Below, one piece after another: positions 1 through 64,000 of a stretch of 64,000 nt of DNA; within the stretch, counting starts at the first letter, position 1, and each line of letters opens with the position of its first letter. The notes beneath the pieces were generated by a model, which did not search any database, was not told where the DNA came from, and was given only the letters and a program-made list of their open reading frames with translations. The position numbers were made by a program, and so were the translations under genes. This stretch comes from Holothuria scabra (Eukaryota > Echinodermata > Holothuroidea > Aspidochirotida > Holothuriidae). The stretch is taken from the NCBI GenBank assembly GCA_037179385.1, contig CM074179.1:75381719-75445718 (forward strand), written 5' to 3'.

Positions 1-200
1 TATCTAAGTGGAGCGCTACCATCATTTGGTGCGGAGCGTACAGAAAATTTTGAAAAATCGCAACCCTTCAGACAGCCTGGGAAATGGCCTTTCCCAGGCT
101 TATAAGCATAACCAAAGCCGTCGATATTTTGAACTTTCGTTTGCAATAAAATTTTCACCAAAAATGGGCAAATCTACAAAAAGGTCAGAAAACTCCCAGA
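1..200 (-). mobile_element. Fragment related to the inside of the hAT-like element at 17979-19945
   Basis: The first ~200 bases resemble, in reverse orientation, the internal segment near 19080-19390. Shared landmarks in the same order are a TATCTAAG-GGAG start, a GCGGAGC block followed by AGAAAATTT and GAAAAATC, then a CAGGCT segment and a TTTGCAATAAAAT segment. No terminal inverted repeat is in view because the window starts inside it. The open frame across it looks like chance. Confidence 0.55.
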
Positions 201-1179
201 TGAAATGTACCACTACCATTGAATGACTACAATAAGCTATAATCATTGGAAAATGAGTTTGTTTGGGCGTTCTACACCGTACTATTTTACGTCATGCAGT
301 ATGAGACTATCATCAATGTAAATTTGAAAATTGAAAAACTTCAGAAACCCTCGAAAATCCCAAGGCTTCTCAACTTCGAGGGAGGATGGCATTGCATCGC
401 ATTCCGGCTGCCTATTAAATATAAGTTTCATCGAACTTTACAAGGATTCCGTGTGTTTTAGCAGCCTGTTTAGCTAAGATTCAGAGAATTACCTGAGTGG
501 GGATGCCATGCAACGAATTGGCCCTTAAAAACCGATTAACTCAATTTTCCCGCGATTCACAAGCAAGGTTAGCAGCCTGTTTATATGCATTTAAACAAAC
601 AAGGATGCAAATTATTTCCTAGTGAGCAAACGACCTAAGTCCATATCAGCGGTTTTGGCACACTTGATCCCCACAAACAGGGGACAAACAGAACGTACGG
701 AATCAAGTCATGGGTTTAGTTGGATCATATGTTTTATCACAAATGGTTATCAGACTATTTTGGTGCGCTCTGATTTACACTTTGCTTCAATGTTTTGTTG
801 TCTTGTTATCAGCATCCTCTGGTAACAACTTTTAATTGAGAAACACCGTCCAGCAAAACAAAAGTTCATGGCTATGTGTGAATATTCCGTCCTGGTAGGA
901 CTCAACTTGTGATTTGCAGATGGGCTTTGAAGGGGAATGATAACTGTCTCGATGCAGAGCTTTCAATGCATGTGTTGTTACAGAAACTTGTGACGCACTA
1001 AATTCTGCGCCCTTGGTGCGCATTTCTCATGGTTTCTACTAGGTCCATAACTGATAATGCAGTGCAACTTTTCCGATTATGGCCCGTTTCGCATTTAGGG
1101 CACATTACTGTAACTTGAGATAATCTTCACAACGGGAGAGGATTTTGGAGAATGCGATATCAGCCTCCTCTCGCCACCC
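201..1179. other. No recognisable gene or repeat
   Basis: Unique-looking sequence with only short frames that lack splice context or protein-like composition. I see no RNA gene or complete element here. Confidence 0.4.
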
Positions 1180-1305
1180 TGTACCTACCCCTTCCCATCC
1201 CTCCCCACCCCTCCCCACCCCTCATCACCCCTTCCCCATCCCTCCCCACCCCTCAGCCTACCCCTTCCCCATCCCCCCACCCCTCCCTATCTCACCGGCC
1301 CCCAT
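1180..1305. repeat. C-rich low-complexity tract (CCCCTCCCCA-type)
   Basis: An imperfect run of CCCCTCCCCA/CCCCTTCCCC units of about 10-12 bp. It produces proline-rich frames on the + strand that should not be read as genes. Confidence 0.8.
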
Positions 1306-2397
1306 CCCTGATCGATCCTTCGCAGAACAAAAAGTTAAGCATGTGAATGGATCGTATTTCCCGAGAATAACGAATATGGAAGAAAAAGCTCGAGTGCCAT
1401 TCCCAGCTTCCCTGGTTCGCCAGTCAAGTCCTCCCAGTCGATCTAGTTGGCCACCCAATTCAGAAATCCTTGCAATGGCGTGACGAAGTAACAACGAAGG
1501 CATATATACGTACACTTAAATTTAGGCGTTCGTTTAGTCAGCGGTCGGTCGCGGTCCATATATGATACTCCATGGCCGACGCGCCATAGCCTGAAGTTGA
1601 GGGTCAAACGATGGATGCACACACTGACACAGTCGACAGGAAAAGAGTAACAGCTGGCCAAGTTCATTTCTAGTCTATTCCATCCAAATTTCTGACGGTG
1701 GTCCAACCCTCAACTGGATCCAAGCAGTAGGCCTACGTTCTATCCGAAATTAGCCTAGTCAAATTTATGGTCATAGTTTTGGCCATACCTGTAGCTAACA
1801 GTAACGTTAACACTAACAATAACAGGGTAGCCTAGGCCCCTGGGCAAGGCTAGGCTTAGGCTAGGCCTAGGCCTAATTCAATTTCTCGATTGTGAGGCCA
1901 ATATTGTCATATTGAAGTAGACCAAAGGGTAAGCTAAGTAGGTTACCTAGGTTATGTACTTATTAATTAATAATTTTAATAAATATCCAAATTTTGATCC
2001 AACCCGTCTTTTAATAGGCTAAGCACTAACAATTGGGAGTTCCTGCAACAGCAACACTGTAAAAAAAACTGCTCTTCAGTCTAGAGCTTGGAATTTCAGC
2101 CCCTCTTGAATCCAGTGACAGTGTTGCCTGTTTCACCAATGTTGCCTGTTTTGCCAGATTCGCTTCTTAAATTCAGTTGAAAAATACTGCAATTAAGTGT
2201 CACTAAATTCAAGTACCTTGACCTCTTGAAATGACACCATTAATTTAAGAGTTTTTACTTAAATTAAGAGCTTTTTTTTTTACAGTGAAGTTGCAGCCTG
2301 GCTCCCAAATTAAGATTAAGTTGGCCAAAAGATTTGCAGAAGCTACCCCTAGGCTATACCCTAGGCTAGGCCTATTCTTATTCCTTTTTAGCAACCC
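1306..2397. other. No recognisable gene; short TAGGCC-rich patch
   Basis: No coding or element boundaries could be supported. A small patch near 1846-1875 repeats the motif TAGGCTAGGCCTAGG, a local low-complexity palindromic run. Confidence 0.4.
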
Positions 2398-2866
2398 TTA
2401 AAGGCACACTTCTCTCATCCCATACAGTACCACTACCAATTCTCCTAACCTTCTTACTTGAGCCCCTCCCACAATTGTCTGAATTCATCCTCATCCAGAT
2501 ACAGTCTCAGTTCCATGCTTCAAGGTGAGCATATAAAAACTCAATTTATATAATCAAAACACTCTCAGTACCGTTCATGCTGTGTAATATAAGCTGCTAC
2601 TCTGCATTGTTTGAACTAGCTGTCGCAGCGACCGCAGAGCCAATTTTGAAGTGCGGGGGCTAATCCTCTGATGTGCACGGCCAAATATGTCCAATAAAAT
2701 AAATGCAGTTTAAGGCGGCCCAAAATACCTACAGCGAAACAAGTGCGGGGGTTAAAGCCCCTCCTAGCTCTCCTGTCTCCGCTGTCCCCGTGTCAATCAA
2801 AGAGCTGAGCCAATCGAGAATTTCGGTGCCCCCGTACAAAACTATAGTTTGGGGTGGGAGGCTTAC
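2398..2866 (+). mobile_element. R1 TTAA MITE copy, interrupted by a 170 bp insertion
   Basis: Starts TTAAAGGCACACTTCTCTCA and ends with the family's GTTTGGGGTGGGAGG block, but its final TTAA is degraded. It carries the R1 landmarks in order: CCTAACCTTCTTACT, CCCCTCCCACAATTGTCTG, CATGCTGTGTAATATAAGC and AATCAAAGAGCTGAGCCAAT. The copy is split at 2625-2794 by foreign GC-richer DNA, and the 4 bp TGTC occurs on both sides of the insert. Confidence 0.85.
2625..2794. mobile_element. Small insertion inside the R1 copy
   Basis: 170 bp absent from all other R1 copies, GC-richer than its surroundings, flanked by TGTC (2621-2624 and 2791-2794). The ends carry GCAGCGACCGCAGAG and CTCTCCTGTCTCCGCTGTC. 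Any inverted repeat is weak, so the element class is unknown. The short frame through it is probably not a gene. Confidence 0.5.
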
Positions 2867-3699
2867 TACTAGTACTCAGACCTAGCTTATGCCTCTGATT
2901 GTTTTGGGCTATTGTCAGCTTTTTTGGTTTGACTTTTGATTAGGGCTTGGACTTCATGCAGGGCATGGGGGGGCGGAGGGGGAAAACTCTGGGCAAAGTG
3001 TAATATTAACTAATAAGCCCAATTACAGCCCCTGCTCCTAGGGGTGGCAAATTTAAACCCCCAGAAGTTCTGAGGTTTAAGCATAATATATATATCTTTA
3101 GTCTTGGCCTAGCCCTACCCCTGATTAAAAAGTTTTAGTCTCAGTTTAACTCCCAACTGACCTAGTTTTCATTTGGGAGGGGGGGGGGGAGAGGTGAGGA
3201 GAGGAAAGAATGTGAGGGGGAAAATTCCCCGCATTCCCCGATAGCGACTCCATTGGGAGTATTGGGAAAGTGAACTTCGTTACACCCCATAAATTCACAA
3301 TTGAGTGAGAAAATAATATTGTCACAGTCAAAGAGCCATTCAAGGTATAGGTTTTAGGACAGCTTTGTGGACTGCTTTTCCCTGTCCCTTAGAACCGGGA
3401 GCTGGGTCATTCACTGTCATTGGGGATTGAGAGTGACTCCCTGTATTAGCCAGCAAGGAAATGTGAAAAAGGAAAAAAAGGGAAAAAAGAAGAAAAAAAG
3501 GAGCATTCAACTCATAATTTAAAACATCCCCCCTATTGAAATAAACTTACACTGCCTGTGGTTAGGAATAGTGCATGAATACAGCAGTCCAGCCTGGGCT
3601 AACTTGGTACTTGCCTGAACTCAAATGTCCAAGGCCTAAGTAGACTACATTAATTCTGTTTTCTCTCCTAGGGTAAAAAAATGCTCAGTATCCTACTGC
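2867..3699. other. No recognisable gene; G-run and A-rich patches
   Basis: Contains a G-homopolymer patch near 3178-3190 and a purine-rich GAAAAAAAG patch near 3470-3500. No coding signal found. Confidence 0.4.
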
Positions 3700-4003
3700 T
3701 TAAAGGGCCAAACCTCTCACGCAACCTACAATTTTGGTAAGGGGGGTGCCGAAATTCTCAGTTGGCCCAGCTCTTTGATTGACAGCTAATTCAAATAATG
3801 CAGAGTATCAAAGCTGATATTACACAGCATAAATGGTACTGAGAGTGTTTTGATAAATTGAGTTTTTCTATACTCACCTTGAAGCAATAAACTGAGATAT
3901 ATTGTATCTGGATAAGGATGAATTTCAAACAATTGTGGAAGGGGCTTAAGAAAGAAGGTTAGGATAATTGGTACTTTTTGTGGTGAGAGAACTGGGCCTT
4001 TAA
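3700..4003 (-). mobile_element. R1 TTAA MITE, full-length, reverse orientation
   Basis: 304 bp bounded by TTAAAGGGCCAAACCTCTCA and GAGAGAACTGGGCCTTTAA. The ends are inverted repeats of each other and both finish in TTAA. The interior matches the reverse complement of the other R1 copies, including CTCAGTTGGCCCAGCTCTTTGATTGACAG-like sequence. No transposase frame, so non-autonomous. Confidence 0.9.
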
Positions 4004-7000
4004 GGATTGATTTATGTACTGTTCCAGTTATCACTTATTCAACTATCAATAGAATATTACTAGGCATTATTTAACTACCTTTATTTGTCTTCTCTATTCC
4101 ATGCCAAAAGTAAAATTAATTTCCATAGGATTGATAAAAGGGTGCCGCCAGAATCTTGTCAGCTTATAACCCTGATTTCCTTGGTAATCAGTGGCAATGC
4201 TACGGAGAGGGGGATGCAAGAGGACCCCTGCAAATTTTGTCCTTGCCCACCACTTTCCCCATCCAAAAGCTAGGAAAGAAAATAAATAATATACCCCTCC
4301 ACAGACTTAATTTTATATCCAGAGATAAGCTCTGGGGACTTTTCCCCCGGGACCTCGCCACTAGGAACAGGGGCTTTGGAACTGGTTCTGTGCTACCCCT
4401 GAAAATCTTTATCCCCCAACATTATCCTTTTCCCCTGGTTCCCCATCCCCCCCCCCCCTTTCAAGAAAGAAATATTTGCATTCTGGTGCTGCCACTGTTG
4501 GTTATAACTGAAAAACAAGGCTTTTTATATTTTATCTAACTTCTGTACCTAGTTGAGTTAGCAAATGAAGGAATTAAGTTTTGGTAGTCAGGTACCAGCT
4601 AGTAAACTCTTTTGAAGCCCAGAATTCAACGAAAGCTGTGCTTGAGACTTTTGATAAAAAAAAAGTATGCTTGAACTGCCTTTTAAGGAAAGTGGCTTTA
4701 ATGAATTTTACCTTGCTTGATATAATGAGGACTGAAATGTTGCAGAATTGTGCCAGTTTGTTGTCATCTGTTGAAAATTAAGGGTTGGTTCCAAAGGTTA
4801 CATATTTGTGAATAAATAAACAATTCTACTGTGGGGAAAAGGAGAGACTTGGGAATTTGGAGAGTTTCCTTGCAGGATACGGTCTTTTTGTAAGAAAATC
4901 AATTTATAAGATCTTTGGGGAGAGACTGAAGCTCATCAGACTTACATCTTTTATCATGAATATGAATGAAGTTCCCCTCTGACAAAATTGGATCTTCTCT
5001 GCCTTATCCTCAACCCATGATGGAGACTGGAAAAGAAGCCAATGAGCCACAACTGGAAAAAAGGCCTTGGCCGGCTTGACTTGAACCATAGAAACTGGAC
5101 CATCAAACTCCATTCAACCTAACCTAACCTACCCCGCCCCCACTGGGCCCACCCTTATGCACTAAAAACTTTGGGTTGTCTGCAGGACAAATGTTGGCAC
5201 AACTTTTGGAAAGATTGATTTTCTGGCAGATCACTGTTTCACCCATTATCAGTTTAACATACCCTGATTTAATTTACCAGTGTCCTATAACCCCATTGCA
5301 GGGGGTAATTCACAATCAAAAATGAAACTAGTGCAATTCAGCATAATATCCAGGTGTAACCATATTTTACAATTCTGATATTAACAGATCATCAAATGTT
5401 TCTGATCATGTCAGTGAGCTACGTTGGTCCACCCGAGTTGAATAAACTTGCCCTTGGGTATGTAGTATAAGCCTTCACATTGGTTGTAGCCATGGATAGA
5501 TTACATGTATCAACTCTCTAGTCTGGTCACCTTTGGGAAGACAAAAAATATCCCCTAATGCAAATTTTCTGCAGACTCCCTGGCTGCCATTGGTCTCATG
5601 GGGGTCAATATCCTTCTGAGAATAAGTTTGTAAATTAAAGGATGATCACTGAGTTCGATACCTTCATGTAGCATTCCTTTATTGACCACTTAATAACCAT
5701 ATGCCCTTTCTTAAAAAATCATTTATCTGTCAGAAATATGTCCAAAGTGGTAAATTGCATGTACCTGAAAGTTGTTGCCCAGATTTCAAAATCCTGGTCA
5801 ATGCTTTCTGAAGAAGAATAGGTCAAACTCCTCACAGGTATAAGCACTGACAATTTAACCACAAAAAACGGAAGTCTTCACCGGCGCTCATGTAGCCCTA
5901 AGCCCTAGCTCGATGTTTACAATTTTTTTTCTGAATTAAGATGTAAAGACTTCACATTTTTTATACACTCCAGGAGCCATACAAATAGTGAGATACAATT
6001 TAAGGGAAAAAGTGTGGTTTCTGTTACAATTATAGGGCTAAAGAGTTTGGAAATTTCAAAATTCAAAGAATTTTAACCATTTTGGCTAAGAAATGCATGC
6101 TGAGAATAATCAGTTATCATTGTGAGCACCATAGCTAAGATACCAGATGAACTACTGTGCAAACATTTAAAACACATTTTTGAGGATAAAATTACTATAT
6201 AGATTATTAATCAAGACTACTGAGTGTTCTGCCATTGTTAAAGCCTTCTAATACATTTTGTGGACTGTTTGAAGTTTAAAACTAATTCCAATTGGTTGTA
6301 GACAATTGGTACTCTATTTGTGAAGGGATCAATTAATCTTACTTTTGAATCTAACAAACATGGGTAAAGGAAGGAACTTGTAGTTTTAAGAGGAAACATG
6401 CTTAACAGGTCAAGTTATTGTCAAAACTGGCATATTATCATCAGATGTAGGTCTGTACTGTTCGTTGATTTCAAGCCAAGGGGTTCCAACAACACAGTCA
6501 GTACAAGTAAAGGAACTCGCTTACATTATCACAGGAAGAACGTGCTTGTTAAAAGATGGTTCAATGGTTATTTAAAATGTGGCGAGTTTAGACAAAGTTT
6601 ACTGTAATGAAACAGGATGTAGGCTGAACTACTTCAACCAGTACACTTTTACTTGTCATGTGTGACTTTAGTTTGAATTTAAATAACAAATATAATTCAG
6701 TGACCAATAGTGGAAGTGATAGGATGCAGGAATTGTTTTTTTATGCTCATATCCAAAATATGTATGCTCGATTGAGTGTTATGCATCAGGTTTCACGATA
6801 TGGTATAGGCTTATAGCCTAATACTCACTGTATATTATTAGTGGTTTAAATTGAGCAGAAGCAGTGATTTTTCTATGAGAATGAGGATTGGTTTAGAGTC
6901 GCTGGATTATTTTGTGGCAATTAAGCTCCTCATTCATATACTGGAGAATTGTTACTGTCAAGAACATGCTAAACTCTAGATTGTGAGTTGGAACTTGGTA

Positions 7001-7499
7001 GCTTAATTAGCACTGTGTTCCTAATCTTTGACAGGAAACATTGTGAAAGTTTGCAGCTAATTGGGCATTATGACAGATACAGTATGTGAAATTTTAAACT
7101 TGAAAACTGAGTAGTTTATGAGAAATTTTGTAAGGAATAATACTCTGCAGATGTTTCGTTTTCAGGAAGTACTTCTAAAAGGATATAACATGTATATGCT
7201 TGAATGGGAAGCTAACAGATAGACAAACTAGTGTGTTCAGGGTACTGTTTGGACATATTACATTACCTGATTACCTGGTGAGTATTTAAATTTGTCTAAT
7301 TTAAAGTTATTTTCATATAAATTTCTTCCAACACTTATTTTTTCTATTATAAGACCTTCATATGCCTGCAATGATACAGTAAAGTATGCAAACTTTTACA
7401 TGATGTTTAAATGAATTAATGATTTTCCAGTTTTTGTCAACTTTGATTTTTATTTGAGTGAATAATGTTTTAAACAGAAGTTGCAGAGGGGCCCGTGGT
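4004..7499. other. Unique AT-rich DNA without a supported gene
   Basis: Short frames only. A C-homopolymer patch lies near 4446-4458. I found no paired splice sites around a protein-like frame and no repeat shared with the rest of the window. Confidence 0.35.
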
Positions 7500-7985
7500 A
7501 GGATGAGGGTGGAGTTGGTCTGGTATACCATGTTGTGAGGGTACTGTGGGTTGATGGTGTGACTGGACCAGTCTGTGGGGGGTACTATGTGTTAGTGGTA
7601 GGGCTAATTTGGCATTGTAAGGCTGGTGCCCGTAACCAGGATTATGTCATGGGGGGAGGGTCGTTGTCATGAGGGGGAGTTTGGGGCACGCATGAGGGGA
7701 AGGTCTAAGCAAAGATAGAAAAAAACAGCTATTTTAGGTGTTTTTTGCATTGCAAGGTTGGGTCATGGGGGGTTCTAACCCCCAAAACCCCCTACCCTGT
7801 GGCTATATGCCACTGAGCTGGTGTGGATAATTACTGGTGGGGTTGAGTTAGCACTGTGAGGGGTACTTTTGGTTGGTAATGGGGCTATTGGGGTATTGCG
7901 AAGATGCTGTGGTTGGTGTTGGGGCTGGGCTAGTACTATGAGGGTACTGCGGTGTGGGTAGTTGGTGGGGGCCGGGGCTCATCTG
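7500..7985. repeat. Degenerate GT-rich minisatellite, interrupted
   Basis: Loose repeats of ~45-60 bp built on GTGGTTGGTG-GGGCT-GTACTATGAGGGTACTG. They occur at 7500-7620 and resume at 7815-7985. The interruption is described separately. Copies are too diverged for an exact unit count. Confidence 0.55.
7624..7815. mobile_element. Short hAT-like non-autonomous element
   Basis: About 190 bp interrupting the GT-rich minisatellite. The left end reads GCCCGTAACCAGGATTATG. The right end, read on the opposite strand, begins CAGTGGCATATAGCCA. These resemble the CAGTGGCGTARCCAGG ends seen elsewhere in the window. Exact borders and target duplication are not clear. Confidence 0.45.
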
Positions 7986-9215
7986 GCATTGTGAGGATAT
8001 CAAGAGGAGAGGCATTATGATCATTGAGGGAGACAACAACAAGTCAATAGTGAAGGCTGTAGCATATATTCAAATGAATTTAAAGCATACATGTAAACAA
8101 TCACCTTATCTTATCAGCTCTGCATGGTCAGTATCAATGCAACTTTATTAGAAATAGGACCCAGCCATCTTCACCTGTAGTCCTGCATGGTGCAAAAAGT
8201 TCTGCTTAATATATTGTTCAACATTATTACAAATGATGTATTTTATTCATTCACAAATGTCTTTGAAAATATTTGCTTTCAAAATTGGTTAACCAGTCCT
8301 GCTAGTACAGGCCTCATGCATGAACTGTACATGAGAATCATAGATAATATGAAATGAATTGATGTCAGTCTCATAACAAGTCTCATCATTTTTCACTTTG
8401 AATGACTACACATTTCCTTAAAAGTTCTTCATCTATAACTGACATTTCCTTTAAAGCTATACTGTAGTAGGTCATTCGCGGCTAAATACTGACATGATAG
8501 AACTAAATACATTCTTTACGTAATTCTCATGAAAGGGTTCAAAATTCAAAAGATTTCTATGTTTTTGAATTGTGAGAAAGAGGGTGAAAATATATCTCTT
8601 TTTATATCGGTACATGTTCTGAGAAATTTTGTCAAAAGAAAGATAATAATGCTCTTCATCACTGTTACAATAACAAAGGGCATATAAGAATAACAAAACA
8701 AAGAAGTCATTATTAATGTACACAGTGCATGACTGTGGTGTTCATTGAAGTACATTTAGTTCGTATTGGTTCAAATATGGAAATGCTGAGCATGCAATTA
8801 TCACAGCATTTTTGCCTTCGTTGGAGTTTCACTTTGTTATGTGTTTTACAGTTTTTATTGAGTGCACAGAATTAACTGATAAAATACTTTGTCACAGTCA
8901 CGTTTGGTTGTTGAAGGAGTTAAGTACTTTTTACTTGGGAATATACAACGGTTTATATCAATTGAAACAGACTTAGCCAAAGTATGGAGGTTAGTATATA
9001 AGTAAAATATTGTTGTAGTTTTATGAGTTGCAATGTAAGGCTTTGCTGGATCAAGCAGCGTGGTGCAAGCTGTTATGGTGATACTCGCATGTATACCATA
9101 CTCGCATGTAGTGACACATGCCAAAACAATTCCAGCATATGAGACTTGAATGTTACATCCTCAGTTCTTAGAGTGTTACACATTAGGACTATATAGTAAA
9201 TTTACAAACTGAGTG
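7986..9215. other. No recognisable gene
   Basis: AT-rich, with several short frames of random composition. No repeat or splice context supported. Confidence 0.35.
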
Positions 9216-9500
9216 CAGGATGGCTTTGAATAATTACCACAGTGGCCTTGCACTAGCTGTTACACAGGAGAGGGCCTATGTGTGCCTGCAGGATGGCTTT
9301 GAATTATAAGTGGCCTTGCACTAGCTGTCACAAGGAAAGGACCTATGTGTACCCACACTGGAAGGCTTTGAATTACCACAGTGGCCTTACACTAGCTGTC
9401 ATAAGGGAAAGGGCCCAGGTCTATGTGTGCCTGAAGGATGGCTTGAATTATCACAGTGGCCTTGCACTAGCTGTCACATAGGAAAGGGCTTATGTGTGTG
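9216..9500 (+). repeat. ~72 bp tandem repeat, about 4 copies
   Basis: Four degenerate copies of a unit containing CAGGATGGCTTTGAAT, TACCACAGTGGCCTTGCAC, TAGCTGTCACA and AAAGGGCCTATGTGTGCCTG. One copy carries an internal loss. The frame across the array just mirrors the repeat. Confidence 0.8.
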
Positions 9501-9789
9501 CCTGCAAGCAACGATGAATCCGACTGCACTTCCAAGTGCATGCATTTAACACTAAATGGCTTGAAACTGTAGGCCTATGCATACATCATTTAAACATTTG
9601 GTCAGTTGAGTAATTAGCTTTTAGAGATTTTGTTGTAAAAGCTACTGAGACATGATTGAGAGCCTGAGATTTTTGTGAAAAAGACATGGACAAAACACTC
9701 CTGCCAACATTCCCCATCACAAATGTGAGAAACTCCCAGGCAACGGTAGTTTGAGGGGCATATTTATAAAGTGATTGCCCACCTTCCCT

Positions 9790-10037
9790 TATAGACGATT
9801 CCAGACAGCAAGTGATGGTCTGATTTCAGTCGGCCATAACTTGGGTCCATTACCGTTAATCTTTCAATTTTCTTGCTGATCTATATCATGGATGGTTTTC
9901 TACTATTCCTTCAATGTAACTGAATATGAAGGTTTGAAACTCCTGTAGACAATATATAAAGGCGATTCAAGGCTGATGGACCCCATTAATGGCTGTCCAC
10001 AGTCTCTTAAAACAAGCGCTGATTGGACTCATTTAAA
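9790..10037 (-). mobile_element. Diverged copy of the TA-type MITE found at 41832-42092
   Basis: Begins TATAGACGATTCCAG and contains GTGATGGTCTGATTTCAGTC, CTGATGGACCCCATTAATGG and AAGCGCTGATTGGACTC. These match the reverse complement of the 41.8-42.1 kb element in the same relative order. The right terminal repeat is eroded. Confidence 0.65.
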
Positions 10038-10313
10038 AGCAGAGACTTAGGCTGGAGGTTACAAGCATGCATTGTAGCACTGCTAGAGGAATGAAGGTAA
10101 TCTACTACCTCACATAGGGGGAGGGGAATGATAGTACCTCCATTGAGGTACAGTATCAGACCAGTAATGTGTCTCAAAAGGGTCACTGTGACATTGCACT
10201 TGTCAGTGCACTAACTTGCCTCATATGGGACAAATTCAAATATCTTCTGATCTGATGGATTTAAAAGTGCAATGACACTTAAATTACAGCATCAAGGCCA
10301 TGGTTTCTGAACC

Positions 10314-10498
10314 TTAAAGGGATAATTCACTGACCCCAAGGTACAATTTTTGTAGTAGTCCAGAGAAATTCAGCAATATGTGGTTGTGTATGGATGCATG
10401 AGGATACTTATGCCCCTCCCACAATTGTTTGGAGCAGCATAAGTAAGTAGGTTAGAAGAACTGGGACTATTTGTCATGAGAGAATGAGGCCTTTAAAG
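10314..10498 (-). mobile_element. R1 MITE, internally deleted copy
   Basis: Begins CCTTAAAGGGATAATTCACTG and ends GAGAATGAGGCCTTTAAAG. It retains the reversed GCCCCTCCCACAATTGTTTG and AAGTAAGTAGGTTAG blocks. The central ~120 bp of the family is missing. Confidence 0.6.
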
Positions 10499-11118
10499 TC
10501 ATAACCCCAGTTGGGGTCACAAAGCTCTTATCATATATATCCATATGAGAATGCTTATGATTAGCATGACTGATCAAGTGTTATATATAAAATTTTGAAT
10601 TTTATGGTGTCCTGACTTGTAACGTTTTTGTGCACAACTTGAAGAAGTGTCTGGTCATGCGGCTAGAATTGAATAGGACGTTTTAGCTAATGTTACCCTA
10701 GAAAAAGGCGTTTTCTCGGGTGAAGCTTGTCTCTGTAATTATGGCAGTTAGCCCCATTAAAACCAAATTTGTTGCTCTATTGAGCAAATAGTCTTTGAAG
10801 CGGGCCAAATCTTTATTTTTATTGATCTCAAGAAACCTGAACAGAAAGTTCTCTGATAGATTGGATTATTAGTAGCCAGCTTGCTATCCTCTTCTAGCAT
10901 CATGTCACAAAATTTTGATAATAAAATTGAGTATACTCCCTCATAACTTAACAATTAAAAAAAAAACTTAACAGCTTCCAAAAAATTTGCTGAATTATTT
11001 CATTCATCATCTCAATGGGGGTACAGACGTAATTTGGGGCACTGTCTGATGATGCTACCTCAAAGGGTGTCACATCTACAATCAAAACTGAATTGTGAAA
11101 CGTTTCCCGAAGGATAAT

Positions 11119-12001
11119 GTAAGGTATATTGCACAGGCAAAATTCATTAACTTCAAGATATGCAGTAAAATTTTCTTTTTAGGAGGCAAAAACTGCATCT
11201 CAGTTGCATATAGCATTCAAAAGATACAAATTTATAAAGAAATGCAATTTTTTCTTTTGATTTGGTGCATCATGGGAAATCTGAGATGTCATTGCGGCAC
11301 ATTAATTTGACATTGCATACAATTTATTTGTAATTTTAAAGGCATATTTTCATCATCCCAAACAGTTCCAATTCTCCCAACCTACTTACTTCTAGCCCCT
11401 CCCACATTTATCTAAAACTCATCTTTATCCAGACACAATCCTAGTTTATTGCTTCATGGCTTGTCTCAGTAGGCATACAAGTCCATAATGTGTAATCAAG
11501 ACACTCTCAGTGCCCATGCTGTGTAATTTAGCTATGATGCATTGTTTGAATTTGATGCCAATCAAAGAGCTGCTCCAATTAGGAGTTTTGATGTACACAT
11601 ACTGAAACTGTAGTTTGGGGTGACGAATGATTGCCTTTAAATGTCACTGCAGGCAATATTAAGCAACAAGTGGTGGTTGTGCTCTATGTATGTGAAGGGT
11701 AATGCTTGATCACAGGCAAGCATACTTAAATATCCAAATGTATCATATTTCAAGGAAAATAAGGACTTTAATTTATAAAGAAAAACAAAAGGAATCAGAG
11801 ACAATGTGCCTGCATTTCATAACTTTTTGTGGCTGTGTTGAAAAGCAGTGATATTTTTTAACAAAAAAAAAACAATCTTTAAAACGGGATATCTTGACTT
11901 AAGGAAAAGGAAATTTGCGACAGGGTTTGAAGGACATGGTGTGGAATATTTTTGTTTCGTTTTTACAAAACCAAAGTAAAAAGCCACCAGAAGGCATTTA
12001 A
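11119..12001 (+). mobile_element. R2 TTAA element, copy 1, carrying a nested R1
   Basis: Resembles the elements at 32957 and 61125. Its left end is eroded (GTAAGGTATATTGCACAGG) and its right end is CCACCAGAAGGCATTTAA, the inverse of the consensus TTAAAGGCATATTCTGG. Shared interior includes GCATCATGGGAAATCTGAGA, GGCACATTAATTTGACA, TATAAAGAAAAACAAAAG and GACAGGGTTTGAAGGACA. Without the R1 insertion (11336-11640) it is about 580 bp. No transposase frame. Confidence 0.8.
11336..11640 (+). mobile_element. R1 MITE nested inside R2
   Basis: 305 bp from TTAAAGGCATATTTTCATCA to GGTGACGAATGATTGCCTTTAA. It carries the R1 interior CCTCCCACATTTATC and CCAATCAAAGAGCTGCTCCAAT. The flanking R2 sequence is continuous across it when compared with the copy at 61125, so the insertion is younger than this R2. 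Confidence 0.85.
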
Positions 12002-13300
12002 ATCACTGCTAAAGGAATGTCTTCCCCCAAAGTGCTAATCCATATCCTGCTTCTATATGCTTTTTCATCGTGGCTTCCGTACGTTCTTAAAAGGAAACAA
12101 ACAGAATAAAAGTGTTTCAATTTTTTTTTTTTTTAATTGCAAACAATACTATTTTTGTAGAAACAGAGCACTTAATTGCCAGTGTTTTTGAAAATGATCT
12201 CGTCTGGCTGAGCCATCAAAACCAATTTTCAATAATATGGTATCGGTTTCAGACAGTGAACAATGTATGTAGTCACGCAGTACCTGTGCACCAATGTTAA
12301 GAGAGTCAATGAACCGTAGTCTATGCTAACACTAAAATGCACAATCCTACACATGTTTTGCAAGGGTATTGTCTGCACAAGTCCATAGCTTCTTTCGGGA
12401 AACCAAAAGAGGATTAAACCAAGAAAATAGAAGGGAGAGAAAAATTAAGCATTTCTATAGATGGAAATGCAATTGCCACCGATTTGGTCCAGTTGCAATA
12501 TTGGTACAGTTCCTCTGGTGGTAATTCTTTATCCAGCTGCATACATTAGCAGATGACCTTCCATCGGTGATTAATTTAACCACACACACTGTCTCACAGG
12601 TTCAAGGAAATTTATCCAGACAATGATTATATCAAAATTATATCAATTAGAAAAATTTGGTCTAAACCAGCCTGGTCTAAACAATAAGTCCATGCTATAT
12701 TGGAACATCTATAATCTGTTTTCAATTAAAAAAAAAAAAATTGATAGTGCAAAGAGCTTTGTTGGTTTCAACCAGCTGGTAGCAATTGTTCTTTGCCTGT
12801 TAAAGTGGGAAGTACTTTGCATTGTATTGTTAACACATAAAGTAGGACTTGAGGGGGTCATTGAATCCGGGACACAATGACACAGTTCTTCTGTCCTTCT
12901 TCATCATCCTGGTTGGTTCTGTTTTGTGGACTTGAAAGAATATAGCAGATGCTGTCTCATGTTAACCTGTGACCTACTAATTTGCAAATTAGGTCAACGA
13001 ATTTTCGTGGAATCTTAAGAGAGGTTAGCTGCTAAATATACGTGCATGCATCTCAGCTATGTTGCACTTATTACATCCCTTAGGTTCAATGAGTTCTTTC
13101 ACGTGTGTAATGCCCTTGTATATCAGTACAAGGTTTCACAATTACATTACGAACTAATTTTGAAACCATTTGAAGTAGCTGTTTATGGTGTACCTTACCC
13201 AGTTTAACTTGGTCTTGGACTTCCTTTGGTCACCACCCATATAAAATTAATTGTGCAATGGTAGAAAATGGCAACAGTTTTTCTATTGTGTAACCAACTG
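12002..13300. other. No recognisable gene
   Basis: AT-rich, with T- and A-homopolymers near 12121 and 12730. No supported exon or element. Confidence 0.35.
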
Positions 13301-13436
13301 GAAAAGTTAGAATTTTATTACACCCGTCCTCCCCTTTTCAGCATGTAAGAAACTTAAAAAGGGCTTTGGCAGGCAATTTTGGTCTGTCAGGGGGCAGCCG
13401 CCCTCCTGACCATATGGTTGCTCTGCCGCTGTAAGG
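13300..13436 (-). mobile_element. hAT-like terminus, same family as 48850
   Basis: Read on the - strand from 13436 it begins CAGCGGCAGAGCAACCATAT, then GGTCAGGAGGGCGGCTGCCC and GACCAAAATTG. The order is the same as in the terminus starting at 48850 (CAGTGGCGGAGC...CATATGGTC...GACCAAAATCG). The other end is not identified. Confidence 0.5.
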
Positions 13437-13614
13437 GATGATTTGTCCTCCCAATCTTGGCAGAAATAGTAGGTTTGTTTACATGAGATAGCCAAAGAAA
13501 TAAATTATGCACTTTGGAGGGTACCGCTGCAACTTATTAAAATTTGGGCAACTTGACCTCAATTTAATTCTAAATTCTTCACAGGTGGAATACCTAGTGA
13601 CAAATAGGTTACAT

Positions 13615-14325
13615 TCTGCAAGAACAAAGGTCCTCAAGACAGAAGGTCGGCAAGACCCCAAATGTAAAGGGGTTAACAAGGCTGAAGGTTCGCCAGACCG
13701 AAAATCAAAAGGGGTTCCACAAGGATAAAGGTTCGCAGGACAAAAAAAAAATAGGGTCCAAAAGACCCAAAATGAGAAAAGGTTTGCGAGAAGGAAGCTC
13801 AGACATTTTAGTCTTTCGAGTCTTTTGGGAGCAAAAAAGTACCTTTGTGTAGGTATTATTAATAATCCTGAAAGGGACATTATTACTGGGGCAAATGTGT
13901 GTCATTGGTGCAAATAAGGGGACTGGCGGGGGACATGCCCCTCGCTCAGTATGTTTTGAAGGCCTTGATTTGAGAAGAAGAAAGATAATTTAAAAAAGGA
14001 AGAAAGCTTGCAAAAATTTTTGTTTTTAATTGTTTGAAGGGCAAAAGGGAACTCTCCTACAGGTTATTGTTAATGTGGGTCCAGGGGGCTAAGCCCCTGG
14101 AAGCTTTCAAACTCGCAGGCCTATCCTCATGTTTGGTCTTGCAAACCTTTTCTCATTTATTACTTTTCTGTCTCGCTATAATCTCCATTACCCTTTAGTC
14201 TCTTGAAGCCTTTTCACATTTTGGGTCTCAAAACCTTTTCTTACTCTTGGTCTTACGGACACTCTCTAACATAAATTTTCTTTCGCGTAATTTTTGGTCT
14301 CATGAACCTTCCATCTTGTAGGATG
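13615..14325. mobile_element. Foldback element built from inverted short tandem repeats
   Basis: The left arm (13615-13830) holds about seven degenerate ~25-30 bp units like AAGGTTTGCGAGACC followed by CAAAATGAGAA. The right arm (14105-14325) holds the same units in reverse orientation, for example TTGGTCTCATGAACCTTCC. The outer ends ATTCTGCAAGAACAAAGGT and ATCCTACAAGATGGAAGGT correspond as inverted repeats. A ~270 bp centre lacks the units. The 133-codon - strand frame over the left arm is explained by the repeats. Confidence 0.65.
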
Positions 14326-15536
14326 CTCCTGGTGAATAAACATGATGAAATGGTTACGGTAAAAAAATACACTTGATTTCCTTCCTTGCCCAATTACACA
14401 ATTTGATGATTGACAGACAGTAATACTCCATGCAAAGACATTTAATCCAAGTCAAGAAACCCTAGCCACAGTATACAGAGCATATAGAGGGGGTTTTGAT
14501 TACAATCCTGCCCAAAGAACTGTGTAATTTTTTGCAACCTAAGTGGACTAGAAGCTCGGTGAAGTGGTAATAATAGACCTCCAGCTTAGGGTTTGGAAAC
14601 TTGATATACCTCAGTTGAACAATAGATTACTGAGGTTAGAAAATCAACTTTTTTACCGCAATCGAAACAGCATGAAAGGTGGCCACTTTCATATTTACAA
14701 GTTCTATAGGGCTTATCCACCTATGTCACTGCATTGCGCATCTCTCTGTTTCTCCATCCAGGCATCCATTTTACAATTGTTACTAAGGTCCTGTTTTGTG
14801 CGTGTTACGGAAACACAACAACTGTCTTTGATCATTTTCATGCACTGATGTCACATGCCAATCTTTATACTGGCTTGCACCTACCTATAACCCTTATGCC
14901 ACTCACATAGAAGCACCTTTTAAAGAATCATTTTTTGCGTACCATTGCAGTGTCCTTAGTTTTTATTCAGTACATAGATATCATGCTAGTTGGCACTCAC
15001 GTACCTCTGCAATGAGCACTGTATCTTATCATTTCTAATGCTGTACACATTGCTATCTCACATAAGCTCGTCTGTGGTTTCCTTTCAATATAAACAGTCT
15101 ACCTGGAACAAAACTCTAGTCATTGATTCAGGAAATGTCTTGGAAATTGCACAAGGAAATGCATAAGGGTATTTACTTTCGAACAACATAGACTCTCATA
15201 TATTTCATCATATGTTTTGCTACAATGTTCTAATCATCATATGAACTGCTAACCTCATTAAAATTACAACACAGGGAAGTATACAAGAATCCAACCTATT
15301 TTTAACTTCGGGAATTCAGCGAACATTCCTTTTATTTGTAAACCAAGTCATCATGGTAACAATCATGACAGGCTTACAGCCATATTGATTTCAAGTTAGG
15401 TAGCAAATGTTTTGAAATGTTTGCTCTCTTAGTTTCCCATGTGTTACTTTATTTTTCTTATCTCCTTTGCAAACACCCTGAGCCCAGAAATGTATCTCTT
15501 CTGCGAATACATCATGCTCATTGAACTGAAAGAGTC
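14326..15536. other. No recognisable gene
   Basis: Unique-looking DNA. Several frames exist but none has splice sites or recognisable protein features. Confidence 0.35.
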
Positions 15537-16258
<722 letters not shown>

Positions 16259-16549
16259 ACAGTTCTTATAAAGCGCAAAACACACTGAAGTCCCTTTGCG
16301 CTGAGAAAAGAAAAGATGAAAGTCATATTTGTAACACTTTTTCCTAAGTAGAGACTAACTGCATTTAGTCAGTTAAGATTTTTGGCTCTCTTTTTAACCT
16401 ACTGGTTTAAGTTAAGCTGGCTGTGATCTTTATTCCATATGTGGCTCACTGGCTGGTTTTTGCACTTCCATTTCTTATAATGCACCAAACACAACCTGTA
16501 CCATTTTTGGTTTCGATGAAAAGAGAAACCTATGCATTCATGATGGCCT

Positions 16550-16607
16550 GTGTGTGTATGTATGTGTGTATGTGCGTGTGTATGTACGTGTGTATGTGTG
16601 TGTGTTT
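16550..16607 (+). repeat. TGTGTATG-type microsatellite
   Basis: An alternating GT tract with TATG interruptions that ends directly at the start of the larger tandem array at 16619. Confidence 0.9.
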
Positions 16608-16618
16608 TTGTGACACTT

Positions 16619-17557
16619 TGCTTGTTTACACGATATCTTGAGAAGGGAAGATCGGACAGTTCTCAAACTTGGTACACAGATACTCTATACTAAGTGGAAG
16701 AACCCTATTTATTTTAGCTTAGGTCAAAGGTCATCTGGGGTCACAGGGGGTCAAAAACCGAAATCCTTGTTTACACAATATCTCAAGATAGGAAACTTGG
16801 ATTAATTTCAAACTTGATATGTAGATGCGCTATGATTTAAGGAAGAACCCTATTGATTTTGGTGGAGATCAAAGGTCATTTGGGGTCACATGGGGTCAAA
16901 CCCCGAAATCCTTGTTTAGACGATATCTCATGGTAGGAAATTTGGATTCATTTCAAACTTGATACGTTGATGCGTTATGATGTAAGGAAGAACCCAATCA
17001 ATTTTGGTAGAGGTCAAAGGTCATTTGGGGTCACATGGGGTCAAACCCCGAAATCCTTGTTTACATGATACATCATGGTAGAAAACTTGGATTCATTTCA
17101 AACTTGTTACTGTATGTTGATGCATTATGATGTGAGAAAGAACCCTATTGATTTTGGTGGAGGTCAAAGGTCATTTGGGGTCACATGGGGTTAAAACCTG
17201 AAATCCTTGTTTACGCAATATCTCAAGGTAGGAAACGTGGATTCATTTCAAACTTGATATGTTGATGCATTATGATGTGAGGAAGAACCCAATCAATTTT
17301 GGTAGAGGTCAAAGGTCATTTGGGGTCACTTGGGGTCAAGCCCGAAATCCTTGTTTACATGATACATCATGGTAGGAAACTTGGATTCATTTCAAACTTG
17401 CTATGTTGATGCATTATGATGTGAGGAAGAACCCTATTGATTTTGGTGGAGGTCAAAGGTCATTTGGGGTCACATCGGGACAAATCCTGAAAAACTTTTT
17501 AACACAATATCTCAAGATAGAAAACTTGGATTAATTTCAAACTTGATATGTAGATAG
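16619..17557 (+). repeat. ~147 bp tandem array with DR1-type AGGTCA sites, ~6.4 copies
   Basis: Six full units and a partial one. Units start at about 16619, 16765, 16911, 17055, 17205, 17349 and 17495 with CCTTGTTTACACRATATCTC. They continue through GGAAACTTGGATTCATTTCA, GATGCATTATGATG, GAAGAACCCTATTGATTTTG and AGGTCAAAGGTCATTTGGGG. Five units hold the exact 13-mer AGGTCAAAGGTCA and one has AGATCAAAGGTCA. The following TCATTTGGGGTCAC adds a further half-site-like GGGTCA/GGGGTCA. No protein frame is preserved. Confidence 0.92.
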
Positions 17558-17970
17558 GTTGGAAAGTGGGCCGTTAAACTCCAGCTAAGCTAAGTGCAAC
17601 CCGAGACAACTGTATTTGATTAGTAATAGTCAAAAGAAAGTGCCATGATTGCTTTGTATATGGAAGTTACCTGTTCAGTTATTGGAAAACCTGCCCTGTT
17701 AAACAGCATTTTTTGTGAGATATCTTAGTACTCTAATGGGGAATAACTAATTGGCATGTAAATGCAACCATGTATGGAAATATGTTTTGTAGGAAGGTAA
17801 CGCATGTGATAAATTAAGCTATTAATAGTCAGTTGTCTATTCAATATTGGCACAATTGTGTTAATAATTTCAAAATATTTTCCACACATTCATTTAAAAT
17901 GCATTATTTTAGATAAACAACAAAAGCAAATAAAAAGGAAATGTTTTGCAAACCTTCCTGGGGGGGGGGG
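17558..17970. other. No recognisable gene; G-homopolymer at right edge
   Basis: Unique AT-rich DNA ending in a G run (about 17960-17972) that abuts the hAT-like insertion. Confidence 0.4.
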
Positions 17971-17978
17971 GGAGAGAG

Positions 17979-19945
17979 CAGTGGCGTAGCTACTGGGGGG
18001 GGCAGGGGGGGCAAGTTGCCCCCCCTGGAAAAATTTTTGGGGAAATTTGATGAAAATGGGGAAATTTGATGAATCTTCTTATTATTACAAAAATTGCTCA
18101 AAATTTTTGTTAGAATAAGAAATTGTGAGACATTTTTCATACATAATTCGTATTTTCATGCAACAAATTAACTCGGATTTCGTCAGTGTCGCATGAACCG
18201 GCCCAATTCGCGTTCCACAGAAATGTCCTCGCCGCATCGCAGATTGAATGTTCTCTTGTGCTTGTATTCACACGGGGGTTATGATCAGTGCATTTCAGTG
18301 CACAGGAAGCTGTTATTCAGGTGATTCTTTGGGAATTCAGTAAAAGGATATGAAAACTGACAAGTCACTACCGTAGACCCCCGAGGTTGTTATGTTCTTC
18401 TACAAGCTAGCAGTAGCTGTACGATTTTACTCTGTGTAAATAACGATGGATGGGGCTGAAACAATCCATGGCCAACGATAAACTTAAAGTTAATCTAGAA
18501 ATTAGAATTAACAGGATCCGTTGGCACACTTAGATTTTGTTACTTAGCCTAATCCTTGGAGGCTTACAAGCTAGTTCGGGAAAATAGCTTTCTGCTCACT
18601 TTGAGTGTAACAATAAATGGACAATGAATACCTTGTAGCCTTCTACACTTAACAGACTGCTTTTCTAACAGGATATCCTGTGTGATCGAGCCTCTATTAG
18701 GCCTCCTTAGTGGCGTGCAAAGGGGAGACCATTGGGCCATGCCCCCCCTCACAGATGCCATTTTTTCTTTGTTCTTAAGAATACGTAGTCTAACTTTATT
18801 AACACAGATTTTACTTCAAAAGATAGCATATGTGGCACCAGATTGCTTATAAGGACGCCCAATTTTCAAAAATTTTCAAAGGGGAAGGATTGTCCCTGCA
18901 AGGTCTTTCAGTGATGCCAATTTTTTTTTAATTCCTACAAATAGACCTAGGCAAATTCTGTCAAATTCCAATTTTACTTTAAAAGGTAGACTCTGTTTCC
19001 CACTGGTGGCATCGATAAAAAAAAGACTACATGTTTAGATTCACTTTACAAGCATAAATACGCTATTTTGACCATCTGAGGGGTCTCATTTTTCGAAATT
19101 TTCTGTACGCTCTGCGCCAACCAATGGTGGCGCTTCGCTCGGTCTTTTGGGCAAAATTACATTTTGGGGGTAAAATTAGCTCTTAACTCTCTGATCACTT
19201 TGCAGTTTGCGAACATATTTTGAAGTGAGCATTTTATTGCAAACGACAAAAGAAGAAAAAGACTGGCTAGATTCTTCGTATCAGCCTGGAAAATGCTATT
19301 TCCGGCCATCTAAGGGGTCTGATTTTTCCAAATTTTCTTTATGCTCCGCGCCAACCAATGGTGGCACTCCGCTTAGATAATCTTTATGACAAAATAACAT
19401 TTTTGGCCAAGAAAAACCACAAATACTGATCAATGCTCTTTTATTTTGCTCCTAAAAGTGTGCAAATTTAATGACAAGTTTTGCTTCGTAGGGTAGCATA
19501 AATGGCATAAGGAAATGCATGTCAAGACACAAAAGTTTCAGTTTTATCCTCATGAACCACCACGATTCAACTTTTAACACTGTTCCTGTCAAAGTCGAAA
19601 ACCTTGCACAATTTTGCATCTAGGCTCCTTGAAAACGTCAAAAAATTTCCGGACACCCCTCCCCTTAGACCATACTGCATGCCCCTCCCCTTCAGAGAAA
19701 TCCTGCCTAAGTACATACAAATAAACCAGATATTGTGTACCAAAATAATATACTTTGTTATTTCCGATTGCTCTATGTTTTACTTTAAGATTGAAATGCA
19801 GGTAATATTACAAAATGACATGGTAATGTTGTTATGCTTGTAAGTTTGCATATTTTATATGAAATACATACACATTGACCGGGAAAAGTTTTGGGGAAAT
19901 TTCATACCTTTGCCCCCCCTGGAAAAAATCCTAGCTACGCCACTG
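17979..19945. mobile_element. hAT-like non-autonomous DNA transposon, 1,967 bp, complete
   Basis: Ends are CAGTGGCGTAGCTA (left) and TAGCTACGCCACTG (right). The inverted similarity extends inward: TGCCCCCCCTGGAAAAA near both ends and TTTGGGGAAATTTGATG / GGGGAAATTTCAT. Both flanks carry the identical 8 bp GGAGAGAG (17971-17978 and 19946-19953), the length expected of hAT transposition. There is no frame long enough for a hAT transposase, so it is non-autonomous or internally replaced. Its interior holds a duplicated segment at 19075-19150 and 19310-19390. Confidence 0.9.
19075..19390. repeat. Internal duplication within the hAT-like element
   Basis: Two related blocks share the order GAGGGGTCTCATTTTTCGAA / AAGGGGTCTGATTTTTCCAA, then AATTTTCTGTACGCTC / AATTTTCTTTATGCTC and GCGCCAACCAATGGTGGC. 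The same module appears, reversed, at the left edge of the window. Confidence 0.75.
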
Positions 19946-19953
19946 GGAGAGAG

Positions 19954-20974
19954 GTGGGGTTGAATTATAAAGGAATTTTCAATTGATGGACTGCAAGGTT
20001 TGGCAGATGTTTGTCATAAGGAGGGGGTCTAAGATTAAAAGGACTTCTTCACTTTGGATAGTTTTTGCTTTTGGAAGAGGAGAAGATGCAAAATGGTGCT
20101 GTGCTGTATTTGGTATCTGACACGTTTTTTGAGCATGCATGATGGCTAAAGGATTGATGGGAGGGGTCTACCACTGCCTCCCATTCTCTGTATTTCTTAA
20201 ATATATCACAATAATCCCATTTTCTTAGGGTTAGTTCCCCCTCCCTAATTTTTAAGATCCCTTTTCTATTCAGGACAAAAAATAAGAAATAGGGAAAAAA
20301 TGTAACAGCTCCTTTGCTTTATGTTTTCTTGAAGTCCTACATCCTATTCATGATTGTAAATGTTTATTTTTTGATTTTCTTCCCTTAAAGTGCCTTGTTC
20401 ATGAAAATTACATTGCTGAATTCTCTGGTTTTGTTTATTCTCCCCCTTTTTCACTTTCTTATTGTTATTTAGGTCCTATATTTTATTTTATTTTCACAAA
20501 CTGAAACTCCTTTATCAACATTAAATTCTGTTCTTAATTCAGAATTAGCTGCGTACACAAAATCTGCTGACCTTTTAACTGTTGTACTCTTTTTTTGTTT
20601 TTGTTTTCTTTGGTACATTACTCGGCACTGTCAACTACATGCTACTGGGTGACTCATATTTCTTCTCTCAGTCATCCACATGTTTCTTTTTAGTATCATA
20701 AGGCATGATGGGAAAAAATAGCTTCACAGCTATTTATCCAATGATACTGTTTCATTTCCTTTGTCATTTAAGTTAATTCATAAAGGTTAGGACTACTTTG
20801 TTACTAGAATGAGTCATGCGTTAAAGTATTTCACTTTCACATTGCTTTAAAGAATGCCTTATTCTATCTATCCTGCATCGTGCAAATAATTTTAAATGTT
20901 TCTCCTATGGCTTTGACATGCAGTGTAAGTCATGGTCAATTTTTCCTCTTCCAAAATATTATCAGTTTTCCACA
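19954..20974. other. No supported gene
   Basis: A good pyrimidine tract and TTATTTAG at about 20455-20470 precede about 60 open codons with a hydrophobic patch. There is no convincing donor and no partner exon, so I do not call it. Confidence 0.35.
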
Positions 20975-21595
20975 AACTGTGACATTGCTTCTTAAAAATG
21001 CAACAAAGACACCTCAGTAGCTAGATCAAAGGCAGTTTGGGGTTAACCTGGGATCTGTATTTGTTACATGAGCTGTGTTTCAGAGCACACGTAAAGAGCA
21101 GCTAAACATCACAGTTTTCTTCTTATTTCTCTTCAAAGTATCTTTCATCACATCTTTAGACTTCAATATTGCATATTCGGGGTAAACCAAGCAGTAAATT
21201 GCACATTTGAAGAGGAAAAATGTTGTCCCATGACTCTAAACAGCCAATCATGAAACAGCACAGTCTACTACACTAATTCAAGTTGAGGTGACTGCTCTTG
21301 CCCTTTAAGTGTCTAAAATAGGCCTCCACTTGAAAAAAAAAATAAATAAAATAGGCCTCCACTGTGTTCACACTTCATGAAAAGCAATTAACACATGCTT
21401 GACTGGCCTGTTAGCTAACCCCAAATGTTATGGAACTTTTTGGGTATTTTGATATATTTGGTACTGTCATTCAATTAATCAGATTTGTGTGAGACCTGAC
21501 TATGTATCAAGTGTGTATGTCAGTGTGCTCCATTTCCAGGCAGAGAAGGATGCTTCAAAAAGTAAGATGGACAGAGTTCATCACAGTTTTTGGTT
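20975..21595 (+). mobile_element. R5 dispersed repeat, copy 1, with nested R3
   Basis: Matches copies at 24392, 25487 and 43228 through ACATTGCTTCTT, GATCAAAGGCAGTTTGGGG, GTTACATGAGCTGTG, AAAAGCAATTAACACATGCT, TTAGCTAACCCCAAATGTTA and a CAGAGAAGGATG-CAAAAAGTAAG tail. It is interrupted by an R3 element at 21091-21308 and followed by a local duplication of AAAATAGGCCTCCACT. Confidence 0.75.
21091..21308 (-). mobile_element. R3 TTAA MITE nested in R5
   Basis: Right end GGTGACTGCTCTTGCCCTTTAA is the inverse of the R3 start TTAAAGGGCAAGAGCAGTC. The left end is GTAAAGAGCAGC. The interior keeps CTTATTTCTCTTCAAAGTAT and CCAATCATGAAACAGCACAG. R5 sequence resumes on the other side, so R3 is the younger insertion. 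Confidence 0.75.
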
Positions 21596-21679
21596 TCCCG
21601 AAATTGAATACCTATGGTACAGTATGTTTAATCATGCAGGCCTAACCAGTTAAAACCAGTGTTGTGTTTTGTATTTTAG

Positions 21680-21940
21680 AGCTATCGTTTACTCGGTTTC
21701 ATTGAAGCTATTGATGTTAACATGTTAGTACTGAGGTACTTCGCTTCACTGAAGAAGTTGAAAATATATTTTTCACTGTCTGAAGTCAATACCATTTCAT
21801 TGATTGAAATTGGTTTTGATAATTCAAGCCAGGCAAGATCATTTTTAATGTGGAAAATTGAACTTTCTACTCAGACAAAATTACATTGTCAGTGGGAGTT
21901 AAAAGCCACAGAAAGATATCTTCTGTTTGTCTGGTATTGA
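21680..21940 (+). CDS. Doubtful exon of an unrecognised protein
   Basis: A T-rich tract ending GTATTTTAG precedes a frame open for 86 codons that starts SYRLLGFIEAIDVNMLVLRY. The first ~30 residues look protein-like. The remainder is AT-rich and may be chance. The only usable donors inside it (GTACTG near 21728, GTGGGA near 21894) are weak, and no partner exon fits convincingly. The end given is the stop codon. Frames of this length occur elsewhere here by chance, so the call is weak. Confidence 0.15.
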   Translation, partial: SYRLLGFIEAIDVNMLVLRYFASLKKLKIYFSLSEVNTISLIEIGFDNSSQARSFLMWKIELSTQTKLHCQWELKATERYLLFVWY

Positions 21941-22750
21941 AGTTTACATTAATAACTTTTTTACTCCATATTTTTTAAACTTGAAGGATTTCCACTTCTG
22001 CTGGGAAAAATATTTTTACCTCCTTTGGAATATATCTATAGGAAGACGAAGCAGGGGGGCACTCACCCTTAACTCGGGCAAAAAAGTTGGTATATTCGGT
22101 GATTTGGGCAAAACATGATAAAAACAGTGACATATTTCAGGTGAAAAATGCTCTTGACCCCTCATAGAAAATAGCCCCCGTACGTCCATGAATTTATTTA
22201 ACCTTACCTAGATCCCTTTAACAATATAGGTATCTTTCAAGTTTTAAAGATTTAGGACACACAGAAGCCTGCAGAAAAAAGGGGTAGTTTGGAAAACACA
22301 TTCCTTTAGCTTGTTTAGTTGTTTGGGAAACATTTCACAATTCACTTTTGATTAGCATTCTGTCTTTGTAATGAGGAGTGGTTGGATTTGGTTGCCAATG
22401 CTGGGGTTATCTTACTCCATACCTCATCACAGTGATTGGACAGGCCCTTGGAAAATGTCCTTGGGGTCCCTGATTGTCCATTATCCATGGGCCCTTATGC
22501 CACTGCACCGTAAAGTGTAATTGTCTTTAACTTGAAAGGACTAATGCAATCATAATTACAAAGTGAGCAGAAAAATTGAAAATAAGACTTGCCTACTTTG
22601 TCATTTTAAAAACTCATTTTTTTGGGGGAGTGTTGTAATGTTTAAACAAATCAAGCAAAATGTAAAAAAGTTTTATAATGCTAAGTTAAAAATTGTCATC
22701 TTGGTCATTTTGTAGCAGCTTAAAGTGCATATTTTCTTTTCTCCTTTTAG

Positions 22751-22858
22751 GAATAACAGAATGGATGGTTGCCAGGCAACATACTTCCATCATATCACCC
22801 ATGGGAAACTTCACCTTTCCTTGTACCTCTTTCGTTTATCAATTAAACAGTTTTTTTC
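22751..22858 (+). CDS. Doubtful exon with a strong acceptor
   Basis: TTTTCTTTTCTCCTTTTAG is one of the best acceptors in the window. Two frames are open behind it. One, entered after two bases, begins ITEWMVARQHTSIISPMGNF; the other begins NNRMDGCQATYFHHITHGKL. No strong donor follows; GTAGCT at 22860 is the nearest. It could precede the exon at 23054, but the phase cannot be fixed. Confidence 0.22.
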
Positions 22859-23053
22859 TGTAGCTCTCACATGCAATCGTTCATGGCACCCACCTTAAAT
22901 ATTAACACTCCTACTCAACTTCCTGTTATGGTTCTAATATATACATCTACTTGTAATCATCTGTAGACCCTGGAAGTAAAGTTGTTGGTAATTATTTCAG
23001 TATGAAATGAATTGCCATGGTCAAAAATTTCCCTTACTCTTTCTTCACAACAG

Positions 23054-23153
23054 CACACAAAAGGGAAGCCATACCTTGGAGGAAGCCTCAGGATTGAAGA
23101 CAGAGGGAGAAGGAACTCTCAGAAATCGTTGCTTAGCTTGGGGACTGGGAACG
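23054..23153 (+). CDS. Candidate internal exon, unrecognised gene (exon a)
   Basis: Acceptor TTACTCTTTCTTCACAACAG, then 33 codons and one base, then the donor GTAATT. The frame that starts directly at the acceptor contains KPYLGGSLRIEDRGRRNSQK and then SLLSLGTGN. It is basic and serine-rich, with an R-R-N-S site of the kind basophilic kinases use. It leaves in phase 1 with a G, which joins GA at 36296 to make a glycine codon and keeps the frame open. A second frame is also open, so the reading frame is inferred mainly from this junction. I do not recognise the protein. Confidence 0.5.
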
Positions 23154-23499
23154 GTAATTTTCTTAATTTTTTTTTTCTATGTAGTTAAATCATTAAATTT
23201 CAAGTAAAATAATATAGGAATTAAAAAAAAAAAAAAAAAAAAACACATTGAAATGGAATTTTGAGTTTGCAGAATTTACATAAAAGATATACTGATTTTA
23301 CGATCATCACCCCATATACATTTTTGGTCAGTTGGTATTTAAATTTTCAATCGACTGATTTGAATGAATGACGCTCTTTGAATGAAATCAAATTTTGAAA
23401 ATTCAAAAGATGGATAGTAGCTCCCATTTAACATGACCAGGAGAAGCATTAATCTGGTTGCACATTAGGGACACTGTATGCTCACACCAGGGTGCTCTC

Positions 23500-23785
23500 T
23501 TAAAGACAATATTCAAAACCCCAGACAATTCCAGTTCTCCTAACCTTAATAACTTACCTCTAGCCCCACCCAAAACTGTTTAAACCTCACCCTCATTCAG
23601 ACACAATTGTCGCAGGGTATACCCTTCCCTTGGTGAGCATGGTCCTACTGTAGTCAGAGCACTTTCAGTTCAGGCTGTGTTTTATGACCACTTTTTTTAA
23701 TTTGATGTCAATTAAAAAAGACAATTGAATTTCTGTATACTTCTACTAAGATTTGAAATTTTGGGTGATGATTGATTGCCTTTAA
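23500..23785 (+). mobile_element. R1 MITE, diverged
   Basis: From TTAAAGACAATATTCAAAAC to GGTGATGATTGATTGCCTTTAA. It retains CCAGTTCTCCTAACCTTAA, AGCCCCACCCAAAACTGTTT and CAGACACAATT. It is most like the nested copy at 11336, sharing the GATTGATTGCCTTTAA end, which suggests a subfamily. Confidence 0.75.
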
Positions 23786-24391
23786 GAATTAAGTTTACTT
23801 CTGTATCTGTCAAAGGAGATAAAAACAGTTGTGGGGAGGGAGGGGGAAGGGGGCAGGGAGGGTCTAAGAAAGACTCATTGTAAGAATTGCTACTGTCTGG
23901 AATGAGAGATTTACCAGTATCACTTGGTGAAGCAAAAGTACACATGGGAGAAACCTCCCCTTAGCTCATTTGAAAAATTTGAAGTACCCAAGCAGAAAAA
24001 AAAGATAAATCCTGACATCCACCACTGCTTTTGTGTTCAGTGTCACCAAAGAATACAACCACAATGTCCCTAGTGAGCCAGTCACTGGACATTTCCTGAG
24101 TAGCTTTGTGGATCAATGCACAGACACATTACTCCATTGAACTTGGCTTAATCCATCTTTCCTGCCATGTGCCTGCTATGACAGTTACCAAATTTGAAAA
24201 GTATCTAAGGGGCTTTTCCCAGCATGCACCTTATATACAGTAAATAATGGGAAGCCAGTATTTGGAATTTAATGTAGCACCTGAATGACCTGCTTAGATA
24301 TCCTCAATTTTCTGCAATACTCAGAAACACGTGAGGAGAAAGTTGGGCATGGGCCTCCCAATATTTTTGGAGTTTGTGCCCGTGCCCTGAC

Positions 24392-24740
24392 ATTTCTTCT
24401 TGAGAATGCAACATTGACCTCCCAGTAGGTCAAAGGTGGTGTGGGTATGTGTAACTGCTCTCTGTGTTTGTTACCTGATCTTTGCCCTGAAGTGATTTAT
24501 GCTTTCATTGTGTCCACACTGCGTGAAAATCAATTAACACATACTTGACTGGCCTTTTAGCCAGCCCCAAATGTTATGTAATGTTTTTTGTATTTTGGTG
24601 TATCTGTTTCAACCAATCTATTAATCAGATGTGAAACCTTACTGTATCAAGTGTGTATGTGGTAAGCTTCCTCCTTGAGGTTAAACATTGTAATCTGCAG
24701 GCAGAGAAGAATGAAGTTTCAAAAAGTAAGAAGGGAAATT
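24392..24740 (+). mobile_element. R5 dispersed repeat, copy 2
   Basis: Contains GACATTTCTTCTTGAGAATG, GTAGGTCAAAGGTGGTGTGG, AATCAATTAACACATACTTG, CCAGCCCCAAATGTTATG and the tail CAGAGAAGAATG...CAAAAAGTAAGAAGG. The copies agree over about 350 bp. Terminal repeats are not evident. Confidence 0.7.
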
Positions 24741-24905
24741 TCATCATGCACTTGAAGTTTTCTCCTGCTTTTATTCTAGCTGCAATGATTCTGTTGATAT
24801 TGGTTCTGTAGATTTAACATTCTAATATAAAATGGAGAGGCAGACAAGAGGAAGACCAGTAGCATACTTTTGAGATGATATTTTCCTTTGAGGGGATAAT
24901 TATGC

Positions 24906-25035
24906 AGTCACTACAATATTCTGTATTCTACCATATTTTGTGATTGGTTCTTGATTTGTGAAATTATTTTTGTCAAAGAACTGAATTTTTAAGGAGTAAT
25001 TACCCATTGCTTTACCTTTGATATGTAATTATTGA
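24906..25035 (+). mobile_element. R3 fragment
   Basis: Matches the R3 interior: CAGTCACTACAATATTCTG, TTTTGTGATTGGTTCTTGA and TTGCTTTACCTTTGATATG. Both ends are eroded. Confidence 0.45.
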
Positions 25036-25486
25036 AGGCCAAATCCGTTGGCACCCAAGACAGTCCGATTCTCCTATCCTATTTAATTCATCATTACATG
25101 TTACGCCCGATTTGGCATTCTCTAGCAAATACCTCCAACAGATGGTCTTTTGAAGTAAATAATACTGAGTCAGATACCACAGTACTAGATAATGGCACTG
25201 TGATCCTGCCTGCCTGCCTGGACACACCAGCTCATATCCGTTTACAAAACTTGTGAAGTGTGAATAAACTTTTAAACTGTCAAGTGTCCACCAAGAAAGT
25301 TTTCTAATCAGAGATTGTTCTCAACAAGACAATGGACTGTTCTGTGACAAACTGAGGCAGCTACGCTGCTTACTCATTGCCAGGTGAACTGTGGACTAAT
25401 TAAATAGGATCATCTAACTGATAGTGCATGCTTGATTAGATGGTTTAGTGTAGACAAGCAGAAGGTGCAAACTCAGTGCCCTTCAG

Positions 25487-25850
25487 CATGCCGTGACATT
25501 GCTTCTTGAGAAAGGAACATAGACACCCCAGCAGATCAAAGGTGGTGTGGGGTGTAACTGATATGTGACTTGGTTACATGATCTGTTTTCTCAGGTGATT
25601 TATGCCTTCATTGTGTTCACACTGTGTGAAAAGCAATTAACACATGCTTGACTGGCCTGTTAGCTAACCCCAAATGTTACATAACTTTTCATGTACTTTA
25701 ATATATCTGTTACCGTTAATTAATTAATCAGATGTAAAACATGACTATATCAAGTGTGCGTGCAGTGAGTTTCATTTCCTCCCTGAAGCGATAAGAAGTA
25801 ATCAGGCAGAGAAGGAGGATGTAACAAAAGTAAGAAGGAAAGTTTCATCA
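25487..25850 (+). mobile_element. R5 dispersed repeat, copy 3
   Basis: GCCGTGACATTGCTTCTTGA start, CCAGCAGATCAAAGGTGGTG, AAAAGCAATTAACACATGCT, GTTAGCTAACCCCAAATGTT, then GATAAGAAGTAATCAGGCAG and AAAGTAAGAAGGAAAGTTTC. It is closest to copy 4 at 43228. Confidence 0.75.
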
Positions 25851-25965
25851 TGAGAGAGAACACATCATGATCCCTTTGCACAACTGTGTAAAGCTCATTC
25901 TCATCCAGACACAATCTTACTTTGTTCAGGGTCAATATACAATGACCTCTATTTAAAGGGGCTTA
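25851..25965 (-). mobile_element. Possible R1-related fragment
   Basis: Holds CATTCTCATCCAGACACAAT and TTTAAAGGGGC, seen in R1 interiors and ends, but only over about 100 bp. Orientation is uncertain. Confidence 0.3.
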
Positions 25966-28690
25966 CCCATATGGACCAAAGGCCTATAGGTTTGCTACCT
26001 GGGTCAGTTTTACATGATGTTTTAATGAGAATCAATGATGAAATTGCTTTCTATTTAGGCCTAATACTTCACCAATCTTGGCTTTATTTTCTCCATATTT
26101 GTTTGAACTCCCAATTTTTGCCCAATACCAGACCACCCCCTCCTTGTAAGACTACCTCACTGAAACATAACAAAAACATTTACTGTAGGTAAGGTAAAAA
26201 AAAGGGTGTCAGAGTTACATGTAAAAGGGGTATTAGATGTTCAATGGAAAAAAAGCTTGTAAATTCAGCGGAAAAAGCTTGCAAATATAGTGCATTACAA
26301 GGTTTTTTTTTTGAAGAAGAGGAACCCCATCCTGGTCATCTCCATACATCCCCTTTACCCAAATGGGTGAGGTGCTAGGATTTGTGAAGCTTCTTAATGA
26401 TGTCCTGTCTGATATGTAGTGACAAAGTTTCCTATAGCTTAGTCATTAAAGAAACAACCCATAATGGGCTTATAACTCTTATTATATCCAACGACTTCCT
26501 TTCTTTAATACTCAGTAGTATCTCTCACCATGGTGACATGAAGATGTCAGGCTACTACTCATCTTTAAATAATACGGGAAGCTTTTAATAATTAATAGGA
26601 ATTATGTGTTTGGATAACATCCAGCGGTGTAGCTTATCGACATATTCAGACACTTTTAGAAGCCTGACGTCTGTTTGCTTTGGAGACTGGAATGATAGGA
26701 GGAAGGCCAGAAATAGAACCCCTTCCACCGCAAACCTGCCCAGTCGTATATGACTTTACCTGACCCAGCAATTCCTAATGCTCTTCCTAGGAAGTTGCTG
26801 TTTTCATCTGTGTCCAATGAAATTCCCTGACTGATGACATGGTTTATGTTTCCTGGCACTGCAAGGCATCATGGGATTGTGTACATCTGTAACAGGGTTC
26901 CTGACATAAGTTTGATTTTGAGTCCTTCTGCTTCTCTTCCTAGCTGAAGGGCAGGCAAGGAGGTATGCGATAGTGACTTGTGTGTGTGAGGCTTTGTCTT
27001 TGTGTAAAACTGAGGGTCTTGGAAACAGATATCTACTGTAGGTCTAAGGTAGAATATTTGAAAGGTGTTGGTCATTGCTATCTTGACATTCATGTTTAAA
27101 TGTCACTTTTGAGGTTTTGCATGTTTTACCCTTGATTATCACACAAGAGCTTTGACCTCCAAAAAGTGATTGGGATGTTCCTCTCAAAAGGAAAAATCAG
27201 TACATATGAAAAGTGACAGTAATTACTATTGTGAGATGTTTCATAATGCAAGCAAGCCAATTTTAGGTTTTCACAAACTGAACCTCTGGTGACCTGGAAT
27301 GACCTTTGAACTCCACTGAAAAATAGTATTCTTCCTCTTGAAATCAAAGGTCTATACCCAACAAGGAAAATGTCAGTGATACTATTTGCGATATCTTGTT
27401 ACCAGCCATTTCAAGGTTTTTGCAGTTTTCCTTCTGGTGACCTCGAAGTTTGAAGTTTGCTACTGATGTGATACATTTATACACATAAATTGTCTCGCTG
27501 AATGAGTTTAACCCCCCACCCCCTACCCCTCACCCTTTAAAAAATTAATCCCTTTCAAGGCTTTGTCTGGCTATGGATCTGAATGGCTAGTAAACATGGT
27601 GCCTCAAGGAAACAGTGGATGCTTTTCATATTTGGTATAGAAGATGTTGAGAAGAGAAGCTCCTTTGTTTTTAGGATGTCAAAGGTCATTTTTGGTCATT
27701 AGAGGTAAAACTACTGAAACCATGACATGATAGTTTTTTTTTGGCCAAAACTAAAACTCATCATAGTCATGATGTGTTGGCCACATCATGGCATCCCTTT
27801 TCAAGGAGCAGAATTCTCTAATGGACTAGAATTCTGTCTGACTGCCAAATACGCAATAACTAACTCATGTTCAGATGGCTGCCCTGTGGACAACTACAAA
27901 TTTGAATGCAATGAATGTTATTTCCATGTATTTAACAATCAAAATTACGTCAATTAACTCTTGAAAACTTTTACTTCCTGATTTCAATTAGAAGAAGGGT
28001 TTAAGTTCACAACATGATTTGGTTTGTTAGAGGTACTTGTTCTGAGCATTTTCGTGAAATTTGCATTGAAGTCCTGTGTGGTTCCCAAGATATGAGCATG
28101 TAAACTTGTCACATTTTCAACAAAAAGTGAACTTGAAGCAAGCTCATAAAACATCACATCCTCACATTAATGGGCAGTCTTTTGTTTTTCTTTAAACTTT
28201 ATACTGGATTTTTTTCTCAACAATCCCATATTATTAAAATGTGATTGCATAAGTGGCATGAGAATTTTACAAACTTTGCATCCCCCACAGGGTGGTCATA
28301 TTCCTATTAACTTCAAGGTCAACAGAACAGTCTGATAAAACAAAGGGAAACAAAGCATTCCTTGTCAAATGTGAAGAAGTGATATAAGGTCTGCTGCCCT
28401 CAACTTCACTTTTGAACACAAATCTACTGACTTCATTTACTAATATCTCAAGAAATACATGTCTGATTTGAATGGAACTTTCACCACACTGTGTAGATTT
28501 TGTTCCTCTTTCACATATGAAAATTAAATTTTTGCTTTAACTTCCCCTTCAAGTCCTGTTGTTTAAACTCCTAGTTTGCATAATTTGCCTTTATCTAGAT
28601 TTAGTGTGTGACTTAAAGAGAGCAATACACACAACAGCAGTAGGTTCCATTTTCAAAGATTTTGGCATAACCCGTTCTGGGAATCACCAC
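25966..28690. other. Intron-like DNA without a supported exon
   Basis: One frame at 26660-26745 reads SLTSVCFGDWNDRRKARNRT after CACTTTTAG, but its phases do not fit the neighbouring exon candidates and its donor (GTATAT) is weak. The opposite strand is open there too. Scattered AGGTCA-like words occur near 27290-27700. Nothing else is called. Confidence 0.35.
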
Positions 28691-29004
28691 GGACCATCTG
28701 AGTGAAAGTCAAATGTTCCTGGATCTTGACTGCCCACTGCAGTCTTGTGGGCGCTTGGACAGGGGAGGAGGTCATTGTGTTACCAAGAAAGGGTTTGATG
28801 AGACTGTCCCTGATGTCATCTGCTGCAATTTTTTTTTATTCTGGCGAGGATTCTAAGTATTTCTCACTGTCATTAGTCAGGGTATCAGTGTCTTCTGGCA
28901 TCAGTCTTGTTTTTTGTCATTTGTGGTACACACATATACTACATTGCTACGTCAATGTTGGACTCCCGTGGCTGGGCCCCAGCTGTGAGGATATATTTCT
29001 GATA

Positions 29005-29114
29005 TAAAGGTTGAAGAGGAAGATGAGGGCAGAAATTGAAAGAGAAGAGTTTGACAAGATTCAGATCCGATTGTTGTTGGTAGAAGGAGAGAGATGCATG
29101 CTGCAAGGACCAGG
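29005..29114 (+). CDS. Doubtful exon-like frame
   Basis: A highly charged frame, KMRAEIEREEFDKIQIRLLL followed by VEGERCMLQGPG and a stop, begins just after GATATAAAG. The composition is protein-like and helical, but the acceptor lacks a good pyrimidine tract and the frame ends in a stop before GAG|GTGGGA. It may be a fossil exon or chance. Confidence 0.2.
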
Positions 29115-29710
29115 ATGAGGTGGGAGTGATGCTTACCAGCATCCTCTGAGGTGATGACGTATTTAAGCTGTCACCAGGAAATGACAGGATTTAGGGATGA
29201 GCAGATTATTCATTCAAAGAGAATGAATGGGAATGGGGTTGATTGGTGGAAAAAAAATGTTTATTAGAAATGAGTTATTTAAATTATTTGTAAGTAGTCC
29301 TGCAGTCCGTGGGGACTTGAAAGGTAGAAATATTTTGCAGATTTGACAGCCTGGACTGTTGCAAGAGACATTTGATAACATCAGTTTGAAGAAGTAGGGC
29401 ATGTTAAAAATGTGTGATTGAAATAGGCCTATTATAATGGAATGTTAAAATTGTAGGAATAGTCCATGTCAGAATGTAGGTTGGTTGAAGAGAATGAGGT
29501 TTCATACCTGGTTATGACAGAGAGAGATTGCAGAAACTTTTGTGTACATTCATGTACATCTGACAAGTTTAAAGGGTAAATTTATTTAATCACCCCAGTT
29601 TGGATTAGTGTACTGCTGGCTTGCAAGTGTAATCGTACACCATCACACACCTCAATATCCATATACCTATAGGTATGTGATTTTGTTAGTGCATATAAAT
29701 TTATTGAAGC

Positions 29711-30022
29711 TTAAAGGCCCAGTTCTCTCACCCCACACAGTACCAATTCTCCTAACCTTCTTACTTAAGCCCCTCCCACAATTGTCTGATATTCACCCTT
29801 ATCCAGTCACAATCTCGGTTTAAGTTGCTTCAGGGTGAGTATAGAAAAGCTCTGTGTGTATTAACCAAAACACTCTCAATACAGTTCATGCTATGTAATA
29901 TAAGCTTTGGTAATCTGCATTGTTTGAATTAACTTATAGTCAATCAAAAAGCTGGGCCAATAGAGAGTTTCTGTACCCCCCTACAGGAAGTGTATTTTGG
30001 GTTGAGAGGATTGGCTCTTTAA
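29711..30022 (+). mobile_element. R1 TTAA MITE, full-length
   Basis: 312 bp from TTAAAGGCCCAGTTCTCTCA to TTGAGAGGATTGGCTCTTTAA. It carries the interior blocks CTTACTTAAGCCCCTCCCAC and GTCAATCAAAAAGCTGGGCC. It is closely related to the copy at 31899; both share AAAAAGCTGG in place of AAAGAGCTGA. Confidence 0.9.
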
Positions 30023-30124
30023 TAGAACAGCACACCTACACATAGAACATTCCAACACTCTTTAATTTCTTGAGGGAGTGTGATTTGTAGAACACTTGGA
30101 AATTCTAAAACTCAAGGCCTGGTA

Positions 30125-30205
30125 CTGTACGTATAGCTTGTCCTGTTTTATGATTGGCTCTTGAGAGTCATGTGACAATATTTTCTTCATTGGTTTATGA
30201 AATTT
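30125..30205 (+). mobile_element. R3 fragment
   Basis: Contains the R3 core TTGTCCTGTTTTATGATTGG and CTCTTGAGAGTCATGTGACA. The ends are lost. It directly precedes the foldback element. Confidence 0.6.
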
Positions 30206-30219
30206 TGGAGAGTATGGTT

Positions 30220-31517
30220 TATGGGCGGCCAAAAGGGCAAAAAAGACAAATGGCAAAATATTCATTTTAATTTCAAAAATAAATTTTAAAAGTAAAAAAT
30301 ATTCTAAGTAAAAATATTTCAAAATAAAATGAGCAATGATTACATTTAAGAAAGCAAGCAATACGTATTACGTCCACAAAACAAATTAAAAAAAAACGCT
30401 AAAAGTAGTTATAACTAATCTTAAAATTAACATAATACCGGTTAATCCAAATGAAGTATCAAAGCCCCCTAAGAAATAAAAAATGGAAAACAAATAAAAA
30501 GAAATAAAATAAAAACGCAAATAGAAACGCAATTTTGTGTTTTTGTTTTATCTTGTGTTTGCATTTTATTCCCTGTTATCTTTTTTTTTTTTAATTTAGT
30601 TGGGTTCCTTAATAGTTATTTAAAATCATCTTTTTTTGCCCTTTTGGCGCGCTATAGGTGGCCAAAAGGGCAAAAAAAGACAATTTGGGGAAAAAGAGAA
30701 ACTGCGGAAAAGATGATTAGTGAAAAACAATGAGGGCGTCCTGAGATTGATGGATTCAGAGCAACTATCTCTATAAATATGCTTGGACAGCGCATTAGAT
30801 ATCCAAAGGTGTTGTTAGCTAGTAACACCTCCCTGATCGACTCAGACTGCCCACTGATGTGCGTACTGCCTTGCTACATTCTCCGCAACAAAGGGAGTGT
30901 ATGGCTCCAAGCAAGTCTTCGCGGTGGCTTTAACTGGTTGTGTGGGTTTGGATATCTAATGCGCTTTCCAAGCATATGAATAGAGATAGGTGCTCTGAAT
31001 CCATCAATTTCAGGACGCCCTCATTGTTTTTCACGAATGGTCTTTTTCGCAGTTTGTCTTTTTCGCAAATTGTCTTTTTTGCCCTTTTGGCCACCTACAG
31101 CGCGCCAAAAGGGCAAAAAAGACAATTTTAAATAACTATTAAGGAACCCCAAAAAATTTAAAAAAAGAAAAAGATAACATGGAATAAAATGAAAACACAA
31201 GAGAAAACAAAATCACAAAATTGCGTTTCTATTTGCGTTTTTATTTTATTTCTTTTTATTTGTTTTCCATTGGAGGGCTTTGATATTTCATTTAGATAAA
31301 CCGGTAATGTGTTAATTTTAAGATTAATTATAACTACTTTTAGTGTTTTTTAATTTGTTTTGGGGACGTAATACGTATTGCTCGCTTTGTAAATGTAATC
31401 ACTGCTTATGTTAGTTGTATTTTTTTACTTAGAATATTTTTTCCCTTTAAAATTTATTTTTGAAATTAAAAATGAATATTTTGCCATTTGTCTTTTTTGC
31501 CCTTTTGGCCGCCCATA
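30220..31517. mobile_element. Compound foldback element, ~1.3 kb
   Basis: The ends TATGGGCGGCCAAAAGGGCA and its inverse open two long arms, about 30220-30805 and 30950-31517, that are reverse complements over nearly 570 bp with small indels. They surround a ~145 bp loop. The flanks carry ATGGTT (30214-30219 and 31518-31523), a likely target duplication, though its length is ambiguous. A second set of ends of the same family, GGTGGCCAAAAGGGCAAAAA, sits inside each arm at about 30658 and 31093. No transposase frame. Confidence 0.88.
30658..31098. mobile_element. Inner foldback unit nested within the 1.3 kb foldback
   Basis: Bounded by GGTGGCCAAAAGGGCAAAAA and its inverse TTTTTTGCCCTTTTGGCCACC, with arms reading GGGCGTCCTGA-ATTGATGGAT toward the centre. 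Just outside lies TTGCCCTTTTGGCGCGCTAT, so each junction is itself a short palindrome. This suggests one copy inserted into another of the same family, or duplicated ends. Confidence 0.65.
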
Positions 31518-31898
31518 ATGGTTCACCTATGCAATGTTGAAAGATGCTCGGAAGCAAAATAATTAAGTGAGATCTGACTGTTTGTTTCAAAATAAATTTG
31601 GGGCGATAGCTTTTGCCCAAGAGTAGGTTTGGGAGAGTCTAACATTTGTGGAGGAATAAAAGTGTTTTTTTGAAAAGAAAACAGGTGTGAGGGGTTGGGG
31701 AGGGGATTAACCCAGGATTGGGTAACCAGAGGGTCAGTCATCTAGCCAACAAGTGTGTAGGGGTGAGGGAAGGGGTTTGGGGATGGAAGTATGGATTAAA
31801 TTCTGATAAGGTTGGCTTCATGTGTCTGGAACTCTGGCTAATCCATAATGTTTGGTTGTAGGTTTTGAAGAATTGGTCCCAATTCTTTGAGGGCAATA

Positions 31899-32206
31899 TT
31901 AAAGGCCCAGTTCTCTCACTCCAAACAGTACCAATTCTCCTAACCTTCTTACTTAAGCCCCTCACACATCTGTCTGAAATTCATCCTCATCCAGACACAA
32001 TCTCAGTTTATTGCTTCAGGATGGTATAGAAAAGCTCTATGTGTATAATCAATCACTCTCAGTAGGCTACTCTTCATGCAGTATAATATAAGCTTTGGTA
32101 GTCTGCATTGTTTGAATTAACAGTCAATCAAAAAGCTGGGTCAATAGAGAGTTTCTGTATCCCCCTACAAGAAGTGTAGTTTGGGGCAAGAGGGTTGGTC
32201 CTTTAA
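31899..32206 (+). mobile_element. R1 TTAA MITE, full-length
   Basis: From TTAAAGGCCCAGTTCTCTCA to GGGTTGGTCCTTTAA. It has all interior landmarks, including CAGTCAATCAAAAAGCTGGG. It carries a small insertion, AGGCTACTCT, near 32070. Confidence 0.9.
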
Positions 32207-32737
32207 TGCAAACTTGTACAACAGTGGAAGAATTAGCTACATTTGCTGAGTTACCGGTACTAATTCACTGTACCAATCATGGCCTCATTACAAATTTGTA
32301 GAAATTTCCACATGGGACAACAATTTGGTGACGTACAGCACGACTGAATTAGATCCTTCCCATACATTATTACTGCATGATAAATTCATTATTTGTATGT
32401 TTAATGTTTCAGTGTAATGTAAGGAAGCAATAAGAGGGCAATTATTCCATTAGTTAATAATTCTAACCTCCCTGAATGTACTCACAAGGACACTGAGCCA
32501 GTACTGGTCTAGACTACCAAGAATGCCATAGCATGAGGACATTGTCACAATTTCAAAACCAAATGTCATAGCGTCCCAAAAGTTCAATACTCTTTTCAGG
32601 GAGGCTGTACTAATGACAAATTCAAACATTGATAGGGAAAATATAGGGGCCCCATGCTAATTACCCGTGAAATGGAGACCAAGAAAATGCTTTTAAAACA
32701 TTAGTTGATACAGGTTCTACGGCTTTTTAAAAAGTCC

Positions 32738-32960
32738 TTAAAAGGGCAAGAGCAGTCACCCCAACTTGAAGTAGTTTAGTACACTGTCATGTTTCATGAT
32801 CGGCTGTTGGGAGACATGAGACATAAATGCACCTACGTGATATTGAAGTTGTAAAATATAAAGGAAACAATGAAAAATTTTTTGAAGAGAAATAGGAAGA
32901 CAATGTGACATTCTGCTGTTGCTTCAATGGTTAATTTGGGGGACTGCTACTGACTTTTAA
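32738..32960 (+). mobile_element. R3 TTAA MITE, full-length
   Basis: Starts TTAAAAGGGCAAGAGCAGTC and ends GGGGGACTGCTACTGACTTTTAA. The ends are imperfect inverted repeats (AGCAGTC). The interior has CATGTTTCATGATCGGCTG, the source motif of the minisatellite at 50959. Its last TTAA is shared with the next element. Confidence 0.85.
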
Positions 32961-33405
32961 AGGTTTTTACTGGAGACAAAATTCATTTGATTCAAAATAT
33001 GCAGAACACGTTTCTCATTCAGAGGGTGAAAACTGCAGCTAAAAAGCATGCATTTGGGAGATATTTTTCGGAGTAATGCATTTTTTTCTGGAGATATAGG
33101 AAATATCTTTTTCTATTATCTAGTTTCTGGAGATTATAGGGAATCTATGATGCCTTGCAGTACATTAATCTGACATTCGATTCAATTAATTTCTGATTTT
33201 CAGATGCTACTTTAGTGCAGTAAATATCAAGGAACATACTTTTGCTTTATGTTGTAGGGCAATTGCTAAATCTACTGGAAAAGACACTCAGATATTCCAG
33301 TTGTAGGCCTATCAAATACCAAGGACAAACAGGACAATCAATAATAAAGAAAAACAAAAGGAAACTGAGGCAAAACTTGTGCAAATATTAAATAAGTGGC
33401 TTTTT
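32957..33405 (+). mobile_element. R2 TTAA element, copy 2, 3' truncated
   Basis: Starts TTAAAGGTTTTTACTGGAGA on the terminal TTAA of the preceding R3. It retains GAGGGTGAAAACTGCAGC, GCAGTACATTAATCTGACAT and AATAAAGAAAAACAAAAGG. Similarity fades after AGTGGCTTTTTTG, and the right inverted repeat is not seen. Confidence 0.7.
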
Positions 33406-36084
33406 TGTAAGGGTGGAAGATAGCCAATCTTACTAGAATGAGAAAGCTGCACATTTGTTGGAACGACATCGAAATGAAAATGAAAAAAGTGTGTAGGTGG
33501 AGGTAAGGAGAATCTTTGAATGGAAACACAATGAAAAATTTTTATTTTGTGAAAAGCTGTAGTCAATAAAAATGTCATTCTCTACCCGACAAGAGATTTC
33601 TTCAATGTATCACCAATGTGGATTTCCTCATAACTGGGAAGGGGCAGGAAGAGGAAAGCTTGAGGAAGGAAAAGTACAATTCAAAGATTAGCCTACTTTG
33701 TTTCTTTTCAGGCAAAAGTGTTCCTCTATGTTCACATAATGTAATGAATTGCTTCATTCCAAGATAGATTTATATACAGGAAGGAATTATTTCTGAGTTT
33801 CAGTTTTATTATTGGATGAATCAAATGGGGACCACTACAAGGTTTTCATGTTTTTATTTAGTTTAAGTATAGATGTAGTCTTGACTTGGCTGTCAAACTT
33901 ACTTAAACTCCTCTCATTGCAAGTCAGGAAGTGTCTGATAATACTAAGCGCTAATGACAAAATATCTGACGGCTTCGGCATAGATGAAAATGTGTGCCAC
34001 ATATTTCAGGGATGTGGTTGTTTCACGGTGGAGGCAAGGCAATTAGGGGTAATACTTGAAACAGTATGCTCCATATCAACCCTGACCAGAGAGGGAATTC
34101 CATCTAGAGTAGAAACCCCACAGAGTTAGAAGCTGTCTTTAGGTTCAGCTGAAAAGGTTGAGGGACAGCAGCAACAGGGAGAGTTGGAAGCCTTGATTGC
34201 CTGACGGCAGATTGGAGATAGAGTTTAATATGTGTGTTTGGATAGAGGATGTTGAGTTCGTAGGGAGTGTGGAAATAAGACAACAAGGCTTTCCAACATT
34301 ATCTTGTGGTAGGCTGGGCAAGTTGAGGCTAGTTTGTGCGGTTAAAATGATTGAGAAATCATAAACAGCAGCTGATAAGAGCCTGTACTGACACATTTCA
34401 ATACATTTGCTTCATGGAAGGAATGGTTTCAGTGGATCTGAAGATGTGACTTTAATCGACAATAAAAAGTTTCAGTGAAGTGATATTGGCTACATCAATT
34501 ATTCAATTCAGCTTTGTCAGTTTTCAGTCCTGCGGACGCAAGTTCATTGAACTATAAATTTCGCATCATTGTTTTTTCACTGGAAGTTAATAGTCTTTCA
34601 TTTGGAGTAGAAATACCAATAATTTGGTGATGAGGATATCATTCTTTGTATTTCTTCCCTATTCTTCTTTAAGTCATGGAGAAGGATTCATAATGTTAAT
34701 GTAAAGAACAGGAATATTTCAAATCAAAACAGTTTCCAACGCTTGATATTTTTACAACAGGTTCCCAGGTGCTTCAACAGGATGCGGAGAAATAATTAGA
34801 TCAAAAATTTTCTCACCACAAGAATACATGAAGGTTGAAGTAAACGTAACAGTTTTATGCCATATAATCAATTAATTGCTACTACTTAATAAGGTTAAAA
34901 CCAAAATATTTTTAAACTCTAACACTGACCGATGATTTGAGCTGATGAAATTATAGAACACTCAGTTGTGTGTTGATTCAAGACTTTGTGATAACAGTGC
35001 TGATTCGATCGCTGATTTCAACAATTGTATATTCCCAGTTATTTTATTTGAGTTCATGCTTGAACAAACTACTACTCTCTCACTATTAAAAGTGTCCCTT
35101 TTATTCTTGACGAGTGCAGGAGAACTAATTTGCGGGACCTGTGTGATTATTAACAATCAATCGGTTTTCCGTGCAATTGCCAGGTGACTAACTCTACTTT
35201 GACGCCTTGGCTGTTCACCGGATGTTTACATTTCAGACACGCTTTAAAGTATTGTCCTTTTTTAATCAGTGAAAATTTGTGTACATGTATACAATATGCA
35301 TTATCTTTGCCTTGGACATATTGGTGAATAAGTGTCTACAGTGACTGATTGCTCCAATTGGAGTCATTGTTCTATATCAATTGCTCACCAATTACCAATT
35401 GAATAAAAACAGACTTAAAGGTTTTAGGGACATCAGTATTTGAGACAAAAAATACAACTAAAACACAATATATATATGGAAGAGATGAAAAGGGCTGTTT
35501 AATAGTGAGTTTGGCAGAGTCATAGTTCAGTTTTGTTTATGTACAATGATGAAGTAATATTCAGTGTGATTGATTGAATATAACTGCTTCTGAATATTCA
35601 TGAAAGTGATCAAAATGGCTCGGGTCAGGGACACCTGTGTGAAATGTTTTCAACATCTGTTGTTGGCTGATATACAGTTGTGAATCTGGAGGTAGTTGTA
35701 TGTGTGACATTTTATATGAAATAAACATTGTGATCATAAAACTTGTTCCTGGAAAAAATGTTTGGAATGGAATGATGATCTTTGGAATTTTTGCCTTGTG
35801 AAGTCAACATATTTAAAAGGAAACTTTTATGAGGATTTGAATGAGACAAGTCTTTTGTTTCTTATGGTGACCTAGTTTACTGGCAGGATGTTTCATATCT
35901 GTGAAGAGTCTTTTGTACAAAGCAATGTATTGTACAATGTGCTAATGGCAACACTAGCTGTAACCATTGTTTATAAACAGCTTTAAATTTTACTTAACCA
36001 ACTAGAGACTTCTTTTTGTTTTCATGCTCTGTTGGAATCTAACTTGAAAGTGTATTTTGACATTTTATTGTTTAATGAACCACA
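33406..36084. other. Intron-like DNA without a supported exon
   Basis: A good acceptor TTTGTTTCTTTTCAG ends at about 33711 and a GTAATG donor follows about 30 bases later. That would be a very small exon (AKVFLYVHI) with no fitting partner. Otherwise unique AT-rich DNA. Confidence 0.3.
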
Positions 36085-36295
36085 ATGAATTCTAAAACTT
36101 TGACTTTAACACCCTATTGTGATTTATACTCCAGTGTAACCATGGCAGACTCACCTCCGCCACCCTACTCCCAAAAGTGTAGGGCCCAGAAAGGGAAGGC
36201 AGCCCGCCGTCTGACTGTACGACATACTATACAATATTCCACAATGGACTGGTTTGCTTCTACTCAATTTGGGAGTTTGTTCTTTTATTACATAG

Positions 36296-36414
36296 GACGG
36301 GCCCAGGACATGAGCTCTTCATTGACGGGCCGAAGGCCCTCTGTGTCATTCCATTCCAGTCTTCTGCGAACCAGCTCATTTGCGGGGTTCAGGAGTGATG
36401 AAACACCAGTGGTG
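36296..36414 (+). CDS. Candidate exon, serine/arginine-rich segment (exon b)
   Basis: Acceptor GTTCTTTTATTACATAG and a textbook donor GTGAGT. Entered in phase 1, the frame reads RAQDMSSSLTG and then RRPSVSFHSSLLRTSSFAGF, ending RSDETPVV in phase 0. R-R-P-S and R-T-S-S resemble basophilic kinase sites, which suggests a cytosolic regulatory linker. The frame is also open upstream to an ATG in good context at 36139 (ACCATGG; MADSPPPPYSQK), so an alternative first exon there is possible. The join from 23153 keeps the frame. Identity unknown. Confidence 0.5.
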
Positions 36415-36776
36415 GTGAGTATCGATGTGCTGTTTGTATAGTCTGTGAAAAGTTTATAGCTAGTGGTGCTTGGTTTATAGGTATACTTTTTCTTAGGATA
36501 GATTTTAAGCCCCAAGGAAAGTCACTTGATCCAAGCTTAATTAGTAGGCTAGATTTTTTGCATATAGATCAGAATTTTTTTAAGATAAAAAACTATGGGG
36601 GTAATTTTTTGTGACAGTGCAAGAGTATTTTTGTTCGAATAATGGAATCATTTATTATGTTTTGCTCATTTTTTGCCCCTGATCCTTGTGCAGCTGTGCT
36701 TATGACTCACAGATGTGTCTTTCCAATCAAGACTAAAAGATAGATCTAGTTAGGCGGGTGTTTTTCTCCCACATAG

Positions 36777-36870
36777 CTACAGTGCTTCCCTGTATGCTGA
36801 GGAATGTAGGAAAGCCCAGTAATTCGCTGTATGTGAAGTGGCTGATACAAGCAGGACCCAGGTTTATTAG
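36777..36870 (+). CDS. Candidate exon (exon c), phase linked to 44341
   Basis: Acceptor GTGTTTTTCTCCCACATAG and donor GTACAG. Entered after two bases, the frame gives TVLPCMLRNVGK and then PSNSLYVKWLIQAGPRFI in 30 codons and leaves in phase 2. That matches entry at 44341 (AG+C = Ser). The entry phase does not match the phase-0 exit at 36414, so either an unseen exon lies between, another donor is used, or this is not an exon. A - strand frame overlaps it. Confidence 0.35.
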
Positions 36871-36999
36871 GTACAGTAGGTATACATCTGAAAAAAATAC
36901 CCTGTGCTCAATCTTGTCAAGAACTTTCCATTTGAGCATTAATTTGTGAATGGCCATGAAGGTTGACATTTGATAGAAGTTTATCTCAGAATGAACTGA

Positions 37000-39429
37000 A
37001 AGGGTGTGTAGCCCTTAAATGCCCTGTAACTAATTTTATCCCTTTTTGCCAGCACTAATTTCAGAATTTGTTGAAAGCTGTCATTTGAACCCCAACATTG
37101 GGCTTCTACCAGAATGGTAATCAAAACTGCTGCTCATTGAAGCAGCTAATTGGAGTAATGAACCAGGGGTCTGGAACTATAATTGGCAACATCGGTGGTG
37201 CAGTTTTTCCTTGAAAACTAAGATATAGCCATGACGGATCTCGTTAAAGGCTAATATTCTCTAATGATCGATACACCAAATGCATTCACATTACTAAGCC
37301 TACTTATAGCACAGTACCACTGTACACTCTACAGCACTCGCAAGAGTTGAAATTCGTAACTTTGTATTTTGTGTGGACGTATGTTTGATAGCTTTAAGTC
37401 TGCAAGCAATCACCTGGTCAATGTGTACAAAGTATGTAGTGTGTGTGCACATGCCTGTGTCTTTCACTGTTGTATATACTATAGTACATAACTGTACTTA
37501 CGTAGAATAAGTCATGTACCAAGAGATTTATTTCCGTAGGGAGGAGTAAACAAACAACAGCCATATTGCTGATGTTCAATACCTGTGTCAAAGTCACAAT
37601 ACACTTCAGTTGAGAATATGGCAAGCTTGAATGTGGCGCCATTTTGCATGAGTATCGCACTGTGTTGACAGTTGCACAACATGTTAAACAGATTTCAAAA
37701 CCCTTCCAACTGATCTTGAAATCTCTTCCAATGTGTTCTGCTAAAGGGATTCAAGACCTTTTGGCACATGCCATACACCATGCAGGCTGCAGGGGAGCTT
37801 CTCCACTGAATAAACCTCACATGTTGAGGAGAAAATGGCACCAACAGTTTATATCACCATTCTTACTGTGAATGAGACTATATAGATATCATTTGGTGGT
37901 CTCAGTAAAGGAGATTCTCACATTGGCTCAGGACCTAAACACATTTGAAGCGAGGGGAGGGACTGAAGCTTAGAAAGCATGCTAATTTTGACATATTTAT
38001 AGTTATTGTTCACTTGAGGACAAAAGAGTGGGGCTAAGGCTGAAAGAGTCCCCCATAGATTGTTGCCTTCGACAAGGTGTAGAGGGGAAGGAGAGTTATG
38101 AGGGATCACTATTGGTTACCAGCAAGAGTTGTCTAAGGTTGGTGTTGATGACTCAGTTTAAAGGAGGGGATTCAACATATAGGGACTTTACATGTCAGTT
38201 CAAAATTACATGTTTACATGGCAAAATAGGAAGATTAAAAGATATTATACAGTACCCAAATCCCCCAGAGTTAGTTAGATGAAATTTAACAATACATGAA
38301 TGTGTTATACAGTGTCAGTCAACTCCATAAAAAGTTCAGTTTAAATTCATGCATTTTCAAATATGGTTCAAGTTTAGTCTCCCTTTAGTCGCCTCTTACG
38401 ACAATCAGGAATCACCAAGGGCGTATTCTACAACCCCCACAGGGGGCAAATCCCCCAGAGACTTTTGCTTTGTATTTTGGACACTTCAAGTGTTGAACCT
38501 ATATATTCATGGTGATGACATGCTGTCAGATGTTCTACATGTGTTCAAGCTATGTGTAAGTGTATGCTGACACCTGGACAAGGTCTGTGTGTCCATGTTG
38601 ATGTCAAAATTATCAGTTATACAGTATTTTGTGGATAAGGATAAATATGTACAGAGGCCCTAGACTGTTCTTTGGGAGTTGTTGGCCAATGTACAGATCC
38701 ATCTTTATTACAGGGCCTGGTTGTGTTTGCCAATAAACAGATCCATCTATATTGAACTAAGTACTGGCAATCAAACAATAGAGAGTTTAGCAGATAAAAT
38801 GTTTGAACCAGTAAAGTGTTACTAATACTACATAAACTAGTGTACATACAAGAGCAGTGTCAGGCCTTGAATTTTGAGGTCTGCGAGTGCTATCACACAC
38901 CCTCACTGTCCTCAAATCACGGTCAGGAGTGCAATTTTTTGCACACCTAGATGAAGATTTGATTTCATATAAATTCCTTTTTGATAAAACTGCTCCCCCA
39001 CCTTAGCACTCCTAGTAAATTTTAAACTCAAGGCTTGCAAGTTTGGTTTGGCTAAATTGGGGAGGGGGCAGGGGAGAGGTTTCAATTTTTCCTGAAATTT
39101 CAGAATCTTACTCACAGTACAAAGTTAAGCCTGCATTTCAAATTTTGCCTGATTTTTCTGAGGTGAGGGTACGTGGCACAACCCTCCTCCTTGCCTAATT
39201 AATATACTTCTTGAGACTGAAGTGCATTTAAACATTATTTAGCATGCCCTAAAATTTTCTATATGTATTAATACAAGTAGTAAGTCTGTTATTTAAGGCC
39301 TTACAGATTTCCCCTTCCTTTGTAATGTCAGTTAAACCTCATCATTCCTCCTCTCATTTCCTACTCAACCATTTGGCTAGGATTACTAATAGCAGTGCTT
39401 GCTTTTAGTTGCCTAGACCCTAGAAGAGG
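37000..39429. other. Intron-like DNA without another supported exon
   Basis: A frame at 37644-37871 (for example AKGIQDLLAHAIHHAGCRGA) is protein-like but has no clear splice sites. It may be a decayed mobile-element remnant. A short direct repeat, ACAGATCCATCTTTATT / ACAGATCCATCTATATT, occurs near 38693 and 38738. Confidence 0.3.
38380..38465 (-). repeat. SINE-like remnant with GTCGTAAGAGGCGACT motif
   Basis: On the - strand it reads GGGTTGTAGAATACGCCC...TGATTGTCGTAAGAGGCGAC. From memory, GTCGTAAGAGGCGACT is a core shared by some dispersed metazoan SINEs. No tRNA-like head or tail repeat is visible, so it would be a fragment. Confidence 0.3.
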
Positions 39430-40165
39430 GCCATGCATGCATGAGAGCTGACACTTGTTGAACTGGTCAATGGTGTCCCTTCAGAGGAAGCAAGCTCCTT
39501 CAGGGGCCAGGTTGACCCCCATCAACAGTCAGAATGGGTTCTTGCATCACAGCTGACCTTTGGTATACAGGTCAATAGTGTCCCTTCAGAAGAAACAGTG
39601 TGGAGGACAAGAAACCTTTTTCAGTCACCTACAACAGCCCACTCTAGAATTGGATGGTGCATGATGGACCCATGGTGTTCATTTCATAGTGTTCCTTGAG
39701 AGGAAAAAGTGTGGAGGACAAGGAACCTTTTTTTGGTCACCTACAACAGTCCACTCCAGAATTGGGTGATGCATGACAGCTGACCCATGGTGTTCAGGTC
39801 AATAGCATCCTTTAGAGGAAACAGCATGCTGCAAAAGAAACCTTTTTGGGTCACTTACAACACTCCACCCTTGCATGGGGCGATGCATCATAGCTAACCC
39901 TTGGTTTACATGTCAATAGTGTTCCTTCAGAGGAAATAGTTGAGAGGACCAGATACCTTAGTTAGCGGTTCTCCTCCACCCGTCTACCCTATAATGTGGA
40001 CATGCATGAGAGCTGACCCTTGGTATACAGGTCAATGGTGTCCTTTCAGAGAAAGCAGTTCCTCTGACCCCTCTTTTGGCAAGATTGCCCCTTTAACAAT
40101 CCATGCTACAATTGGGCGGTGCATGACCTCTGACCCTGTGTGTGGGGTCAATAGTGTGGGTCAAT
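39430..40165 (+). repeat. Degenerate ~115 bp tandem repeat, about 6-7 copies
   Basis: Recurring order: ATGCATGAGAGCTGACCCTT, GGTATACAGGTCAATAGTGT, CCTTCAGAGGAAACAG, GTCACCTACAACA, CACTCCAGAATTGGG. Copies vary in length and several have internal losses. There is no conserved frame. Confidence 0.8.
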
Positions 40166-41290
40166 GCACTTACTAAGAAAGCCCTACAAATGGAGGTGTC
40201 CACCCTCTTTTTGCACAAGCTACACTGATTTCTGTCCTAAGATCACTTGCTACATAAAGTCAAAATGGCAAGAACTGTGGAGTACTCTCCCTCTCCCCCA
40301 TCTTAAATTCCCCTTCCCCAACCTAAAACTTTTACTGATTAAAAACCCACTTCTGGGACTGTAAGTGTACAAGGCAGCCCCCACCTTGTTACACTGTTGA
40401 ACAGACTTGCGTTGGCTTGTAAATTTACCTCATCTAACTAACTAACTTAATTGTTGCAAGCCTCAAAGAGAACAAAAAATAAAACGAGGGCTTTTATTTA
40501 CTTACTAAATTTACAGAATAACCTTTACATCCTACAATTTCTCCATAGATGAATAGCCTACTTGATATTTGTTAGCCCAGAAAGCATGGTTACAGATTTA
40601 AAGCAGGTCTATTATTTCTAAGAGTGGTGTGTACACTTAGGTGAAATAAAGGTCAATAACACCAAACTGAACCATTTCAAGTAGTTTTTACTCAAATTTT
40701 TCTAGGATGTAGAACCTTTGCTCCCAAAACCTGCCCTCATGTGGCACTCATGATTGCTGCCCTTCCTTTAAGTTAAATAGTGACTAGATCTGACAAATTC
40801 ATAAAGGCATATTTGGGACAAATGCAGCCAAAGAAGGTTAAAACTCATGATATGAATGCAGGTAATAGCACTTTTGCTCATTAAAGTTAATTGCAGTGCT
40901 AGGGTATCTTTAAAGGTAGTGTTACATGTCAGCAAAAAGGCATGACTTTTTACTTGACAAGTCAGTTAAGGAGTAATCTTGCATTTCAAAAAAAAACCAT
41001 TTGGAATTATGTGAGTAGGCCTATCTGTTTTGGCTCACTAGCAAAGATAAACATCTTCAAAGTTTGAATGTTTCTGAAGCCAATAGCTAAAGTTAATGCT
41101 GTGTTTCACTTTTGTTAACCCTATATTGATTATGTCTTCATTAACTCATCACATTGTTTATGGTTTGGTAATTGATACTGATGATTTGATTTTCAAGGAG
41201 ACAGTTTAAACCCTCAGAACAGGCTAATGTTATAATTGTCCTTGAAATGCAGACCTGGCCCCCCAAAAAATAAATATAAATAGGTACAAT

Positions 41291-41386
41291 AAATGAATGA
41301 ACCAACGAATGAAGGAACGAACAAACGAACGAAGGAACGAACCAACAGCTGGATGGACGGACAAACGAATGAATATACGAACGGAT
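41291..41386 (+). repeat. AACG/AATG tetranucleotide repeat
   Basis: Imperfect GAACGAAC / GAATGAA repeats. Protein-like frames on both strands are repeat translations. Confidence 0.85.
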
Positions 41387-41831
41387 ACTTTTCACACCAA
41401 ACACAGAACTTTGTCATTTTCATTTCAAATGACCTTTAAAATACATCTGACTTTAGTGGTAAAGTTCTGGAGCAAAGGTTGCACAGCCCTAACAGAATTG
41501 TGGTGGTCTATTTTGAATATCCCATTACAAAATTTCTGTTATTTATTCAACAAACAGTACATTAATTTCCATGTTGAAAACTAAGTACCCCATTGGGTAC
41601 CCCCTAATTCTTAGCTGACAATGTTTGAAATTTCTTTTGGTGTCATGGTGATCATTGTAGAGCTGGTAATCAGGGCAGCTTATCATAAATTATATGAGGG
41701 CTTTATGACATGCTGCCTGTCTGTCTATAAGGGAAAGGGATTTGAGCATAACTAGATTCTTTTCCATATAAATTTCAAGGAATTGTGGGATAAGAGTTTG
41801 GTATTTATGGTCCTTGTCAATAGCACAGTAT

Positions 41832-42092
41832 TATAGACGAATCCGATTAGCGCTTGTTTTTAGTGACTGTAGGCAGCCATTAGTGGGGTCCATCAGCCTT
41901 AAATCGTCTTTATTTATTGTCTACATGAATTTCAAATCCTCATATGCACTGAAGTTGAGAAAATCAAGATACACCTTAGTGTATAACCATCCATGGAACA
42001 GGTAAGGAAGGAAATATAAAGATAAAATGTGATAGACCCCAGTAATGGCTGACTAAAATCAGACCATCACAGTCTGCTGGAATTCGTCTATA
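41832..42092 (+). mobile_element. TA-type MITE with TATAGACGAAT termini
   Basis: 261 bp starting TATAGACGAATCC and ending GGAATTCGTCTATA, an inverted pair of at least 11 bp with TA at the outer edge as in Tc1/mariner-like insertions. The interior matches the inverted, older copy at 9790-10037. No transposase frame. Confidence 0.75.
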
Positions 42093-42169
42093 GCTGACAT
42101 AGCAAAAAATGATGGACACTAATATTATATCTCACAATCATTTGTGATTGCTGGAAAAGTGTCTATGCA

Positions 42170-42360
42170 TCTGTAACCTTACTCATCTGCGCCGCCCCTC
42201 TACTTACCTCCTATTCACACATGAAGTCCCACTTACCTGCAACTAACTCAGGTAAACTAATAGCACTGAGAGGGAGGGCACACTTGCTCCCTGAGGAGGT
42301 AAGTATTGGGGCTTGTAGATTCCCGATCCAGGGAGTTTTGGGGGACTTTTATGTTGATTG
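42170..42360 (+). repeat. Dispersed repeat shared with 49735-49860
   Basis: Both places carry TTACCTCCTATTYAC, ACATGAAGTCCC / ATCATGTGGGGACC, a GGTATCAGGGCTTATAGAT-like block and GGGACTTTGGGGGACT. The GAG|GTAAGT word at 42299 is a good donor by sequence but lies in this repeat, so I do not treat it as an exon end. Confidence 0.5.
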
Positions 42361-42386
42361 GATATAAGGGAGAAATGTGGTGATCA

Positions 42387-42525
42387 CTCCCAAGTTGAAT
42401 TAGTCTAGTGGACTAAAGTCCTGTTTCATGAATGCCTTTTGAGAACCATATGACTGCATATATTTTTTCTTTTGCTGAATTGTGAAATTGTCTCATCGTT
42501 TTACCTTGGATATGCAATAATTAAG
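42387..42525 (+). mobile_element. R3 fragment
   Basis: Contains AAGTCCTGTTTCATGAATGC, CTTTTGAGAACCATATGACT and TTTACCTTGGATATGCAATA of R3. The ends are eroded. Confidence 0.5.
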
Positions 42526-42914
42526 CCCCTCAGTGTAAGGCACTTGGAAGCCATGGAAATAAAAAAAAAAAAAAATAAAATATATAGTGAGAATTGTTGT
42601 ACCAAATAAGTTTAAGGCATCTCGTTTCACTCTTTGAGTGCCGTACTGATGGTAGGTGAGGAAAGGGTGGGTTATGAAAGGAGGTGGTGTAATTAGAACA
42701 TCTCTTTTGGAAAAGGAATATATTGAAGGATCTAAATATTACAACTCCCACTCACCCTGCTTAGATCATTCTATTTATGGATGAGGGAAGGGATCTAGAG
42801 TCAAAGGGGAAGGGGAACAGTTGGTGAAGGGAGGTCAGCTTATGGTTTATTATGTTAGAGGTTGTGAATAAAACATTTCTGTTAGAACAAAGGAAATGAT
42901 AGAGCACAGAGTCC

Positions 42915-43045
42915 TTTAATGTTGTTTTGCATGGGTTAGAAGCCCATAGATGGGTTTCAGACAGTTGTGAGAGGGGCTAGAAGTAAGTAGGTTGGGAGAT
43001 TGGAACGACTTTCTGGGCCGGGGTTGTGCATAATGCCTTTCATCA
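42915..43045 (-). mobile_element. R1 fragment
   Basis: Reversed R1 blocks GTTTCAGACAGTTGTGAGAG, GGGCTAGAAGTAAGTAGGTT and a CATAATGCCTTTCA end. Only about one third of the element remains. Confidence 0.5.
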
Positions 43046-43227
43046 GAGAGAGAGAGCTAGTTGATGCTTAGAAGTTTACACAATGTAGGCAGAAGCAATA
43101 TCCTTGTCATTGCCTATAACCATATGGGACCTTACATGTTATGTGGTTGTCTAATTAAATAAACAATTCCTCAAAAAGTTCCCTAAAAGTCAGGGAATTT
43201 TAGGAAGTGTTCCCGTTTTATGTTCAG

Positions 43228-43585
43228 ATATCACGCCATGATGTTTCTTCTAGAAAAAACAAAACAGGCACCCCAGCAGGTCAAAGGTTGTGTGGGGTGT
43301 AACTGGTGCCTGAGTTTGTTACATGATCTGTGCCCTCAAAGAGCGACGCTTTTATTGTACTTGCACTGCCGGAAAGGCAATTAACACATGCTTGACTGCT
43401 TTTAGCTAACCCCAAATGTTACATAACTTTTTGTGCATCTGTTATTGTCAATCAATTAATCAGATTTGAAACTTAACTACATCAAGTAGCCTATGTGTGA
43501 AGTGAGCTTCATTTTCTCCCGGGAGTGATAAGAGGTAATTAGGCAGGAGGATGTTACAAAAAGTAAGAAGGAAAGTTACATCATG
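43228..43585 (+). mobile_element. R5 dispersed repeat, copy 4
   Basis: Contains CACCCCAGCAGGTCAAAGGT, TTACATGATCTGTGCCCTCA, GGCAATTAACACATGCTTGA, TAGCTAACCCCAAATGTTAC, GTGATAAGAGGTAATTAGGC and CAAAAAGTAAGAAGGAAAGT. Confidence 0.75.
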
Positions 43586-46068
43586 ACATCATTTTGTGGA
43601 AAAAAAAAATGGTGATATCTGACTGTTTGAAAGGTCCAGGAAATATCAGTCAAGGTGTTTTGAACATCATGGAATTTTATGAATGTTTTCATACCCCCCA
43701 AGCAAGCCTAGAACATGCTTATATACAGAATATTTATTAACTTGGTAAAGAGTAAAAACATTTTTGACTCAGTTTAAAAAGTTTAACATTCCTTTCTCTA
43801 TTGAATGTTGTTTGTATACATGTGATTTGATGTAATATTTCATCACTATCTAAAATTACTGGTTAAAGGCAACAATTTTTCCTGTCACCTTGAATCAGTT
43901 ATCTTGACAGCGTGGAACCCCTTTATATATTATATGAGTCATCACACATGTTCCTCTCTTGTTACGCCAGGTGCAGCTGCTATTATTGCGATAGACATGA
44001 GCTGTACAGAAGAGTTGTTTATTCTCACACTGAGAGCTTGTTATTGCTGAAATGGTTGTCAAAATTTCAGAGATCTGACAGCTACATATCCTGTACAAAT
44101 TAATTTCCTAACTAAATGTATAATGTAGATTTACCTACATCAAAATTTGAATGAATCTTGTTGCATCCTAAGTCACGTGCAAATATAAATATAGCCCTTC
44201 AATTTTTGGTGGTGACCGCTTTTGGTCACATTGTTTTATTACTACATTAAAATCTATGCAAGAAGTTTCCCTGGTGCATCATTCAGTACATATGGGATGT
44301 TTCTGTGTCCCCATAGGTGAAATTTGTTGTTCTCATGCAGCTTTGTACAGAAAAATTTGGACCACAATCCAGAAAGGGAGCAGATGTTCCTGTCTGCACA
44401 CGAGATTATTTTTAAGAAGGACCCACACTGGTAAAATGTCTCTGCAATAAGTGACTTTTTAGAAAAAAAATGGGTAATACTTTTGGAAAAGTTTTATATA
44501 TTGTAATTATAAATGGTGTTCCTTGATTCGGGCAAGTTGACAGTTGTAAGGAAAATATTCTTCAGTTTCAGCTATGGCTCAAAGTTGTTGGGCTAAATTT
44601 AGATTCTCCGTGAGGCACAGCTCTGCCAGTTAATAAAATTTGACAGTAGTATTTTTGAAATATTGCGAGCACAACTAAAAACATGTCTTCTGGAAAACAT
44701 ACTTAATTTATGTCTTGCCCACCTCATTCTCTGCACAGCTGCCTTCTGTTCTCTCCTCCACCATCCTCCCCACTTCTCCCTCCCCAGTCCTTTAACCAAT
44801 AACTCCAATATCTGATTTTGGACTTAATTGTCATAACATAATTTATGTGTAACTGTATTGCACGTAATCAAGTATATCACCGACACCTCTTAGATCTCTT
44901 ATCTGAAGTGATCATAGTGTGTAAAATGTTTTTATAGACTATACTTCAATGTTTTCACAGCAGTATAATACCACTACATTTACAGTGCCAGACCTGATTT
45001 TTATGTGAATGAAAAAGCCTCATCCGTAATTTCACAAGAACCTTGGCCCCTTCCAAAATGTTTTTTTCAGTCCAGAAGATTAATACCCTGAGTATCTTTA
45101 AGCCTGTATGCAATGATCTCATTACTATGCAAAGTGGCTTAATTCTAATGTCATTGCACTTTTCAAGAATGATCTCCATCAGACCGCACCTTGCTTATAA
45201 AACATACTATAAAACTTTGTCTCCTTTTTTTGAAGTTTAATAACACCTGTTTGTCATGTCATGTTGCCATGAATGTCAGTCTAATAGTCTATTGTTTGTC
45301 ATCTCAAGCCAGACTCAAACCAACCACAACCTACAAAACCTCCAAACTCTGCAGCAGGTCCTTCCTAATCTAAGTCGAGTCTGAAGACCCATTTAACTCA
45401 CTTGTTCTTCTGTCCCCTTATATAAAGTTTCAGTTTTGTTTTATTTTGAATTTTTTCTGAAAAATTGACAAGGATTTGACAGCAAAAGAAACTAAAAAAG
45501 AAAGGTTAGAAAATATTTTTGTGTCTGTCACCTTGTCTGTCATTTGATGGGTGTTATTTTCATCATTCTTGACAGGTAAAACCACATTCATTTTATTTTC
45601 TTCCACGGAGTTACACATCCATAGAGTCTTATCTTTCTCATGAACATATGAAAACATGGAAGTACTTCCATGATGAAAACAGCTAGGCTTCTGACGTAAT
45701 GCAATATTTGACGATTCGAAACCCATTGTCTATTTGGTAAACAGGAAAGCCTGACATGTACCCCATACTGGGTAGAACTTGGGGCAGAGAGAAGAAACCG
45801 TCGTAGACTTTAACCGCAGATTAGGAGTTTTAAGTTTTGTCTTGAGGAGGGCGGATTGTAAAGAATCCAGGACTGGGCAGAGACTCTGCTAACCACAATT
45901 AGTAGCCTGCAGAATAGAAAGCTTTTCATTTTAATATTTTATTTGGGGGTTTAAAGGGGTATCAGGAAATGAAAGGTTGGCTTGGAGCTTTGGCAGCAGA
46001 CAGTGGCCAAGCTCATGTTATCAAGTTTACTACAGAAAAGAAGTTTTCAGAATCAGAAGTTCGATGGA
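43586..46068. other. Intron-like DNA around exon d, no further exon supported
   Basis: A good acceptor (TCCTCTCTTGTTACGCCAG at about 43970) is followed by frames without a matching donor. Another, GTTTTTTTCAG at about 45070, is followed by a long AT-rich frame. Neither fits the phases of neighbouring candidates. Confidence 0.3.
44341..44430 (+). CDS. Candidate internal exon, unrecognised gene (exon d)
   Basis: Acceptor TTGTTGTTCTCATGCAG, 90 bases, donor GTAAAA. Entered with one base finishing a codon, the frame reads FVQ, KNLDHNPEREQMFLSAHEII and FKKDPH, then TG, so it is a 2-2 symmetric exon that could be skipped without a frameshift. The composition is that of an amphipathic, charged helix pair, as in helical-repeat proteins; that is an impression and not a family match. 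It continues in phase from the candidate at 36870. The downstream partner before 54772 is not found. Confidence 0.55.
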
Positions 46069-46517
46069 AGAAAAAATCATCATGTTATTTATTTTTTACT
46101 TCCTCTATTAATATAGAGTTAGAGAAAATGCATTGTTTAGTGAATATCAAAGGATGGTAGCTCAATAATTGTCAGTTTTGCCTGCATGGTCATTGTTCCT
46201 CCTTCTCTTCCCTTAAAGACCCAGTTCTCTCACACCAAACAGTACCAATTCTCGTAACCTTCTTACTGAAGCCCCTCCCACAATTGTCTGCAATTCATGC
46301 TCATCCAGGCACAATCTCAGTTTATTGCTTCAGTGTGAGTACAGAAAAACTCAATTTACGTAATCAAAACATTCTCAGTACAGTTCATGATGTGTAAAAT
46401 AAGCTTTGGCACTCTGCATTGCTTGAATTAGCTGTCAATCAAAGAGCTGAGCCAATTGAGAATTTCGGTACCCGGGTTCCAAAATTATAGTTTGGAGTGA
46501 GAGGTTTGGCCCTTTAA
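46069..46517 (+). repeat. Duplicated block A (includes an R1 MITE)
   Basis: About 450 bp nearly identical to 49955-50406, from AAAAAATCATCATGTTATTT through CTCAATAATTGTCAGTTTTG and an entire R1. Because both copies hold R1 at the same position, the block was copied after the R1 insertion. Confidence 0.9.
46213..46517 (+). mobile_element. R1 TTAA MITE, full-length (in block A)
   Basis: 305 bp from TTAAAGACCCAGTTCTCTCA to TGAGAGGTTTGGCCCTTTAA. The CTGTCAATCAAAGAGCTGAG interior is intact. It is among the least diverged copies. Confidence 0.92.
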
Positions 46518-46611
46518 CCCATTTAGGAGCCAACATAGACTTGGTGATGTAGGTAGGGGCTGACTCAACTTCATAGGGGGAAAGACCAAATCTCTTACAA
46601 AATTAATAACA

Positions 46612-46815
46612 TTTACAGTCACCTCAACTTAAATTAGTACACTGTAATATACTGTCAGGTTATGACTTGCTATAGAGAGTCATGTGACAATATTCCTTGG
46701 TTCATATGCAATGTTTTAGTTCTAAAATATTGTGGAAGATACTTTGCCAAAAAATAGGAAGAGAATTGAGATTAACTTCAAAAAATGTTTTGGGCAATCT
46801 ATACTTGCCCTTTAA
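46612..46815 (+). mobile_element. R3 TTAA MITE, left end eroded
   Basis: Contains CAGTCACCTCAACTTAAATT, AGAGAGTCATGTGACAATAT, ATAGGAAGAGAATTGAGATT and ends TTGCCCTTTAA. It lies about 100 bp from the R1 in block A. Confidence 0.65.
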
Positions 46816-48446
46816 GTGTAAGTAATCATTTTACTTCAAGTTATGGATGTGTGATTCTGGTGGAACTATATCAAATGGTATCTAAATATACCTGACAGTA
46901 GGAAGTAGGGAGGGGAAAACTGCTTTTACCCCAAATTGGCAGAATTAATTCTATTTAAATGTACTTCTGTAATAACTGTCTTTTCAATAATTTCTGTCAT
47001 TACAGTGTGAACATTGAAGTTAGTAATATGTGACTTGAATGTGAAGAAATGACTTATAAGTTGAGACTTGAAGCCATTTGACTTGTGACATGACCTGTCC
47101 TTTCTGTGTTGTCATACTTGTGGGTATTCCTTTAACATTAAAAAGTTTACCTGTGTGAGAAGACTACTGCAGTGATGAGTAAATTAAGAGGCTGCTCGTT
47201 GCACTAAGTTGATATAATTACTCCTGCGGAACTGTAATGGAGCAACAGATTTGTAATTTTCCTTTATACTGTAGTCTTTGGAATTTCATACAGTGTAAAC
47301 TTAATTAAGCAGGTTAGTTTATGGTTCATTTGAAAGGGCAGATATAGGTCATTGTTGTGTGTGGAATCTGTCAAGAGAAGAGGATGTGGGGAAAGGGGGA
47401 ACGGCTGCAGGGAAAATTGGCAGATTGTAAATTTTAGTGTACATTGCACCCATGCATTGGTTGAAATAGTGATCTGTATTACAGAATACTTTCCAAGGGA
47501 CATAAAATAGGGTCCTGATCCACATCTACAGGTACCTGAAGTGTATAGGCTACTTTTTGTTGTGAATTTGTTATGAGTTGGTTGCACCTACCTTTGAGAG
47601 AATTCTGTCTCGTACATTTAAGTTTATACAGTGTGGCAAATGTACGTATCATACAAAAATGACCAGGAAGCAGGCAGCTTTGATTTTCTGGGGCCTCTTT
47701 AAATTTTATCTGCAAGGGTCCCATAAAATACATTATTTTGTCCAACATGAAAGTCCCTAAAGCTTTTGAGCACATAAAAACGAGAAAATCTCTGGAAAGT
47801 AATGGAAAAAAATCACTAATTGAGCTGTGATTTCATGCGAGCATGATGGTCACCACTTGGCATGAATTTTTATCGCATGCAGTGACCTAAATTTCTAACG
47901 TGAGTGTCGCCCTCTATATTTAATTTAGAATTCATTGGAATCTGACATGGTCAGTTGACTTGTCCTGCCGTAAAGTTCTCCATGGTCCAACAAAAAATCA
48001 TCTTCTTTGTTAATATGTGGTTCTGTTAAATTTAAAATATAAATTGTGGACTACATTATCTGAAATTATGTCTCTGGTTTGCTGGCTGTTGATGGCCTAG
48101 CATCCTCTAAAGACCCTCTAAGTTGGTGGTATGCTGTGTAGTCTTTTTAAAAGCAAAACTACATACTCAATTTATGTCACACATATATTAATTTCAATTC
48201 AATTTTTTATGGGTCTTTCTACTTTTTCAGGCATATTAACAGAGTTTGGAAAGTGAAGTGATTTATTATTTTCTTTTACATTTTTAAGGAACCAACTAAT
48301 TCAATTGTGTGCTCCATAAGTCATATTGTCCCCTAAGCCTTGTAACACTGTGAAGTCATAGTGTCCTCAGAGCAGTAACCCTTCAAATAGGCTTTCAAGG
48401 GGCTTTCAAGGATTCCCACAAGGGTAGACATGGATAAACAAAAGTC
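46816..48446. other. No supported exon
   Basis: Frames at 47264-47775 on both strands look moderately protein-like (for example FERILSRTFKFIQCGKCTYH), but no acceptor/donor pair supports them. Confidence 0.3.
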
Positions 48447-48601
48447 CTTGATTTCTTGAGTACCATTAGTGCCATGGGCTGCTCTTAGAGGGGAGATGGT
48501 GCAGTTGGATTTGGAGCCAAAAGTACTCGTAGGATGGTCAGGGAAGATGAATTTTATGACAAGAACAGTATCTTTGTTTAAATGTTAAGAGTCTGAAATA
48601 G
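48447..48601 (+). repeat. Duplicated block B
   Basis: About 155 bp matching 49561-49724: TTGATTTCTTGAGTACCATT, GCCATGGGCTGCTCTTAGAG, GATGGTGCAGTTGGATTTGG and AATGTTAAGAGTCTGAAATA. Confidence 0.88.
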
Positions 48602-48610
48602 TTTCTTCAT

Positions 48611-48748
48611 TTAAAGGCCCAGTTCTCTCACCCCAAACAGTACCAATTATTCTCCTAACCTTCTTACTGAAGCCCCTTCCACAACTGTCTGAAATTTATC
48701 TTCATCCAAATACAATCTCAGTTTATTGCTTCAAGGTGAGTATAGAAC
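48611..48748 (+). mobile_element. R1 MITE, 3' truncated
   Basis: Starts TTAAAGGCCCAGTTCTCTCA and runs through GCTTCAAGGTGAGTATAGAA, then stops abruptly. The remaining ~165 bp are absent. Confidence 0.85.
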
Positions 48749-48849
48749 CAGAATGCAAACCATTCGTACTCGCGAATGGAGACGGTCTCTACCGGTTCAA
48801 GTGAAATAAACAAAAAGTTGCTAAACTTGGCAACTCCCAGACGGCAGTA

Positions 48850-48960
48850 GGCAGTGGCGGAGCTGCCATATGGTCGGGGGGGGGGGCGGTCGCCCCCCTG
48901 ATGGACCAAAATCGTCTGTTGGCGCCCTTGGGGGGGGTTTTCAACATACTTTACTCTTGC
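48850..48960 (+). mobile_element. hAT-like left terminus, family of 13300-13436
   Basis: Begins CAGTGGCGGAGCTGCCATAT, then a G-rich hairpin (GGGGGGCGGTCGCCCCCC) and GACCAAAATCGTCTG. A matching right end was not found downstream before 50 kb, so the element is truncated or its end has decayed. Confidence 0.55.
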
Positions 48961-49560
48961 ACCATTTTTGGCAAAAGACAAAATTTAATAGCGTTGTTTT
49001 AAGGCCCAGATAACAAAATGCTCAAACAGCCATCAATGTACTAACTGCACTTCATTCTGATGAAAAAGATCATCTTCTGTAATATAGGGATAGGTTTTGC
49101 CCCAGTCGTATCTTCATGCTTTATACGCACTAATGAATGTTGTCGCTGTGCTAAGTTCATTGCTTCCAACCCAAGTGTGATTATAAGCACAAAATGACAC
49201 AAACTGACATTAAATTAACCCTCCCGGCCAGTAAAAGATGTTGCAACGGGCGCAGCAATAATTGTAGCGCAAATAGCCTTCTCGTTGTCGGGGATAATTG
49301 TCAACATAGACAATAAAAAGACGTTTTTCAAAATCATTTGAAGAGAACATTCAGGTTAAAATAAAATAGAATTGTTATCATAGTGGTAATGATTTAAGAG
49401 TTGTAATGAGTAGTTTTCATTTTGCTTTCCTTCAAGTGACCATCATCATAATAAATGGCTATTTCTCATACTGCACGATAATTCTATGAAAATGCTTATT
49501 TCTGTACTTCCGTGGTCTAAAATGCCAGAACATTGCATCAAAAAGCTTAAGTTAAGACTA

Positions 49561-49724
49561 CTTGATTTCTGGCATACCATTAGTGCCATGGGCTGCTCTT
49601 AAAGGGGAGATGGTGCAGTTGGATTTGGAGCCAAAAGCACCTGCGCAAGAGACTGGGATGTCAGGGAAGATGAATTTTATGACAAGAATAATGTCTTTGT
49701 TTAAATGTTAAGAGTCTGAAATAG
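49561..49724 (+). repeat. Duplicated block B'
   Basis: Second copy of block B with a small insertion (GCGCAAGAGACTGGGATGT region). It is followed by the repeat shared with 42170-42360 instead of by R1. Confidence 0.88.
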
Positions 49725-49954
49725 TGATTTACATCGCCACTAATTACCTCCTATTTACTTCATCATGTGGGGACCTACATAGGGGCTACAAATAGGAGGG
49801 AAGGTATCAGGGCTTATAGATCCTCCAACTAGGGACTTTGGGGGACTCACTTTGTGGGAACATCTGACCCAAAAGACTGTGATTAAGAGGCCAGATTCTG
49901 GAATACTCACTCCCTTTTAACAACTTAGAAAGCATAAACAGTTTCTTCATTTAA

Positions 49955-50406
49955 AGAAAAAATCATCATGTTATTTATTTTTTACTTCCTCTATTAATAT
50001 AGAGTCAGAGAAAATGCATTGTTTAGGGAATATCGAAGGATGGTAGCTCAATAATTGTCAGTTTTGCCTTCATGGTCATTGTTCCTCCTTCTCTTCCCTT
50101 GAAGACCCAGTTCTCTCACCCCAAACAGTACCAATTCTCCTAACCTTCTTACTGAAGCCCCTCCCACAATTGTCTGAAATTCATCCTCATCCAGACACAG
50201 TCTCAGTTTATTGCTTCAAGGTGAGTATAGAAAAACTCAGTTTATATAATCAAAACACTCTCGGTACCGTTCATGCTGTGTAATATAAGCTTTGGCACTC
50301 GATCTGCATTGTTTGAATTATCTGTCAATCAAAGAGCTGAGCCAATTGAGAATTTCGGTACCCCCATACCAAAATTGTAGTTTGGGGTGAGAGGTTTGGC
50401 CTTTAA
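49955..50406 (+). repeat. Duplicated block A' (includes an R1 MITE)
   Basis: Second copy of block A. It is preceded by GTTTCTTCATTTAAAG, which also follows block B at 48600. That shows the junction material is shared between the two sites. Confidence 0.9.
50099..50406 (+). mobile_element. R1 TTAA MITE, full-length (in block A')
   Basis: Runs from TTGAAGACCCAGTTCTCTCA to GTGAGAGGTTTGGCCTTTAA. The first TTAA is mutated to TTGA. It has a 4 bp insertion (GATC) before CTGCATTGTTTG. Confidence 0.9.
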
Positions 50407-50958
50407 AATTCTCATCATTGCTATGTACTTTCTTGAAAGTCCAAATAGCTCTTAATCCAGCTAGTGTACAGCTAAACCAGCTAAACCATTCCTGTCTCGT
50501 TAACTTTGCCCCTAAAATTACCCAACATGCTATTGAACAGAAAATACCTTAAATGGCACTATTATGGGCCATGCCTGCCATATATTCCTGTAGATTTTAG
50601 GCTTGAGTGTTCATGAAAGTGGTTTTATTATCTAGAATTGTAAACACTCTTGTAATAATCCCTGTTTAGAAACTTTGTACTAACGTCCATCTGTAAAGGT
50701 ACATTGGTGTCTTGATGAGACCTTCTACTCACAGAATTTGGTTACAGCTCTGCGAGTGTTGTCCAAAGTAAAGTAGATGGATACAAAATTTGTATTCATG
50801 AATTTTGAAAGATAGTTAGCAACCTGGACTTATTTTTGTTGATTACCTTTTCATTTTCAAGAATAACAAAAAATGTCCTAATAGTGAGATGTAATTGGGT
50901 ATTTTTACAGTAGACCATTACACTTCAGAAAACAAAAGTGTGACAGACTGTCCTGTTT

Positions 50959-51462
50959 CATGATGCTCCCAAGAGTCATGATGCTCCCAAGAGTCATGAT
51001 GCTCCCAGGAGTCATGATGCTCCCAAGAGTCATGATGCTCCCAGGAGTCATGATGCTCCCAAGAGTCATGATGCTCCCAAGAGTCATGATGCTCCCAAGA
51101 GTCATGATGCTCCCAAGAGTCATGATGCTCCCAAGAGTCATGATGCTCCCAAGAGTCATGATGCTCCCAAGAGTCATGATGCTCCCAAGAGTCATGATGC
51201 TCTTAAGAGTCATGATGCTCCCAAGAGTCATGATGCTCCCAAGAGTCATGATGCTCCCAAGAGTCATGATGCTCCCAAGAGTCATGATGCTCCCAAGAGT
51301 CATGATGCTCCCAAGAGTCATGATGCTCCCAAGAGTCATGATGCTCCCAAGAGTCATGATGCTCCCAAGAGTCATGATGCTCCCAAGAGTCATGATGCTC
51401 CCAAGAGTCATGATGCTCCCAGGAGTCATGATGCTCCCAAGAGTCATGATGCTCCCAAGAGT
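50959..51462 (+). repeat. 18 bp minisatellite, 28 tandem units
   Basis: 504 bases of CATGATGCTCCCAAGAGT. Variants are few: CCCAGGAGT in units near 51004, 51042 and 51418, and CTTAAGAGT near 51202. The + strand frame translates as MLPRVM repeats and the - strand as TLGSIM repeats; 18 is a multiple of 3, so frames stay open, and this is not evidence for a protein. The flanks match R3 (GACTGTCCTGTTTCATGAT on the left). Confidence 0.96.
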
Positions 51463-51479
51463 CATGAAACCATATTTTT

Positions 51480-53033
51480 CTCCTCCAGGTTGAAATTCAC
51501 AATGGTAATTTACAGTACTAGAAATATGTAATACTACAGTTCTATAATGTAATGAACAGTAAATCTTTGAAGATAAACAAGAAAACTTATATTCTAACTT
51601 TGATCTAAGACTTCTGTTTCCTGTGATGAGCAATGAAAGGCCTGTAAATGATGGTCAAGCAGGACCAGTACAAATGCACCACTCAATGCCATGCTGGTAG
51701 CTCTAACTGAAAGTACTTCAAAGTAAGGTGTATAGGAAATGGTAGTTAAGCCAAAGTATTATTCTAGGAAATGAAAAAAAAAATCACATGGAAAATGTGC
51801 ACCATCATGTTATCTGATATTCTAAGAGGGAGACTAGAAGCTGAAGAGGTAAGGACGTAGTTCATGGGATGAGACGGGGTTTCCACATATGCTATGTTTC
51901 TTGTTCTTTGTTCTACACACTTCATGTACTGGAAACATTCTATCTCTTGGAGGAAAAGACACTTGTTTTGTCATGTTTTCCTCTAAACCTGTTCCACAAA
52001 TTTCAAAAATGAAATAGAGGGGGTATGTCACAAATAGTACAAGGTTTACACTTTTGATCTTGTAGCTGATGAACTTCTTTCTCCAGCAATGGTCTCAGTT
52101 TGAAGTTTCTTGATGGAGCAGTATTGCGCCATAGGTCAAAGGTCAACAGTTAACACTTTTACTTGGCTTTAAGCGGATGAAAGGATGTGAACACACATAA
52201 AAACAGTGTGCTATTCATGGCCAGTGCAATGCTTTGATGTCTTGTTACCAATTGACCTGAACAGAAAGGTCACCTAGGTATGCGCAGATAGAAATTTTGA
52301 ACTTGCTCATTACTCCTTGCTTGGACAGTAAAAAATATGTTACTTGTTATGAGAGATGCCACCAAACAGGAATTTGGTCAATTTATTTCACAAGATGGTT
52401 CTTAAATGAATCACATCTGATCAATTATAAAATCAAATCTTCAAATAAAATTGCTACCAACTTTTTTCATTGCCCCCCCCCGGACAGGTTCTGTTTAGAT
52501 TTTATCAGGTAATTTGATAGCATTTTAAACAACTTTTCTTTCATCTCACCATCAAATAAAAAGGTGACTTGCTTGGTCCCCTCAGTTTATCCAGGGGCCT
52601 GGCAAAATTACCCTTGGTAGTCTATATTGACTACATCCTTGATGACATTATTGTGCCCACCTTACAATTAGATGCAATGCATAAAGGTTTTAATTGGGCT
52701 GTAGTTTATCAAAGAATCCCTTCATGCAGGATGAACTGCCCTACCCCTTTCAGGAAAGTGTTTGGTGTAACCTGTATAAAGATTGGAATGCAGCCTTTTT
52801 GGGTTTGTATTGTAAAATATGTGTCCTGATCAAATTGAAGGTTCAGTTGAGTTTTGTGAGGTCCTATTGTCAAGGTCCATCAGAGGAGATTAATGCAGAG
52901 TATCTGAGAGTTTCTCCAATTCTGGGCCCCATCTCCTGCTACTGGTGTTAAAATTTGCATCTGAGGAAGGGGGTGGGGGTTAAAGGGTGAGCCTTACATG
53001 GCTTGTTTAGGGGTCAGCTGAGAACTGATCTCT
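51480..53033. other. No supported exon
   Basis: A DR1-like AGGTCAAAGGTCA word occurs near 52134. Frames at 52569-52951 lack splice context. A C run lies at about 52473-52482. Confidence 0.35.
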
Positions 53034-53034
53034 G

Positions 53035-53228
53035 GTAAAAGGGCAAGGGCAGTTGCCACAAACTAATTTTCTTCCTATTTCTCTTTGAATTATCTTTCAT
53101 AATACTTTAGGACTTTCAAGGTGGATCATGCAGTTATTACTCATGAGTTACGACTCTCAGGAGCCAATCATAAAACAGGACAGTCTGATTCACTATTTCA
53201 AGTTAGGGTGACTGCTCTTGCCCTTTAA
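53035..53228 (-). mobile_element. R3 TTAA MITE, reverse orientation
   Basis: Right end GGTGACTGCTCTTGCCCTTTAA; left end TAAAAGGGCAAGGGCAGTTG. The interior has CGACTCTCAGGAGCCAATCA and TAAAACAGGACAGTCTGATT. Confidence 0.8.
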
Positions 53229-53233
53229 AGCAG

Positions 53234-53441
53234 GTTGAGGATGCAGTGTTCCTAGACAAGTATGAACAGCTGAGTAATCAGAATTTCAACTGGGCAATAG
53301 ATAAGGCTGATCTGAGATATAAAATGCTATACTGCTCAAACTCCCCCGGCAGCAGGTCCACTCAGAAAAGGAATAGCAATGCAGATATGCAAGGACTGAA
53401 GGGAAGGATGAAGGGGTGCTCAGGCTGGCAAGGGAGATAAT
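53234..53441 (+). CDS. Doubtful exon-like frame after R3
   Basis: The R3 right end supplies a pyrimidine tract and AAAGCAG, followed by an open frame VEDAVFLDKYEQLSNQNFNW, then further polar residues to a stop at 53441. The first 40 codons look protein-like. Usable donors are weak (GTCCAC, GTGCTC). If real, it would be a case where a mobile element provides an acceptor. Equally it may be chance. Confidence 0.22.
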
Positions 53442-53867
53442 TAATGACTCGGTTTGGTCTGTTTGAAAAGTTTTATTGAGCCTATGACAACATGGAGACA
53501 GTTTGTTGTTTAAGCTAGGAGGGGGGGACTGCATGCATGGACAGATATTATCATAGCATGGAGTTGATGTGCTTGTAGTCTGGGGGACTTGAAGTTTTTT
53601 TTCGACTTAATTTTCAGGAGAGACAAAAATCGTTGCTTTGTAAAGTGCTTGTCATGAAGGTCTCAATTAACCTAGACTTAAGACTTGGATCCTGATAATT
53701 GATTTTATGTTATCTCAGGCTTTCTCTATGTCTTTTTATTCCTTCTTGATTCATATTTTGCTTTTCCTCTCTCCCCACTGTACATACCAAGCATAATTTA
53801 TATCAGTTGATCTTTGGGTAGCCTTTCATCATAACCCTAATTGATCACCTGTGATTTTCTTTTTCAG

Positions 53868-53909
53868 AATGAACTGTCCATGAAGCCACACTTTAAAGCA
53901 CCCCCCTAG
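53868..53909 (+). CDS. Possible alternative terminal exon
   Basis: Very strong acceptor (GTGATTTTCTTTTTCAG) followed in phase 0 by NELSMKPHFKAPP and a stop. The next candidate exon (54772) is also entered in phase 0, so the two could be alternative 3' choices for one upstream donor. No polyadenylation signal is assigned. Confidence 0.22.
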   Translation, partial: NELSMKPHFKAPP

Positions 53910-54771
53910 CACCCTCCATACATTATGTCACAAGAAAATCATTAGCCAGGATTTCCCTTTTCATTTCTTGGTGACTTCCATTCATCACTGTTTGATCACC
54001 ATGATATAGCTGTCCTTTTATAAACCACGCCAAAGAAACTCATCCTTCCCCATTCATTCCTTGAGATAATCCCTTTGAGTCAATACAACTGCACAGGAGG
54101 CCCATGGGTCCTTTTGTACCCGGTAGATGGGCGGTATGTCACACTACAATGGGTGCAAATAGGGCCATTCAGCTTGTGAATGAGTGCAGAGGCTGGGTGC
54201 TATGTGTAGAGTATTTGTCTGACAGTAGCATATGGTGTTTGTGTTTACTCATTACACTTAGTGCGTAGGTTATATGTATGATGTCTTGAGAACTGAGGAG
54301 ATAACATACACGCTCCAGTAGCTTTGAGGTTAAATAGAACCATTACCCTTGATATGTGGGCTGATAGGCAAGCAAATACACAAAAAAGTTGAGAAATTTC
54401 TCCCTCTTCATGAGGTCAGTGCATTTTTGCTTCATTTGAAAAGGGGAAAAAGGGAAAACCTGGAGAAATTTTTTCTTTCTGAGTAACTGGATGAAGGGGC
54501 TGATAGCAACTCTTGCAGTATTTTTGAAAGTTTGCATTTTGAACTGCAAGATGATTTCTGTAGAAGAGGAAGGTTTAACTTATCTCCTATCATTGCAAAG
54601 CACTTTGTAGCAGAATCCATCTTGGAACACAAGGAATATTTGGGAGCGGCGGATTTTGGACGGTGGAGAATTTAGTGTTCTATATTGGGAGAGGAAATTT
54701 CAAGGACATATGTTACACGTCCTTGGGAGATAACCTGCGTGTTCTAACAATATTTCTACAACACTCCTCAG

Positions 54772-54919
54772 CCATATAATCTGAAGACTAAAGAAGAGTT
54801 TGGTTTGCCTCCCGAGGAGCTGTATCCGGAAGAGTTAGATTACAGCAATGACATCCATTTACCCTGGCTGCAGGATTTAATTAGTTTTGTATGCAAATTG
54901 GACTTTATTTGCATGAATG
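54772..54919 (+). CDS. Internal exon of an unrecognised protein (exon e), best supported
   Basis: Acceptor TATTTCTACAACACTCCTCAG, 148 bases, consensus donor GTAAGT. Only one frame is open: PYNLKTKEEFGLP, PEELYPEELDYSNDIHLPWL and QDLISFVCKLDFICMN, then one base. An acidic, proline-containing start is followed by a hydrophobic Trp/Cys-containing helix-like segment. Codon composition and splice signals make chance unlikely. It is entered in phase 0 and left in phase 1, and joins 56899 in frame (G+TG = Val). I do not recognise the family. No signal peptide or clear membrane segment is visible in this piece. Confidence 0.75.
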
Positions 54920-55269
54920 GTAAGTAAATATCAATGTATTGTGATATTTTTAGAAGTGTATAGGCTAATGAAGCTGTAAGGACCTTGAAACCATAGCATG
55001 CCTTGTGTGAACTGAAAAAAACTAATTAAAGGAGTTGTATAATGCACTATATCATCATGGCTTTTAAATGAGTATATAAGATGGTAGAATTTTTAGTGGT
55101 GATGAATAGGTTACTTATAGTTATGAAAAATTTAAGAATTGGTCAATGTTGGTATTTTAAACTATTTTACATAGCATACTCAAATCTTGCTGAACATATC
55201 CAGTATGAGGCTGTAATAGACTCAGTTCAGTGCAGTTTATTTCCACATGCAATTAACAATATCAGTACA

Positions 55270-55288
55270 GTAAGGGGGGGGGGGGGAG
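55270..55288 (+). repeat. G-homopolymer patch
   Basis: A run of about 14 G residues, similar to those at 3178 and 17960. Likely unstable in sequencing. Confidence 0.85.
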
Positions 55289-56898
55289 ACTGAAGAAGCA
55301 GATTGCTCTTATGCAGTTCTGGTATATGCAGAAGATACGATGAAGAAAGTTATGCATGATATTTACATGTGCTGTAGGACAACACTATCTCAGTAGTGTT
55401 AAATGTAAAGTTTTCATACTGAGCATTTAAAACAGACAGCAGCTCATGTATAACATTATGGGTATAAAGAGGAATAAATGGATATATTAGGCCTATAATG
55501 TTCTTCCAGTTTGTTCAGACAATTTTCAAAATACTGGAGTTACAAAAGGTTCTGGGAAAGTTTTTTGGTTTAAGTCATTTTGTAGCACGAGATATAAATT
55601 TCCTCAACAAAATGACACGATTCAGGAGAACTCTATTCCACAATCCCCAACTTGTCCTCTCATTTTGTAAGATGTCCTAACATTGGGGCCCAGGACCATT
55701 TTCAACAGCAGTTTGTTCCACACTTTGGAGGGCTCAATATTTCCTTACTTTTGTATCCACAGAATGCATGGTCGATGAATTTTTTGCTAGATGTAGGTGT
55801 ACTATTTGCAGGAAGATAATTCAAAGCTATGAGTTCTTGTGAATTAGCAATCATAAAGTATTTAAGATGAAGAAGAACGCTAAATGCTACTGTAGTTTGC
55901 GGTCTGGGTCAGCTGTTTGCATTAAAATCTTACTCAACTATAGCTACATTGTGCTTAACAGAAAACATGAACTTGGATAACTTCATGTACAGTAGCTCAT
56001 AGCAAGCCACATCTCCCTATATGGAAAAAAGAATGCTTATTCCTTTTAATCCCTCCCCCTATATTTAATCGAAAATAGGCGGCATCCTAAAAAGTGAAGG
56101 AGAAAGGGTGAAAAAATTGAGTGCTATTTTCTAGCCTGGTAGCAAAATATTCAGCTCAAGATGATATATGTACTGCACTCCCCTGGATTTCCAGAGAACT
56201 GAGCCTACTGGTGGGTCACCTCTGTGTTTACTAAAAATGAAATTCTTTCAAACAAGGGAAATTTATTTAATTCATGATGCATTATTCCTGTAGAGATAAC
56301 AGCTTTTGACCAGGAGGTTTGATACATCCCAAATTAGATTTTAAACCCAAATTTGTGTCATAAAAATGTCAGAGCTATAAAGGTTGCCATGACAATGACT
56401 CAAGCAATGATTGGGGTCAATGTTAGAAGCAGAGTTCAGAGAAATCCAGTGGTAATATAGCGTCCTTAGTGACAACAGGTCCACTTCAGAAGTGTGGTGT
56501 GTAAGATGTGCTGGTATAGCAAGGTACCATTTAATTGTGGGAAACATTGTTTAGTACATCCTGCATTGGCAGAGGTGTGTGGCAATTTATTGGAATAACA
56601 TCCTGTGCAGTTTTCTTTCACTTTTTGAAATAATCTTTGGATTAACAAGTTGTTTTGGGAAAAGATATTTGTACCAGTTTGTCAGAATATATCAGTATTC
56701 AAGTCTGGAGGTTGTTTACCACTTACAGTTGTTTACAATAGTCAATACTAATACTGCTTGGTGAGGAACCATACATATATGATGTATGATCTTTGAAGAT
56801 GTTCTGTGGGAAATAACCTGTGACTGTATATAGCTGTATAGCTAGGCTGTCACATAAAGATGGAGATTGAAAAAAAGTCTGTCTTTGCTTTGATAAAG
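55289..56898. other. Intron between exon candidates e and f
   Basis: AT-rich. Short frames on both strands, none with paired splice sites. Confidence 0.35.
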
Positions 56899-56945
56899 TG
56901 CTGACTAAAATGATGAATTTCCAGTTCTGGGAGAATTTTGACATG
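56899..56945 (+). CDS. Small internal exon candidate (exon f)
   Basis: Acceptor GTCTTTGCTTTGATAAAG, 47 bases, donor GTAAGG. After two bases the frame is LTKMMNFQFWENFDM, leaving in phase 0. The entry phase matches the phase-1 exit of the exon at 54772-54919, and the exit phase matches the phase-0 frame at 60520. It is short, so the case rests on two good splice sites plus phase agreement on both sides. The aromatic-rich sequence is compatible with a helical domain. Confidence 0.5.
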
Positions 56946-57382
56946 GTAAGGACTTTTTGTGTTGTTGGACTTGATAAATTTCTCATGGCTGCGTTTTTAT
57001 TTCACATTTTTTTTTCTTTTTTCATTTTTGTGGAGGAAATCATTTTTGTTTTTTCACTGTTAGGGTTTCCTGTTCTCTGGAAAAGGAAAAGATTTGATGT
57101 GATTGGAATACTTCCAGATGTCTGCTTGAGATAAATTGTTGAATTTTTTGTAGTTTTAAGACAGTATTATTTTCCAGTATTAGCATGGTTGGATTGCAAG
57201 CTGTATACATGTGCTTGGTGCTTCCTGGTTTGGACTTTTGGCAGGGAGTTCTATTTGGTGGAGTTTTTGAGCCTCTATCATTGGATGCATGCAACATTTG
57301 TTGATTATTGTGCTGGAGTTGGTCTTTATGGTCTTTATTTTTGTCTGAGGAGTATTGACCTGTAAGAAACAGGTAAAGATTA

Positions 57383-57783
57383 GGGGCCCGGTCCACAAAG
57401 AGTTACGCACAATCTTAAAGGCCCTGTTCTCTCACCCCAAACAGTACCAATTCTCCTAATCTTCTTACTGAAGCCCCTCCCACAATTGTCTGAAATTCAT
57501 CTTCATCCAGACACAATCTCAGTTTATTGCTTCAGGGCGAGTATAATTTATATAATCAAAACACTCGCAGTACCGTACATGCTGTGTAATATAAGCTTTG
57601 GCACTCTGCATTGTTTGGAGTAGCTGTCAGTCAAAGAGTTGAGCCAATTGAGAATTTCGGTACCCGGGTACCAAAACTGTAGTTTGGGGTGAGAGGTTTG
57701 GCCCTTTAAATTTGATTTACTGTTGACTTAAGTATGGGTAATCAAACTTAAGATTGTGCGTAACTCTTTGTGGAATGGGCCCC
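57383..57783. mobile_element. Outer MITE with 36 bp inverted termini, carrying nested R1
   Basis: The left arm begins GGGGCCCGGTCCACAAAGAG and runs to GTTACGCACAATCTTAA. The right arm is its near-perfect inverse, ending CTCTTTGTGGAATGGGCCCC. R1 occupies 57415-57709. Without it the element is about 110 bp. The target duplication is not clear. Confidence 0.85.
57415..57709 (+). mobile_element. R1 TTAA MITE nested in the outer MITE
   Basis: Starts TTAAAGGCCCTGTTCTCTCA and ends TGAGAGGTTTGGCCCTTTAA. It sits exactly on the TTAA that belongs to the outer element's left arm (CACAATCTTAAG), the expected TTAA target. Confidence 0.92.
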
Positions 57784-60519
57784 AAGAGTGATTACTGTAA
57801 CTATGATATATTTTGCAGAAAATGTATAAGGAGCCTTTAGGTGTAATGTACTTATGTAAAAGTAAAATATGAAAATTTGGAGCACTGAATAGAAATTAGG
57901 ATTGTAATATTGATAAACGGCTGCAAGAACATACAAATAGGTTCAATGAAGACATGCTCGTAAATGTTAGAGTGGCAATTGCTCTTAAAACAATCATCTG
58001 GTTTAGTAATAATCTACCTACAACTAGAGAAAAGAGTGTTCACTGCTGTTGGTAGATCCTGCAGTAAATACTATGGACCCTAATTATTAATATGACTTTT
58101 CCAAACTTTTTTTTTTTGGTGGGTGAGGGGGAACAGTAGGGGGTGGGGACATGGGTGGGCAGATTTATTAGCATTTGGATATAACTCATCCTAAAATAAA
58201 AGATATAATACGTAATTCAATATGCTTATATGCTTTTATCGATTTAAACCAACAAAATATGGACTGCAATAGTACTTTCAAATTAATGATGTGTTTAAGT
58301 CCGAGAGGTACTTTTTGTGTGCAGTATGAGTTAGGTATAAAACTTTCTTTTACACCTTTGATCAAATTATTTACAGTAGGTCCTAAAGGTTGTGGTTACT
58401 ACCTCAAAATATTCATGTTGTGAAATAGGTAAAATAAAAACATGTTGCTATGAGGGGGATAAAGTTACACATAGCCAGGATATGGAATAAAGAAGAACAG
58501 AAGCGAAGATACAGTAGGCCTACTTATTTAAAGTCTTGATAAAAATTGAATCAAAGGAAAATTGTTAAGACTTTATTGACTTTCTTTAAACTTTTCACAG
58601 GAAGGGAGGGAAGGAAAAACACAATAGACCAAGAATTGTTAGGCCCCTCATCCCCCTCCCCCCATCAAATAGAATTACCAAAGCATAATGCAAACTAGCA
58701 TATTTTTCCCCCTGCACAAAAGTGTCCCATACACCCCTACTTCCCCATTGAGAGCTGCAGTGCCTTGTCAGGCATGAGTCTGCCTTCCCTAATTGATTGG
58801 AAAGTTACCTCAGTCATCCATTTCTCTCCCATTTTGATAGTACCTGTCCTTCGAGATCATTCTCTGTTGCAACATATCCCAGTACTGAAATAATATTGAC
58901 CTTTTAGCAAACTCCCTCTTGTCCCCCAGTCTTTATTTTTAATGACTGCATCTTCTCTGGCCCATTTCTACCAACAAGATTTTCCTTTTATTTATTTAAG
59001 TAGAGCATGATTTAATTCTTTTCACCTTGCAAGGTCCCTCTTTGTCATTCACAGCTTCAAGCTGACTTTATTCTCTACTCTCACTTCCGATACGAGTCAT
59101 AAATATCCCATGTTGCGTGAATGCTTCTGGCCCATATTTGCTATTCTTCCTGCAGCCTTGTAGGTACAGTACCTTATGGTAGGAATGTAAAGGCTATCCC
59201 TAGCTAGAATAAATTTTATATCCTTCAAGAAAGTGTAACAGCTGATCATACCCGTACACACTCATAGCACATGAAAATGTGGGTTAATACTGGTAAATCT
59301 GCAAAGTGTCCTGTCGTACAAACATGGTATCCGACTGTTTTCTGTAAAATCACCTAGTAGAATCAATCTCCGAGTTCCAGCCATGCCCATTTGGACCTAG
59401 AAATATTTTCAAACTCTAGTCTGTAGCAAAGTTCCCATCATTTTCTGGTTTTCATATTGTTAGCTAATTGCATGAGTTTTACTTGGTTAAATTTATCACC
59501 TGACAATACTGTATGTCCCCAAATTTTTATGAAAGAAAGGTTTTGCACTTTAAGTTGAAGTAAAAATTACCTTAACAAAGGCTTAGAACTAATTACCTGC
59601 AAGTCTATTTCTGCAAATTTGTATCATTTTGCATTTTCTCTCAATGGAAAATGGACACCACTCCCACATAACCTCCTCCACAGGCAGTAGTCACCTGTAA
59701 TCATCCCCCCTTCCCCTATCCCAAATTTCAAATTCAGGCCATTGGCTTGCTTTACAATATAACATCTATTATTTCAAACTTAAAGGTAAGGAATTGATTT
59801 GGGGGGAGGGGTATCTTCAAATATTCCCTTCTTATAAAGCAGCAGTCAATCATGACATAAAATTTGTTCCCAAAGCCGTGTTTTTGTTTTCCTTAAAAAT
59901 GAGGGGAAGGAAGGGACAGGCAGCTACCAGACCCCTTCCTCTTAAACCTATGGAGTAGGTTCTTGTACCTTGCAAAAATGCCTTTCAAATATCATCCTTG
60001 ATTTGACAGCTTGGTTTTTTTTCCTCCAGCTGTTGAATTATTTTATTATTTAAAACCATTGTTTTATAGACTTTGCAGTGGATCTTTTTCCTCATATTTC
60101 ATTACACAGGATTATGGGAAGGATGTTAGTGTGTGTTGTATTTTGCCATAACAAAGCCCTATCCAAAAATCTTTTGTAATTGCTAAAGGTTCCAGAGAAA
60201 TTGTTATGAAGGATGTAATGAAGGCATTGTAAATGTCATTCTGAAGATGTGTAACTACAATTGGAAATTAGAAGTACCCCCTCATTTTCATAATGGCATT
60301 AAATTTTGCAAGGCATTATGCAGTGCAGTATATTTTGAAATGAAAAAGCTAGCACATACAATGAATTGATCTAGTGTTTACAATTGGGAATTAAAATACT
60401 GAATAACCATCTTACCCAGCATCCAAAATATACAAAAATTAGAAAAGTGGGAAGAAGAAGAAAATGAGTGAATTGAAATGGTTTAATAGGCCTTACACGT
60501 TTCTTTCTTTTCTATACAG
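57784..60519. other. Intron-like DNA without a supported exon
   Basis: T-run near 58108, C-rich patches near 58655 and 59706. Frames are random in composition. Confidence 0.35.
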
Positions 60520-60570
60520 TATCACTGGGTATGTTGTCATCTTGAGTGCTCACACCTTCCCAAGTGTGTG
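60520..60570 (+). CDS. Cys/His-rich exon candidate (exon g), 3' end uncertain
   Basis: The strongest acceptor in the window, CACGTTTCTTTCTTTTCTATACAG, opens a phase-0 frame YHWVCCHLECSHLPKCVV that stays open to a stop at about 60690 (including TAVRVATDSHLRIGPGHYSQ). It joins the phase-0 exit at 56945. Several donors are possible: GTGTGT after 60563 (phase 2, which would fit 63630), GTGACT after 60570, and GTCCAG after about 60609. The Cys/His spacing (C-C-H-x2-C-x-H-x3-C) could bind a metal, but no known finger is matched. Confidence 0.45.
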
Positions 60571-60828
60571 GTGACTGCAGTTCGTGTAGCAACTGACTCC
60601 CACCTGAGGATAGGTCCAGGACATTATTCCCAGATTAAGTCGTACCAAAAACTTTTTATAGGCCTAAATAGACACCTTATGCTTCATATGTAAATAATCT
60701 AGTGCCCCACAAACTGCATTGGACTGAGTGTGGACCCCATTAGATTAAACCAGGTAGTTACATGTTGAGGCATAAAACTTCAACAAATCTAATCAAATTC
60801 CTCGGCCCACATCATCACCTGCATGGAT

Positions 60829-61103
60829 CCTTTCTTCTCAAACTGCAGTGTTGCAGTTGTCCACAGAAATTCTCAATTTGTACAGCTCTTTGACTGACAA
60901 CATATTCAAAAAATGCATGGTTCAGAAGCTATAGTACACAGAATATACTGTGATTTAATTACACATTGGGACCTTGTTTACACTCAATCTGAAGCAATCA
61001 TAAACTAACACTGTGTCCAGATGAGAATGGATTTTTGACAGTTGTGGGAGGGGCTTAAGTAAGTAGGACACGAGGATTGGAGCATATTGGGATGAGAAGA
61101 TTA
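60829..61103 (-). mobile_element. R1 MITE, strongly diverged, reverse
   Basis: Reversed R1 landmarks GAAATTCTCAATTTGTACAG, CTCTTTGACTGACAAC, GACAGTTGTGGGAGGGGCTT and AAGTAAGTAGGACA. The terminal TTAA is partly preserved (AGATTAACCCTTA). Confidence 0.65.
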
Positions 61104-61124
61104 ACCCTTAGAAACCCATGGGGT

Positions 61125-61706
61125 TTAAAGGCATATTCTGGAGACAAAATTTGTTAACTTTAAAATTAGCAGAAAAATTTTCTCTTTCAAAAGGTGAAAA
61201 CTGCATTCCAATGGCTCATAGCGTTCGGAAGATACAAACTTTTTAAGTATTGCAAATTTTTCTTGGGATTTGATGCATCATGGGAAATCTGTGATGTCAT
61301 TGTGGCACATTAATTTGACACTGCATTCAATTTATTTATAATTATGATGCCCCTGCAGGAGACATTAAGGAACATTGTTGGTTGTGCCCTACATATGGTA
61401 AAGGGTAATGCTAGATCTAGAGGAAAAGATATTCAAAAATTCCAACAGTATCAAATTTCAAGGACAAACAGGATGTTCAATTATAAAGAAAAACAAAAGA
61501 AATTTGAAGCAATGTGCCCACATTACATAACTTTCTGCGGCTTTGTTGAAAGGCAGAGGTATTTTTAAACAAAAATAACTCATCTTTAAAGTGAAATATC
61601 TTGAGTTAGGTAAATGGTATTGTGATAGGGTTTGAAGGACAGGGTGCAGAATACTTTTGTTTTTATTACAAGACAGAGGTGAAAAGCCACCAGAACATGC
61701 CTTTAT
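61125..61706 (+). mobile_element. R2 TTAA element, copy 3, without internal R1
   Basis: Starts TTAAAGGCATATTCTGGAGA and ends GCCACCAGAACATGCCTTTA, giving a ~17 bp inverted pair. The interior runs straight through ACTGCATTCAATTTATTTAT to AATTATGATGCCCCTGCAGG, where copy 1 has its R1 insertion. It therefore serves as the empty site. Frames across it are short. Confidence 0.85.
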
Positions 61707-61932
61707 GTATGGACATTATGTCCCCAACATCATTTATGATAAAATGGATGTTCCTCCTCTGTCCCACAAATTCTATTCATTTCCATTCTACTGTCCTTTG
61801 CCTTTCAAATTTTCACAGATATTTAACAACACTTAAAAGTTCAGCCTTAGGTCTTAGAATTTGAGTTGATCCCCTCCCCTTCTCTACCACCCCTTCCTAA
61901 AAATACATATGAAAATAAATACTAAAAAGCAA

Positions 61933-61949
61933 AAAAAAAAAAAAAAAAG
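61933..61949 (+). repeat. A-homopolymer
   Basis: About 17 A residues. No retroposed sequence is evident upstream, so I do not interpret it as a poly(A) tail. Confidence 0.8.
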
Positions 61950-62141
61950 AATAAGACAAGGAAATGTCCCAGCAATTCCAAATAAGTAGGTATTTCATAG
62001 TCATGTACAACAGAACCTGTCTGCAGAATTGGGGGCGATACGCTCTATTTAACAGGAAATTTCCTAACTGGCTAACAATACAAGGGCAACAGCAGCCAAT
62101 CAAGAAACACTGTCTACCCATATGTTGTGTACAGGTCCTAT

Positions 62142-62402
62142 GGTTAAAGGGCAGGAGCAGTCATCCCAAATTGAAGAAGTGTAGTAGACTGTCCAGTTTC
62201 ATGATTGGCTTTTGAGAGTCACCTGACAATGGTTTTTCTCTTCAAATGTGAAATTTACTGTAACTGCTTGGTTTACCTTGAATATGCAACAGTTAAATCA
62301 TAAAATGTAATGAAAGATACTTTGAAGAGAAATAAGAAGAAAATTGTGCTATTTAGCTTTTTTTTTGAAAATAAGTTTGGGGGGACTGCTCTTTACCTTT
62401 AA
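62142..62402 (+). mobile_element. R3 TTAA MITE, longest copy
   Basis: 261 bp from TTAAAGGGCAGGAGCAGTCA to GGGGGGACTGCTCTTTACCTTTAA. It includes GACTGTCCAGTTTCATGATT, GGCTTTTGAGAGTCACCTGA and AGATACTTTGAAGAGAAATA. It shows the family's full structure. Confidence 0.88.
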
Positions 62403-63629
62403 GTGATATTGAAACTGGGGATGGTTTTGCTTGGGGCCATTGCACAAAAATATAGGCCTACATTTTGTAAATAAATTGTTGCACCAGTATCTTTGCAATG
62501 TTGCTATTGATATAGAATTTCAACAAAAGAATAAGACTTGAAAATTTTGAGACACGCATTGGTTCAAAACAGCTACATAGACCCAAAATGCTGAGCCAGC
62601 TGAGCATAAACATAAATACGTATTTGAATCTGCAATTAAATCTACATTGAACTTAGGAAATTTTCAGGCAGCTTTAATTTTATTTTACTAATTTATTCAA
62701 AGCAATTTTGTAAAATGTGGCAGTGAAAGCCTTTTCTAACTTGGAAAGCTTGGGAAATCCTTTCAATGATAAAAGTACTCAGCCTCAGGTTAAGTATAGG
62801 CCTGGTATCATGAATTCATATTAATTAATGCTGCAGGCAATTGTACTGTAGGCTACTCTTTGACTTGTGGGCTGTATAGTGGGTTTATAAAACGCTTGAC
62901 TGTGTTTACTGTTTAAATTCCAATAAACATTTCAATTACTGTTGATTATTTTTATTGATGCAATGTCAATGTTATGGTATTCCATAGTGTCAGGTATGTC
63001 TGGTATTTCGTATGTCAGGTCATAATTGGGACACCTTGTCTGCTGCAAATGGAGGGCCAGTATGGATAGATTGTGGGACACTGTGACACTGGTACTTGGT
63101 GATGAAATTGTGTCCTCTCAAGAAGTTTTCAAATAGGTAGCTACTGTAAAACTTTGTAAGATGTATTTTGATATAGAGGGTATGAAATTATTAATCGAAG
63201 CCCGCGGCTTCGATTATAGGATCTCCAGACTTGCAGGGGTGATTTCCCACCTGCTTATGTGACTTGGCCTCAGAAACATTTTCTTATCTGTCGTATGAAT
63301 TGACACGCAATCACAACAAAATTTGAATTGCTTATTGTCTTAGACCGTGAAGCAATAGAACTTTTTTCAAATGTGTGGAAGCTTTCTTTCCCGTTTACTG
63401 TACATATTATATTCTCATTTGTCCCTCCTCTCCCATCAGGGAACAACAATGTTGAGATAATGTCATAAGGAATGAATTATAGCCAACAAAAAAAGAAAAA
63501 AAAAATATAAAAATAAATAGATGAATAAAAAAACTTAAAATCCCTGAGTTCTTAAGTTTTTGTCACATTTTTTTGTATTCTTCAAATTACCTCAAGTAAT
63601 GACAAATTTCAATTTTGTCCCTGATGTAG
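62403..63629. other. No supported exon
   Basis: A small inverted pair, GAAGCCCGCGGCTTC, at about 63199 and an A-rich patch at about 63485-63535. Otherwise unique. Confidence 0.35.
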
Positions 63630-63737
63630 TTTGGATCTGTTGGCATGGCTTCAAGTTGCTAAGCCCCACTCCATCTGGGAGTTTATCCCAGCATGTCCTT
63701 TTTACACATGTCTGTCTGATGTACAGCAAGTCATTAA
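63630..63737 (+). CDS. Candidate internal exon (exon h)
   Basis: Acceptor TTTCAATTTTGTCCCTGATGTAG, 108 bases, donor GTGAAG (moderate). After one base the frame reads LDLLAWLQVAKPHSI, then WEFIPACPFYTCLSDVQQVI, and leaves with two bases, so it is 2-2 symmetric. A stop just upstream in this frame forces the acceptor position. Aromatic and Cys-containing, protein-like throughout. A competing frame is also open. It fits exon g only if that exon ends at 60563. The gene would continue past the right edge. Confidence 0.48.
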
Positions 63738-63885
63738 GTGAAGAGCAGTCTGGAACGGTAATGTCCAACAGAGAGTGCCCAGCATGTATGCTATCTGCAT
63801 GTGGTGTAGCACCTGGCCACTGTACAAGTCTGTTGGACCTGACATGTCAAGAGGCAATGTAAGATAATGGCAAATTATCCAAAGT

Positions 63886-63922
63886 AGACCCTACCCCCTA
63901 CCCCCTACCCCCTACCCCCTCC
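63886..63922 (+). repeat. (ACCCCCT)n short tandem repeat
   Basis: About five copies of a 7 bp unit. Not a telomere repeat of the TTAGGG type. Confidence 0.85.
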
Positions 63923-64000
63923 CCTTGCTCGAAATTCACTTTAAACCAGCTCAGCTCGTTTTTTCACACAGACTGTCTAATGTGTGAACCACTATGTTGT

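Follow-up and report, generated by a model that had tools for sequence, protein, structure and literature searches.

RIPOR/FAM65, the Rho family-interacting cell polarization regulator, is an animal gene that helps to control the Rho cell-shape switch. FAM65A is reported to bind active RHO via its HR1 region and CCM3/MST kinases via its C-terminal ARM region (PMC5201024), and Arg151, Leu152, Gly155 and Ala156 of RIPOR2 are reported to be important for RHO binding (PMC8741841). Ser21 of RIPOR2 is reported to be a PKC/AKT site that fits 14-3-3 motifs (PMC6141708, PMC8741841); phosphorylation is reported to free RhoA from Fam65b, the phosphorylated form being bound by 14-3-3 (PMC6141708). RIPOR is already known and annotated in other echinoderms. 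In the open-licence literature searched, nothing was found for RIPOR in sea cucumber, nor for the start of the family's full name together with sea urchin, and FAM65 together with echinoderm returned, judging by title, only work on human tissue.

The window analysed here is a stretch of 64,000 nucleotides of the sea cucumber Holothuria scabra (contig CM074179.1, 75,381,719-75,445,718), in which an earlier note had proposed a split gene of eight short + strand segments that it could not assign to a family. We find that the proposed gene is very probably the 5′ end of a RIPOR/FAM65 gene, lying at the sole RIPOR locus found in this genome. The “unassignable” gene can be named, on the strength of PL48, HR1 and its homologues. 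The window is indeed crossed by a split + strand gene with long introns. Of the eight segments picked by eye, however, just two were shown to belong to it, and one proposed join is borne out.

To follow the gene, 100 kb were added on either side of the window and the resulting 264 kb were scanned for exon-like segments; extended window coordinates are used for positions beyond the window. Most RIPOR exons are situated some 41 to 78 kb past the window's end, on the + strand. The next shared exon is at 105247-105410, and a 22-exon chain is consistent in phase from 36414 (phase 0) to 105247 (phase 0) and on to a stop near 141,485, including two micro-exons at 114333-114356 (24 nt) and 115222-115250 (29 nt). 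The reading frame is open over about 945 residues (946 with an exon end at 135750, 945 with a GC donor after 135747, which is preferred because it yields a residue present in the 868-aa protein P0003). Over 869 columns, the 22-exon model and P0003 share 96.9% identity. A 20-exon version matches Pfam PL48 (PF15903; E=1.3e-83, 281.3 bits against a cut-off of 31.4) and HR1 (PF02185, a region of RHO-binding type; E=2.7e-8, 34.1 bits against 33.1). As for a C-terminal HEAT/ARM region, its HEAT_2 match, at 17.0 bits, falls under the cut-off of 27.7, but the C-terminus aligns with annotated RIPORs.

Of 7,994 candidates scored, 436 are homologues of the 20-exon product at E<=0.001, RIPOR/FAM65 proteins among them. 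The top five among the best 120 of these 436 are P0003 (90%), Diadema (56%), Amphiura (55%), Antedon (48%) and Anneissia (46%), and the homologues named as RIPOR include the last four genera and others. When P0003 was compared with the 1.19 Gb genome (31 contigs), all 18 matches listed at E<=1 fell within the RIPOR locus, one of them being a weak match at E 0.22 with three stops. A second genomic place, on C23, was rejected as a chance match (30% identity, one internal stop, E 2.2). P0003 has no bearing on the N-termini discussed below, because it begins inside the 105247 exon.

The locus resembles RIPOR1, RIPOR2 and RIPOR3 (FAM65A/B/C) in its PL48 and HR1 regions, in exon order and in an N-terminal R..SFAGF site. 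On the other hand, it is the single locus found here, and it contains two large frames, C and D (below), that may provide alternative N-termini. Similarity to annotated echinoderm RIPORs is gene-wide. Isoform X2 of the crinoid Antedon mediterranea (P0006) has a short N-terminus of the same type, MFYLGR...SNSFAGFRSD, joined to PL48, with 48% identity across the chain. In isoform X1 of the urchin Diadema antillarum (P0004), the same core follows a long N-terminus; this N-terminus shows a resemblance to the end of frame C, but most of it does not align.

Within the window, the evidence for coding sequence centers on two segments. A 168-aa query made by joining the segments beginning at 23054, 36296, 44341, 54772 and 56899 was compared with 32 candidate proteins of 92-294 aa, of which two (P0001 and P0002) were found at E<=10. 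P0001 (HOLleu_04077 of Holothuria leucospilota) matches 23054-23153 plus 36296-36414 with 67 of 79 aligned residues identical, unbroken through the junction, the final six positions of this alignment belonging to a wrongly joined segment. P0002, encoded on a contig of 1,901 bases, matches exon 36296 as well as an in-frame extension upstream of it. Neither protein matches 44341, 54772 or 56899. By this comparison, 23054-23153 and 36296-36414 are genuine coding exons, spliced exactly as in the H. leucospilota protein, which confirms the proposed join from 23153 to 36296. The first of them would be an internal coding exon of N-terminus A (HTKGKPYLGGSLRIEDRGRRNSQKSLLSLGTGN), entered in phase 0 and leaving 1 nt, with site scores of 2.3 (acceptor) and 3.1 (donor); nothing convincing was found upstream of 23054 as an exon for the N-terminus of P0001. 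The second, which ends in phase 0 and is matched by P0001, P0002 and the crinoid P0006, would be common to N-termini A and B. The basic Ser-rich stretch that had been remarked on (RRNS, RRPS, RTSS) is the gene's real N-terminal region.

As a chance baseline for the segment scores, we used 20 simulations of the 64-kb window by a first-order Markov model, with a single strand scored in each. Among the scored segments, only 36296-36414 stands out: it scores 19.7, and no segment of at least 19 occurs in any of the 20 copies. The real + strand has two such segments, the other being the frame of an 18-bp minisatellite at 50974-51504. Exon 23054-23153 scores 6.8 in its true frame, which is within the chance range, so that it is marked as real by conservation alone. 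A score of 10.1 was obtained for 44341-44430; segments of at least 10 number 2.65 on average in the simulated copies (maximum 5), compared with 6 on the real + strand and 4 on the real - strand. The scores of 54772-54919 (7.3) and 56899-56945 (5.5) are likewise unexceptional, with 12.85 segments expected at >=7 and 23.8 at >=5.5. The remaining two are lower still, 60520-60570 scoring 2.4 and 36777-36870 scoring 1.4, the lowest.

The sequence from 36415 to 64000 (+ strand) would be the start of an intron reaching to the shared exon at 105247. This intron, of 68.8 kb, contains the segments at 36777, 44341, 54772, 56899 and 60520. An unseen exon had been expected after 36414 on account of a break in phase, but none is needed when the next exon is 105247, since both sides of the join are in phase 0. 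The join is suggested by phase and by the proteins of relatives, several of which are themselves predictions; the crinoid P0006 joins the two parts directly.

The segments at 44341, 54772, 56899 and 60520 found no support and, by their scores and by the lack of relatives in the lengths searched, look like chance. Open frames with acceptor-like and donor-like sites are indeed present, as had been described, at all seven segments for which both ends were given. It is conceivable, but improbable, that these four form a separate new gene nested in the RIPOR intron. The segment at 54772 offers 49 protein-like residues between usable sites, and the regions 44000-44800 and 54400-57200 match only their own genomic place, so that they are not obvious repeat copies. 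However, their scores are those expected by chance, the phases from 44430 to 54772 do not chain, and a peptide joined from six segments has no Pfam match. The four segments joined found no relative at E<=10 among nine candidates of 341-1085 aa; together with the search of 92-294 aa, in which 44341, 54772 and 56899 found none, these are the lengths covered, and relatives of other lengths would be missed. As far as could be tested, the Trp/Cys-rich, helix-like part attributed to 54772, 56899 and 60520 lies outside the product, and nothing was found to support the joins 36870-44341, 54919-56899 and 56945-60520. UNC79/UNC80 and other families were dropped as candidates, the 54772 and six-segment peptides having no convincing match among solved structures and the six-segment peptide no Pfam match, and weak matches to isopentenyl-diphosphate isomerase among solved structures (E 0.06 and 0.18) were set aside as chance.

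Sequence making up about 14.3 kb of the window occurs again somewhere in the 264 kb examined, and no proposed segment is covered by such a copy (the eighth being taken, as a guess, to be 63650-63737). There was no Rfam match in the window at gathering scores.

Still less likely is that 23054 and 36296 make up a short gene like HOLleu_04077, apart from RIPOR. In favour of this, the annotation of P0001 gives a hypothetical protein of 209 aa that stops short of PL48. Against it, a single protein, the crinoid RIPOR P0006, has both this N-terminal sequence and PL48, the FAGF motif is positioned alike in the RIPORs of vertebrates and hemichordates, and the phases at 36414 and 105247 fit. A single gene made of all eight segments, running from a Ser-rich start to a Trp/Cys-rich end, is almost certainly wrong: its sites and frames exist, some of its joins keep phase and 54772 has a GTAAGT donor, but the direct join in the crinoid and the fit of 36414 to 105247 bypass its later parts, the scores of those parts (36777 included) are within chance, and the two joined-segment searches gave relatives for 23054 and 36296 only.

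Returning to the RIPOR gene, several N-termini would arise through alternative starts. N-terminus A would be the 23054 exon spliced to 36296. N-terminus B would begin at an ATG at 36142 or 36244 and read through the exon's own acceptor, so that 36142-36414 (+ strand) is probably a first coding exon used as an alternative. Positions 36276-36295 hold the polypyrimidine tract and the acceptor AG of exon 36296 (acceptor score 5.0); the conserved frame, open from 36079 to 36441, passes through them, so that in N-terminus B they would be coding. From the ATG at 36142 on, P0002 is identical to this frame at 61 of 89 residues, and in a translated search the match extends somewhat upstream of that ATG, possibly because untranslated sequence is conserved or because the start lies earlier. 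The crinoid P0006, which starts with MSRLSTASISNLAMFYLGRLQDFSG and continues with SNSFAGFRSD and PL48, matches the frame from the ATG at 36244 through the AG at 36295, with 49 of 114 residues identical over a stretch that takes in the join to 105247; a translated search also gives this match. The 36296 exon thus appears to have two roles, that of an internal exon behind 23054, seen in P0001, and that of a first exon.

Hybrid first-internal exons, a known kind, are single exons used both spliced and, when extended upstream, as a first exon. Exon 36296 would be like them in its double use, which is inferred here from proteins only. We tentatively propose, with a confidence that falls a little short of even, that this is an ancient dual-use exon of echinoderms, in which the bases of the tract and acceptor also code for a conserved peptide, which reads FGSLFFYYIG here and SNLAMFYLG in the crinoid. 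Whether the N-terminus has a 14-3-3 phospho-site would depend on the choice between this exon and one or two other, large first exons, and this switch would have been kept since the ancestor of crinoids and sea cucumbers.

Two large frames are candidates for those first exons. Frame C (67493-70132), with an ATG at 67493 and a donor after 70132, is a probable further alternative first exon of RIPOR: its end together with 105247 matches isoform X1 of Diadema antillarum (P0004) at 61 of 150 residues, about one third of this stretch being the shared 105247 exon. Because an AG stands directly before its ATG, frame C may instead be internal, with an untranslated exon ahead of it. For frame D (84829-86358), the coding score is high and the donor is a GTAAGT in phase 0, but that it is another first exon of RIPOR is a guess; in a single comparison, with Anneissia P0007, it showed no homology. 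N-termini A, B, C and D would each be able to splice in phase 0 to 105247. The RTSSFAGF site would be present in A and B and absent from C and D, and the choice of start would then decide whether this predicted Rho-binding adaptor can come under 14-3-3 control at that site. This is an invertebrate RIPOR locus at which N-termini with and without a Ser21-type site seem to arise from separate starts.

The codons for RTSSFAGF lie at 36367-36390 (+ strand) in exon 36296, and the motif's serine aligns with Ser21 of rat RIPOR2, the site described in the literature, within an N-terminal R..[ST]FAG. The position of RIPOR2 Ser37 is occupied by Arg. Among the RHO-binding residues of RIPOR2, Gly155 and Ala156 are kept and Arg151 and Leu152 are replaced by Lys and Val. 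Within the first 400 residues, R..[ST]FAG is found in 115 of the best 120 homologues listed, which are mostly vertebrates and not independent cases. The listed homologues that lack it include P0003, P0004, P0005 and P0007, which start differently (P0003 is from the close relative, the other three are from named echinoderms); the fifth, P0015 from a mollusc, has RSKSFYAG.

When the first 32 residues of P0001 (HOLleu_04077, the 209-aa Holothuria leucospilota protein that matches two 5' exons of RIPOR) were searched in this genome, no match was found near the window, and the weak matches detected at four places (L024, L025, L026 and L027; E 0.003 to 0.09, identity 65-77%) all lie on other chromosomes. 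Thus, this N-terminus may be repeat-derived or mispredicted. Upstream of the window, one locus (L019) carries two good exon-like segments on the + strand, at -22024 to -21938 and -20513 to -20419 (roughly 22.0 and 20.5 kb from the window's start, respectively), that perhaps belong to another gene.

Within the window, the top exon score in the scan for exon-like segments was assigned to a minisatellite at 50958-51467 (18-bp unit, about 28 copies), which maintains long open frames on both strands. Short frames resembling LLTFLL.PLPQLSE recur at three window sites (2428-2524, 48617-48735 and 50129-50220), and a related frame lies at about 72,021 in coordinates extended into the flank; this recurrence suggests an interspersed repeat. 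Tandem arrays occupy 16696-17555 (unit of about 145 bp) and 39543-40059 (unit of about 115 bp). At 15537-16257, an (AAT)n array runs perfectly through roughly 240 copies.
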